Assembly: GCA_020091685.1 (NCBI GenBank)
Contig: CM034613.1
Coordinates: 24,381,738 to 24,445,737, forward strand
DNA length: 64,000 nt
Direction: 5' to 3'
Source: Lutjanus erythropterus
Taxonomy: Eukaryota; Chordata; Actinopteri; Lutjaniformes; Lutjanidae
Within the stretch, counting starts at the first letter, position 1. Each line of letters begins with the position of its first letter. A model generated the notes under the pieces. The model was not told the DNA's origin and searched no databases. It saw only the letters and a list, made by a program, of their open reading frames with translations. A program made the translations under genes and the position numbers. Of this stretch, positions 1 to 64,000 are shown piece after piece.

Positions 1-844
1 TCTACCTTACAACGATGGGAAAGAGGCCTCGTTTATGTTTTGACAACGCATCACTAATGAGTTATTGATGCCGGAAGTCCGAATCTGTGAATATCTTTCC
101 AACTTTACCGAACTTCTTTGTCTGTCTGTAATTATCACCATAGTTATGTAATGTAATAATAACGATAATAGTAATGATAATGGTAATATATTAAAAACTT
201 CAAACTTATACAGTGCTGTACTATGTATATACTATACATATATTAGATCATTATACACTGTACAGTATAATACACAACTACGCTCTGTAGTCTGACTCAA
301 TGTCCCGCCTACAGCAGCACATCTGATTGGTTAGAAGTCACGATCAATCAGCAGACACACTGTGTCACAGACGGGGTGAGACAGAGCTGCAGCGGTGAGC
401 AGAGAGGAGCTGTGTAGAAGTTAAGACAGCTGATATCACCAAAGTTTCAATCATCATCACAGTTTGATGATCTGTTTCTCTGGTGATAGCAGAGTTACAT
501 CAGTGAAAAAAGTTACGGTCTGGATTTCACTCAAGGTGATGTGACGACTTTTAAATCAGTCGCTCTTCACAGAGATGCGCTGCACACAGCAGCATCTGTC
601 CTCTTTTCACTGCAACTCTGCATGGAGATTTCTGGTATTATAACTTATACAAAAGTAACAGTGACAGTAAAACTATGATGCTCACATGTGGTCCGCGGAT
701 CACACGCGTGCCGAACTCAATGGGCCAAATTTAAAATGCTTGCGCATTGACTTGCCACTCATGATTAATTGCGTTAATTTTTATAGCGCGTTAATTTGCA
801 ACGTAATTAATTAATCTAATTAACGCGTTAAACTGACAGCCCTA
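1..844. repeat. Probable hAT-like transposon, one terminus
   Basis: The stretch ends in a TTAACGCGTTAA-type palindromic tract followed by ACTGACAGCCCTA at about 832-844. The reverse complement, TAGGGCTGTCAGT, is the kind of terminus seen on hAT-like elements. The other end is not visible and may lie before base 1. No coding exon is recognised here. If the element sits in an intron of copy D, the missing upstream exons of D would lie outside the window. Confidence 0.4.
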
Positions 845-1315
845 ATAATTACACATAAAAAAAATTTTAACCTCTGTTTTTTTTGTTTATTTTGTTTTTT
901 GGTGTTTGCTGTTTGTTGGGACGGTGAAAGAACTGGTGTAATATTTGCTGTCAGGTTTAGCTGCAGAATCATTCAGGAAGTGACGGGCATCTAAAACTGA
1001 AGGCGGCACAGTTTAAAAATAACTGAAAATCACAGTAACCAATCAGGTGCAAGCCCTGCCATAAGTGGAAAAGCTAAAGATTTAGTTGTGTATTTCTTTT
1101 GCAGTCGCAATGAACAAATGAGAAATCAAACTGAAATCTCGTTTTTGTTTCTGTCACAAACAAGAAAACAAAACAAACAAACTTGTTTTCTCATTTTGAC
1201 CAACAGGTTAATTTTCATTTAGAAGCAAATCAAAGAAAATCACTCAATCAATAAGTTTATGCAAATGTTTTGTCACACATTTCTCTCTTGTTTCACTCAC
1301 CGTCTCCCTCTTCAG
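845..1315. other. Non-coding stretch upstream of the copy D exons
   Basis: I see no exon here. The linker exon that precedes the terminal finger by 108, 457 and 123 bp in copies A, B and C is absent. The last ~50 bases form a pyrimidine-rich tract ending in CAG that serves as acceptor for the exon at 1316. Confidence 0.5.
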
Positions 1316-1603
1316 GTCAGGAGTTCGTGGTTCCTAAATCAGGGTATTTCTGTTACCTCTGCTCTGTTTTCTACCTGAACGAGAGCACCGCCAAGGACGT
1401 CCACTGCAGCAGCAGGCAACACTACGACAACCTGCAGGTACACACAAACACATACAGTAAATTTAAACACAAAAACACAGTTTTGGCCTCATGATGTTTG
1501 TGTTTCTCCCACTTCTTTTTTTTTTCAGGGATATTATCAGAAACTTGAACAGAAACCATCAAGACGTTCAACACAGAGTTCTCAAGGCTCCGTTTCTGAT
1601 TGA
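1316..1603 (+). CDS. Copy D: 3'-terminal two coding exons of a ZNF638-like gene (partial, inverted)
   Basis: Two exons on the + strand, 1316-1437 and 1529-1603, joined through CAG|G acceptors and a G|GTACAC donor. Together they encode the C-terminal U1/matrin-type zinc finger: [14 protein letters not shown] followed by H-x5-H in VHCSSRQH. The tail ends in SQGSVSD and a TGA. Exon lengths (122 and 75 bp) equal those of copies A and C, and both exons are open. Nothing upstream in the window resembles the preceding family exons, so this is either the end of a gene lying to the left or a 3'-end fragment left by an inverted duplication. A later interlocus exchange cannot be excluded. The finger probably binds nucleic acid in the nucleus, as in the family. 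Confidence 0.72.
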
Positions 1604-1805
1604 TCCTGATGCCATCTACTGTTTTTTTATTTTTTGGGGGAAAACGGTGAAGCTGGAGAAATGCAATGTTCACGTTTCACACCACTGCAGAGGGTTTATT
1701 TGACAAGTCAGTGGGTATAATAAGCCATGCTGGTTCATAGTAACTTCGAAAAATGAAAGAAGTGCTGTCAGGTACCTTTTTTATCAGGTAAATGATATAA
1801 ATTAT

Positions 1806-3100
1806 AGGGCTGTCTCCTGATAGTTGACGAATCGAATCATTAATCTGAGCCGTCATCGTCAACTGAGATTCTTCCGGTCCAACATTTGTCTTTTTTCCTT
1901 TGTCAGTCGGTGTGCGTCACAGTTACAGGATAAAAGAAGCTTCCAAAAATGAACAGGGAGAACATTTCAATGAGGAATTAAAGGGAATCATGAATAATTT
2001 TTGTATTAGCTGGTGCACTTTTTTAAAAAATATTCTCAGGGTGAAAGTAGTGGTTGGTAAACAAGTTTCAGCGCTTGTTTTTTTTTATCTGCGTCGTACA
2101 CAGAGCAGTGCAGCAGCATGACAGGGTGTGAACTTCACAAACTGAGTCTCTAAATCACCACAAACCACAAAACTAACTGATGGAGAAGAGAAGAGTGAAA
2201 GAAACAGAGCAGCGTGACGCACTGTCTGACACCTCATCTAGACACATGTGGAGCAGAGAGGAGGGGACGCCTGCTTGTTGACAACAGTAAGGAAAGGATC
2301 AAAAGTCACCAGACTCACCAGAATCCTTTTACATCATCGTCAGCTTCATTCATGCGTGTGCGGCGCCGGTGATGCTGGACAGAAGCTGCAGCCTCTGGAG
2401 AGAAGCTCTGTCAAGGCGTCCACAGAAACTGTCTGGGAAAAGGACAGGTGCTTTCAAAAAGAACACTTTGCAGGTGATTGAATGAACCATCTGTCACATC
2501 TAACACAGGCTACCTTCAACCAATCAGATCAACTCACCGAACCGAAGCTGAAGTCGGCTGGAAGAAGAGTGAAAACATCTTTTCCATGGAGAAAAACCTT
2601 CAGTGCCGTTCTGTGCTCTTCTTTACATGAAGAGATACTCTCCAGTCCTGATATAACGGAGGCTGTCACAGTATCTACGCTAAACTCTTCAGGAGCCGCC
2701 ATTGATCGTTCGAGATGAGTCGTTTCCATGGATGCCCCTCGCTGTCATCACACCTGAAACCACACCCGTGGCTACCAGTAGTGCCTCCGAGGACGCCGAC
2801 TGGCTCACACCACCACAGACTGATGGCTTGGAGCCTCGCAAGATGGATTCTCATGTGATCTTGTGGATCCCGCTGCCTCGCAAGGAAAGAGAAGCTCTGC
2901 AGGTCCACGGATTTTCTAACTGAACTATAGGAGAAGGACACGCAGTCAATATTTTCACACCACAAATCACAAAGACAGGCTTAAAAAACCCAAGTCTATC
3001 TGGTAAAACATACCCATGGAGGCTTGTACAGGATTTTAGTGTGGCGCACTGCACTGTAAAAAAAAACAAAGAGGGAAAATCTTAGTGGGGGACAGCTCTA
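1806..3100. mobile_element. Non-autonomous hAT-like element inserted in the copy D 3' UTR
   Basis: The 8-bp direct repeat TAAATTAT flanks the segment (1798-1805 and 3101-3108). The inner ends are near-perfect inverted repeats: (T)AGGGCTGTCTCC on the left, and GGGGACAGCTCTA on the right, which reads TAGAGCTGTCCCC in reverse. An 8-bp target duplication and such ends fit the hAT superfamily. No intact transposase frame is visible; the short open frames inside show nothing I recognise. Confidence 0.65.
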
Positions 3101-3936
3101 TAAATTATACATTTACCATAAAACCTAACAAGTATTGTAGCGTCGATTGACCCATTTGGTTTCAAACTCTGCAGTTTTGGTGCCTTTCATTGTTACAATG
3201 CATCAGATGTGTTCTGGAAAATCAGAAACTTAAGGTAAGTTTTACCAAAAAGTTTATCATGGTTACATATTATAGTTTATAAGTTGCTATATGACCTCTT
3301 AATAATTACCAAAGTATTTTTTAAATATTTGTTTTTCATTTGTGCCAAAAATCTGAACATTTAATCCTAAGACATAACAGTAGTGGATAGAACCATTTTA
3401 TTTTTCAACTGTTTCACATTTCTAATGCACCTTATAAAGTATGAACTGTCACTGACGGAGCTTCTTAACTTCTTTTGTAAGATGAGTTTTGTAAAATTGT
3501 ATAAATTAAGCTTTATATTTAATCTTGCACATGATGTATACAGGTCAGATAATCACAATCACTGGTTTCTTTTTTTTTATTTTAGAGAATATTTAATGGA
3601 AACAGTAATTCACTTAAAGGCTGTGTGTGCAATCTGCAAACTCACTGCTAGACGCAACTGAATCCTGCACACTGATCCTTTAATGGTCAAAGTTGGTATG
3701 AGGGACAGATTATGCTATTGAATGTTTTTTTTTTTTTTTATCCTGCTTTCTGCACATGCAGGTGTAAAATGCCTTTTTTTTAAAACTCTATAATATGTTT
3801 TCTTTATGTAAAAATAAATGCACTGAACTCAACAAACGCTGTGAAGTGTTTCTGAAGTTTCATTTAACTCTCATGTTTCTTTAAACAGTATGTTGACTGA
3901 CTGGATTTTTAATATTTGTTCATGAACAGTGGAATC

Positions 3937-3942
3937 AATAAA
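3937..3942 (+). terminator. Poly(A) signal of copy D
   Basis: AATAAA followed within 25 bases by ATTTTAAAATTTGTCCTTGTGTTG. The same block with AATAAA occurs on the - strand at the 3' end of copy B (near 33650), and a similar one in C (near 50878). This shows that D carries a true family 3' UTR of about 1.04 kb once the 1.3 kb insertion is removed. Confidence 0.7.
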
Positions 3943-4099
3943 ACTTAATATTTTAAAATTTGTCCTTGTGTTGTCCAGCTTATTTTTTATTTTGAATACT
4001 GACGAGTGATTGAATTAAAGGAACCTTATAAGTTCTTGTCGAGCTCTAAAGTTAGAGTCAACTCAGATTTTAGGTTATAGGAATCACAAGCACAATAGT

Positions 4100-4225
4100 A
4101 AATTGATTTTTTTATACATATACACACATATATATACACACACACACATATACATGTATGTATGTATGTGTATATATATATATATATACACATTATATAT
4201 ACATATACATATACATATCTCAGCA
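4100..4225. repeat. CA/TA/GTAT compound microsatellite
   Basis: Runs of (CA)n, (TA)n, (TGTA)n and (CATATA)n follow one another. The short open frame read through it on the - strand is simple-sequence translation, not a gene. Confidence 0.9.
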
Positions 4226-4439
4226 GACTCATGTAGAGTAGGTCTGGACTCTTTTTAATAGTATTTACAGTAACCCAACAGTTGACTGCAATGTAACCCT
4301 GCTAGGTTATTATTTTTGTCTTTGTCAATCAATCTCCAACAATTAATCATAAATCATTTAAGGTTAAATAAATCAATCAAGACTTGCTGATTCATTTGCT
4401 GTTCGATTGACTAATCAACTGATTGAGGACTAGCTGATA

Positions 4440-4830
4440 ATTTCAGCATATAATAATTTTGACTTCTTATCTGCCAATTATAATTTATTATGTCATAATT
4501 TTTACTTAATTTTTTTTTTGTCATTTATGACTTAAGATCATAATTTAAACGTTTTAATCACGTATTTACAACAACCTAAGAACTATCTCATAATTTCGAT
4601 TTTTATCTCATACTTATTACTTTATTTGACAACTGACTTTTTAATCATAATTTTGACTTTTTATTGAATAATTTGGACTTTTTGTGTCAATTTTGACTTT
4701 ATCTGAATTATGATTTTTTTTTAATCATAATTTTGTCCTTTTTGTCTCAATATTTCGACTACTTAATCGTTTCGACTTTTTTAATCTCAGTTTCGATTTT
4801 ATGTTATATTTATGACTTTCCAAGGGGATG
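4440..4830. repeat. Degenerate AT-rich minisatellite (TCATAATTTTGACTTTTTA-like)
   Basis: About 15-20 diverged copies of a unit near 20 bp with the core TCATAATTTTGACTTTT. Variants include CATAATTTCGATTTT and CAATTTTGACTTT. It lies between the convergent 3' ends of copies D and A. No coding content. Confidence 0.65.
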
Positions 4831-5142
4831 TTTTTTCTTTTACTGTCTATTAGAGGTCACGTCTCTTTTTGCTTCATTCACCTCAAAGTATTCACCTAAA
4901 ATCTGTTCTTAACCCTCTATTAAAACTAAGAAATTAAAACAAGGTAAGTTTGAAGAAAGTCATTACAGAACTAATGAAAAAATATTTAGTTGTCTCGCTA
5001 GTTTAAAAATTCTACCATTTACAACTGAAAAAAGATTACAAATTTAATCTTTTCTTAAAAAAAAAAAGTTTGTCTGGACGTGACCTTCATTGTACCATTA
5101 AATGCGTTAAAGAGAGTAAATATTTTAAATGTTTGTGACCTC

Positions 5143-6125
5143 CAACCTCCACCGGTGACAGGAAACACGTGACCTCCACAGCGAAAGATGTTTACTTTTG
5201 TTTTTTTCTCGTGTGAAGGCCGCATTCTGCATAATCAGTATTTCATTCTTAAAACTGCCACATTAAAAAAATAAGCACATGGATTAAAAACATATCGACA
5301 AAGTTTATTCATGAAGTATTTTTAAAGTCTATTGACTCTAAAGGCTTCATACAATAATTTGCATTAAGGATATGAAGTTAATAATAAGTCTTTAAAATGT
5401 CACCTATTCTTTAAAATGCTGTAATGTTTGCATAAACTGTATTTGTTAAAGATGAAGAATACACCGATGAAAGTATAAAAAAAAACAAAAATAGACAACA
5501 TGACGGACCTCCGCAAGTGAGCACGGGGTCACTGTGAGGTCGATCATAGACAGGTGAGTTCACAGTACCTGTCAGCGTCCTGTCTGCCTGTTCCAAAAAC
5601 GGCTAAGCTAACGTTAGCACTGGATTTAGTTTAGCTCATAAACTGTGATTCATAAATCTCATAGCCCAGTCTGAAGGTCGCCATGCATTGCGTTGACTGT
5701 TTTTAATGGACTGTTATTGAACACAGAAGTTATTAACAGACTCGCGAGATCGTTCACGGATCTGGGGTTACCTTTAAGACTCGATCATCAGTTTCTCCCT
5801 CCTCTGTTTGTCTCGTTTCATTTCCATTCGTGAATAAAAATAACAGTGAATTGTAGTGAAGTGTCTTAATGATGGGCGAAGATGCAATTTAAAATACTGT
5901 GTGAAGCATTTAGCCTTTTAAAATAGATAATGAAGAATTTATGTGGATATATGCCTTTTTTTTATTCATGTGCAAATTGCAAATTTTAAGAACTAAACCG
6001 CGAAAACTCATAAGAAATAGTGATTATGCAGAATGCGGCCTTCACACGGGAAAAAACAAAGTTAACCATCTTTCGCTGTGGAGTTCACGTGTTTCCTGTC
6101 ACCCGTGGAGGTTGATCCGCAGCCA
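5143..6125. repeat. Long fold-back inverted repeat
   Basis: The left arm (about 5143-5254) and right arm (about 6014-6115) are reverse complements at roughly 90%. Both carry GTGACAGGAAACACGTGA and GAAGGCCGCATTCTGCATAA. Weaker similarity continues inward on both sides (TTCTTAAAA near 5247/5983; a CACATG block), so the 750-bp middle is partly palindromic too. This could be a fold-back transposon or the trace of the event that placed copy D in inverse orientation to A. No gene is seen inside. Confidence 0.75.
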
Positions 6126-6270
6126 GGTACTCTTGGGGTGTCTTTCCTGACAAACAGTATGTTGTTGTGTTGCTCACTGTTTTATAAGTTTAAATAAAAT
6201 ACAATAAAATAATTATCAATGCATTTTACCTCCTGTCTTAAACTAGTTGTGCAGTAGATCAGTAATCAAG

Positions 6271-6356
6271 GTGCAGGTGTGCGTTAAATGGTTTGAAGGA
6301 AGCACGTGGAGGCGAAAAACCAAGAAGTAACGTCAGACCGTTTAACGCACATCTAC
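6271..6356. repeat. Short hairpin-forming inverted repeat
   Basis: GTGTGCGTTAAATGG (from 6277) pairs with CCGTTTAACGCAC (from 6338), separated by about 45 bases. It may be part of the same fold-back element family as the larger palindrome just before it. Confidence 0.5.
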
Positions 6357-6365
6357 AAGTTAATT

Positions 6366-7262
6366 ACCCCGCTAATATCACGGTCATTTCACAACATGAA
6401 ATAAAAACATTCGCAGAGTTTTTGGTGAAAGTTTGGCACTCAAAATGTAAAGTTAGGACGCAGGTACTTACCGTTGTCATGACAGCGAATAACCGTAGTC
6501 AGTTTCCACATCCGTGTTCTTTTGTTTTTGGTTTAAACAGTCTTTCAGTAGATTCATTCTCCATTTCGTTGCCTTTTCTGGTGTTTATTTCATCCTTCTC
6601 CTCCTCTGTCTTCGGGTGCCGTAGTTGTTTTTCCTCTCTCTCTTTTCTTCTCCGTTTCATCCCTTCCTTGGAAATCGATTAACAAACAATAAAAACAAGC
6701 CTTTAGTGTGTTTTTCTTCCCGGTTGTTAGTTTATCAAGTTGCTCACTCAGCTAGCGTTAGCTTGCCGCAGTTGATTACGAGTAAACTTTGACAGCTGTG
6801 CGCTTTAATGTTGCTATGGTTACAAGGTGGGTCGCGGATGAATTTCGAATGGTGATTAAACTTGAGCCGAACTACGTGTGCGTCAGACACCTGCCGGCCA
6901 ATCAGAAAAGAGTATTCACCCAGACCAAAGTACACAATACAAAAAATGTCACGGTGTTACTTCGAGACTTCAAGACGATATTTACATTTTAAAAATTTTC
7001 ATCAATTAATTATCAAATAAAATACATCACATAATTAACCTTTACTCATCATCTAATGTAAATCTTTTTTTTTTCCAGATCATAATTTGACAGAAAAACG
7101 TTTTATAGATTTTCTTTTAAGTTTGATTGTCAAAACAAAAGCGCAGGGAGATTTCTGCGACTGACAGGCCCTGTTTTGTCTAAAATCAGCAACACTGTAC
7201 ACATTTTACAGTATTACACATTGAGGTGAATGTAAGAATTACACATTTAAAAATAATTAAAA
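6366..7262. other. Intergenic stretch before the copy A poly(A) site
   Basis: No exon recognised on either strand. The open frames here (for example 6293-6682 +) have no family resemblance and no repeat-independent support. Confidence 0.4.
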
Positions 7263-7268
7263 TTTATT
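7263..7268 (-). terminator. Poly(A) signal of copy A
   Basis: TTTATT on the + strand is AATAAA on the - strand. It sits in AATAAATTTTAATTATTTTTAAA, matching the ends of copies B and C. It implies a 3' UTR of about 1.27 kb after the stop at 8529. Confidence 0.65.
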
Positions 7269-7515
7269 TATGCTGCTGGTAGTGAAACAGAACAAACTGT
7301 GAAACAGAACTCACTCAACACACTGGACCCTTGAAATTTTAAAAACTTTAACCTCACAGGATTTGTTGAGTTCAGAACAGGAAACTGTCACCTACCTTTA
7401 ATTACTGTACCGCTAAATGAAATGTTTAAATAAAACTTGACCTAATGTGGAAAAAAAAAATTACATAAAAACATACATTTACTAGAGATGAACAGTTTTG
7501 AGGAGTAAATAGCAT

Positions 7516-7559
7516 TTCAGATACATTTTCAAAAGGAAAGAAAAACAAAAAAACATCCC
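7516..7559 (-). promoter_or_regulatory. 44-bp 3' UTR block identical between copies A and B
   Basis: The stretch TTCAGATACATTTTCAAAAG and the following 24 bases are identical to 33990-34033 in the 3' UTR of copy B, although the surrounding UTR has diverged. It could be a conserved mRNA regulatory element or a small gene-conversion patch. Copies C and D show no such match. Confidence 0.5.
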
Positions 7560-8528
7560 ATAACAAAATCTCTTCTCTCCAAAACAAGAAATCATAAACT
7601 TCACAAGTCTTCACATTATCATCGAGAGATAAAATGTTTGATAGTGGCTGTATAACAGTTCAGAAAAACATCTGAGACGTCTGACCCGACAGTGACGTCA
7701 GAATTTGCACCTGCGTGGATAAACGCACCTGAACACTCACCTGACCATTTATCATCATGTGCAAGCTTAAATTCTAGGCTTCATTTATACAATTTCAACA
7801 AAACGCTCCCAGAAAAAACAGCTCAAAAGATTTAAAAGGTGCTGCATGTTGCATCAGAAATGTCCAAATATTAATAACATCATATGTGACTAAAATTAGA
7901 GCAGAGTGAAAGTGAAACAACTGGTAGTCATGGTGATAACAGTTAAATCCAGGATTATTAGCCCGCACACTACAGCAGAGCACAACACAAATCACAAAAT
8001 ACCCCTCCTTATCTACAGAGGTCTCCACTCTGTATGTACAAACATGAAGACTGCAGGCCATGATCATTTACTGGTGTCGATCTGCATAGTTGTCTGATTT
8101 TAGCAGCTTGCTGTTAAAGTTAACATTACGAGTGTGAACGTTGCATTAACATTAGAGGTGGAGATGGTGAAAAGGTTTGTTTACAACCAAATAAATCACT
8201 CATTTGACTTTTATTTGCCTGTGTCGGCAAGATGCTTTGCCCAATTCAACGTGTTGGCTCTCTTTGACTGCCTGGGTTTAAAACATAATGCGGGATGATA
8301 ATCTTTGTTTGATCAGTGTGCGAAAGAGGTCATGAAACACCTTTTAAAGTTCTGAACTCTGATAAGTAACTGTGCAACCTCTGTAACAAACCGTCTGTGG
8401 GGGGTTTAAATCCCTGTACAGTTTGTGAAGCTGCACTTGTCCAGCTATAACTTTTTCCACATTTTCAAGAAAAGCTAAAAAAAAAGCAAAAAAAAAAACA
8501 AGAAACAAATCAGTGGATGAAGTCAGGA

Positions 8529-8808
8529 TCAATCAGAAACGGAGCCTTGAGAACTCTGAGTTGAACTTCCTGATGTTTTCTGTTTAAGTTTCTGATAATG
8601 TTTCTGGAAAAAAACAGAGAAACAAAACAATATGAGGCAAAGTGTGTGTTTTTGTGTTTAAATTTTGTGTATGTGTTTGTGGTTACCTGCAGGTTGTTGT
8701 AGTGTCTCTGGCTGCTGCAGTGGACGTCCTTGGCGGTGCTCTCGTTCAGATAGAAAACAGAACAGAGGTCACAGAAATACCCTGATTTAGGAACCACGAA
8801 CTCCTGAC
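8529..8808 (-). CDS. Copy A exons 31-32: C-terminal U1/matrin-type zinc finger and tail
   Basis: Exon 8687-8808 (122 bp) encodes [14 protein letters not shown], then H-x5-H in VHCSSQRH: the Cys2-His2 spacing of U1/matrin-type fingers. Exon 8529-8603 encodes KHYQKLKQK, a Ser/Gln tail and SVSD before TGA. The exon pair, including the 83-bp intron, is almost identical to copy C (51855-52134) but clearly different from B, which suggests recent exchange between A and C. Confidence 0.85.
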
Positions 8809-11800
8809 CTGGAAAGGGAGACGGTGAAAATGAAAAAGGAGGGAAAAGTGTGAAAAAACATCTGTATCTCATGTGTTTTCAAATAAAACCAGAGTGTGTT
8901 AGTGTGTGTTTCTCACCGAGGGGGTTGTTGGGTTTGAATGGCGGCAGTTTGAAGTCAGCAGGGACACAAGGAGACTGAGAACGAGATCTCTTTGCTTCGG
9001 GTCCGACAGGCTCCTTCCTCAGTTTACTCACAGCTGAGGAAAAGAACAATATGAATCATCTGAATCCTGACAATCACGCATGAAGATTCAGAGTGGATGA
9101 GACGCTAAAACTGAAGAATAAAATGTCTCTGTTAGTGTGGAAATGTCCTCAGTCTGTCCTTCTTTCAGCTCTCTGTACCTTTAATGTCCGTCCTGCTCCG
9201 TCCTTCCTTCTCCTCCTCTCCTCCCTCCACACATCCCTCCAGTGTCTGGTTCTCAGGGTTCTCAGGGTTCTCCGGCTGCAGCTCCTGTCCAGCAGAGGCA
9301 GCATCGACGTCGGCTCGGCTCGCTGCTTCCACCTCTGTCTTCTGGACCTCCGGCTGGACGTCACTCGACAACGTAGACGGATCTTTGTCCAATGAGGAGG
9401 AGGCATCGACTGAGGAGGGAGGCAGTACATCAGCTGGTTCCTTTTCTTCTTCTTCTCTCTCGTCTTTTGAGCTCACTTTTTTCCCTCTGGTAGATTTTCT
9501 CACTGCAGTAAAACACAATAAATTGGTTGAGTTAAAACTTCAAATTAAGACTTTTAATTAAGATGAGTAGAGTGACACGCTGTTGGAACACGTCCACAAT
9601 GTGTCTTAGCTTAATCTAGCCCATATAAGCAGGGACATCTATGAAAAAGATGTCTGGATGACAGAATATGTTGCTCCAAAACATGTATCTAATGGTGCCT
9701 TTGATGTATAAGTTACCCATGATGCCATCAGTTTGAACATTAAATATTTGTCTCTACTGTATTCAATGGAATATAGATCAAGAAAGATTTGTAAATCGTT
9801 GAGTCAGGATTGTATAAAACATATAGATGTGTGGATGTTACCAGGTGTCTGTCTGTGTCTCTTGTTGGCTCGGCCGCTTGTCCTGGTTGTTACCGTCGCC
9901 GCCTCCTCTTCCACCTCTCCCACCTCGTCTACTGTCACAAAGTTCATACTTTCCTCTAAAACAGGACAAATAAATCAAAAAAGAAAGTTTTAGACAAACT
10001 TTAATGCAGAAACTTTTTTACAGTTTCCTGCTGGACCAAAACCGGACCAAATCATGACCCTAAACCTAAAACCTGAATTTAGTGCCACTAACATATACAC
10101 ACATACAACTGTAATTATAACCATGCAGCAGTCCGTCCAGGAAGCTGTGATGTTGCAATCGCAACAATTAATGCAAATTCAGCCAATCCCCTTGGACTCT
10201 GTGGGACCTTGCAATTTTGTTCAATCACCACAATTTTTCCACAAAATTGACCAATCATTGTAGTTTCTTGCAAGTTCCAGCAATCACAGCAGTCCCCCTC
10301 ACTTTTTATTGTGCAATTTTCACTTGTTCCTGCAATATCTGTAGGACCTGAGGACTTACTACACTGAAAACTTATCAACATCACTGGGTATATTAACGTA
10401 TACTGTACTATGTATTAACAGAATAATGCACACCTGTGTCATCATCGTGTTTGCGTTTCGCAGATCTTGAGGTTTTCTCAGCTTGTTCTTCATCCGGCTT
10501 CTCTTCCTCATCATCGCCAGCTTCATCTAAAGTCACCAAAGTCTAAAAACAGACACAAGACATCATTAGCATCAGTGTTTCTGTTTGTGTTGTACAGTGC
10601 TTCTCCGTAATTTCCCCAAGAAAGAAAATAAAACTTGCATGTTTTAAAATCTTAATCTTTACCTCTGGGTTTAAGTCCACTGATTCGTCCTCCTGGTGGA
10701 CTGGGCGGGTCTCATGTGAGCTTTGCTCGGCCTTGCCGTCCTCCTCCTCTTCTACAAACTCATCCAGAGTGACGAGTGTCTGCAGCTCTCCTTCAGTGAT
10801 CTCTCCATCCCACTCTTGACTCTCTGGTGCTCTTTCCTCTCCGGCCTCATCCGCTCCCACCTCATCCAGAGTCACCATCTCCTTGGTGTCTACCTCCACC
10901 TTCTCCTCATTTCCTCTCCCCTTCTCCTTCGCCCTCCTCGTCCCTCCCCTGCTGCTGCCACTCCAGCTCCTCCGCTCCCTCTCCCTCTCCCTCTCTTCTC
11001 TCTCTGTGGTGGTCCTCCTTTCCTCCCTCTCCCTGGTCCTTCTCGATTCCCGCTCCTTGGTTAACTGTTTCTCTTTGGCGGCTGCTTGCCTTCTCCTCAG
11101 TTCTTCCTCTGCAGCTGTGTCGTCGGGGTAATTCTCCTCTTCCTCGCTCACTTCATCCAAGTTCAAAGTGTTTGTTGTGCTGCTTTGCTCAGATGATGTT
11201 TGTTTCCCTTCCTTTTTCGATGTCACAGTATCACTTTGGGACTTAATTTTTGATTTGTCCTGTTTCTTATTATCTGTTTTGGCTGTGCTCTCCCTACTCC
11301 CTGTACCAGACTGTGCAGCAGATGGATCATCATTTACCTCCTCTAAATCATCAACTACCTCATACAGATTCTCCTCATTGACAAAAACTTTTTCCACAGC
11401 TGTGTTGCCAAATCTTGGTGTGTCTCCTCTTTCAGCTGATGTCTCCTCTTTGAGAGGAGTTTCAGGACATTTTTCCTTACCCCCTCTATCAGACACCTCT
11501 GTGGCCGTTAGCTCTTCTTGATCGTCTTCCAGAGAGTCTACAATCTCATACATCTCTTCCTCCTCCTCCTCCTCCTCCTCCTCCTCATTTTTGGTTCCTG
11601 TGAGAGATGTGCTGCTCTGTATTTGATTGTCATTGCTTTTAGAAACGTTGTCTTTCATCGAACTCTCAGACTGTCCTGTAGAGGGCTGATCTTCAACCGT
11701 CTCATCCTCCACAGAATCAAGAATTTGATATGTCGCCTCTTCTTCATCAGCTGCTTCTTTGTCACCCTTCTTTAATGTTACACCGTCTTCTTTAATTGTT

Positions 11801-14800
11801 TTAACCTCCTTCTTTGGTCTAACCATTTTTCCTTTCTGTTCTGTAGCAGCCCGATCATCCTCAAGAATCATGTGCTCCACAGGGTCAATTTTTTTAGTGG
11901 TAGGACTGTCCTCACTTACCTCTCTTACAACGTCACTCTTCTTCGTTGGTGTGCTCTCTTTTGGAGGGGCTCTCTCCTCTTTATTTGTTTTTTCCTTGTG
12001 TCGTTCCTGTGACTCTCTGGGATGACCGTGCCTCCTCCTTGTTGGAGTGTCCTCTTTTTTCCCCTTGTCTATCGAAGTATCTTTCTTGCTTGTTCTTTCC
12101 CTTTTTCCTCTAGTAGATCTTGTCGTGACAGTCGGTTCATCGTCCACAGTCTCGTCCTCCACAGAGTCTAAAATCTCGTATGTGGCCTCCTCATCCCCGA
12201 CATGTTTTTGAGAAGCTTCTGTGAGATTTGATGTCATTTTATCCTCCTTCTTTCCCCTTGCACTCCTTCTTCTACCAGACCTTTCTGTGGTGGCGGCATC
12301 TAGAACTGGTTCATCTTCGACAGAATCTACTATCTTATACACCATTTCCAGTTTGTTCTGTTTGTCTCTTTCAGAGACGCCGGCAGTGGTGTCCGTCTTT
12401 GTCCGTTTCTCGTATTTTTTAACCGTCCTGTCCTGTTTCTTTGGCGATTTCTCGTCTTCACTTTTGGTAGAGGGGCCACTCCTCTTTGATGGTCCATCAT
12501 CTTTTCTTGCAGTTGTCTCTTCTTTCTTGGTCCTTTTTTCGATTTTGTCTGATTTTGTTTCTGTAGCCGTTGACTGATCTTCCAAAGAATCAATTACCTG
12601 ATAGGTGTCTTCCTTTTCCTCAATGGGCCGAATATGTTCTTTAGATATCTGGTCACTGGGTGTGTCAAGTTCTTGGTTGTCATCTTCTGTTGGATCATCA
12701 ATTGAATCCAAAATCTCAAAGGTTTCATGTTCAGTGACATCACTCTCAGGGTCTTTTAAAGTGTCTTTGTTGTGACGTTCTTGGAGACGCTGGTCTTCTT
12801 TTGTGGTTCGCCTATTTTCCAAATCTTTGGAGGATTTACAGGATTCTACTGACAGGATTTTCACCTTGACATCTTCTTTTTGTTTTTCCTTTCCATCACC
12901 TGTGGACCTTGAAGCTTGTTTGCTGCTGTCATCTAACACTCGGAGATTATCTTTGTTATTTGTCTCTTCCTCTTTACTTACTGCATCTTTAACTGCATCA
13001 TCAGATTTGTCGACAACTGGAATAACATCTTCCTCAGACTGTTGTTTAACTGTGGAACGGTCATCTTGGACTGGGTGACTGTCCTCTTGACTAGTAGCCG
13101 CTTGGTCCCCAATAACACAGTCTACCACTTGGAAAGAATTGTCCATTTCCATTTCACTGCACTCCTCTGGGTGGGCTTTGCCGTCATTGTTGACACTGTC
13201 CAAGACCTGATGGCTTTCCTCATACAAGGTACGGCCTTCCTCAGGTCCAGTTTGCTGGGTTTCAGAACTGTCGTCCTGGTCCCCATCTTCCATCTGTTCA
13301 TCTGTTTGATCATCAAGTGAATCAAGGATTTGGTAGTTTTCAACATCCTCCTCCTGCTCTGTATTTTTGTCATCATCATCATTCTTCCCTTCCTCTTGGA
13401 TTTTCTTCTGATCTTTGAGTGCTTTCATATTAAAATCAATCATCTGACTCGGGGCTTGGCTCGACCCTACCCCATGTCCCTGTTGAGATGGATGCATCTC
13501 TGATGAGGTTTTTATTTTTGTCTCTGACTCAACTGTTTTTGAAGTGATGCCCTCCACTGACACTTTGTGGTCAGACTTTGCCACTGCGCTCTCAATGTTT
13601 TTTGCTTCTTCTATAAGTGGTTCTGGATGGTTCTGCATTGATGCCTCTACATTTGCTGCCAATACTATCTTTTCCCTTTCAGAGGCAGCAGAGGACGAGC
13701 GGGTGCTACGACCAGAGGATATAGTATGTGATGCTCTGGCTTGAGATTTTGTTCTGCTCTGTCGTGTTTTCTGACCAGGGGAGGAAAGCGTTTCAGTAGA
13801 CAGTGGAGAAGAAGAGGGCTTACTGACACTGGCAGAGGACAAAGGTTTGGTTGGGGATTTAGTGGGCTCAAATGAATCTGTAGACTTTCTTGGTGACACA
13901 CAGCTTGAGTTAGAAGAGCTTGATCCTTCAGTCGATTTGGATGAAGAGGCAGTTTTCTTACTTGTTCTGTCCCTTTTTCCTCTGGTAGATCTTGTTGTGA
14001 CGGACTGTTCATCGTCTGCTCTGTCCTCCACAGAGTCTAAAATCTTGTATGTAGCCTCCTTGTCCCCGACAGGTTTTTGAGATGCCTCTTCTTTCTTTCC
14101 TCTTGCGCTCCTTCTTCTGCCAGACCTTTCTGTGGTGGCAGCATCATTAACTGGTTCATCCTCAACAGAATCTACTATCTCATACACCGTCTCCTCAGCG
14201 GTCTCTTTGATTTTTTTCTCTTTTTCACAGACTCCTGCAGTGGTGTCCATCTTCGTCCGTGTCTCATATTTATTAACCATCCCATCCTGTTTCTTGGGTG
14301 ATTTCTCCTCTTTACTTTTGGATGCTGCTGTTGTTGGCCCACTCCTCTTTGGTGGTACATCATCTTTTCTGGCAGTCCCCTCCCCTTTCTTGGTCCTTTT
14401 TCCCTTTTTGTCACTCTTCAGCTCAGTTTCTGTAGTTGTTGGCTCTTCTTCCAAAGAATCAATTACTTGATATATGTCTTCCTCGTCCTCCATGGGCCCA
14501 TGTTCTTTAGATATCTGGTCACTGGGAGTGTCAAGTTTTTGACTGTCCTCCTCTGTTGCAGTCTCATCATCAATTGAATCCAATATTTCAAAGGTTTCTT
14601 GCTCAGTAACATCACTGTCGGGGTCTTTTAAAGTGACTTTGTTGTCACAGTCTTGAAGAGGCTGGTCTTCTTTTGGGATTTGGCCATCAGAATTTTCCAT
14701 ATCTTTGGAAGCTTTGCAGGATTCTACTGAAAGGATTTTCCCTCTGACCTCTTCTTCTTTTTGTGTTTTCTCCTTTCCATCTCTCTTGCCCCTCAGAGCT

Positions 14801-17800
14801 TGTTTTCTGCTGGGATCCAACACTTTGACATTATCTTTGTTATCAATTTCTTGATCTTTACCTACTGTATCTTTAACTGAAAACGACTCATCAAATTTGT
14901 CTGCTTTTGGAATTGCATGTTCCTCTGATAGCTCCCTTGCTGTGGAACTGTCATTTTGGACCAGGTGACCGTCCTCTTGACTTGTAGCTGCTTGGTGTTC
15001 GGTGACACTGTCTAGCACTTGAAAAGAACCATCCATTTCACTGTCCTCCTCTGGGCATGTTTTGCCTTCATTGTCAACACTGTCCATCTGTCCAACATCC
15101 ATCTGTTCATCTGTTTCATCAAGAATTTGGTAGTTTTCCCCACTGACGTCCTCCTGCTCTGCGTGCTTGTCAGCATCACCTTCTTTCCCTTCCTCTTTGT
15201 TTTTCTTCTGGACTTCTAGCAACTTCCTGTCATTAAAATCACTCTCCTGACTCTGGCCTCGGCTCGACTCTACCCCATGTCCCTGTGAAGGAGGATGCAT
15301 CACTGATGAGGTTTTTATTTTTTTCTCAGACTCAGCAGTTTTTGCAGCAATGCCCTCTGCTGACACTTTGTGGTCAGACTTTGCCACTGCACCCTCTCTG
15401 GTTTTCCCTTCTTCTCTGAGGTGCTCTATTGATGCCTCAACAGTTGCTGCTGGTGTTGTCTTTTCCTTTTCACGGACCGCAGAGGACGAGCAAGTACTAC
15501 GACCTGAGGATTCGATATTTGATGCTTTGGACTGAGATTTTGTCTTGTTCTGTAGTGACTTCTGACCAGGAGAGGAAGGGGTTTCACAAGACAGCAGAGA
15601 AGAAGAGGAGGAGGGCTTACTGACACTGGCAGAGGATGAAGGTTTGGTAGGGGATTTGGCGGGCTGAGATGAGTCTGTGGATTTTCTTGGTGACGCAGAG
15701 CTTGAGTTAGATGAGCTTGAGCCTTTAGTTGACTTGGATGAAGAGGATGAGGAAGAGACTGAGCTCTTAGAATCTTTTGAGGACCTTGCTGAGGTCTGTT
15801 TGCCACCAGATGACACACCTGAGGTTTTGCTCTCTCTTCTCCCTCTAGAGGATGAGGAGGAGCTATTAGGCTCAGGTTTTGTGTCTTCCACATCATCACC
15901 AATTTCATCAACAGTAACAAAGTCATCCATGTTGAACTTTGGCTCATCAAAATGGGAGGAGTCTGAAGAGACGATGTCATCTGTAACATCATCCTGACCC
16001 TGGATGGAGAACAAAGACGGAATCAGTGACTGAAACAATGAGTCAGTTAGCTTATTAATCATGATAAAATAGGAAAAACAGTTATTGTTGACCCATTCAT
16101 TCATTGTACAAACTTGTTTAATTAACAAGAACTGGTGAAAAGGACTAGGGAGAAATGTGAGAGGAACTTATCAGGATTGGGGGTCTCATTCCCTGTATAG
16201 CTGAATGTTATTGAGAATAAAAAACACAATAATTTACCTTGCTTTGAGGTGTGTCTTCAGCTGTTACAGCTATCGAGTCCTAAAGAAAACACATTTAAAA
16301 ACAAAACAGTCACTTTTTCTGGATTAGTGATGTGAAATAAATGGCAAGACATTTATTAGGCATGGAGGTGAACAATAAAACTACCCTCTTTTCAAATGCC
16401 ATTTGGAATTTTGGAATTTATTAGTGCGCTCTTCAAGAGCATTTTGTATAGGTTCACTGCAAAAAGATTTTGCTTATTTTGTTTATTCAGTTATTTATAT
16501 TAAATTATTGGTTAACTCTGGGATGTTTTGTTTTTTTAATTTGTTATTAAGACTTTTTTATTGCTTAATGTAAATGCTGAGTAACATCTGAAGCCAGGCC
16601 TCACCTCCTTCTCCTTGCTCTGGGAGCCGCTCTCTCGGGCGAGTCTCCGCTGGAGAACTGCTGCCTTCAGGGCCTTGAACATGTCTGGGTTAATCTTCAG
16701 AAGTTCTGTAAAGTTTTGTTCAGGCCTCAGGACTGTGTCTGAGGGGGCGGGGCTGGACGCAGCAGGGACTGTGTTTCCACTGCCGATTGCAGAGGTAGAG
16801 GTCACATCAGGAATAGAGACTGAAGTTGTTACTGACTCCACTTCCCTCTTTACTTTCTGTGCATCTTCATTTGCTTCGCCACCAGTGGAGTCCACAGCGA
16901 TCTCAGTTCCTGGTTTCTCATCCTCCTCCATCATTGCTACATCACTTGTGGTGGTAATACTTGGTACTGCTGTGGTGGACCCACTGGCATGCAGAGCTGG
17001 TTGTGAGGCGATATCCGAAGCTTCAGGAGGAGGAGGCTGGGTCTGACATTTCGCAGCTGGAGGCTGGGCTCCTACTTCGACGGTCTCTGGTCCAAAGTTT
17101 ATTGTGACCTCACTTGAGTCATGTAGTCGCTGTTTTAGGCTTTTCACACTAAAAACAGAGAGAGATTGACAACAGGCTCACAAGATGGTTGAATGCATCA
17201 CTTGTTACAGAAATCATCTGGTGTTAAGTGTTCAGTCATCTCTTGGGTTATGACAAATATGTCAGTGAGTTGAGTGTTTGTCAACTGCGTCAACTGTTCA
17301 CTATATATTTGTTTTGTTGTTTTTTTTTCTGTTCAAATTGTGCTCTTGACATCACTGTAAATGAAGGCACTCCCTCAAAGCTTCCTTCAGATTAAATAGA
17401 GGTTGAATCATCACAAAGACTAGTGTCACTCTGTCACAACTAAAACATGTTTTGCCTCTCTCTTGACCGGACAACAATCAAATACAAAGTGATATACTTA
17501 CGTCTCAAAATGCTTCACTACACCCCTGGAGAGAGAAAAAAAGAAGCAGATGGTCAGTTTAGATGTGAGGAATCACAGATGTAAATAATTATCAAGCTAA
17601 TTTAAACCCATTTCATTTCCAAAACTTAAGGACACATGCATACCAAGCTGCGTGCTGTTTAAAACACTCCTGTGATGAAGTTTTGTATTTCTCCACCGCC
17701 TGCACTACACCGCTGGAGTCGGCCATCTCAATGCAGATCTGTGGTTGAATGAAAGTCATGGACAAAGAGAGTGAAAAGACAGAGGAGCTTCCATCAGGTG

Positions 17801-20800
17801 CAGCTCTAAAAGAAACTACAGTCAATTCAGAAGACTTTTGAAGATGTTGCAGATACACTGACATGGCGGTTCTCTCAACACTTCGATGTAAACAGTGCAG
17901 GTGTTTGATTTTTCGTACCCTGTTGGCAAGTGGCAGGAAGCCAATAAAGGGTGCGATGGATGCCACCACTTCAATGACCATCCTGATTATGTCCACGGAC
18001 GTCTCACAAGTCTCCACACACAGCAACCGCTCCTCCAGAGAGTTTGGCTCTGGAACTCCCTGAAGAGAAAGAAATAACTGGCATTGAGAACAAGAAATCC
18101 AAAGGTAGCTGCTTTTACTTGACAGAAGATTTATATAAGTGATTCATGACTTACAGCGTTGCTCCACTTCATCAGAGTTCTGTACATCATCTCCTGCAGA
18201 AAGATTACAAAAGATTACATGGACTGTCATGGAAGTCGCCAAAACACATTCGTATATTTTGTATTTCACCTCAAAATGATGATCAGAATGATTAAATATA
18301 AGACAAATTCATCTACTTCTGAAGGTTGACACACAGTCCATACCTCACTGGATTCAGGATTCACGTGCTGAAAGACGAAGTGGACGCCGAGCTTACACTC
18401 TCCGACATTAACCGGATTTTTGAGGTGATCCCGGACAAATCTGCAGCACGTAGTCCAATCGTCGAAATGCACAAAGGCCTGAAGGTGAAGTGAGGAAAGA
18501 CAGGAAAGGAAAAATAACTAAATTCTAACAGTTCCATATAACAAACAAAACAATTACAATACGTGTGTCAGTTTCCTTACCCTCTTCTGCAGTGTTAACA
18601 CCGTCACGTTGTAGTACAGGGAGTGAAGGTTCTGTTTGGGGAAATACCTCCAGACGAGCTTGGCCACGTCCTCGTGTTTGTAGCATGGCTTTGTGAAGCC
18701 AGTCAACATGACTGTGGGGAACCTGGAACAATGACCACTGGCCTTCTAGAAAACACATCAGTCAAAGACCAAAGTTTAATTTATGTGCTGATTCAACTTT
18801 ACGGTCCATTAGACACAAAAGATCATACATCAGAATACACTGTGAGAACAACTGTGAAGTAGAAGTGGGACATTTTCAGAAAGATGTACACAACTGGTCG
18901 AAAGTTCACACCCCCATTTTCAACAATTACATCCAAATTTGCAGATATAACAGCCAAAGACAGTCATGGCATTCTTTACAGACTGGAAAGTAAATTAGGT
19001 ATTAAAATTTATGACAGGTAGTGCTAATCTTAGTGTTATACAGGAAAATGAGATTACCTCAATGTCGTCCTCTCCTCTGACTGTCAGGTAATCTTTAAGT
19101 TAAAAAGAAACACAGTCACTTTACTGAGTAAGTTTACACGGCCAATTTGTCAGTATCATACGTGTCACTATGTAAGACAAACTGTCTGTCTTACCTGGAA
19201 TGATGAACCACGGAGATTCGGTCGGGAACAAGAAGGGACTTGTTCTCATTGTGACCCAAAATGGTGAAACGCTACCCCATGGAACGCCAGATTTTACTGC
19301 CGGGACAGCTTCCCAAGTAACACAATATCTGCTGTGAGCTTTCTCAGGAGGTTTTGGTGCTGCACAAAAAAACACATTGAACAAAGTGTCATTTTGAATA
19401 CACAACCCCAATTCCAAAATAATTGAGGCACTGTGTAAAACAGTAAAGTTTTTTATTTCCTAAAACAGAGACTTGCATATTGACGTACCGGTGTTGGATG
19501 GTGGTACCGGCCTGTGGACTTCGTATCCAGGGGATTGTTTCGAGAGACTGTACCAAACTCCGAACCGATCAGCATCACAAACGGATGGAAATTCTATAAA
19601 TACCTGGGACACACAAGCACATACACACACAGATGTGATGGGTAAAGGCTCAGTCTCCTTTCTGGAAAGAGACACTGATGTTGAATTTTTCAAATGTATT
19701 TTTTTTGTGCTTTGAGCACCACAACCCAAGTGCCATCTGGTTCCATTATACTGAAGGGAGATCAGAAATGTCTATGGCTAATATCTCCAAATTATGTGAG
19801 TCACACCAACACAATCTACAAGGATAAATAGCACTACAGGTAAGACAAAAGACAAGTGAACTGATCTGTTTATCAAAGATAAAGATTGAACGTGAGAAGA
19901 TAAATGGGTACCATCTGAGTCAGCCAAAAATAAACTGAGAAAGTTTAAATCCATCCAAGTTTTGATATCTGTTATGCAGGCTGCACTGAATCATTACTTT
20001 AGGTTTTTAAAAGCAGATAGATTTGCAAATCATCAGTAAAACAATGAAATTGAACATTATGTGTCTTGAAAGTGGAGCAGCATATACAATGAAAAGAGGG
20101 CGGGGCCCACAGTGGAGCCTTGAGGAGCCTTGTTTGTGTTCATACCTTGTTGAGTAGAGGAAAGAAGTTCTTGACAGGACTGATTGTTTTCAAAGCCTCT
20201 CTGAGGTCCCTGGCCTCACTTGGTGAAATGTTCTTGATGAGGATTATTATCTCTTCTTGATCTTCTACAGGCTGCAACAAGAACACAAAGTAAACATCCA
20301 AACCAAAAAGTTAACAAGAGAGTTAAGAACCAAGGAGACATCCACAACTGCACTGCAATAAATTAATTTTGAACACTTTGGTTTCGTGTTCGCCTTCACT
20401 GTTTTACATCATAAATGATCGTGTCCAGCTTTTATCAGGTTAAATATATTTCAGTGAGACAAAACTCTTTTTCACTTTTACTACACTAATATGACCACAC
20501 ACAAGGTTATAATTACAACTTCTTTTACAGACTTGGTCGATTGCACACTTTCACCAACAAAATACAAAGTAGTTTAGGAATGAGAAGGAAGTGTGTGTGT
20601 GTGTGTGTTACTTACATATTTCATCATCCTCATCAGTGATTTATAAAAGAAAAGCTGAAACAGAAACAGTATACAGCATTAAAATACAAAGATACCTTTA
20701 CACAATACACCACACTCAACTAATGTCAACACACTCCAGAGTCACTACTGCTACTGCTTTGTTTTTTCTGTGAATTATTAAAATCTGGTGAAAATCTGAT

Positions 20801-23800
20801 TTTAAAAGGGTCAAGATCGGATTGCAAAAATAAACCTTGCAAAGATTACACCTTGCATCTGCAATGTTTAGTCTTGTTTCAAAAACAATCATAAAAAATC
20901 ATGAATAAGTCATGAATATACTGACCACCTATAAAAATCCTTCAGTAACAACAGTGTAAGTATATGCTTACCGGTGACATTGAAATGCACCCGTTTACTA
21001 CACGGACAGTGAGTTTAGATCCTTTGAAAAAGATGCCACTCCTGAAAGAGACTCGCATTATATCGTGCATATCAGATGCTGTTGGCATCAGGACGAATGC
21101 CTGAGAAGAAAATGAGAAACAGACAGAAAAAAATAAATCATTTGTCTCAGAATCGACGCCTCTCGTCAAAGACTGAAAAGCAAAACATTAATAATAAAAT
21201 TAATGAACCAGAACAGTGGAGAGTTATAACCTGGTGCCTACCATGCACGCCTGAGGAACAACATGGAGGGTGTCATCTGCTTGTTGAAACCCAAACAGCA
21301 TGAGCAGTTTGGCAAAGTCTTCCTCTGTGTAGCAGTGATCGGAAAACTTGGGCAGTCCGGTTATGAGCAACACCTTCCTACCTTGCATTAAAATCTGGAA
21401 AAATTAAGGGAACAAAGAGAGAGCGCGATAATAATGGGTTAAGTTAGTTAATGATAAACGATAAGTGCAATTATCAACAGCGTTTCCACCCCTTGTAAAC
21501 TCTTTTTTTAATTATATATTATCACTAACACATGTAAAACTGTTAATCATGAAAATATTGGTTACAACAGGCTTTCTGCAGTGTGGGTTTGGGTTGGCTT
21601 TCAAGTTAAAGTTAAAAATTTTTGTGACCATCTCCTAGTTTATATCTTTAGTGTGGTACTGTAACATGCAGATTCTGTAGGACTTCATAGAAGTGATTTG
21701 ACCTACTTTAGGTGATGAGCAGGCTTTCAAACTGAGGCAGTCTGTGAAAGAGATAATGAGAACATAATGATAATGAGAAAAAGAGAGATGGTAAAATTAC
21801 AATGACATGTTGACATGTTTGTGGCAGATAAACTCAGCCTCTTTCTTACATTTCTTAGTGATTTGCTCTTGAAGGTGCATTTCTATCTTCTCCCCAAAAG
21901 TCAGATGGGTAACTGCAGCTGGAGAGGACGTGGACGCTGCCTGCAGCTGCTCGCCCGCTGCTGCATCTGTTGGCTCAGTTGTGACAGATGCATCCTTTGC
22001 TGGTTCTGTATTGGTTTTTGTCTTCACAGGATCTTCAACAGCAGCTTCAGCTGAGCTTCCTGCAGTCTGCGGTTGTGTTTGTGAAGCCTCAGTCTTGGTC
22101 TCCGGTCCTTGTGCAGTGGACTCTGGTTCTGGTTCTGACAGGGTGCTCTGCTGGACGTGTGTTAAAGTTTCCACAGAAGTTTCTGATGGCCGAGCCTCAA
22201 CTGAGATGGTTGGTGATTGTCTGTCACTGGGTTTGTCTGCTGATTTTTCTGGTCCAGCCTCTTCTGTTGTTTTCACTGTGCCTTCAGCACAACTTTCAGT
22301 TTCCATGGGCTCCTCCACTTCATCTCCTGTCTTCCCAACCTCCATTGGTTCAGCATCATTGGCCTTGTCTTCCTGCTTAGGTTCAAAAACTTTCACATTT
22401 GCTGTTTCAACAACCTCAGCTGTGTCTTTTGGCACCAACACAGCTTCTTGAACCTTTGCTTCAGATTCTTTAGGCTTGTAAGTTTCTACACCGGGCTGAT
22501 TTTCTGATGCAGTAGATTTTGAAGGCACACTCACAGCATTTGCAGCTGTTTCTCCAACCTTTTCTTCAGCCACAGTTCCTACTGCAGCCAACTTGTCTGC
22601 GGGAGTTTCAGGTTTCTGTGTATTTGAGGCCATTGCCGCTTTGGAAGCCAAAACCTTTGGTTCAGTGAGGATCTCTTTGCCTTTTGTTGGTTCAGTAACA
22701 GTCCTGTCTGCTGATTTATCAACCTTGACTGCTCCTTTCAGCACCACCGATTCTTTTACACTGCTTTCACATTTTTCAGGTATAGGTTTTTGTTTGGAGT
22801 TACCAGCATCAGGCTGATTTTCAGGAGCCACAGACTTGGATCCTGAGGATGTTTTTTTCTCTGCCGCAACCTTTTTCACGGCGCCCTTTGCAGGCAACTT
22901 TCTTGTTTTTACAGTTTTAGCTATCTGCTTGGTTGTGGCTTTTTTCGCTTTGGAAACCAAGACTTTTGCTTTAGTGACAGTCTTTAGACCTTTAATTAAG
23001 CCTTTAGCTTGATTCTCCTGATTGGTAAGTTTGCCTGTTGTAGCTCCAGAGGGTAAGGGCCCTTTAAGCGGAGGAGTAGGGAGAACACCTTTACTGGTGG
23101 TGGACTTAGTGCTCTGAGGTGTGGAGTCACTGGATGTGGCAGGTTTTCTAGGAACAAAAGAGAAATACTGGGTCAAAAAGGAGAAAATGGGAGATGAAAA
23201 GACAGTGGCATGGTTTGAATGTTTTTTATATGGTCTTCATTATAAAATAGTACTGTCCTTCACAGGTTGAATTCCTGGGATTAATTTTAATTCCATGAGT
23301 GAGCAAGTGTTTGATTTCACATTAACGGTATAAATATCTTACTTCTGGGAAGGCTTCATTTGTTCCACAGACACAGTCCCCTGTAAAAAAGAAAAAAATA
23401 TTTTTTTCAGATTCATCGGCTAATCAGCAGTGTGACCGCACAACAGAACAAATGTTCATATTTACCAGGGACAGACAAAGAAAGACAGAAAGTGCAATAC
23501 CTTTTTTCTTATGACGTTGACAACACTCTTCATTTTATTAGCATCTTCCCCCTCAGAACACCTGACTACCTACATGTGCACATACAAACATATGAAAGCA
23601 CGTATCTTTGTAAATAAAAACAGAATGCAATGACTGTCTTTTCGGGCAGGTTGTATGTAGCAATAAAGGATGATTTTTAGTTTAGTCCTTGATCAAAGTG
23701 TCATGTGGATAAGATTTAAACAAAAAGAATGAGGTAGAGCAACAGGAAGGAAAGGATGATAAACCAAACCAACCTTAGTCTTTGTGGGACTAATTGTCTG

Positions 23801-26800
23801 GCTCTTCTGCATGTTGGGCTTTGCTTTAGAGGCCTTTGTGGTCAACTTTTTCTTCTTTGCTGTAGAGGAGGAAGAGGAGGCCTCCATCTTCACTAGCTCA
23901 GCCACTAAGGCAGGTGTAAGAGTTTTAACCACAGCCTCCAAGTCTGACTGTTCTGACAGCAACTGGACAGCTAGAGGGACAACAATGAAAAGAGCGATAA
24001 AATTACAGTGTTTGGTAGTCTCATACAGTGTCTCTATTTTAAGATGAAGAAAAGAATCATCTTGAAATATCTGAAAATTCTCAAACCTGGTGTTTCCAGT
24101 AGTTTCTTAACCAAAAGTCTCTCAGCACTGCTTGACTTCTTTCGTTGAGGGGATGACCCCTCTGCGGATGATCGACTCTCACGACTCCTCCTGGGTGGCG
24201 ATCGTCTGTCATCACTCCTCCTAGGCGGCAATCGCCTCTCATCACTCCTCCTGGGCGACGAGCGTCTCTCGTCACTCCTCCTCGGTGGCGATCGTCTCTC
24301 GTCACTCCTCCTCGGTGGCGATCGTCTCTCGTCACTCCTCCTCGGTGGCGATCGTCTCTCGTCACTTCTCCTTGGCGGCGATCGTCTCTCGTCACTCCTC
24401 CTCGGCGGCGACCGCCTCTCATCACTCCTCCTTGGTGGCAATCGTCTAGCAGGGCTCCTCCTTGGAGACGATCGCCTATTGTCATTCTTCCTTGGCGAGG
24501 AGCGTTTCTCATCTCTCCTCCTTGGCGACGATCGTCTCTCAGGACTCCTTGAACGTGACCGATTATGGGAGGAGACTGGGCGGTCATACCGTGGGGAGCG
24601 AGATCGAGACCTGATGAAAGTCCATATAAAAATTCTTTTACAACTCAAATACTTTAATAATAATTTCAATAATGGCATTCAAACATTTCACAACAGATGT
24701 AACTTTCTCAAGGGGTGAGTGACAGATCTAAAGAAGTATCTCTTCTGTTAACTCACGTTCTTGGTCATATCAGAATTTTTGTGGGACCGACCTGCGAGTG
24801 TATCTGGAACTATGTGGTGATCGTGATCTGCTACTGCGTTTCTCTCTTCTACCCTCTGAGCCACGGTGTCGACGGGGACTGAGCGAGCGGGAGCGGGAGC
24901 GGGAACGGGAACGAGAGTGGGAGCGAGAGCGGGAGCGACTTCCATGCCTCGTTTTCTGGTTGCGATGCTGGAAAGTCTGTGCAGAGGTTGAGGATGAGGT
25001 CTTGGCATCTTTACCTGCAGCTCTGAACAGAGCAATGGATGAGGAAAGCAGAAATTAATCATAGGAAAGGATTTTTTTTTTTTAAAATCAGCAAGCTGCC
25101 GGTTCAAAACTGATGTGGTGGCTACCTGTCTGAAACTAAAGCCATGCGGCCCCAATTGTCTGAGAGCAAGATAGTTGGTCAGCCGCCTTGCAGTTTGAGC
25201 AGTTGCGCCCCCCAATTTCCTCCCTGACTGCTGTCAACAGATCCATTATCTTTTGACTGCTATGAAATAAAACTGAGCTTAACTGCACATCAAAAAGACT
25301 TTATTGTCTGCACCTTCCAGTCGTCTCAAGCCCCATTAATATGCTTCTTTCTCACCTTTTGTTCAGAATGTAATTGGGCAAAGTGTTGCTGTCTTCACTG
25401 TCTCATTTAGTCAACACTGAGGACCTGCCATCTTATTTGAATACTGGAGAATAAAAGTAGGAGATTCTGGTCGCGCACAAAGGAAGATTAAAGTGTCTAG
25501 TCTGAATTAACATAACGTGCAAGTTTGATAACATCACACAGTGCCTGCCCGGCTGAATAAACTTACCTTGGCCCAAGTGCACCATCCCACTCTGGGTATC
25601 TGTGGAATAAAACAATTAAAAGATCAAAGAGGTCATACTGTGACAACAAAAGCCTGGAAATGTCATGGTTTGATTTTTGTTTTAACAATGCCGCCAAAAT
25701 ACTGATAACTTCTGGTCATTATAATTAAAATGTGAAATTTTTCAACATTTCTTCACTAATTACAACTTTTCTCTGCCCAGTGTTTCCACAACAGTATCTC
25801 TAACTCAAATATCTCTTTAGGGAAAAGTTAGAAGAAAGACTGACTGTTTTCGCAGTTGTGTGCAGTTCTCAAGGTGAAGGCTGGTGTTCTGGTGGGCGAT
25901 CCATTCCTAGTAGTCAGAACCACAAACACACAGCATTTAAATAAATATCATAATAATATCATTTAGCATTTAAGTAATATCATCAAAACTATTTTCACTT
26001 TTATTATCTTAACCATCATTTTTGTGAATGTCTGACAACATGGATGCTGTTTATTTTATTCAACATTACAGATGCAAAAGTTGCTTAAATCTCTAAAGTT
26101 TGTGTCTACAGAAGCAAAACATTTCTCCAGTTTCTTTAAATATTTCAGTCATCCAAAAAAACAGGAATAACACTGAGCCCATGTGAGGAGGTGATCAGCC
26201 ATTAGTAAATTATTGAATTTAAATTTAACTGCAAAAACATATTTTATATTGACAAAATTAAGGATTTTTTTTTTCAGAACTTTGCCAACTCTTACTTCTA
26301 GACTTACAGCTGGCCTTATAGTCAACTTCAGTTCAAGGGCAATTCAAGTTGAAAGTCGTGAAATAAAAAGAAAATACAGAAGTGCCAGTCAAAAACAATC
26401 AAAACAAAAACTCCTTCTCAAATTCTTGAAAGAACGATGTGCGGGTTCTTCAGTGTTGTGGCACCATAAAGTCTCCTGAGGTTTGGTGAAGGTCATCTCA
26501 GCAGAAGGCACGATGAGGAAGCAGGAGGAGCAGGAGGACTTTTTTTTAAAAAATTAGCCAAAATCTGAAATTTGATGTCCCAAAACGAGGAAATAATCAA
26601 ATACACATGAGCCACAGGCGATCAGGTCACAAAAAAGAAAACAAAATAAGCTTTGCTGATTCACTGCTTTATGAAGAATGACAGTTGCTGGTGGCTTCAG
26701 GTTCACAGTATTTAACGTGACTGGAATACAAATACACAAAATAAGGGCTCCATAATAATATTACTTTGAAGTGATACAATCTGTTAGATATTAGCCCTAA

Positions 26801-29760
26801 ATTAATTGAGGAAACAAAGCATTACTGATAGTGGGGGGGAAAGACACAAAATATATATTCACTAACAACTGTTTAAAAAAATTCAAATTGGATAGACACT
26901 GTGGGACAAATGCCAAAAAACAGACAAATGGAAACACCCTTCTTCCACCATCTGAGGCGCTAGATCTTCAGATCTGCAGATTCTTCCTCATCACATCTTC
27001 TCAGAAGTTGGCCGCATCTCTTCATTTTATATCAAATTATGCAACAGTCAGTAAGTGTCAATCTGGCAACAGCTATTACACATCAATGACGTCACCTGTT
27101 TAAACTAAACAATGGTGTTCTCACAACAGTTTGAAGTCAGTCAGTTCAAATCAAAGACATTTTTAAATTTGAATTACATTTTGTCTGAACCAAAATGTTT
27201 GCAATCTCACCCAAAGTTTGCCATCCAAGCTTGTTGTTTTGCAAAATGACACACAGCTTATATGTTGTGACAAGCTTCTTACTACCAGTAGCGCTTCAGA
27301 GTAATTACTGATCCATTAAAAGTTGAAGAATATTTTACATAAATCCTTTCAAACAGACTTGGAAGTATTGCCTTTGGGGTGGCAGTAGTTCATTGTGTGA
27401 GGGCTTGGCTTGAGAACCAGAGGATGGTAAGTTCAAGAGTGTGGACTGGTAGCTGGAGAGGTGCCAGGGCAAGGAACCAAACTGCTCAGGGTGCGACCCC
27501 CTCGCTCTGACATCTCCCCAAACGTTAATACATGTGAATATGTAAATGTGTGTTTTTTGGGCTTGTGTGTCTAAAATAACAGTAAAAGTAAAAAAAAAAT
27601 GTAATTTCACCTATAGCGGTTAGTATACCTTCTTCTTGGAATTTTAAAACAAGACTTTGGTACTTTTGCACAATATCTAAAAAATTCAAACAATTTAAAT
27701 TTCTCTTTTACAATCAAAAGAGGAACAATTAAGATATTGCAATAAAAACAATTCCAAAAGTGAGAGAGAACAGAGTGCAATCTTCCACTCACCTCCATAG
27801 TACATTCTTTGTTACACAGAGAACAGGTATGTGGAAAGATTCTTGGCGGCATCGCTGCATAATCTTTCATCATAGCTGGCGGCGGCAGACCCTTGGAGAC
27901 TCCTGTCTTTGCCGGAGGTTGTTTGGTAGAAGTCGGCAGCATCATAGGCTTGAAGCTCATCAGGACCGGAATTGGCTGAGGCTGAGCTGGAGGAGTAACA
28001 ATGGGGCGCCGGTCACCAGTGATTAACGCTGTCTGTCTGTCAGTGATGCTGGGGATGACAGGGGGAGTTGACTTGGCAGCAGAAAGAACCGAAGGCCACG
28101 CTGCTTGACCCGTGTGCGATACTGATATATTCTGCTTCTGCACCTGCTGTTTCTGCTGCTTCAATTGTTGCTGTGTTGGCTGCTTCTGCATCTGCTGCTG
28201 GGTCTGCTGCTTCTTCAACTGTTCTGTGACAACTGAACCTTGAACTTGAGTTTTGCTCTCATCCTTAGTGCCCCTGTTGTCAGTACTGCCCACGACCACA
28301 AGGCCAGGTCGGCTGGGATGCACGCCACGGACCATAGTGCAAGGTGGTTGGGTTTTTGATGCTGACTGGCGATCTTCCTCCGGTTCTTTCGAAGGAACAG
28401 GTCTGGAGGCTGCAGCATTGAAAACTCTGATGTCTGTGTCTTTCTTTGGCAGAGAGAAAGAACTGGGGATTGTTTGGGACGTCTGGTTTGGTTGGGTCTG
28501 CAACTGTTTGGCCTGATCACGGCTTGGCAGAGCCACAGATTTTAGTATTGGAGCATATGAAAAAGTGGGACTGGTAACAGACCTTGTCTGTTCATGTGTG
28601 GAATCTAAGGCACTGATTTTCACCTCTGTTGTATTTTTTGGCAGTGGTTCTCCACTGCGCCTGCTACTGTCCATCACCAACATACTTCCACTCCCACCAC
28701 TGCTAGCTCTACTGCCACTGGTCCTTCCAATATAATCTTCAACTGCTCCAGTGTATTTGCCAGTATGTCCATAGTCAATCACTTTACTTGGCTGGAGAAC
28801 AGCAGATGACATTTCTTCCTGGCGCATCCCTCCCCCTCCAGCACTACTCAAACTGTGACTGTCCATTCCACTCATGCTTCTGGTAGGTTGGGGTTCAAGG
28901 TAGGGTTTTGGCTGTTCTGCTGTTGTAGCCCTCTTGGCCTTCTGAAGGCGGATTTGACGCAAGATGAACGGCAGGGTACCAGGAGTGATCTGGTCCTCAG
29001 GAAAAGAGGCAAGATGTTCCAAGTCCTCTTTTTCAAGTCCAAAGCGCTGGAGGATATCAGCAGCTGATTCAGATGTATACTTGGGTCGACTGGACTCTGT
29101 AGGAGGAGCCGGTTTGTCTTGCACTGGATAGTCATAATTACCTAACCCTGGAATGGACTGCATATTATGGTCTCCTCTGCTGGGGGCATTAAACCTACTG
29201 TCACCACTGCTTGTATAGTTAAACAAAGTGGGTGGTGAATAAAATTTAGAGTCATCAGCAGTGGGTCTTTTGTAGTTCGATGAGCGGTCCAAGGAGCTGC
29301 TACCACTTTCAACATCCAAGGGTCTATGTCCTAGAGAGGCAGAGGTTGAGGACATTGGGTAAGAGGCCATCCCTGCGCCTGTGGAGCGAAACTCATCTCT
29401 TTGAGAGCTGGTAAAGCGACTGTCCTGGTCCACAGGCTGATGCATTGGTTTGCCGAGAACCCTCACCTCCTCTCTGGCTCTGGAAATATGCATGTCTATA
29501 GACCTCTTTAGGTCTTCATCCATTATGGCCCTGCTCTGTTCAGGCCTGTAGCTCATTGACTGAGACATCAGTGATGGAAGCATTCCCCCAGAGCTGCCAG
29601 GAATCGCAGAGGAAGCTCCTGAAGAACTAAAGCTGGATGCAGGTCCAACACCAGATGTCCTCTGAGGGTCCCTCTCTGCCTGAATACTGGGGAGTCCATA
29701 CTGCCCTTGGGTGGAACTTTGGTTCCCAGTGGCATAGGGGTTATACAGGGGATGCGACAT
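8529..29760 (-). CDS. znf638: Copy A: giant ZNF638-like matrin-type protein (~4199 aa, 32 coding exons)
   Basis: The coding exons, listed 5' to 3' by low-high coordinates, are: 27793-29760, 25845-25906, 25567-25599, 24792-25022, 24087-24610, 23774-23970, 23501-23569, 23343-23380, 21850-23147, 21707-21741, 21242-21394, 20972-21100, 20616-20654, 20146-20271, 19489-19603, 19195-19359, 19058-19092, 18581-18745, 18344-18478, 18155-18193, 17919-18059, 17644-17738, 17502-17525, 16605-17148, 16238-16279, 10663-15999, 10434-10542, 9842-9955, 9179-9502, 8917-9033, 8687-8808, 8529-8603. They sum to exactly 12600 bp with compatible phases. Domain order: disordered N-terminus with helix and VIDYGH box, split matrin-type finger, RS exons, remnant RRM, K-rich segment, four RRM-like units, giant acidic exon, VT[VL]DE boxes, C-terminal finger. 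Mammalian ZNF638 is about half this length. It is expected to be nuclear and to bind DNA/RNA. RBM20/MATR3 share some modules, but the VT[VL]DE boxes plus the terminal finger favour ZNF638. Confidence 0.8.
8917..9033 (-). CDS. Copy A exon 30: basic linker before the terminal finger
   Basis: The 117-bp exon encodes AVSKLRKEP, a KRSRSQSP nuclear-localisation-like stretch, and [12 protein letters not shown]. It has clean CAG acceptor and GTGAGA donor. Equivalents are 35259-35375 (B) and 52258-52377 (C). Confidence 0.85.
9179..9502 (-). CDS. Copy A exon 29: acidic Glu/Ser/Pro-rich exon
   Basis: The exon encodes VRKSTRGKK, then an acidic low-complexity stretch with two PENPEN repeats, ending GRSRTDIK. 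It is about 97-98% identical to B 35759-36085. The identity runs on into ~90 bp of the downstream intron, which points to gene conversion rather than selection alone. Confidence 0.85.
9842..9955 (-). CDS. Copy A exon 28: VTVDE box exon
   Basis: It encodes [19 protein letters not shown] followed by a basic [10 protein letters not shown] end. The [VL]VTVDEVGE core is the repeated acidic box known from ZNF638. Phase-1 borders match neighbours. B has 36481-36600; in C this exon is fused to the next one. Confidence 0.85.
10434..10542 (-). CDS. Copy A exon 27: VTLDE box exon
   Basis: It encodes [20 protein letters not shown], then a [14 protein letters not shown] basic patch. Acceptor TTTTTAG, donor GTGTGC. 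The equivalent in B is 36810-36918. In C only its 3' end survives, fused to the large acidic exon. Confidence 0.85.
10663..15999 (-). CDS. Copy A exon 26: giant 5337-bp acidic/Ser-rich exon (1779 codons)
   Basis: One uninterrupted phase-0 exon. It starts [20 protein letters not shown] with a [12 protein letters not shown] box and ends in two more boxes ([22 protein letters not shown]) and DLNPE. In between it is disordered, rich in S, K, E and D, with basic STRGKR and RRRSARGKK patches. A short box of the form Y/F-x-I/V-L/V/I-D-S-V/L/I-acidic appears 16 times (e.g. [22 protein letters not shown]). About 1.8 kb has been tandemly duplicated inside the exon. B has 1518 bp and C only 349 bp here. 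The open frame running upstream to 16128 is intron read-through; the CCAG|GGTCAG acceptor at 15999 is conserved in all copies. Antisense open frames on the + strand here are composition shadows. Confidence 0.85.
12080..15742 (-). repeat. Intra-exon tandem duplication in copy A exon 26
   Basis: Two in-frame units, about 13946-15742 and about 12080-13945. Both run from SSSKST(K/E)GSSSSNSS through [17 protein letters not shown] and QGHGV to STRGKR(D/E)RTSKK. They keep the order of the YxILDS-type boxes (six in the first unit, seven in the second), with moderate divergence and small indels. The duplication is therefore older than the A/B patches of near identity. Confidence 0.85.
16238..17148 (-). 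CDS. Copy A exons 24-25: Ser/Thr/Pro-rich linker exons
   Basis: Exon 16605-17148 (544 bp) begins [20 protein letters not shown], carries [10 protein letters not shown] and VTTSVS, and ends with a [18 protein letters not shown] helix. Exon 16238-16279 encodes [14 protein letters not shown]. The counterpart in C is 53835-54357. B keeps only the small exon (38813-38875, longer). No known fold is recognised; probably a flexible linker between RRMs and acidic region. Confidence 0.8.
17502..18193 (-). CDS. Copy A exons 20-23: fourth RRM-like unit
   Basis: Exons 18155-18193 ([13 protein letters not shown]), 17919-18059, 17644-17738 and 17502-17525. The second holds a beta-strand-like LLCVETCE, a helix [14 protein letters not shown] and IGFLPLANR; the third gives [20 protein letters not shown], an RNP1-strand plus helix pattern; the fourth GVVKHFET. 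This is a divergent RRM fold without classical aromatic RNP residues, so RNA contact may be weak or it may serve protein binding. C retains the same set at 55244-55941. Confidence 0.75.
18344..18745 (-). CDS. Copy A exons 18-19: third RRM-like unit
   Basis: Exon 18581-18745 carries [20 protein letters not shown], an RNP2-type strand and first helix. Exon 18344-18478 carries [19 protein letters not shown], the RNP1-type strand and second helix. Phases are 0/0/0, so each half is an exchangeable cassette. C has the same at 56200-56613. Confidence 0.8.
19058..19359 (-). CDS. Copy A exons 16-17: linker between RRM units
   Basis: Exon 19195-19359 includes [20 protein letters not shown] and WFIIP; exon 19058-19092 encodes [12 protein letters not shown]. 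The aromatic/Pro-rich PFWVT...SPWF signature is strongly conserved with C (56942-57109 and 56822-56856), suggesting an ordered or binding segment rather than a mere spacer. I do not recognise a named domain. Confidence 0.75.
19489..20271 (-). CDS. Copy A exons 14-15: second retained RRM
   Basis: Exon 20146-20271 encodes [20 protein letters not shown], then [11 protein letters not shown]2-type strand plus helix. Exon 19489-19603 encodes [20 protein letters not shown], the RNP1-type strand and second helix. C has two copies of this unit (61016-61147 with 60735-60930, and 58253-58378 with 58040-58160). Confidence 0.8.
20616..21394 (-). CDS. Copy A exons 11-13: first retained full RRM
   Basis: Exon 21242-21394 gives [20 protein letters not shown], the RNP2 strand and helix 1, followed by AKLLMLFGF. 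Exon 20972-21100 gives [19 protein letters not shown], the RNP1-like strand and helix 2. Exon 20616-20654 encodes [13 protein letters not shown]. All borders are phase 0. It resembles the LVSNLP...SVEEVYDLAKPFG unit of ZNF638. C has two versions (62271-62892 and 58919-60217). Confidence 0.82.
21707..21741 (-). CDS. Copy A exon 10: 35-bp micro-exon
   Basis: TTTCACAG|AC...AAA|GTAGGT, encoding [12 protein letters not shown] across the junction. Too short to be seen as an open frame, but a micro-exon of the same size and phase lies at the same place in B (39206-39240) and C (63372-63406; also 60586-60623, 38 bp). Confidence 0.7.
21850..23147 (-). CDS. Copy A exon 9: Lys/Ala/Thr/Glu-rich linker
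   Basis: This 1298-bp exon starts [12 protein letters not shown] and includes [20 protein letters not shown], a K-rich part resembling a histone-tail or chromatin-binding/NLS segment. The C-terminal half is acidic ([20 protein letters not shown]) and it ends [20 protein letters not shown] has the shortened 40135-40577 plus a separate 39384-39503 exon; C shows only the 3' part as exon 63524-63694. Confidence 0.82.
23343..23569 (-). CDS. Copy A exons 7-8: remnant of the first RRM
   Basis: Exon 23501-23569 (69 bp) encodes [18 protein letters not shown] plus VIRKK. The B equivalent (41304-41402) is 99 bp and encodes AVVRFEKEEDAKKL and more. The preceding B exon (41688-41822, RNP2 strand and helix 1) has no counterpart in A: flanking non-coding sequences are joined with about 400 bp missing. 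The lost exon is 135 bp and phase 0, so the frame survives, but the RRM cannot fold normally. Exon 23343-23380 encodes [13 protein letters not shown]. Confidence 0.72.
23774..23970 (-). CDS. Copy A exon 6: conserved helix plus Ser/Lys-rich linker
   Basis: It encodes [20 protein letters not shown] followed by [16 protein letters not shown] and a Lys-rich end. It corresponds to the DRKKALEDVVQ region after the RS segment in ZNF638. The B counterpart is 42125-42393, with an expanded Ser tract. Confidence 0.82.
24087..24610 (-). CDS. Copy A exon 5: RS domain with 10-residue tandem repeat
   Basis: After [12 protein letters not shown] the exon runs into about a dozen units of [10 protein letters not shown] and variants, then [20 protein letters not shown] and a [11 protein letters not shown] helix. 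RS/RD repeats usually target nuclear speckles and are phosphorylated by SR kinases. B (42795-43159) has only a few degenerate units. Confidence 0.85.
24187..24500 (-). repeat. Coding 30-bp minisatellite ([10 protein letters not shown] units)
   Basis: The 30-bp unit, on the + strand CTCGTCACTCCTCCTCGGTG plus GCGATCGTCT, repeats without a break. The central copies (about 24270-24360) are identical, the outer ones diverged. It is not a CRISPR array: no spacers, in frame, and inside a spliced gene. Confidence 0.85.
24792..25022 (-). CDS. Copy A exon 4: first RS exon
   Basis: It encodes [20 protein letters not shown], then an alternating RS run ([15 protein letters not shown]) and [11 protein letters not shown] has a shorter RS run at 43406-43600. 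Acceptor TTCAG, donor GTCGGT (weaker than usual but conserved in position). Confidence 0.82.
25567..25906 (-). CDS. Copy A exons 2-3: second half of the N-terminal matrin-type finger
   Basis: Exon 25845-25906 encodes [20 protein letters not shown]: the H-x5-H half that completes the C-x2-C encoded at the end of exon 1. Exon 25567-25599 encodes [10 protein letters not shown]. Both are too short for open-frame detection but match ZNF638 and copy B (44465-44526, 43932-43970). Confidence 0.85.
27793..29760 (-). CDS. Copy A exon 1 (coding): N-terminal disordered region and half finger
   Basis: 656 codons from MSHPLYNPY. Residues about 72-100 hold [20 protein letters not shown]; about 228-274 hold [20 protein letters not shown] through PFILRQIR, the helix block conserved in ZNF638/MATR3/RBM20; 327-332 VIDYGH. 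Around residue 520-550 is a Gln-rich tract ([17 protein letters not shown]) missing from B. It ends [15 protein letters not shown], the Cys pair of the finger, at a GTGAGT donor. The ATG is preferred because B starts at the same place; open sequence continues upstream in A. Confidence 0.85.
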
Positions 29761-30048
29761 GTTTGCAAACTTCAGAATGTTCAAGGGACTGATGATCGCA
29801 GCAGTCAGGTAGGGAGGTGCTGTAGGCGTGAAGGAAGCGGTGTGTTGGAGTTGGATGTAAAGGTTGAACCTTGTCTGCCAACAGTCAGAGAGTTGTTCAT
29901 CTGTGTCAGTTCTACCTGGTTCTTCAGATGAGCCAAATGCAAGAACAAAGCTATCTGAAGCGAGTTCCCTGGAAGCCCCCCAAATAGAGGCCTGTTTAGG
30001 TTTCCTGGACCAGGCGAAGGGGCAGCACGCTCTGATAGCAATACAATG
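29761..30048 (-). other. 5' leader part of the first coding exon, copy A, with a frame-broken peptide
   Basis: A CTTTTCAG acceptor at 30048 is conserved in B (48098). The leader encodes a family-like LHLAHLKNQVELTQMNNSLT then TFTSNSNTP in one frame, while PYLTAAIISPLNILKFAN lies in the frame of MSHPLYNPY, one base out. This suggests a former N-terminal extension broken by a one-base change; translation would then start at 29760. Confidence 0.5.
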
Positions 30049-32754
30049 CTGAAAAGTAAAAAAAAAAAAAAAGCAAAGGAAGGGGTTATTGAGTGAGACC
30101 GGACTTCATCTTCTTGGAAATGAATCCATCATCAAGAATTTCTTGTCTTGAGTTGGCTGCTCCGGTGCTTCCTGTTGAATACACATTCATTCCGTCTATT
30201 TCTCTTCCTGGTCTTCACTGGCAAGAAAAAAAAAAATAAAGGAAGCAAAAACAACAAAGCACAGGTAAAGAGAGAAAACAAGGTCACTGCTGTCAACAGG
30301 GAAACATCCAGAACAGACACAAACTCATTTATTTTTTTTACACGACCATCTCTGGAAGAAACCACTGTAGTTTTGTACCAGCAGACAGACAAAGCACGAT
30401 GCAAAATTGAACTTATCACAAGTGCAATTTCCATTTCAGAAAATCATAACAGATCACACTGGAAGATTCAGGCAATCCTGAAGACTCGGTGATGAATACT
30501 GGTAGTGAATGTCTTAATAAGATTGAACTTCTAGTATAGATTGAATAGCCTAAGTATGATCAATTTTTAAAAATCTATGTTTTGCGAGATCATTTAACTG
30601 AAATAGCAGAGCAAAGTCCAAAACTCCACAAACCTAAAAGATCCAAAAATTATGAAAAGAGCCTTATGTGTTTCAAATACATTGTTATCCATTCCTAACT
30701 AGCTATTACAAAACTTCTACCCTATCCATTCTATTTATATTCAATCGAACAGAGAAACCCATTTCTTGCAAAGCTTTTTATTCAGAACGGCAAACACAAA
30801 GAATAATGTTTTTCAAGTGACAAATCCAAGGTCAGAGTCTGGCGCAACTGGTACAAAATAGCCAATCTGCGCAGACAGTGCAGTAGGATCTATGGAGAAC
30901 AAATGGGATAAATGTGATGTGTTGCTCTGACTGTACTGACAACTAATTTACTGAAAACTAACCCTGTCAGTAGTTTGGCATGTTGACACTCTGTGAAAAC
31001 AAAACAAAATGTAAATATAAAAATTCCAAAGTTGATTCTGGCTCAACTATTGCCAGACGCCATCCAGAAAAGTGTGTCGGTGTCCAATCGCATACATGCA
31101 AATGGACATTCCTGATAGACTGCATGAATGTTGTATTTCTACTCTTGATGAAACAAACATCATGAATGCTGGAGCTGTGTCTGTGTCCCAGAGTTGTAAA
31201 ATACAGTCTCAGAGCATTATGAACTACTATGCAGTGACTGACAAGCCCTCCAACTCATGGATCTGTTTGTCATGTGTGGAACACGTCCTCAAGCAGCCCT
31301 TACTCTTACTGTACTTGAGTACCTGAAATAACGATGTTTAATACAGTCCTATTTAAGGTCTGAACACCCGCTAAGACTTTCCCCCCAAATTTCTCCTCAA
31401 CATTCTGCATTTCAGACATGTAATTTGCAGCAGACGACTAAAAGTAGTAGTCAGACAATTCTAGTATGCCAGTTATAATTTGTACACATGATCAGAAGCT
31501 GATGGAAGAATGGAAAAATCATAGACGTATATAATCAGCATCAAGACTGTGAAAGGCAATCTTTTTCCATCTTGTGTAAGCAGGAGATTAAATGCAGTTT
31601 AATACTGCTCATCGTCTTTCCTAAAATATTTGCAAAGTGTTATGAGCAACCCTAAATGCCAACTGCAATGCTAAGACATACCAAAACAACAACAACAACA
31701 AAACAATTAAAATACCATGGGTGGACACAAATGCAAAAAATAAAATAAAATGAAACCGAAAGCCTCTGTATGCCACAAGTGAAGTGCTTGTCAAACAATT
31801 ATACTCCTTTTAGATTAACCAGGTATTCTTCACACCTTTAGACAAAGCATATAACATAGTTTGAAGCATAGTGGGGCTTATCGTTTGGTTTCCATGCATG
31901 TGCCAAGTTAGATATATAGAAGTTCTCAGAAAAATTAGTTTCTAGGTGTAATCGTGACTTTGATCTTGATGCGAAGATTGTATGACTTTTCGCATCAGAC
32001 ATTTTGACATGTCACAATAGGCTCAGTTCCATTTAGCTGCTGCTGTTTCAGGGTACCAGCACCATGGAGTTGATGGAAACCATTTAACATTTACTTCTAA
32101 ATTGTCACAGGACTAAATATGCGTGGAGGAAAACGTTAAGTGTTGTTTTAACATCAGTGTCAATTAGAAGGTAGTAATGTTTAGTATTTTGGAAGAAAAA
32201 GTGCCCATGTTGCACCGGGATGCTTGTTGGACTACAATAAGCACAATTGTCAAAAAAAAACTTGGAAACAAAATGTGCAATAATCCATCAGCAAATGCAA
32301 CTTTTTTTCAGCTGCGTCACGTCAAAACATGAATTAACTTGCTCTAACAATCCAGACACTTTAATAACTGACTGACCGTAGAGTTAATTCAATATTAAAC
32401 AGGTATGAAGGTCTAAATGGAGGTTTCAGCTTGTAGTTTGATACGACCCACAGGCCCGAGTCAAACTGTCACGGACGTTAAAATTGGCTGCATCCAAGTT
32501 TTACAAGACCAGCGCAAAATCTTCGAAATGTTGTCAAAACTCCGTGTTTAACGTTTGTAACGTTTAACACGAGCCGAATAGAGCTAAGAAAACTGGCTAA
32601 ACTGAGCTCGCGTGCTTCTGCTAGCAAACATTTAACCTACCTGTAACGGTCGTCTTCAGGAGGAACCCGGTTAAACACAAACGTTTACACGGTTTCTAAT
32701 CGTTAAACACCGTGTTTCGCTCCGTGTTCTTATAACGCCGTCTGAGGTGCATAC
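30049..32754 (-). other. Intron 1 of copy A
   Basis: No coding sequence recognised. Blocks such as AAAACAAGGTCACTGCTGT and AACAGACACAA near 30275 recur in intron 1 of B near 48265, showing that introns were duplicated with the gene. Confidence 0.55.
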
Positions 32755-32865
32755 CTGCCGTTATTTGCGCATATCTCGGTGCTTTGTAGTGCTCATCTTC
32801 AGGCTGTTAGCAGGAAGGTAAACTCAGACTGCACACAGATGTGGACTTCCGGTTTCGGTGTCCAG
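32755..32865 (-). promoter_or_regulatory. Copy A first (non-coding) exon and TATA-less promoter
   Basis: A GTATGC donor at the low end follows AATAACGGCAG. Upstream lies ACCGGAAGT (32845-32853 on the - strand), an ETS-type site, next to CTTTTACTCTGAAGG. The same block, with donor GTATGT, occurs at 50058-50180 in B, so the promoter was duplicated. No TATA box is seen. The transcription start is a guess. Confidence 0.5.
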
Positions 32866-32926
32866 CCTTCAGAGTAAAAGCACGGCTGTTTGAAGAAAAT
32901 CCAAGCGCAGGATTGCAACCTGGAAC

Positions 32927-33520
32927 CAGTGGTGAAAACAGTACTGAACATCTGTACTCAGTACAGGTACTGTTACATTACTAATTCTTACTCAATTACA
33001 AGTAAAAGTACTGGTGTTAGAAAAATAAGTGCAAAGTATTCCTCTATAACAAAAAAACTCAAGAGTATTAGTTACTTTTTAACCGTTTGTTTAATTCATT
33101 ATCAATAGCAGCACTCAATCCAATTCCAACTTGTGCATTTCCACCACACATATGTCATATGAGGTGCTATTACTGCCATTTATAGACTATCTATTAATTA
33201 GCAGTTATTACATTTTAAATCGGTTCAGTTCTTAAAGGTGATTAATCGATTAGTGATTAATATTCCTACTCCTAACTCCTGTGCTGTCCTGGTCTTTATT
33301 GGTCCATTTGTGATGAGTTTGGTGGTTTGGATATTAATTCAAATTGTACTTAGTACTTAATTATGATTTTAAAAGTAACTAAGTAGATTATGTGACACAA
33401 TGATACTTGTATGAGTAAAAGTAAAGACTTGAAAATCTACTCCAAAAAGTACAAGTGCCCCCCAAAACTTCTTAATTACAGTGATTTCAGTATTTGTACT
33501 TAGTTACTTCCACCCCTTCC
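32927..33520. mobile_element. hAT-like non-autonomous element with AGTAACT/AGTACTT ends
   Basis: The left end is CAGTGGTGAAAACAGTACT; the right end reads AAGGGGTGGAAGTAACTAAG in reverse. The inside is full of AAGTAAAAGTACT-type words characteristic of a widespread fish repeat. Flanks CCTGGAAC and CCTGAATT are only a partial target duplication. It lies within about 60 bp of the copy A promoter. Confidence 0.5.
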
Positions 33521-33646
33521 TGAATTCTATCTTTCATACTCGATAGGAATTAATCAGGTTCCTGATCAGCAGCTATTCATTTATCTATCGATCTTCAATG
33601 CAAAAAAAGATGTGCAACACAAGAACAAATTTTAAAATAATTAAAA

Positions 33647-33652
33647 TTTATT
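33647..33652 (-). terminator. Poly(A) signal of copy B
   Basis: AATAAA on the - strand in AATAAATTTTAATTATTTTAA, followed by TTGTTCTTGTGTTG. It matches the ends of copies D and C. The 3' UTR is about 0.87 kb. Confidence 0.65.
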
Positions 33653-33989
33653 CATCTCACCGTTAATGAACAATGATCAGAAATCAGATCAGACACTCAA
33701 ATTGTTATCCGTTTTATAATCAGAATAAAGAAAACTGTACAACAGAAATTATATTACATTTTGGACTCACAGCATTTGGTGAGTTCAGAACAGGAAACTG
33801 TCAAGATACCAACTAAACTGTATATGTAAATGTGTTATTAAGTTAAAATTATGATTACCTCTTATTAACACACATATTTCTACATAAAAACATACATTTG
33901 TCATGACTTACAAGAGATCTACAGTTAAATTAGAGTAAAAATGACATTTTACACCTGCGTGTGCAGAAACTGGGAGCAGGTGGCAGATG

Positions 33990-34033
33990 TTCAGATACAT
34001 TTTCAAAAGGAAAGAAAAACAAAAAAACATCCC
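33990..34033 (-). promoter_or_regulatory. 3' UTR block of copy B identical to copy A
   Basis: Partner of 7516-7559: 44 identical bases in otherwise diverged 3' UTRs. Confidence 0.5.
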
Positions 34034-34521
34034 TTCCCCCCCGACTTCTTTGACAGATCAGTGAATTATTGTTTACATCTTCAAAACTAGAAGAAGAAAA
34101 CGTCGAGTTACAAAATGTTTGCTAGCGCGCATCAAGCAGTGAAGAAAATACCAACGTTATGTGCAAAATTAAATTCTAGAATTCATTTATATAATTTTAG
34201 CTCTCAGAGTAAAAGTTCATCCTTTAGGAGGTGCTACATGTACGTCACTACTGCGCACAACAGAAAATAAGAACTGTTTTTGAAGCGATTTCCATCAGCC
34301 CTGTTGTTTCCTGTTCTGCACACAGTCTTTCTTCCATCCTTGTTTCTATGGGGTGACTAAAAGAAGTATCTCAAAAATATTGATGTAAATATTTATTGAT
34401 GAGTAAAAGAGCTCATGTAGCAAGTTCTAAACTCTAGCATGTAACTGTGACCAAGTTCGTTACAAGAGTTGTTTCCCGTTTTCTCAGAGAAGAGATGTAG
34501 TCTCAGTAGATGATGTCGGGA

Positions 34522-34802
34522 TCAATCAGCAACGGAGCCTTGAGAACTTTGTGTTGAACTTATCGATGGTTTCTGTTCAAGCTTCTGATAATGTTTCTGG
34601 AAAAAGAACAATTGGGAAAAACACAAACAATGTGAGGCAGAGGGTGTGTTTTTGCGTTTAAATTTGGTGTATATGTTTGTGGTTACCTGCAGGTTGTCGT
34701 AGTGTCTCTGGCTGCTGCAGTGGACGTCCATGGCGGTGCTCTCGTTCCGATAGAAAACAGAGCAGAGGTTACAGAAATACCCTGGAACCACAAAGTCCCG
34801 AC
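34522..34802 (-). CDS. Copy B exons 19-20: C-terminal finger with a two-residue deletion
   Basis: Exon 34687-34802 encodes DFVVPGYFCNLC; the Lys-Ser present in A, C and D (VVPKSGYF) is missing through a clean 6-bp deletion just before the first zinc Cys. The H-x5-H part (VHCSSQRH) is intact. The last exon ends SQGSVAD-TGA. Substitutions here resemble copy D more than A or C. Confidence 0.82.
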
Positions 34803-37800
34803 CTGAAAAGGCAGATGGTGAAAATGAAACGGGATGAACAAGATGAGGTCAAAACCTTTTTATGGCTGGACACTGTGTGTGTGTCAATATGTGAAAATGT
34901 CACAGGGGTGGTGTGTGGTGGTGACCAAAATGTTGATTCTAGACATTAAATGCTCATCTGCAATTTTCTGTAGTAGCCAGTCACATGATGTGCTTAAACT
35001 ATGTTTGAGTCAAAGAGGATATTTGATTTGAAAGAGAACATAATGATTGTAATTATTCTGTTATCTGTTAACCTGCTCTTTTTATCTGTGGAAGTCTTGT
35101 TCTTTTTTAGACTCGCTCTGTATTGAGTGCTTTGTATGAGTGTAATTAATGGTGCTTCCTGGCACATGAAGAGCTGCCTCTTCCTCTCTACTCCAAAACT
35201 TGGCCGGCTGAAGCAAATTTTAAAACATAACAGGAATGCGTTAGTGTGTGTTTCTCACCGAGGGGGTTGTTGGGTTTGAATGGCGGCAGTCTGAAGTCAG
35301 CAGGGACACAAGGAGACTGAGAACGAGATCTCTTTGCTTCGGGTCCGACGGGCTCCGTCCTCAGTTTACTCACAGCTGAAGAAGAGAAGGAAACAATAAT
35401 CCATAAACAGTCAACACTGCAATGCAAGTTCAACAAACAATTAGTCGCTGATTGAAGTCTCATTTTCTGTGGTAAGACACTACATTCTGAGAGATTTAGG
35501 TACATGTATCTGACAAAAAAAGCAATTAGAAGACATCAACTTAGATTATTTTTTAACACTGACTAAACAATTTATCAAAAGTGGAAATAATCCTTAAGTG
35601 ATTTTAATCCACTTTGGAGAAAATGTTCAGAAAGATTCACTTTCACTGATTCAGAACAGCAGCTCAGAGTGGATGTGGCAGACGCTAAAACTGAAGAATA
35701 AAATGTCTCTGTTAGTGTGGAAATGTCCTCAGTCTGTCCTTCTTTCAGCTCTCTGTACCTTTAATGTCCGTCCTGCTCCGTCCTTCCTTCTCCTCCTCTC
35801 CTCCCTCCACACATCCCTCCAGTGTCTGGTTCTCAGGGTTCTCAGGGTTCTCCGGCTGCAGCTCCTGTCCAGCAGAGGCGGCATCGACGTTGGCTCGGCT
35901 CGCTGCTTCCACCTCTGTCTTCTGGACCTCCGGCTGGACGTCACTTGACAACGTAGACGGATCTTTGTCCAATGAGGAGGAGGCATCAAGTGAGGAGGGA
36001 GGCAGTACATCAGCTGGTTCTTTTTCTTCTTCTTCTTCTCTCTCATCTTTTGTGCTCGCTTTTTTCCCTCTGGTAGATTTTTTCACTGTGTTAACAGACA
36101 ATGAATTAGTTGAGTGAAAAAAATCAAAGGAATATTACAAATTCTTTGTGAAAGCTTTTGTAAATATGTGATATACGTCTATTTATACAGCTCATTTCTA
36201 TTTATTTGATCTTACTCGTTTTATTGTTTTTTGTACTCATGTTTCTTGGCCATTTTTTCATTTTATCTGTCTTGTCTGGTTTTATTTTCTTTTATAACAT
36301 TGTTAATGAAAGTACTTTATAAAGTTTATATTATTACTAGTATTATTATACTTTTAATTCATTACGTTTCAGGTTTTAGAGCTCCGTCATTGGAAAGCAG
36401 TGAAGCCAAAGTTTTTCAGAATCTACAGATTAAATTTGACATGATTGTAGAAAAGATACAGATGTGTGTGTGCGTGTTACCAGGGGTCTGTCTGGCTCTC
36501 TTCTTGGCTCGACCACTTGATCTGGTTGTTACTGCTTCCTTTTCCTCCTCCTCTTCCACCTCTCCTACCTCGTCTACCGTCACAAGGTTTATACTTTCCT
36601 CTAAAACAGAACACATAAATCAAAAAAGTTACGTTCCACCTTGAAAAATTAATAATACGACCAAGCGACCTCTTTTTTGTGTGTTTGTGTATTTCCATCA
36701 GCATTTAGCTCAGGTGCACATTCATTTCATGAAACTCGATTCTTGTGGGTATAATGGAATTGTACCTGTGCAAGTATACAGTATTATATACTGACAGAAT
36801 AACACACACCTGTGTCATCATTGTGTTTGCGTTTTGCAGGTCGTGATGTTTTCTCAGTTTGCTCTTCATCCGGCTTCTCTTCCTCATCATTACCAGCTTC
36901 ATCTAAAATCACCAAAGTCTAAAAACAGACAGAAGAAATCTTAAACATCAGTTTTTCATTCATTGAATGTGTTTAACAGCACTTCAACATAATTTTTCTA
37001 TGAAAATAATTAAAACTTGCAGGTTGTTAAATCTGAGTCTTTACCTCTGGGTTTAAGGAGTTCGCTGGTTCGTCCTCCTGGAGAAGTGGGCGGGTCTCCA
37101 GCGTGCTTTCCTCTCCCACCTCATCCAGAGTCAGCAGCTCCTTGGTGTCTGGTGTCTCATTCGACTTCTTCGTCCCTTCCCTGTCACCTCCTTCTCTGCT
37201 GCTGCTGCTCCGGCTCCTTCGCTCCCTCGATTCTCGCTCCTTGGCGAACTGCTTCTCCTTTGTGGTGGCCTGTTTATTCCTCAGTCCTTCCTCCTCAGCC
37301 GTGTCGTCGGGCACGACGTTCACTTCGTTCAGGTTCAGAGTGCTCGTTGTGTCATTTTTCTTGGGCGATTTTTGTTTCTCTTCCTCTTCCGGTGTTGCAG
37401 TATCACTCTGGGACTCAGCTGTAGGTTTGTTCTCTTTCTTAACGTCTGTTTCGGATGTTCTCTCCTTATTCCCGATTGAAGACACTTCAGCAGCTGTGGC
37501 ACCACATGTCAGTGTATCTTCTTTTTCAGCTGATGCCTCTTCTTTTTTAAGAGCTTCATCTTTTCTTTTACTGTCACTCTTCTTTGTTGGTGTGCTCTCT
37601 TTTTGAGGGGCTTTCTCTTTATTTGTTGTTTTTTCCCTGTTTTGTTCTTGTGACTCTTTGGCAGGAGTTTGTCTACTTCTTGTTGGAGTATCCTCTTTGT
37701 TTCTTTTCTCATTTGTAGTATCTTTCTTACTTGTTCTTTCGCTTTTTCCTCTGGTAGAACTTGTGATTGCTGGTCCATCGTCAGCAGTCTTGTTAGCCTT

Positions 37801-40800
37801 CTCAGGCTTTTCAGTTGCTTCCGTGGCATTCAGTGTATCCTCTTTCTTTCCTCTTGCACTCTTTCTTCTACTAGACCTTTCTGTTGTGGCTGCATCTTGA
37901 ACCGTTTGGTCTTCAGCAGAATCTGTCTGTGTCTTGTCTGTGGCTTCTTTGATCTCTTTGTCTTTTTCAGAGACTCCTGAAGTGGTGCCCGTCTTCGTTT
38001 GTGTCTCATGTTTTATAACTGTCCTGTCCTGTTTCTTTGGTGATTTCTCCTTCTCTTTACTTTTAGATGCTGTGGTAGTGGTGCCATTCTTTTTTGATTG
38101 CCTGTCAACATCATCTTGTTTCCCTCCCTCTTCGTTGTTCTTCTGGTCTTTAATATTAAAATCACCTTCTAGACTCTGGGCCTGAGAGCCCTTACTGACA
38201 CTGGTAGAGGATGAAGGTTTAGTCAGAGATTTGGTGGGTTCCGGTGAGTCCTTCGACTTTTTTGTTGACACAGAGCTTGAGCCTTTAGTTGACTTGGTTG
38301 AGGAGGATGAAGAAGAGGCTGAGCTCTTAGAATCTTTCGAAGACTTTGTTGAGGTCTGTTTTCCATCTGACGACACACCTGAGCTTTTGCTCTCTCTTTT
38401 GGTTCTGGAGGAGGATGACGAGGAGCTGTCAGGCTCAGGTTTTGTGTCTTCCACATCATCACCAATTTCGTCAACAGTGACAAAGTCATCCAAGTTGAAA
38501 CTTTGCTCATCGAAATGGGAGGTGTCTGAAGAAACCGTGTCATTTGTAACATCATCCTGACCCTGGATTGACAACAAAGTAAGAATTAATCACTAAAACA
38601 ATAAAACAGTAAAACAGACATAAAACGGCAATAAGAGAAATGACTGACCAGTTCATGTATTACATACAATTGTTAAATTAACTTGGGAGAATTGTCATAG
38701 GCAAATTTGAAGAAAATCGTTAGCTTTAGGGTAGAATTAGGGTTTGAAGTCTCATTACTTGTCTTGATGAAAGGTTTAAGACAAAAAAGGAACAAAACAC
38801 ACAGCTGTTTACCTTTCTTTTTGGTGTATCTTTAGCTGCTGCAGTCTCAGAGCTTGTGTTGCTTTTCCTGGGGCTCTGAAGAAAACGCACATTTGAAAAA
38901 GTCAGTTCCATTGTCCTCTTTTCACAATTTCATAGAAATTTCTGACTGTACTGTATGCATATCAACCTTTCAAAATGCCAGAAGAATTAGCTGACATTTT
39001 GAGCACATTTTTACAATTCTGTTTACTCTATTTTTACACAAAGAAATCTAAGTTGCTTCAAGTTCCTAAACTTCTACATTATGTTTTATAAGTAATTTTG
39101 GAACAGCTGAACTACTGCAATCCACCATGGCTTCGTTCGATCAAGAAATACAATTTCACTACCAATGCCTTCAGTACTTCATATAAATGATTTGAGGAAA
39201 CTTACTTTTGCTGAAGTCTTGTTTTTCCTATTGAGGGACACTGTGAAAGAAACAATAGAAAACATAAAACAAGAGACAGATGTTGAAATTCTGATCACAT
39301 TTGTTACAGAAAACAAATGGATTTCTTTTTTTTTTATAAATCTGTATTCGGGTGCTTTTTCTACCCAGTAGTTACAGAGGTACCTTCAGTCGAAGCTGAC
39401 GTCGACGCTGCCTGTGAGACGGATGCGACTAACTCAGTTGAGTCAGCGGAGACTTTGCTGGCAGCTTTGGTGGAACCCTTGGCTGACGCTGCAGTCACTG
39501 GAACTTCAAAAGAAAAAAAATTAATGCCTTGCACTTTATAACACTTCCTGCTGGGCGGGGCAACACATCTAACCTGAAATAACATTTTTGTTACTACAGA
39601 GAGAGTAACATACTGAAAACATGTACTGTTTGGACACTGGTACGGTTACTGTTTCAAATATGAAAGGTACCCAACCCTAACTGACAATATGGCTGAATGA
39701 TTTTGAACAAAATAGAAATTTAAAATATGAAATGCAATGCAATTATTTTGACTGATATTGCAATATTAGAAGTAATAATTTTAAATCTTTAGTCTTATTC
39801 TGACTGGAACACGTTAAAATAACTATGGTGTGATATTTTTTTTGCAGGAATCTGGATCAAATGAAGATGATTTTTTTAACTCTATAGAATCTGATGTGAT
39901 GCCTCATGACATTCAATCATCTAAACATTTTTTGACACGCATTTTGACTTCAACAAATATTGCATCTCCTGTGATTTAAAAATTGCAGAAAGCCATACTG
40001 CGATTTCGATAAAATTTTGATTGATTTTGTGCAGCCCTAGTTAACGAAAATATAAAATACTGTCAGCCTTATCCTTAAAACATTTCCTACCAACACCACA
40101 TTGAATGCATGCATTAAAAAGGTCTCCAACATACCTTTTTGCACAGTTTTTCCACTTGGCTGCTTTGCCTCCACAGCAGCTTCAGTTCCTGCAGCCTGCT
40201 GTTGCATTTGTGAAGCCTCTGTCTTGTCCTCTGGTGCTTGTCCAGTGGACTTGGATCCTGAAGACTTTGAACTGTTTTGTTTTACCGCTGCCTTTTTCAC
40301 AGCTCCCTTCACGGGTGAATTTCCTCTCTTCAACGTTTTAGCTATCTGCTTGGTTGAGATGTTTTTCGCTTTAGAAACCAACACTTTCGCTTTAGATACA
40401 GTCGTCACATCTTTAACTGAGCCTTTAGCTGCAACTTTCTGATTGGTAAGTTTGCCTGTTGCAGCTTTTTTGTCTCCAGAGGACTTGTTAGCTGTAGAAG
40501 GAGGAACTTTTTCAGTGGTAGAGGTGGATGAGGATTTAGCGGTTTGAGGTGTGGAGACACTGGATGTGGCAGGTTTTCTGTGAACAAAAGAGATTTACAT
40601 GAGTCGAGCAGGAGAATACGTACAAATGGAAAGTCAAGGCCAGATAGTACCATCCTTCAAAGGTTGAATTCCTGGGATGAATTTATTCAGTGTGTGAGTA
40701 ATTGTTTGTTTTTAAATGGATACAATAAAGAAATTTTCCACACGGGATGGACACGATATCATGTGCAGAAGACCTGTACAGTTTACAGACATAAAATCTC

Positions 40801-43800
40801 CCTTTGTCTGAGTATTTTCAGACTACAATAAATTGCACAGGTGTTTCAAATCATGTCCATCCTGTGTGCACTCACACACACACACACACACACCCACACA
40901 CACACACACTGATTTCTGTCATGAGGTAAATTCCCAAAAGTGAAAACAGCAAGTACAGTAAACTATGAAAATATGAATTGTATGTTGAAACCTTTCTACT
41001 GAGGACATTAAACAGCAACTGAATATTTGTAGTAATACGTTTGTGTGAATATATTGGGGAAAAAAACAAAAACAAAATAACCCTTCTACCATCCTTTGCT
41101 GGTAATAAGATTTATGTGTGAAACACATCTTACTTCTGAGAAGGCTTCTTTTGCTCCTTAGAAACAGTCTCCTGTAAACAAAGACAGTTGTTTTCAGATT
41201 CAGCATTCTGTTTTTATTTGTTTTACACAGTGCAGCAAATTTTTTAGAAATGGGGTTGGTATACTTGCAGAGGACGGAGAAAGAGAGACAGAAAACGAAG
41301 TACCTTTTCTCTGACAACAGTCACTGTCATTCCTTTCACAGTGACACTCTTTGCACTCGTCAGTTTCTTTGCATCTTCCTCTTTCTCGAAACGCACCACT
41401 GCCTACATGTGCACACACAAACATACAAAAGCACAGTAATACCAGTGCACCATCCTCTCAGTCAACACAGACACACGTCTCAAGGCCTGGATACTAACTT
41501 TTGGGCTTAATGATTTATGAGTTTGATTATTTTGTTAATGTTTAAGAGATACTTTGAAAAAGCAACAAGGTAAAACCAGTCTAACAGACTATACAGTACT
41601 TTCATATTATGAAAGGCAAAGCATTAGCAAATATAGATCTTGGTAGAAAAAAAAACACATTACAGTCTTCACCGTCTCTATACGTACCTCCAGTCTGGAA
41701 CGAAACAGGACAACTGACTTGGTTTTTCCGAATTGCTCCACAGCAGCAACCACATCACTGTGAGAGTGATAACTATAAATCCCGTGTAGTTTCACTGTGG
41801 TCAGAGGTGAAGATTCATCAGACTGAACAAAGAGAGGGAGAACAAACACAAACTTTAGACCAAATCTAACAACCGAAACTGGTTGTCTTTTAAGTATGGT
41901 TAGAGAGAGACAACTGCATCTAGTTAAAACGTCCAATTAGACTTTAATGGTCTTGATTTTCTGCTTTGTACATAGCAAAGAAACAGGATTTTCAGTTTAG
42001 TTCCTGATGAAAGTGTTATCTGGATACAGTGTAAATGAAAACTTTGAGGTGGAAACAAGAAAAGGAGGAGAAAGAGACTGTTACCAAATTTTCTTGGTAC
42101 ATCAACACAGAAACGCTTTCTAACCTTAGTCTTTGATGAAGACCCTGCCTCGCTCTTTTCCTGGCCGGGCTTTGCTTTGGAGGGCTTTGTTGCCGACTCC
42201 TTCTTCTTTGTGGCAGAGGATGAGGAAGAGGCAGTAGAAGACGATCTCTTTACTCCGGCAGAGGGAGGAGACGAGGAGGGTTTTGATGATGATGAAGAGG
42301 ACGACCTCATCTTCGCTAGCTCGGCCAGTAAGGCTGGAGCCAGAGTTTTAACCACGGCCTCCAGGCCTGACTGTTTTGACCGAGATTGGACAGCTAGAGG
42401 GACGAAGATGAAAAGAGTGTCAGACAACACTGCAGCATTTTGTTGGTTGTTAAGTCTTAAACAGAATCAAGCAATTTTAGTTTTCTTGCCACTTTCTATG
42501 GCCTATAAGTAATAAATTGCATCTAAGCCACCAGAAAGCGCAATAAAATTAAACACTGCTTTTTCCTGGAAACTGAAAGATGAAATCAACAGTGAAAATT
42601 ATCTTTAGTTGCAGCTCTAAACTTAATAACTTGAAAATAAATATATACAGTATAAAACTAAAGAAAAATATTTTGCATTTGTTACATGCTTGTGTATAAT
42701 GTTACATAATAGGCACAGATATAATCAGTGAACAAGAATAAGTCTTAAAACTTTACTTATGTCAGGGTCTTAAAACATTTGCCATTTCTCTAACCTGATG
42801 TTTCCAGCAGTATCTTAGCCAGTCTCTCTGCACCGCTCGACTTCTTTTGTTGAGGGGATGACCTTTCTGTGGACGATCGCCTCTCGTGGCTCCTCCTTGG
42901 TGGTGATCCTCTCTCCTCACTCCTCCCTGACCTGTCATCGCTTTTCTTTGGCGGCGATCGTCTCTCATGGCTCTTCCTTGGTGAAGATCGTTTTTCGTCA
43001 GTCCTTTTCGGAGGAGTTCGTCTCTCGTCATTCCTCCTTGGTGAGGACCGTTTCTCATCTCTCCTCCTTGGCGACGACCGTCTCTCAGGACTCCTCGACC
43101 GTGACCAGTTTGAGGAGTTTGAATGGTCACGACGTGGAGAGCGAGAATGAGACCTGGACCTAATGAAAGTCATTCAGTCATTTCATAACTCAATTAATCT
43201 CAGTGACAATTTAAAGAATGGCAATCAAATAATCTAGATAGAATAGAATAGTCTAGATTTCTCAAGGCGTGACTGACAAATCCAAAGAGGTCAAAATCAA
43301 TGTTGATGTTCGACACAATCATATTTGGGTCACAATCTGTTGATAAGAAGCATCTCTTCTGTTAGCTCACATTTGTGCTCGTATCAGAATTTACATGTAC
43401 CAAACCTGTGAGTGTATCTGGAACTGTGTGGCGATCGTGATCGGCTACTGCATTTCTCCTTTCTACCCTCCGAGCCATGGCGCCGATGGGGGCTAGATGA
43501 GTGGGAACGGGAGCGGCCTCCATGACTTGTTTTCTGACCATGATGCTGGAAAGTCTGTGCCGATGTTGGGGGCAAGGGCTTCACATCTTTATCGGCAGCC
43601 CTGAGGAAAGCGATGGATGAGAAGATCATGTGATAAATGACAGACAATTTAAAAAAGTAAAAAAAAAACAAAAAAAAAACAGGTTACTATTGATTTTTTT
43701 TCTCAGGCAACTCATGTGGTTGTTAGGTATCTAATATAAATCCAGACACTGTACAGATTTTAGCCCTAAATATGTCACCACGGCCAATTTTAGAATCGAA

Positions 43801-46800
43801 TTTCTGCCAAGGCGTGTGGTTGGATTTCCCTCATAGCTGCTCTCAAAAGATCTGTTATCAGCTGCAGTGAGTTTGTTTTAATATTATTGCATTAATATTT
43901 TACATCCAACCAGCCATTTGTTTAAATTTACCTGGTCCCGAGTATTATCTCACCATCCCACTCCGGGTATCTGTGGAGAAAAACAAATCAAACACACCTA
44001 TTATATGAGCAAAGAGGCCACATTTTGACAACAAAAAGTCAATGTACGTTGAGGGATTGTATGGGTCCTGGAGACTATAACTATAAAACAACTACAGGAG
44101 GTAACTTGAAGAGTATATTTTCAGAATTCAAGATTCAAATAGCCTCCCAACAATGGGGGGTTCAAGAAAGACCAACCGAGATACACATTTTAATACTGCA
44201 GAACACTAAGGTGCTTTCAATTACCAATGAGATGTGCTAGTTGGGTCACCATGCTGCAGAGGTGACACCAAAAGTACAGATACAATCCTGAGAAGGACAC
44301 AGTAGTATTTGTCTACAACCTCTCCTCTGTCTAGCATTTCTTCTACAGTATTTTGGCATATTCCTGGCAGGCATTCCCTCAAATAAATCAAAAAAGGTAA
44401 TGATTATCAAAAAATAACTCAAATTAACAAGCTTTCCATAGGGAAAAGAAAAGGCAGGGCTGACCGTGTTCTCAGGAATTTGCAGTTCTCAAGGTGAAGG
44501 CTGGTGTTCTGGTGGGAGATCCAATCCTAGTGGTCAGAACAAACAGACGCAAAGTATTTAGATAGGTCTCATTTGTATTGACCCTATTATCAGCTTTAAT
44601 AACCCAATTTCCACTTTTATGATTGACAGACAATTCATGTTTGTCATTCAACATTAAAGCAACCTTAAAAAGTAGTAAGTATTCAAAGTTTGCACCAACC
44701 AAAGTAAAATATGTTTATCTGGTTTCTTTAAATCTTTAGTCTGGAGCAGTCATCCAAAAATAGGAACAAACTTAAGCACAAGTGGGGAGCAGAAATCATA
44801 GTCAACTAAAGGGCAACAGGCCTTTATCATGAAATATAACAAATACAGGAGTGCCAGCAACAAGCAACGGGAAAAAAAAAGTTCAGCTTCTTTATTGTGT
44901 GATGTCTGGTTCTTCAGTCAGCCAGTATCAAGTTCCCGGAGGTTTGGTGAGGGTCATCTCAGCATAGGTCACCGTCAGGTATGGATCAGGACCAAAGCAC
45001 CCAATCTGGAACTTCTGGAGTAGAGGCAGGAAGATGTGGAAACTGGGAGGCGGAAGACTGTATGTCAAAGAACAAAAATTCTTCTGACTGTCTGGCTCAT
45101 GAAGAATGGCTGCTGGTGGGTTTGGGTTCAGAGTATTTGTGGTAGTGATTGGAACTCCTTTTTGGGGGACCTCGAGTCCATAACAGTAAAGTCATACCTT
45201 CTATTAGATATGAAATTAAGGACAAAATGGATCACTGACAGCTCCATTATCTGGGAGACATACAGAAATTACACATGCACTGAAAATTCTAGCTGAATAT
45301 ACACTGTAGGACAAAAGCCAAAAATGGAGACAAAGGGAGACATCCATCTTCCATCACCCTCTGATGTCCTAGGTCTTTAGATTTGCAGATTCTTCCTCCT
45401 CATGTCAATTAAGCTCTCAGTTCCATTTTCAACAACTGTCTCAGAAGCAGCAGGCCGCTCACACACTGATGATCTATTTAAACTACACAATAATGTTCTA
45501 AGAAAGTTTGAAGTCAGTCAATTAAAATTCTATGTTGCAAGCTTGAATAACAGATTAAAAATAAATTATTATTACAATGCTGTGACAGGGAGCTTTGAAG
45601 TATTTCGATAAAAATAAAATTTAGTTTGTGAAGAAAATGTTTAGAATCTCTCCAAAGTTTGCCATCCAAGTTGGTTTTCAAAAAATTGCACACAGCTTAT
45701 ATGTGGTGACAACCTTCTTACTACCACTTCATACTCATTAGAAATCCATTAAAACTCACATTTCAAGTCCAGTGCAGCTCAGTCAATGCAGAGTGTGGAC
45801 TGGTGGCTGGAGAGGTGCCAGGATGCCTGACTTTGTGGCAGCCCTCTTGCTCTGACATCTCTCCATTCATTTATGTATTTAGGACCTATTTCTGTATATG
45901 TGTTTTTCAGACCAGTGTGTGCTTAATAACAGAGTTAAAAAACTGAATTTCCCCTTAAGGGATTAATAAAGTATGCTTTCTTCTTCATAGACTTTTTCGA
46001 CAGTTAAAAAACACTTAAGTAATTCCACAAATAAAAGATTAAATAATCTAAATTGGTATTTTAAAATAAGAAAAACAACAACTTTAGATATTGAAATTAT
46101 TTTTTAAAGGGAGAGACAGCAGAGTGCAATCTTCCACTCACCTTCATATTAGAACATTCTTTGTTACACAGAGAACAGGTATGTGGAAAGACTCTTGGTG
46201 AAGCTGCTGCATAGTCTTGCATCATGGCTGGCAATGGCACACCCTTGGAGATCCCTATCTTTGCTGGAAGCTGCCTGTTGGAAATCGGCAGCGTCAGGGG
46301 ACTGATGCTCATCAGGCTCGGGATTGGCTGAGGCAGAACTGGAGGTATAATGGTGGGGTTAAGATCACCAGGGATAAACACTGGATGCTGCATGGCACGT
46401 GAGGCATCGGTGATGCTGGGGTTGAGCGCAGCAGGAGGAACTGATGTCACAGGTTGGCTGGGATGCACACCACATAACATAGAGCCTGGTGGCTGGGTTT
46501 TCAACATTGACTGGCGATCTGCCGCTGGTTCATTCAAAGGAACAGGCCTGGAGGCTTCAGACTTGAAAACTCTGATGTCTGTGTCTTTCTTTGGCAGAGA
46601 AAAGGAGCCAAGGATTGTTTGGGACGTCTGGTTTGGTTGGGTCGGCAATTGTTTGGTGTGATCGTGGCTTGGGGGAGCAACAGATTTCAGTATTGAACTG
46701 TAAGAAGAGTTGAGACTTGTAAAAGAATTCGTCTGCTCATGTGAAGAACTCAAGGCACTGCTTTTCACCTCTGTTGTACTGCCTCTACTGCCACTGGTCC

Positions 46801-47833
46801 TGACAATATCCTCCCCAACCCCTCCAGTGTATTTGCCAGTATGTCCATAGTCAATCACTTTACTTGGCTGGAGAACAGCAGATGACATTTTTTCCCGGTG
46901 CATTCCTGTCACACCAGAACTGCTCGAACTGTGACTGTCCATTCCACTCATGCTTCTGGTGGGTTGGGGTTCAGAGTAGGGTTTTGACTGTTCTGCTGCA
47001 GTAGCCCTCTTGCCCTTCTGAATGCAGATTTGGCGCAAGATGAATGGCAGGTTATCAGGAGTGATCTGGTCTTCGGGAAAAGAGGCAAGATGTTCCAAGT
47101 CCTCTTTTTCAAGTCCAAACTGCAAAAGGATGTTAGAAGCTGATTCAGAGGTGTACTTCGGTCGACTGGACTTTGGAGAAGCAGAGGGTTTGTCTGGCAC
47201 TGGATAGTCATAATTACCTAACCCTGGAATGGACCGCATATCATGATCTTTGCCACTGGGGCCATTAAACCTACCGTCAGCACCACTTGCATAGTCAGAT
47301 GAAACAGATGATGAATAAAATTTAGAGTCATCAGCAGTGGGCCTTTTGTAGTTGGACAACCAGTCCAAGGACCTGCTACCACTTTCAATGTCCGAGGGTC
47401 TATGTCGAAGAGTGACAGAGGTTGAGGACATTGGGTTGGAGGCCATCCCTGCGCCTGTGGAGTGGAACTCATCCCTGCTGGTAAAGCGAGTGTCCTGGTC
47501 TATGGGCTGGTGCATTGGCTTGCCGAGAACCCTCACCTCCTCTCTGGCTCTGCTAATATGCATGTCTATAGACCTCTCTATGTCTGCATCCATTATGGCC
47601 CTGCTCTGTTCAGGCCTGTAGTTCATTGACTGAGACATGAGCGATGGAGGCATTCCACCAGAACTGTCACGATTCGTTGAGGAAACTCCAGAGGAACTGA
47701 AGCTGGACCCAGGTCCAAGACGAGAAGATGCCCTTCGACCGTCCCTCTCTGCCTGCATACTAGGGAGTCCATACTGCCCTTTCGCAGAATTTTGGTTCCC
47801 GGCGGTATAGGGGTTATACAGGGGATGGGACAT
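34522..47833 (-). CDS. znf638: Copy B: compact ZNF638-like protein (~1978 aa, 20 coding exons)
   Basis: The coding exons, listed 5' to 3' by low-high coordinates, are: 46142-47833, 44465-44526, 43932-43970, 43406-43600, 42795-43159, 42125-42393, 41688-41822, 41304-41402, 41134-41171, 40135-40577, 39384-39503, 39206-39240, 38813-38875, 37045-38562, 36810-36918, 36481-36600, 35759-36085, 35259-35375, 34687-34802, 34522-34596. The sum is 5937 bp, a multiple of three, with matching phases. Domains: N-terminal block, matrin-type finger, RS exons, one complete RRM, K-rich linker, acidic region with VT[VL]DE boxes, C-terminal finger. Compared with A it keeps the first RRM but has none of the four later RRM-like units. 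Its length is close to mammalian ZNF638 (about 2000 residues). Predicted nuclear nucleic-acid-binding protein. Confidence 0.8.
35259..36085 (-). CDS. Copy B exons 17-18: basic linker and acidic Glu/Pro exon
   Basis: Exon 35759-36085 begins VKKSTRGKKASTKDE and ends GRSRTDIK; exon 35259-35375 encodes [20 protein letters not shown]. The first is nearly identical to A 9179-9502, the identity continuing into the adjoining intron. Confidence 0.83.
36481..36918 (-). CDS. Copy B exons 15-16: VTLDE/VTVDE box exons
   Basis: Exon 36810-36918 encodes [20 protein letters not shown]; exon 36481-36600 encodes [20 protein letters not shown] and a basic RAKKRARQTP end. Same phases as in A. Confidence 0.83.
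37045..38562 (-). CDS. Copy B exon 14: acidic/Ser/Lys-rich exon, unexpanded form
   Basis: 506 codons beginning GQDDVTNDTVSSDTSHFDEQ with [12 protein letters not shown]; Ser-rich, then SGRRKSARGKK-like and STRGKSERTSKK patches shared with A, ending LLTLDEVGEE and NSLNPE. The YxILDS-type boxes so frequent in A are eroded or absent (TQTDSAEDQ stands where A has [11 protein letters not shown]). Confidence 0.83.
38813..39503 (-). CDS. Copy B exons 11-13: shortcut past the RRM block
   Basis: Exon 39384-39503 (VPVTAASAKGSTKAASKVSA...), micro-exon 39206-39240 (VSLNRKNKTSAK) and exon 38813-38875 (SPRKSNTSSETAAAKDTPKR). The micro-exon matches A 21707-21741 and the last matches A 16238-16279. Everything A carries in between (15 exons, ~5.4 kb) is missing, replaced by a ~330-bp intron, with reading frame kept. 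Splice sites are good, but no transcript evidence is available. Confidence 0.65.
39600..40050. mobile_element. Probable hAT-like repeat in a copy B intron
   Basis: The right end reads CTAGGGCTGCACAAAATCAA on the - strand, and the body has repeated TTGCAATATT / ATCGCAGT-type words, as in a common fish element. It sits in the intron just before the exons flanking the lost RRM block. Confidence 0.4.
40135..40577 (-). CDS. Copy B exon 10: Lys-rich linker
   Basis: It starts KKPATSSVSTPQ and holds [20 protein letters not shown] and KGAVKKAAVKQ, matching the first half of A 21850-23147 without the acidic half. Confidence 0.82.
40868..40910. repeat. (CA)n microsatellite
   Basis: Interrupted CACACA run in a copy B intron. 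Confidence 0.9.
41134..41822 (-). CDS. Copy B exons 7-9: intact first RRM
   Basis: Exon 41688-41822 encodes SPLTTVKLHGIYSYHSHSDV and FGKTKSVVLFRSRLE: RNP2-type strand, helix 1 and strand 2-3. Exon 41304-41402 encodes AVVRFEKEEDAKKL, the RNP1-type strand and helix 2, then SVTVKGMTVTVVREK. Exon 41134-41171 encodes ETVSKEQKKPSQK. The first of these exons is deleted in A. Confidence 0.82.
42125..43600 (-). CDS. Copy B exons 4-6: RS exons and helix/Ser linker
   Basis: Exon 43406-43600 ([32 protein letters not shown]), exon 42795-43159 ([14 protein letters not shown] and a few SPPRRS-type units, ending LLETSG) and exon 42125-42393 ([20 protein letters not shown], long Ser tract, Lys-rich end). This domain probably directs speckle or chromatin association. 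Confidence 0.83.
43932..44526 (-). CDS. Copy B exons 2-3: second half of the N-terminal matrin-type finger
   Basis: Exon 44465-44526 encodes [20 protein letters not shown] (H-x5-H); exon 43932-43970 encodes YPEWDGEIILGT. Confidence 0.85.
46142..47833 (-). CDS. Copy B exon 1 (coding): N-terminal region and half finger
   Basis: 564 codons from [14 protein letters not shown] to [16 protein letters not shown]. It contains [20 protein letters not shown], the PFILRQI block and [10 protein letters not shown]. About 90 codons shorter than A, chiefly through lack of the Gln-rich tract. An in-frame TGA lies upstream, so the ATG at 47833 is the start. The Cys pair has one residue more before the intron than in A. 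Confidence 0.85.
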
Positions 47834-48098
47834 GGTGTTTTGATCTTCAAAAGGTTCAGGAGACTGATGTCTGTATCAGACTGGGAGGAGAGTTGTAGAT
47901 ATGCAGGAAGCAGGTGTGTTGGAGTTTGCTGTACAGGCTGCCAGTGGTGCGAGTGTTGTTTATCTGCATCACTGCTTGCTGGGGTCTCAGGTGACTCAGT
48001 CGCAAGGAGGCAGCTTGCTGGCCAATCAGGAGCAAATCAGGAACTTGTTAGGGGCCATGGAACAGGAGAAGGGGCACAACACTGATAGCAACGCAAAG
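47834..48098 (-). other. 5' leader of copy B, decayed N-terminal extension
   Basis: It corresponds to the A leader (29761-30048). Relics such as LRLSHLRPQQ, MQINNTRTTG and ISLLNLLKIKT are readable but in frames different from MSHPLYNPY and interrupted by stops. Confidence 0.5.
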
Positions 48099-50057
48099 CT
48101 GAAAAGTCGAAAAACAAAGGAAGGGTTATTGAAAGGGACTGGACTGCAGCGTCTGGGACTTCTGGTAATAACTCATCATCTGGAAGGTCTGGTCTCGATG
48201 TCTGGTCTTCACTAACAAGAAAGAACAAAGGAGGCAAAAGCAACAAAGCACAGAAAAAGAGAGAAAACAAGGTCACTGCTGTTAGCAGAAATCATCCAGA
48301 ACAGACACAAGGTCATTAGTTTCCTTCCATGCTCATCTCTGGTGGAAACAGCTGAGTAGTGGCACCAGTAGACAGACAAAGCACAATGCAGAATTTAGAG
48401 CAACTACAAGGAACTTTCATTTCGTGTCAATTTTGGTTGGAGTGACCAAAGAGTCAAAGTAAAATCCTGTCTCAGAGTATTATAAATCACTATGTAATGT
48501 TTTGTTGTCTGACAAGCCTTCCTGGGTGGCATTTAAAGCTGCACCAGTACCTGAAACAATATGCCCCCACCGAGGCAACACCTTGCAGGGTTTAATACCC
48601 ACTAAGGCTTTTTTCAAATTTTCCCCTTCTGCACTTCCCCCAATTTCAGTATAGTAGTTTGCAGCAAACAGCTAATGTGTTAGCTGTTAAACAATTTTAG
48701 TATACCAGTCATAACTTGTGCAAATGATCAGAAACCTATGGTAGAATGGAAAAAGCAAAGATGTATAAAGACAGGGTCAAGATTGTGGAGGGCAACCGCC
48801 ATTCTTCTTGTGTTAATGGGAGACTGAATGCAGTTTAATGTTTCCATTTCTACCAATGGCTTGTCATCTTTCTTGAGACGCAAGGTATTATGAGTAGCAC
48901 TCAATGCCAGGTGTAGCACTGAACTATACAGTGTGTGTTGAAAATGATGGAAAACATTACAAAGTCTCATTACACATCAGAAATTTTGACATGTCAGGGT
49001 AGGAAAAGCACAGGCTCAGTTCCATTTAGCTAGGATCCTTTCTGATTGTTCAAAAAGCAACATATTCCTGCGGGATGGCAGTTTTCTGCAACTGCCCAAA
49101 TGATTATGTTTTATTAGACTTCATTAATGGCTACTGTCATAAGAGTAGCCTAGCTCCTTTAAGGAATAGGGCAGTGTGTAATGTGAGTGCAGCATGCGAG
49201 CTAAGTAGTGTAAGCAGCAGCACTCTGGCCTTATGCCCCTTCAAAAAAATGACACGCCCTGCACCACTTGATTTCACCATTTTCCAATCTGCCAGTGTCT
49301 TTTGTTGAGATTCTGACTGAGTAACATCAACTAATATGTATGTTGTTATTTTGTAGATATTATAATTATTATAATAATAGAATGGTTTTTGGCTGATTTT
49401 GTTACACAGACCTGGGAACCCTGGTGCTATTACTGGCATACTTTCAAAGAATGAGTTCATTAATATTTTCTTTATAAGTTATGTGTCCTCCCCCCGCATG
49501 GCACCATTTACAATCATATCCACCCTGCTAATGTTAATAATCAAGTAACATAAATGCACCACAGCACTGAAGTCACTTACCAGCAAGAAGAGAAATCTCC
49601 TTCTTTGGGATGTCAAGTTTGTGTTTTTTCCAGCTGCGTTACATTAACACAACAATCAGCAATAACACCGCGGACACTTGTTCTGATATTCTGACCGTTA
49701 ATGTATGACTGACCGGAGAGTTCAATATTTAGCAGCGCTGAAGGTCTAACCGGTGGTGTAGCTGTTCGGACCGAGCCACAGGCCTGAGCCCAACTGTCAC
49801 TGACGTTAAGCCTGACTAGATCCAAGATTTACGATAAAACACAAGCGACAAACCGCCAAAAGTCTGTGTTTAACGTGTGTTTCTAACGTTAGGTTCGGTA
49901 GCTGAGGAGAGCTAACGTTGCTCAACTGGTCTGCTAGCAAGTGCTAACGGTCACGGTCGTCCTCGGAGGACCCGGTTATGAACAAACACTTCGTTCAGCG
50001 CCTGTAAGGACGTGGTGTTTGCTTTCATGTTTTTATAACGCCGTTTTTGTTACATAC
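48099..50057 (-). other. Intron 1 of copy B
   Basis: No exon recognised. Collinear with intron 1 of A over several blocks. Confidence 0.5.
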
Positions 50058-50185
50058 CTTCTGTTATTCGTGTGTATGTCCATGATTTGCTGTGCTGCTC
50101 AAGCCCATTTTCGTTTCGATATTCCAGCAGGAAGAAAGGCTCCGATTTCCGGTTTTGGTGCCTTCAGAGTAAAAGCACGGTCGTT
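50058..50185 (-). promoter_or_regulatory. Copy B first (non-coding) exon and promoter
   Basis: Donor GTATGT after ATAACAGAAG; upstream AACCGGAAAT (ETS core GGAA, 50145-50154) and CTTTTACTCTGAAGG, as in copy A. TATA-less. The start site is not determinable from sequence alone. Confidence 0.45.
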
Positions 50186-50217
50186 TGAGGACAATCTGAG
50201 ATCAGGATTTACAGCCT

Positions 50218-50790
50218 GTGGCCAGTATTTAAAAAAAATTAGTCTAGATTAGAATTATACAGATTTTGTAATCCCTTTTTTGTGTTATCCTAGATTTTCC
50301 TCAAGTTTTGTTCATTTTCAAAATTTTAAGGGACCCATAACTGTCTCTTAAGAGTGAAATAATTTATCAAGCATAAGAGAATAGCTTAATTTATGGCGAT
50401 TGAAGAGGAAGAAGAGACGCCAGGGGCCAGTATTTCAAATCTTTAAATCTAGGTCACAGTTATCTGGAAAAAAAATAATAATATCCATTCTAAATTTAAC
50501 AATTAACAAATAAATGTCATTTTCAATTATAACACAAAAAATCCTCCAAGCTGTTGTTGTGTAAAAAGTGCAAATGTGCAACATAACTTTCACCTGCATA
50601 ATAATAATAATAATAAAAATAATAATAATGAGAATAATCTTGTGAATGATCTTGTGGTGTCTGGATTCTCAATTCTTTGAAAGAATAGGACAAATCCAAC
50701 AATATCAGTTTTATCTCAGATAGCAAAGAAAAAAAATGCACTACATAATCTGGATAGTTCTGATCCAGATTAAAAATTTACTGGCCTCAG
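50218..50790. mobile_element. Possible MITE between copies B and C
   Basis: Left GGCCAGTATTTAAAA...AGTCTAGATTAG and right end, in reverse AGGCCAGTAAATTTTTAATC, form imperfect inverted repeats of about 30 bp. A further GGGCCAGTATTT occurs inside at 50430, and a TAA microsatellite at about 50598. No clear target duplication. Confidence 0.35.
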
Positions 50791-50874
50791 ATGACCAGCC
50801 ATTCATTTATTCATCCACCTTTCACACAAAAATAAATCAGCACCACATGAGCACAATTTTAAAAATAACTCAAA

Positions 50875-50880
50875 TTTATT
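50875..50880 (-). terminator. Poly(A) signal of copy C
   Basis: AATAAA on the - strand at the position homologous to the ends of A, B and D; 3' UTR about 0.97 kb. Confidence 0.65.
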
Positions 50881-51854
50881 CATCCCTCTGTTAATGAACA
50901 ATGAATGAGAAGTCAGCCAACATACTGGACTCTTGTTTAAAGAAAGCACTGAGTGACCTTGTGAGGGTTAAATGAAAATATAGAAACACTTAAATTCACA
51001 GAATTTGTTGAGTTCAGTGCAGGAAACTGTCTGAACTACTAATAATACTAATACCTACCTTAAATCAAAATCACAGACTTATTTTACATAAAAACAGATT
51101 TGTTATGATTTACTAGACATATACATTTTAATTACACAGTAAAAAATGTACCTGGTTGTGCTGAAACTTAAAGCAGGTGTCATTTTTAGACGCATTTTTG
51201 CTGAATTATAGTTTACAATAGTGTTTACTCTCCAAAACTATAAACAGAAAGATTCATATTGTCATCCTGTGACAAACTTATGTACGCTGAAGTGGTTGTT
51301 TACACTCACCTGAACTTTTTAGTGTCAGATTAAATTCTACGGTTCATTTATACAATTTTAACAAAGTAATAAGCGCCCTGAGCCAAAGGTGCGACATGTT
51401 GCATCACTGTTCAAAGTGATATTTCTTTTCACTCCTTCTACCAACAGTTTCCTCCTCTTGTTTTGTGCCATAAAGCAATCGAGCATTTCTTTCCAGATCT
51501 GAGCTGTAGATCAGAAGCTAAGTTTCATTCAAATTTAGTGACAAGTTTACGCCAGTTTCCAGAACACTGCACACAAAAAGGCAAATAAATGCATCAAGAT
51601 AAACAACTCCAGTGTCGTGCCATTAAATCACAGCAGAGGAAGGAAATTATGTAAAAATATGTAGAAAACTTGCTGGAAATGTTGCAATTCTGTTTGTCTA
51701 CAAACAGGAAACACAAGTGCAGGGTTACATTCAAGTGTCGGCAGATCAAGGCACCAAAACTGCATAGTTGGAGGAAGTCTGATTCCCAATCGAGTTTTTA
51801 AAGCTGCAGAGTTTCATCATTTTAACAAAAAAAAATCCGTAGATGAAGTCAGGA

Positions 51855-52377
51855 TCAATCAGAAACAGAGCCTTGAGAACTCTGAGTTGAACTTCCTGAT
51901 GTTTTCTGTTTAAGTTTCTGATAATGTTTCTGGAAAAAAACAGAGAAACAAAACAATATGAGGCAAAGTGTGTGTTTTTGTGTTTAAATTTTGTGTATGT
52001 GTTTGTGGTTACCTGCAGGTTGTCGTGGTGTCTCTGGCTGCTGCAGTGGACGTCCTTGGCGGTGCTCTCGTTCAGGTAGAAAACAGAGCAGAGGTCACAG
52101 AAATACCCTGATTTAGGAACCACGAACTCCAGACCTGAAGAGGGAGACGGTGAAAGTGAAACGGGAGGGAAAAGTGTGACTAAACATTTGTATCTCATGT
52201 CGTTTTCAAATAAAATGGGATCATGTTGTGTGGTGTGTATGTGTGTCTGTGTCCCACCGAGGGGGTTGTTGGGTTTGAATGGCGGCAGTTTGAAGGTTGA
52301 GGCAGCGGCACGAGGAGACTGAGAACGAGATCTCTTTGCTTCGGGTCCAGCAGGCTCCCTCCTCAATTTACTCACAG
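51855..52377 (-). CDS. Copy C exons 25-27: linker and C-terminal finger
   Basis: Exon 52258-52377 ([20 protein letters not shown]..., GTGGGA donor), exon 52013-52134 ([16 protein letters not shown] and VHCSSQRH) and exon 51855-51929 ending SVSD-TGA. The last two exons with their intron are nearly identical to copy A. Confidence 0.83.
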
Positions 52378-55300
52378 CTGAAGAAGAGAAGAAAACAACA
52401 ATCCATGAATCATTTTAGTCCTGACAGACACTTTTTTTCTTTTCTCCCCACAGTGCAATACAAAAAATACAAAAATCCTACAGGGACTCATGAAACGTGT
52501 CTGCAGCCACATCTGTTCTTGATGAATCTCATTTGAAGACCACCACCAATCATGTTCTAAGAAATATAAAATGCACTACAGGAAGTAATAAATTGTGTCT
52601 GATTTGTTTTTGAAAACATGTTCTAATACCTTGTTAAAAGGGCCTACACATGGCTCTATACCTTGCATTAATAACAGTCCCCGTCCTCTCCATACACCCC
52701 TCAGTCCGTCTTTCTTTCAGCTGTCTGTACCTTTAATGTCCGTCCTGCTCCGTCCTTCCTTCTCCTCCTCTCCTCCCTCCACACATCCCTCCAGTGTCTG
52801 GTTCTCAGGGTTCTCAGGGTTCTCCGGCTGCAGTCCAGCAGAGGCAGCATTGACGTCGGCTTGCCTCGCTGCTTCCACCTCTGTCTTCTGGACCTCCGGC
52901 TCTTCCACCTCGTCTACGGTTACAAAGTTCACACTTTCCTCTGAAAAAGAACAAATAAATCCAAAAATACAGTTTCAGAAAAACATCTACCAAGACTTCT
53001 TTTTTTTTTTTTTTTTTACAATAAATATCCTCTCAAAGATTCAAATTTAGTAAAATGATTGATGAAAAAAAACCCAGAAAGCTCCTCAAGGAAAAGAGAG
53101 ATTTTAAAAGTTGCAGCTCCAGAAAGATTTTTCTTTTCTTTTCATCGTAAGGATTGCAGACCCCTGCTCTATTCAAACAACAGCAACTGTCAGTGCTACA
53201 GAAAAAAGGAAAGTTTAAATCGAAAAAATGGAATCGTGACCCTGTAATCAAGAGTCAAACTGAATTTCAACCTGGGTTTGGAGAATTGGGACGCCCTGAC
53301 TATGTACTGACAGAGTAACACACACCTGTGCCATCGTCATGTTTGTGTTGAGCAGATCTCGAGGACTTCTCCCTGGTCATCTTCGCTTCCTGCCTCTTGG
53401 TAAACATCTTCTCTTTTGTCAGTTCTTCCTCCTTGGTTGTGTTGTCAGTGTAATCCTCCTCGTCGCTCATGTCGTCCGTTGTGCTGTTTTTCTTTACTGA
53501 TTTTTGTTCCCTTTCCTCCTCTGGTGTTGCGGTATCGCTCTGGGACCTGCTATGAGGTCTTGTGTCTTCCGCATCATCACCAACTTCATCCACAGTTACA
53601 AAGTCATCCATGTTGAAATAAAAATCATGACTGCTGTCTGACGAAACGATGTCCTCGAAAAAAACATCCTGCCCCTGGATGGAGAACAAAGAAAAAATTG
53701 ATTAGTGATGTGCGAGTCATGAATCAATCGTTCGAGACAAGGTGAGAACATATCCATTTTAATTATCTCGCACATTAAGCCACTGACAGAAAACAGTTTG
53801 TAAATGTTGAGTGAGACATAAAACCAGGCCTCACCTCCTTCTTCTCACTTTGGGAGCTGCTCCCTCGGGTGAGTCTGCGCTGGTGAGCTGCTGCTGTGAG
53901 GACGTTGGACATGTCTGTATTAATCTGAGGAGGTTCTGACATGTTTTCTTCAGACACTGTGGCAGAGGGGGCGGGGCTGGAGGCAGCAGGGACTGTGTTT
54001 TCACTGTCGACTGCAGAGGCAGAGGTCACATCAGCAGCGGAGACTGAAGTTGTTACTGACTCCTCTTCCCTCTTTATTTTCTCTATAACTTCATCAGGAC
54101 CAACAGTTGAGTCCATGGCGATCTCAGTTCCTGGTTTTTCACCGTCCTCCGTCATTGCTACATCGCTTGCGGCGGGAGCGCTTGGTCCTTCTTTGACAGG
54201 CTCAGACATTGTGGACCCACCAGGGCCACCGGTTTGCAGAGCAGAGTTTGACCCCTGATCTGAAAGTTCAGGTCTGGCTCCGACATTGATGCTGTCTGGT
54301 CCAAAGTTTACTGACCTCTCATTAGAATCATCCAGACGCTGTTTTAGGCTCTTCAAGCTAAAATTAAAAACAGAGAAGAATTGTCAGGTGAAAATGACAA
54401 ATTCTTATTTATCACCTCTCAGTTAATTGTTCAATTATCTCTGGGTTTATAACCAATATGTATCAGTGAGTGTTTCATTCTCTTTTCTCTTCCTTAAAAA
54501 CCTTTAGGGCTGCGACTAAAAAGGATCTTTATTATCAATAAATTGGTCCTTGCAAGTTTAAATCCTCACACTGGAGAAGCTGCAACTGTGGGACATTCTG
54601 GGATTTTTGCTTGGAAAACAACTTGAGCAACTAAACTATTTCAGTCCACCTCCTTCATTAAAACTTTTAAAATGCTCTGCAAGAGTAATAAAAAGTAACA
54701 ACTTGTGTCTGATATGTTTTTTTTGCTAAATAAGTTTGAATACCTTACATATAGCTCTCCAGCTTGCCCTCACTGATGATTCAAGATTCAAAATGCATGA
54801 ATATGCAAACAGTCTCCACCCTCTCCCCTCTATGACATCATATACCCAGCCTGATTGAATCTGTTTTTTTGCTCTCTGCAGTTTCAAACCAAGAAATGCT
54901 CAGACATGCTACTTATTTTGCTCCTGATATGTCTTGGAACACATGAAAAACAACAAATGGACCAAATATTAACAAGGTTGAAAACACTGGAGGGGGTCTT
55001 TAAAACATGGCTCTCAATTTTATTTTTATGCTAAAGAACATCATTGTAGCTCTAATATTAGGATATTTTTGTTGACTCCTCTGGAACTTGTGCATGTGCA
55101 CATAAATCTATCGAATGTGACCTGGGGTTACCAGCTAACCACAACCATCGTATGACAATGATCACTGTCAGGCTTTGGCAACTAAAACATGTTATGTCTC
55201 TTTCCCAACCTGACAAGAATCAATTAGAAAGTGATATACTCACTTCTCAAAACGTAGAACTTTACTCCTGGAGAGAGAAAAAAGGAATCAGTCAGTTTAG

Positions 55301-58300
55301 GTGTGAGAATGGGAGATTAAAAAATAAAAAAATGTATTAACACATACCAGGGCGATTTACTTTCACAAACAAAGTGTACATGTGCAGAAACACATAATTT
55401 ATACCCCTAACTGTTAAAAGGACACATGCATACCAAGTTTTCTGCTGTTTAGGTGAGTCCGGAGAGAAAGTTTTATATTTCTCCAACACCTGTGTCGCAC
55501 CGCAGGAGTCTCTCATCTCTACGCAGATCTGTGGGAGAATGACAGTCGTGGACAAAGAGCGAAAAGAAAGAAGGGACAAAGAAAGTGACGACAAACGCAA
55601 CAAACAGAGAGAACAGCAACAGGCTATGAGAATTCATTGTATGTGAAGTTTTTGTTTTTTTGGTACCCTGTTGGCAAGCGGCAGAAAGCTGACAAAGGGT
55701 GCGATGGACGCCACCACTTCCATGACCATCCTAATGATGACCGCAGACGCCTCATCTATCTCAACGCACAGCAACCGCTCCTCCAGAGACTCTGACTCTG
55801 GACTTCCCTGAAGAGCAAGAAATGATTTGCGTTAAGGCCCAGAAATCCAAAGACAGCTTCTTTCACTTGACGGAAGATTTATGTAAGTGATTGATGACTT
55901 ACAGCGTTGCTCAACTCCATCAGGTTTTTGTACATCGTCTCCTGCAAAAAGATTACAGACTGTTGAAACAGTCATTTCACAGTTGAGCTGCAACAATTAT
56001 ATTTAAGTCTGATAATGGATTAATCATTTTGAGTGATTTTTAAATAAAAAAGTCCAAATTATCTGATCCACTGAGTTATTTCCAAGTATTAACAGTTATT
56101 AACATCATCGACAGTCATTAGCCATCATTAGCAGTTATTATTGGTCACTGACAGTCCTGACAGTGTCACAGACCACAATGCGCCCTATAGTGTCCGTACC
56201 TCAGTGAATGCAAACTTCATGTGCTGCACGAAGTGGACACTGAGCTTGAAGCGGTTGAGAGAAACCGGCTTTCGGATGTGCTCTCGGACAAATTCACTGC
56301 ACTTATTCCAATCGTCGAAATGCACGAAGGCCTGAAGTCGAGGAGAGAAAATAGGAAAGGAAAAAGTATTAAATTCAAAACAAAGAGCTCAATTTAATTG
56401 ATAAAGTTGTAATTTCAACAATGTTTATGCCTGTAACAGTCTTCAGTTTCTACTCCTTACCCTCTTCTGCAGCGGTAAGACCGTCAGGGAGCGAAGGTTC
56501 TCTCTGGGGAAAGACCAGAAGACCAGCTTGGCCACGTCCTCGTGCCTGTAGTGTCCGTCTGGCAAACCGGTCAACATGATTGTGGGGGATCTGCAAAAAT
56601 TACATCTGGCCTTCTAGAAAACACAACAGTCAAAGCCCAGATTTTCATTAATGTGTTGGTTCAATTTCATGGTTCATCTTTAAAATTTACAAAGATATAA
56701 GATAAGAAAATTGCAGATAAAACAGCTGATGACACTGCATTCCTTTTACAATGAAAATCAAATATTGTTTGGAAAGTTCTTCCAAAAAAAAGTGCAAAAA
56801 AAAGAAAGGACATTAGCTTACCTCGATGTCGTCCACTTCTCTCACTGTCAGGTAATCTTGGAGTTAAAAATGAACACAGGTAAATATTGTAATTTTGGCT
56901 GTATCAAACTCATAATAATAATGAAAGAAAACTTCTCTTACTTGGTATGATGAACCAAGGAGACATGGTTGGAAATAGAAAAGGACTTCTTCTCATCGTG
57001 ACCCAAAATGGTCCAACACTGCCTTGTGGAATGCTCATGTTTTTTGGGACAGTTGCACCGGCGACAGCGTCGTCGCTGTCTGGCAGAACGTTCTCTGGAA
57101 GTCTTGGTGCTGCACAAACAAATAAAAAAAAGCAAAGTGTCAAATGTTACCAGATCCAAAAACTGGCTGTCCAGTGTGTTTCTCCAACAAGAGTCTGTGG
57201 ATGAAGGTTGTTCGGAGAGAAGACAACATTAAACAAGTTGAAGAGCAGCTTTGGAGTTTTTTTTTCAGTGACACAGATTTAGTAGAGATCTCGAAGTTCT
57301 CCCCCTAAATCTCCCTCTAGTTGTCCATACAGCGGTGGTTACTGTTTTTCTGGCTTCCCTTCCTCAATCCCACATTTTTTAATCAATGATTAATAATGAC
57401 AGGGGAAGCAACTGATATAAAGGGATTAGTGTTGAAATTTAGTGAAATAAAAGTTAACGTGACAGCATCAAAATGTTGTTTGAAAGATTTTCACTATTTT
57501 TTACCAACTGATTGGAGCTTAAGGGAACATTTTTATATTTCTTTTTACACTTTTATTCAACAGTTAGGGTTGGTTTTATTTATGTAAATCTGTCTTCTAA
57601 ATTTGTTATGTGTTTAGAGCTTGTATATATTTAACAATACTTTATATCGTTAATAGTTAACATATTGTTCAATTTCAAGCTCAAATTTGTGTTAGGAATG
57701 AAAAAAACTGTTTGTTCCTGTAAATGACCATCATTTTGTGTTATTTTTGACTTGTCTAATAACATTTTATTACATTATGTCAGTTTCCGAGCTCCACAGA
57801 TGTCTTCAAATTACTTGTTTTGTTCAAACCAACAGTCCAAAAACCCCAGACGATTGAACACAAGATGACATGAAATGGATAAAGGCAGTAAATTGGTGAA
57901 GCAGGAAATATATTATTGGCCAATATAGTTCAGTCTGATTCTGTTTGTTTGTTTGTTTGTTCAGGTAAATGTTCTGTAAAACAAATAAATTAAACCCTTC
58001 TAATGTGAACATTCTTTACATTTTCTAAAACAAACTTACGGATCGAGTCACAGAGGCCGTACAGTCGCCTGTGGACTTCGTATCCAGGGGCCTTTTTCAG
58101 GAGACTGAACCAAACTCCGATCCGATCGGCGTCGGAAACAGTTTCAAATTCTATCAATACCTGGAACACACAGGCACACACACGTGACAGGTGAGACTAA
58201 CTTCTGTTTCAAAATCACTTAAACTCACATGCTTGCAGGTGTGTGTTTATACCTTGTTGAGGAGAGGCAGGTAGTCCCTGACTGAACCGATTTTTTTCAA

Positions 58301-61300
58301 AGCTTCTCTGAGGTCTCTGACTTCGCTCGGCGAAATGTTTGTGATGAAGACTGTTTTCCATCCATCCTTTTCCACAGGCTGCATCAAGAAGCGAACATGG
58401 AAACCACAGCATTAACAAGAGGACAGAGGGACACAACCACGCTGCACTGTTGCAATAAAAGGACTTTGCAGTTACATCACATTAAATCTCGATTTTGGTG
58501 AGAAAAACGCAGGAGTTAAGATGTTCCCTCAAATATGATCCCAGATGAGAGGCGGTGATATTATTAGGCAAACACACAAATTATGTTAACAACTTAAAAC
58601 TCAAAGCATAACTTGGAAAATGGAGATGGATTAGTTTTACCGACAAAATGTAAAGCAGTTTACAAAAGAGAGAGAGAGAGTGAGTGTGTGTGTGTGTACT
58701 TACAGAGTTCATCAGGCTCTTCAGTGATTTTAAAAACCAAAACTAAAACAGAAACATCAGAGCAGAAAGTTAAAATACCAGACTTAAAATCTTGTGTGAA
58801 TCTGATTACAGAGTAAAGTCAAGATCAGATTACAAAAATACACCTCAAACAAACATTCTGTATTTTTCTGTAATTTATAAAAACCTGTAAGTAAAAGCAG
58901 TATCATTTGCATGCTTACCGGCCGCATTGTAATGCCTTGGATTACTTTGCGGAAACAAAGTCTTGACTCTTGGAAATAAATGCCGCTTGTCGTGGAGATG
59001 TGTATTATGTTCTGTACGTTCTCCTGTGTGGGCATCTTGATGAAGGCCTGAGAAAACCAGAAACAAAAAGTGTATGACTACTTTTATTGACTTGTTCTAG
59101 GTACTTTTTCAACAGAACTTCATATCTTTCAGTGGGGTTAAAAATCAACAAATAATCTAAAATTAATTATATAATCAATTTATTAAAAAAAAAAAAAAGA
59201 TTGGGAAATTTAAGATTTATATCTACAGGTGACAGAATTTAGATGTTTTTCAGATGCTGAGCACCACAACACTCAAAAGACGACGAGGAAATGTGGATCA
59301 TATTTTATGGAGAAAATATTTTCTGGTTTTCCCTTTGATGTCTTCCGGCTGCTCTGTGATTTAACTATAAAGATCTGTTATTACTTCTTCTGTTATTGAT
59401 GCAGCTGTAATATTATTTGTTGTTAAAAGAAGTTAGCTGTACAGCTAACACTGGCAGTCCTATTAGCTAATGGCACTGGTGGACTCGGCTGATACTGGAG
59501 GCTTGCAGTGTTGCGAGCGCAGGAGCTTTGGACCACTGGGAGGCAGAGGCATTTATGAGCGGGGCAGGGAGCAGCACAAGAATGGGTACCAGGTAACATT
59601 AGCTGCACAGCTAACCGTACGAGCAACAACAACTAGTAACAGCTAGAGCTATCTGTCAATCAGGAAACTGTAAATTTCAAGACAACATCAGAGGGAAAAA
59701 CATAAATATGATCCCATTTGTGTTTTTTGTCCTCTGAAGATTAAATGTAGATGATCTTGAAACAAACGGACGAAAGCCGTGTGGTCATGACGACGCAGAG
59801 AGTGATGTGCAGCTAAATCAATGCTCTTGAGATACCTCATCCAGCCTTTGGCTAATTCTCCCAAAACACACAGAGGCCTGCACCTCATTTTGTTGCATAG
59901 CTCATCTTGAATTTAGAAAAAGAAACAAGGCATGACAATGGCACAACATGAAAACAACTACAAACACCAGTGTCAGAATCAGTCCCTCTCATTAAAAAAT
60001 AAAAAGCAACAGCAGAAACAAAGGATCAATAAACCAAACTGATGATTTATGAGCTGGTGCCTACCATGCCTGCTTGAGGAGCAACATAGATGGTATCATT
60101 TTGATACTGAAACCCAAATGGCATGAGCAGTTTGGCGATGTCTTCCTCTGTGTAGCAGCCATCGTAGAAACTCGGCAGTCCAGTTATGAGCAGCTGCTTC
60201 TTACCAAGTGTCAACAGCTGAAAAAACAATATGGGGGAAAAAAAGAAAGGGAGGGATAATAATCAGGGGCAGCAGTGGTTTAAGTTGGTCATTAAAGACT
60301 GCAAGACAAGCGCACGCATCAACAGCATTTACACCTTTGTGTCAACTCTTTGTTCATTGTACATTATCTTCAACACAATTTTAGCTGCAACTGTTAATCT
60401 GGAATTGGTTAAAACAAGGTTCCTGCAGTGTGAGTTTGGGTTAGCTTGGGTTTTAAAATTTTTAATTTACATCTTTGGACTATTTGCACACAGTTTTTTT
60501 TGAGCATTTAACAACTTTCAGTCTTTTGATGCCCCTCTCACAACTTTTTGATGTTCCTTCACACAAGTAATTTGATGAAACCTACTTTTTTGTTCCCCTT
60601 TGATGAGAAGCACATGGCGCCCACTGTGAAAGAGACACAAAGAAAATGTTTTGTTTGTTTTTCTGAAGAGAGATAGAGAAACACTTTACAGACCTTTGTG
60701 ACAGATGAGCTCGGTCTCATTCTTGGATTTTTACCTATTCTGTCTTGATCCAGGTGCGTCTCCTCCAACTCCGGGGTGACTGCAGTCAAAGGCGGCGTGG
60801 ACGCTGTCGACAGCCGCTTGCGTCCACGTCCCCTGAGCCTGTAGACTTCGCATCCAGGGGCTCGTTCCAGGCGACCGTACCAAACTCCAAACTGATCAGC
60901 ATCGTGAACAGACTCGAATTCTATGAACACCTGAAACACACGAGGACGCCAACAATCAAACATGACACGGAGGACTAACAGGAAGTCTTTATTGAAGCCA
61001 TTTGTGTGTTTATACCTTGTTGACGAGAGGGAGGAAGTGCCTGACGGAGCAGGCAAAGCTTTTTTTCAAAGCTTCTCTGAGGTCTCTGGTCTCGCTTGGT
61101 GAAATGTTAGTGATGAAGACTATTCTTGGTTCATTATCTTCCACAGGCTGCATCACAAAACACCAAAAAGTTAACAAGAGGACATGTTGGTACAGATGAA
61201 GTAAGAAAAATTTAAGATAAGAACACAAAAATATTCTTGCGTGAGGCTCAGTATCTTAATTGGAGTTTCCTGTCTTCCTTTACTGTTTCATTCTATTGTT

Positions 61301-63694
61301 GATAGTTTCCAGCATCAATCACGCTAAATATATTTTGTCGAGACAAACCCAGGAATTAAAAATGTCTTCTCAAATCTGAACTGAGACAAGGGGGGAGGGT
61401 TGGGCGTTTTCACTTTACAGTGTATCTGTTGCGCAAAGTGGCGTTTACAACTTCTTTTAAAGTCGTAGTATAATGTGGAAAATGAGGAGTGGATTACTTT
61501 AGCAGAAAAAATTAAAAGCAACTTGCAAATGAAGAATTAAATGTGGGTGTGTGTGTTACTTACAGACTTTAGCAGATTCATCAGTGACTTGTAAAACCCG
61601 ATCTAAAACAGACACATCAGAAAATGTGGCGTTAAAATACAAAGAAACTTTTCTACAATTCCCCAGACTCACCTAACGTCAATACGCTCCAAACTTTGTG
61701 TTTTTTTTAAATATTGCTATAATTGGAGTGTGTCAGGTCAGTCTATAAAACGACTAAATGGTCTCAGATATTCATGTTTTTGTATTAAGACAACCTGGAC
61801 ATTTTACATCAGTTTCACTCTGACAATTTAGATCAATGAGAATATTTTACACTGCAGCAGGAAGCAAACTTGCATCTCGACAGTTCAGTTCATCACGACG
61901 AACAATAATGCAGTGCAGTGACAAAAAATTCACGGAGGAGACAAGTGTCTGTCACTGAGACAGAGACTTTACTCTGCAGTGTATAAAACGTAGAGTTGTG
62001 CAGTAACATCACGATTAAAAGAAGTTTTTATATCACATTGACGCTTCACACATTCCCTCTGCTGCCTTTCTCTCCTCCCTCGGGATTATGATTGAAGGCA
62101 GTTTGAGACATTCTGGAGAAAGACAGCTGACATTTCAACACAACAACCAAACAAACTTCAGTGCTCCTTCAGAAGCTCTGGCCCTTAATTTGTGAACGTA
62201 CATTGCCAAAGAAACAACAGTAACAACTGAACGATATGGCAGAATCACACAGTTTACTGTAGGTGCTTACCGGTGTTTTTCCAAAGCAGCAGGTTGATGG
62301 ATGTAGCCGAACTCTAGTCCCCTTAAAAAAAAAATGCTTCCGAACACGTAAAAGTTTGCAAAGAGAGTCTGACGTTGGCATCCGGATGAAGGCCTGGGAG
62401 AAAAACCAGAAACAAAAATGTATTAGTACTTCTATTTACTTGTTTCACGTATTTTTACAATAGCATTTTATACCTCTCAATGTGGTTAGAATTAGTGTCA
62501 TATAGGCAGCAATAGTGTATACAACCCAAATCTCATTTAACTGATCCAAAGGATGTTCAGGAATGATTTTACAAATTCATTTAAAAAAAGACAATGCAAT
62601 GTTGCACGACTTGCTGCGATTTTAGAACAGGAAATAAACAATTCTGCAACACAAAAAAAAACACTAAACCAATAATCAGTCCCTCTGATCAGAGACAAAA
62701 GTGCAGCATCAGACACACAGGATCAATAAATCACAACACAGCGCCTACCATAGGTTTCTGCGGGACAATATATATGCTGTCATCGTCATATTGAAACCCA
62801 AATGGCATGAGCAGTTTGGCGACCTCCTCCTCTGTGTAGCTGCCATCGCGAAATGGCGGCAGTCTGATTATGATCAACTGGCTGTTATTATACTGAAGAT
62901 AATGGAAGGACAGAGAGAACAGGGGATAACAATAATAAGGAGCAGCAATGGTTTAAGTCAGAATATTTAATTATCATTAAGAGAAGCATTTACACATCTT
63001 ATAAACTCTTTGTTTTATTATCAGCATAACTGATGCTTCATTAAGCCCCACTGTCCAATCATAGCTTAGCAAATGTAACTAGAGGTGTAACCGTCAAGCT
63101 TTCTGTTTCTCTACATGTTGAAGGTGTGCAGGAGGCCGACTTCACCTGCTCTAACACGTTAGCATGTCTGGGTTATTTAAAGGCCTTTGTACAATATAAT
63201 GTTCCAAAACCATTTATTAAGGATGTTTTAATGCCTGTTTGTGTATCACTTGAGGGCAAAGTGGAAGTAGGTTTCATTCTCATGTTAAAGACAAACCTCC
63301 TAGTTTCTCATTTTAAGAAAACTACATTTGTAAATACTACTAAAATCTTCATACAAGTTCATTTGACTTACGCTTTTTGGAGAGCATTTTGTCAACTTGC
63401 AGTCCGCTGTGAAAGACAGAAAAAGAAAATGAAAAAAGAAAAAGAAGAGGACCACTGGCAGAATTACCATCACATACAGACTTTGTGACAGATAAACTCA
63501 ATTCCCTCTCTTGTATTTATTACCGATTTTCATTAGATCCAGGTGTTTTTCTATCATTTCCTCGGTAGTTGGACGTGCGGTTGAAGACGGCGTGGACGCT
63601 GCTGGTAGCTGCTCGCTCGCTCCTGCGGCCGTAGGTTGAGATGCGTCGGATGCATCCGTGGCTGATGCCGCATCCCTCTGCGTCTTCACCGGAT
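51855..63694 (-). CDS. znf638: Copy C: ZNF638-like protein, 3' part (27 exons, 1209 aa in window)
   Basis: The exons, listed 5' to 3' by low-high coordinates, are: 63524-63694, 63372-63406, 62749-62892, 62271-62393, 61564-61602, 61016-61147, 60735-60930, 60586-60623, 60065-60217, 58919-59047, 58704-58742, 58253-58378, 58040-58160, 56942-57109, 56822-56856, 56461-56613, 56200-56331, 55903-55941, 55667-55807, 55434-55528, 55244-55267, 53835-54357, 53326-53674, 52731-52940, 52258-52377, 52013-52134, 51855-51929. Their sum is 3632 bp, which is in phase from a two-base entry. The N-terminal exons lie beyond 64000. It has two copies of the RRM module that A has once, two further RRM-like units, a much reduced acidic region and the terminal finger. 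Predicted nuclear RNA/DNA-binding protein. Confidence 0.75.
52731..53674 (-). CDS. Copy C exons 23-24: fused and shrunken acidic exons
   Basis: Exon 53326-53674 (349 bp) starts [20 protein letters not shown] with [12 protein letters not shown], then jumps into [13 protein letters not shown], the end of a separate exon in A and B. Exon 52731-52940 starts [20 protein letters not shown], joining the VTVDE exon to the second half of the Glu/Pro exon. Each is best explained by a deletion that removed an intron with flanking coding sequence while keeping frame. Confidence 0.78.
53835..54357 (-). CDS. Copy C exon 22: Ser/Thr/Pro-rich linker
   Basis: It begins [20 protein letters not shown], has [11 protein letters not shown] and [15 protein letters not shown], and ends [17 protein letters not shown]. 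Equivalent to A 16605-17148. Confidence 0.8.
55244..56613 (-). CDS. Copy C exons 16-21: two RRM-like units
   Basis: 56461-56613 ([20 protein letters not shown]) with 56200-56331 ([20 protein letters not shown]); then 55903-55941, 55667-55807 ([20 protein letters not shown]), 55434-55528 ([20 protein letters not shown]) and 55244-55267. Exon sizes equal those of A except for small losses. Confidence 0.78.
56822..57109 (-). CDS. Copy C exons 14-15: PFWVT...SPWF linker
   Basis: Exon 56942-57109 includes [20 protein letters not shown] and WFIIP; exon 56822-56856 encodes [11 protein letters not shown]. Strongly conserved with A 19058-19359. Confidence 0.75.
57110..58039 (-). other. Copy C intron
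   Basis: 930 bp with a GTTT microsatellite near 57942-57960 and AT-rich DNA; no exon recognised. Confidence 0.5.
58040..60217 (-). CDS. Copy C exons 9-13: second copy of the RRM module
   Basis: 60065-60217 ([20 protein letters not shown]), 58919-59047 ([20 protein letters not shown]), 58704-58742 ([13 protein letters not shown]), 58253-58378 ([20 protein letters not shown]) and 58040-58160 ([20 protein letters not shown]). The same five-exon order and sizes as A 19489-21394. Confidence 0.8.
59100..59930. other. Large intron segment with repeat-like DNA
   Basis: It lies inside the RRM of copy C. It holds GTTAGCTGTACAGCTAAC-type palindromes near 59430 and 59600 and a region (59690-59900) unlike the matching intron of A; probably inserted mobile DNA, family not identified. 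Confidence 0.4.
60586..60930 (-). CDS. Copy C exons 7-8: RRM half with extra linker, and micro-exon
   Basis: Exon 60735-60930 encodes [20 protein letters not shown], then a K/R-rich [12 protein letters not shown] and [13 protein letters not shown], the latter resembling the linker at 63524-63694. Thus one exon joins the end of one module to the start of the next, marking the duplication junction. Exon 60586-60623 is the 38-bp micro-exon ([12 protein letters not shown]). Confidence 0.75.
61016..62892 (-). CDS. Copy C exons 3-6: first copy of the RRM module
   Basis: 62749-62892 ([20 protein letters not shown]), 62271-62393 ([20 protein letters not shown]), 61564-61602 ([13 protein letters not shown]) and 61016-61147 ([20 protein letters not shown]). 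The module ends with 60735-60930. Confidence 0.8.
63372..63694 (-). CDS. Copy C exons 1-2 in window: linker and micro-exon
   Basis: Exon 63524-63694 encodes [20 protein letters not shown] through [14 protein letters not shown], matching the 3' end of A exon 9 ([11 protein letters not shown] ... [14 protein letters not shown]). It is preceded by a TTTTGAAG acceptor, so here it is a separate exon. Micro-exon 63372-63406 encodes [12 protein letters not shown]. Confidence 0.72.
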
Positions 63695-63904
63695 CTTCAA
63701 AATATCAAATTAGTTTATGATTAATATCATTATTTTGAAAGATCTTCATCTTTCCATCCTCATTTACAGACAGCAGCTGGATCCAAATCAACAATAAAAT
63801 GTAAGTGTAAGTAAAGACGGCGCTGCAGTGCAAACAACCACGGTTGATTGCAAACAAAACCCAGCTAAGATGAAGGTATGACCTAATGTTGCATCTAGAG
63901 TTTT

Positions 63905-64000
63905 ATATTTATGTTAGTGACCGCTCTTCTCCCTTTACCTCTACCTTCTCTACATCTTCATCTGCCTTGAGACAAACAGGAACTGGAGTCCACAGAGATC
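63905..64000 (-). pseudogene. Relic or edge of another Ser/Thr linker exon
   Basis: The - strand reads EISVDSSS then, one frame over, ADEDVEKVEVKG. These match [21 protein letters not shown] of A 16605-17148, but with a frameshift and stop. It lies upstream of the first C exon, so a linker exon precedes a module it normally follows. Confidence 0.5.

What the first reader, a model, noticed from the sequence alone, without database searches (positions are those of the whole stretch)
16238..41822. Reciprocal loss of RRMs between copies A and B
A lacks the first half of RRM1 but retains four later RRM-like units. B retains RRM1 in full but lacks every exon between its micro-exon (39206) and the exon at 38813, the place where A has 15 exons. 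Both remain in frame. This is the pattern expected for partitioning of RNA-binding functions after duplication.
Basis: partly seen in the sequence, partly recalled or inferred. Interest (0 to 1): 0.85.

Follow-up and report, generated by a model that had tools for sequence, protein, structure and literature searches.

The report
Fish ZNF638 copies differ in RNA-binding modules
A fish chromosome carries a row of at least three copies of a gene resembling the gene-silencing factor ZNF638, and two neighbouring copies have lost different RNA-binding parts; related fish show similar losses in many combinations, so this looks like repeated reshuffling more than one tidy split.

Summary
Two tandem minus-strand genes (A, 29760-8529, 4199 aa; B, 47833-34522, 1978 aa) read in frame with GT-AG introns. 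A has no usable upstream RRM; B has it but lacks the four-RRM block that A keeps. A profile scan of both strands finds the upstream RRM only in B and block units only in A and in a third copy, C (63694-51855, cut by the window edge), which the finding does not mention. The genes are ZNF638 (NP220)-like. Of 151 compared rows 97 have both modules, so both states are best read as losses. B's loss is shared with Symphorus nematophorus; the probable Symphorus counterpart of A keeps an intact upstream RRM, so A's loss looks younger. A's intron still holds both flanks of the deleted exon. Other fish copies lack either module, or both, and some have the block two or three times. Copies exchange sequence by gene conversion. 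Divided RNA-binding work is possible but not shown; a clean two-way split is contradicted by C. Human ZNF638 RRM1 corresponds to the first block RRM, not the upstream one.

The parts
8529..29760 (-). Copy A, ZNF638-like gene, ATG to stop, 32 coding exons, 4199 aa, no usable upstream RRM, four-RRM block present
   Evidence: internal junctions AG/GT, one stop; relatives
23501..23569 (-). Remnant of the second-half exon of the upstream RRM in A (69 nt, in frame, decayed)
   Evidence: not found by the RRM profile at E 0.05
23570..23773 (-). A intron that joins the two flanks of the deleted first-half exon
   Evidence: 82 of 113 columns to B's 5' intron; 29 of 32 bases to the end of B's 3' intron
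21707..21741 (-). A 35-nt micro-exon before the block (same place, length and phase as B 39240-39206)
20616..21394 (-). A block unit R2 (exons 21394-21242, 21100-20972, 20654-20616); counterpart of human ZNF638 RRM1
19489..20271 (-). A block unit R3 (exons 20271-20146, 19603-19489)
19058..19359 (-). A linker exons between R3 and R4 (19359-19195, 19092-19058)
18155..18745 (-). A block unit R4, homologous to R2 (exons 18745-18581, 18478-18344, 18193-18155)
17502..18059 (-). A block unit R5, homologous to R3 (exons 18059-17919, 17738-17644, 17525-17502)
16605..17148 (-). A post-block exon, absent from B
34522..47833 (-). Copy B, ZNF638-like gene, ATG to stop, 20 coding exons, 1978 aa, upstream RRM only
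41304..41822 (-). Upstream RRM of B (exons 41822-41688 and 41402-41304)
   Evidence: (PF00076 21.0 bits, cut-off 20.7)
38876..39205 (-). B intron where the block exons are missing, between micro-exon 39240-39206 and exon 38875-38813
51855..63694 (-). Copy C, ZNF638-like gene, 5' part off the window; 27 coding exons seen, 1209 aa; block present, R2-R3 doubled (62892-60735 and 60217-58040)
9088..9443 (-). Stretch of A 95-100% identical to B across an exon-intron border, then falling to 37%: gene conversion tract
1259..1634 (+). 3'-end fragment D of a fourth copy, opposite strand; 83.7-86.5% identical to the ends of B, A and C

Best explanation
A tandem array of ZNF638 (NP220)-like genes, in a percomorph fish whose nearest relative among those compared is the snapper Symphorus, in which RRM modules are deleted and multiplied copy by copy. 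The ancestor had the upstream RRM and the R2-R3-linker-R4-R5 block (from comparison). An ancestor shared with Symphorus lost the 14 block exons of B between two phase-0 borders (same junction in both). Later, in the window's lineage, a deletion between two introns removed the first-half exon of A's upstream RRM, and the second half decayed (deletion shown; timing rests on P0198 being A's counterpart). C kept the block and doubled part of it. A and B keep the regions outside the RRMs, so each probably still reaches chromatin and ZNF638's partners, while the RRM set decides which RNA it binds (inferred). Redundancy between copies makes each single loss tolerable (inferred); gene conversion keeps the 3' ends alike.
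For: Models in frame; module absence by profile scan of both strands; intron flanks of the deleted exon; both modules in 97 of 151 compared rows; same block-less junction in Symphorus P0001, winB and P0001 sisters at 100 SH-aLRT; P0198 with intact upstream RRM (99.9 bits) and block, 60% identical to A against 49% to C over the same interval; other losses with other junctions, judged by eye; block modelled as four RRM-topology units (best model pLDDT 87.2, pTM 0.86; the five models range 76.6-87.2); dN/dS between copies 0.24-0.92 in 16 pairwise comparisons; conversion tracts.
Against: P0198 as A's orthologue is not resolved by the block tree, and its gene model lacks the N-terminal half. Relatives are mostly automatic gene models, several named isoform X2, so single absences may be splice choices or truncated models. 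Within-species clustering could also come from gene conversion of an older A/B pair. No transcript data; the window's own genome could not be searched. The state before percomorphs is untested.
Confidence: 0.62

Rival explanations
1. True division of labour (duplication, degeneration, complementation): A and B together carry the ancestral RNA-binding repertoire, each keeping one module under selection.
Against: C also carries the block, so A is not its only holder; 12 of the 13 other sets with differing copies are not reciprocal, and seven rows lack both modules.
Confidence: 0.25
2. Neutral decay of redundant copies: A or B is losing function, and the RRM losses are harmless.
For: RRM modules absent in many rows with several junctions; A's first zinc finger has a shortened Cys-His spacing and no Pfam zinc-finger hit at E 0.1.
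Against: Long open frames in A (4199 aa) and B (1978 aa); dN/dS below 1 in all 16 comparisons, though conversion and relaxed constraint blur this; B-type copy kept since the split from Symphorus.
Confidence: 0.2
3. Adaptive module turnover in a genome-defence gene: copies change RRM sets in conflict with retroelements or viruses, because mammalian ZNF638 recruits HUSH to foreign DNA.
For: Mammalian role (PMC8621569 and PMC11910234, passages seen); gain and loss of modules among percomorph copies; high dN/dS of R4 (0.92) and of the post-block exon (0.71) between A and C.
Against: No test of positive selection was run; relaxed constraint gives the same ratios; no functional data in fish; in the passages seen silencing needed the DNA-binding domain and zinc finger, and RRMs were not mentioned.
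Confidence: 0.2
4. B-type is one old percomorph paralogue, and gene conversion has made its N-terminus look young in each lineage.
For: Block-less copies occur in many lineages and form one group of 31 rows (support 82) within Ovalentaria; conversion is active in the array.
Against: Junctions differ by eye: window B and Symphorus lack the post-block exon, while Pempheris, Paralichthys, Solea, Xyrichtys, Pampus and 13 of the 15 Ovalentaria copies printed keep it, and Dicentrarchus and Seriola differ again.
Confidence: 0.15
5. Assembly or gene-model artefact.
For: Tandem repeats are hard to assemble; no reads were available.
Against: The deletion flanks lie inside an intron of A; Symphorus, a different species and record, has the same block-less B.
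Confidence: 0.04

Closest known systems
Human ZNF638 (NP220), including its first RRM, PDB 6SXW (residues 676-749)
   Different: ZNF638 is described with two RRMs between two zinc fingers (PMC6279932, one passage seen). Here A has four, B one and C at least six, in tandem genes. B's only RRM is not the match of human RRM1 (13.9 bits).
Symphorus nematophorus proteins P0001 (ABDE67_020491) and P0198 (ABDE67_020489)
   Different: P0198 keeps an intact upstream RRM that A has lost
Matrin-3 and RBM20
   Same: Called the nearest relatives of ZNF638 (PMC6279932, passage seen); the block profile matches the RBM20 RRM (E 0.0023), and the upstream-RRM profile matches a matrin-3 RRM (E 3.6e-7)
   Different: The passage gives two RRMs for matrin-3 and ZNF638 and the abstract start gives one for RBM20; no four-RRM block
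Subfunctionalisation by complementary degeneration after duplication (recalled model)
   Same: Complementary loss between A and B
   Different: At least three copies, probably unequal ages of loss, and copies with no module in other fish

Membership tests
ZNF638 / NP220 | Nearest sequenced relatives are named ZNF638 | tested here: met
   about 45 of the 120 listed carry that name (my count; mostly automatic names)
ZNF638 / NP220 | N-terminal C2H2 zinc finger | tested here: met
   B: PF12171 23.6 bits, cut-off 22.6 (19.6 bits in a longer piece). A: no Pfam zinc-finger hit, spacing one residue shorter, so inconclusive for A; C's N-terminus is off the window
ZNF638 / NP220 | C-terminal matrin/U1-type zinc finger | tested here: inconclusive
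   zf-U1 16.2, 18.5 and 20.0 bits in B, A and C, all under the cut-off of 22; A's C-terminus matches U1-C in the PDB at E 4.3e-5
ZNF638 / NP220 | Arginine/serine-rich region before the RRMs | tested here: met
   Read in A and B; 30-base repeats
ZNF638 / NP220 | An RRM homologous to human ZNF638 RRM1 | tested here: met
   R2, present in A and C: 34.1 bits to 6SXW. Not met in B, whose upstream-RRM profile gives 13.9 bits
ZNF638 / NP220 | Two RRMs between two zinc fingers (PMC6279932) | tested here: not met
   A four, B one, C at least six; so the copies are filed as ZNF638-like variants, not as plain members
ZNF638 / NP220 | Binds cytidine-rich DNA and recruits HUSH/SETDB1 | not testable with these tools
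   Reported for mammals (PMC8621569, passages seen)
ZNF638 / NP220 | Orthology with the mammalian gene by synteny or tree | not tested
   No sequence outside percomorphs was in hand except parts of two PDB chains
Subfunctionalised duplicate pair | Ancestor had both modules | tested here: met
   97 of 151 rows have both; no outgroup beyond percomorphs
Subfunctionalised duplicate pair | Each module survives in one copy only | tested here: not met
   C also holds the block
Subfunctionalised duplicate pair | Both copies expressed with divided function | not testable with these tools
   No RNA or binding data held

The most novel reading that the evidence does not exclude
Percomorph fish have turned a HUSH-recruiting silencing factor into a tandem, gene-converting family whose copies are assembled from interchangeable RRM modules (none, one, four, six or more). 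Reciprocal loss between neighbours would be one outcome of a repeated process that tunes which foreign or retroelement RNAs each copy recognises, driven by conflict with those elements.
Probability: 0.18. Interest if true: 0.75.

Novelty: new variant of a known kind. Interest (0 to 1): 0.52.

Why it matters
If right, fish give many natural module deletions in relatives of a protein that recruits chromatin silencing to foreign DNA in mammals. Comparing copies with and without each RRM, in one genome, would show what the RRMs do, which the passages seen here do not address. It also warns that one-to-one orthology with human ZNF638, and the numbering RRM1, do not carry over: the human RRM1 counterpart is the first unit of the block.

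Tried and rejected
Missing exons hidden in the window: rejected by a profile scan of 2682 ORF pieces of both strands. tRNA and Rfam scans: nothing. Pfam on A's block: no family at E 1, and RRM_1 in only 2 of 22 block members, so RRM identity of the block rests on the fold model and on PDB profile matches; for the upstream RRM, 15 of 20 members match RRM_1. Similarity of the upstream RRM to R2-R5 by profile comparison: not significant (probabilities 11.0, 31.5, 1.5 and 0.2%). A single-sequence PDB search with A's block found nothing better than E 0.76. A tree of the block to prove that P0198 is A's orthologue: unresolved (99 rows, many Ovalentaria and pipefish rows left out by genus name before the tree). 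Foldseek scores to the whole block model are low (TM 0.13-0.20 by query length, top 50), as expected for a chain of domains; the VIA comparison effectively tests only model residues 2-110, that is R2, so R3-R5 rest on the strand and helix order of the model. Outgroups beyond percomorphs: as far as I recognise the names, none was among the 120 listed hits of each of three protein searches (194, 226 and 174 hits passed), so the state before percomorphs is untested.

Literature: ten full-text searches, three of them with capped lists (20 of 54, 20 of 163 and 15 of 17 papers shown). By titles and abstract starts none listed is about tandem ZNF638 copies or RRM turnover in fish; this is no proof of absence from print. 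Papers seen: PMC8865469, PMC8621569, PMC6279932, PMC11910234 and PMC12994711, each as passages found by term only. PMC6349045 is not held.
Full report
Anatomy. The window holds a head-to-tail array on the minus strand, in the order C (5'), B, A (3'). By exon-by-exon reading, B has 20 coding exons and encodes 1978 aa, A has 32 and encodes 4199 aa, and C, whose 5' part lies beyond base 64000, shows 27 coding exons and 1209 aa. All internal junctions are AG/GT and each model has one stop, at its end. A self-comparison shows the three copies and a 3'-end fragment, D, at 1259-1634 on the other strand. The finding speaks only of A and B.

The two losses. B's upstream RRM lies on two exons, 41822-41688 and 41402-41304; the Pfam RRM_1 score is 21.0 bits against a cut-off of 20.7, 15 of 20 family members match RRM_1, and the family profile matches many RRMs of known structure. 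In A the first of these exons is gone and the second is shortened from 99 to 69 nt. A's intron 23773-23570 still matches the outer parts of both B introns around the exon, 82 of 113 columns on one side and 29 of 32 bases on the other: a deletion in the DNA, not a splicing choice. Conversely, A has 14 exons (21394-16605) between its 35-nt micro-exon and the exon at 16279. B has a micro-exon of the same place, length and phase (39240-39206), then 330 bp of intron, then the exon at 38875; the ends of that intron resemble the ends of A's stretch only weakly. A scan of 2682 ORF pieces from both strands with profiles of all six elements found the upstream RRM only in B and block units only in A and C.

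Comparison with other fish. Three protein searches listed 223 different proteins; as far as I recognise the names, all are from percomorph fish. I tabulated the 207 of the first two searches plus the three window proteins. Among the 151 rows (winA and winB included) that have both the N-terminal region and the C-terminal finger, 97 have both modules, 47 lack the block, 14 lack the upstream RRM and 7 of these lack both; on an N-terminal tree (179 rows) the fewest changes are 13 and 10. Same-contig sets were recognised by equal contig length; of 33 such sets other than the window, copies differ in module content in 13, and one, Paralichthys olivaceus P0021 and P0035, repeats the exact reciprocal pattern. 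Some sets are isoforms or near-identical models, some of the rows without modules are short models, and gene conversion can disturb the tree, so these numbers are rough. In Leuresthes, Melanotaenia and Kryptolebias one copy has no block and another has three block sets.

Age and independence. Window B and Symphorus P0001 are sisters in the N-terminal tree (100 SH-aLRT, 81% identity over 549 columns) and share the same junction from micro-exon to the exon after the block, without the post-block exon. I printed this junction for a chosen set of 39 proteins and judged it by eye: block-less copies of Pempheris, Paralichthys, Solea, Xyrichtys, Pampus and 13 of 15 Ovalentaria copies keep the post-block exon; Dicentrarchus and Seriola have other junctions; Centropristis P0102 and Larimichthys P0084 gave no readable motif, and Scophthalmus P0099 was uninformative. 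Symphorus P0198 aligns with A over most of its length (57%), and over the interval where C can be compared it is 60% identical to A and 49% to C; it keeps an intact upstream RRM (99.9 bits) and the block. If P0198 is A's orthologue, A lost the upstream RRM after the split from Symphorus, and B's block was already gone. The block tree does not settle this orthology. Trachinotus P0054 (an isoform X2 model) also lacks the first half and keeps a second-half remnant, as A does.

Constraint and conversion. Pairwise dN/dS by a simple counting method is 0.24-0.49 between A and B in six segments and 0.29-0.92 in ten block, linker and post-block comparisons between A and C or between C's two R2-R3 sets. 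That argues against long-dead genes but not against relaxed constraint; no test of positive selection was made. At the 3' end, A and B are 95-100% identical from 9443 to 9088, across an exon-intron border, then 37%; A and C share an 83-bp intron at 100%, while two nearby A-B introns are 47% and 57% identical. I read this as gene conversion.

How it most likely works. ZNF638 in mammals binds cytidine-rich DNA and brings HUSH, SETDB1 and deacetylases to unintegrated retroviral DNA; [quoted passage not shown] A and B keep the regions outside the RRMs, though A's first zinc finger may be weakened and the C-terminal fingers score below Pfam's cut-off. I infer that the copies still act on chromatin and that RRM content changes RNA choice. 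Shown: structure of the genes, the deletions, the presence of module differences in other fish. Modelled: the RRM folds of the block. Inferred: expression, RNA choice, silencing role, order of events in A.

Verdict.

Noticed in passing
51855-63694: Third copy C, cut by the window edge, with the R2-R3 pair doubled (62892-60735 and 60217-58040), at least six RRM units.
   Followed up: yes
1259-1634: 3'-end fragment of a fourth copy on the + strand; the self-comparison shows no match to the well conserved exon 19 upstream of it, so it looks truncated.
   Followed up: partly
10663-15999: A's acidic exon is 5337 nt against 1518 in B and has an internal duplication (12082-13202 with 13954-15086, 77%; 13283-13949 with 15092-15746, 78%).
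   Followed up: no
24170-24549 and 42948-43096: Thirty-base repeats in the RS exon: 12.7 copies in A, 5.0 in B.
   Followed up: no
27793-27850, with exon 25906-25845: A's first zinc finger has 11 residues between the second Cys and the first His against 12 in B, and no Pfam zinc-finger hit at E 0.1; it may be weakened.
   Followed up: partly
8529-9443, 34522-36085, 51855-52915: Patchy near-identity between copies at the 3' end, including an 83-bp intron identical in A and C: gene conversion.
   Followed up: yes
P0008, P0017, P0024 (Seriola): ZNF638-like copies with both end regions but neither RRM module.
   Followed up: partly
5143-5244 and 6114-6014: Inverted repeat of about 100 bases at 92% identity, perhaps a mobile element piece.
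   Followed up: no
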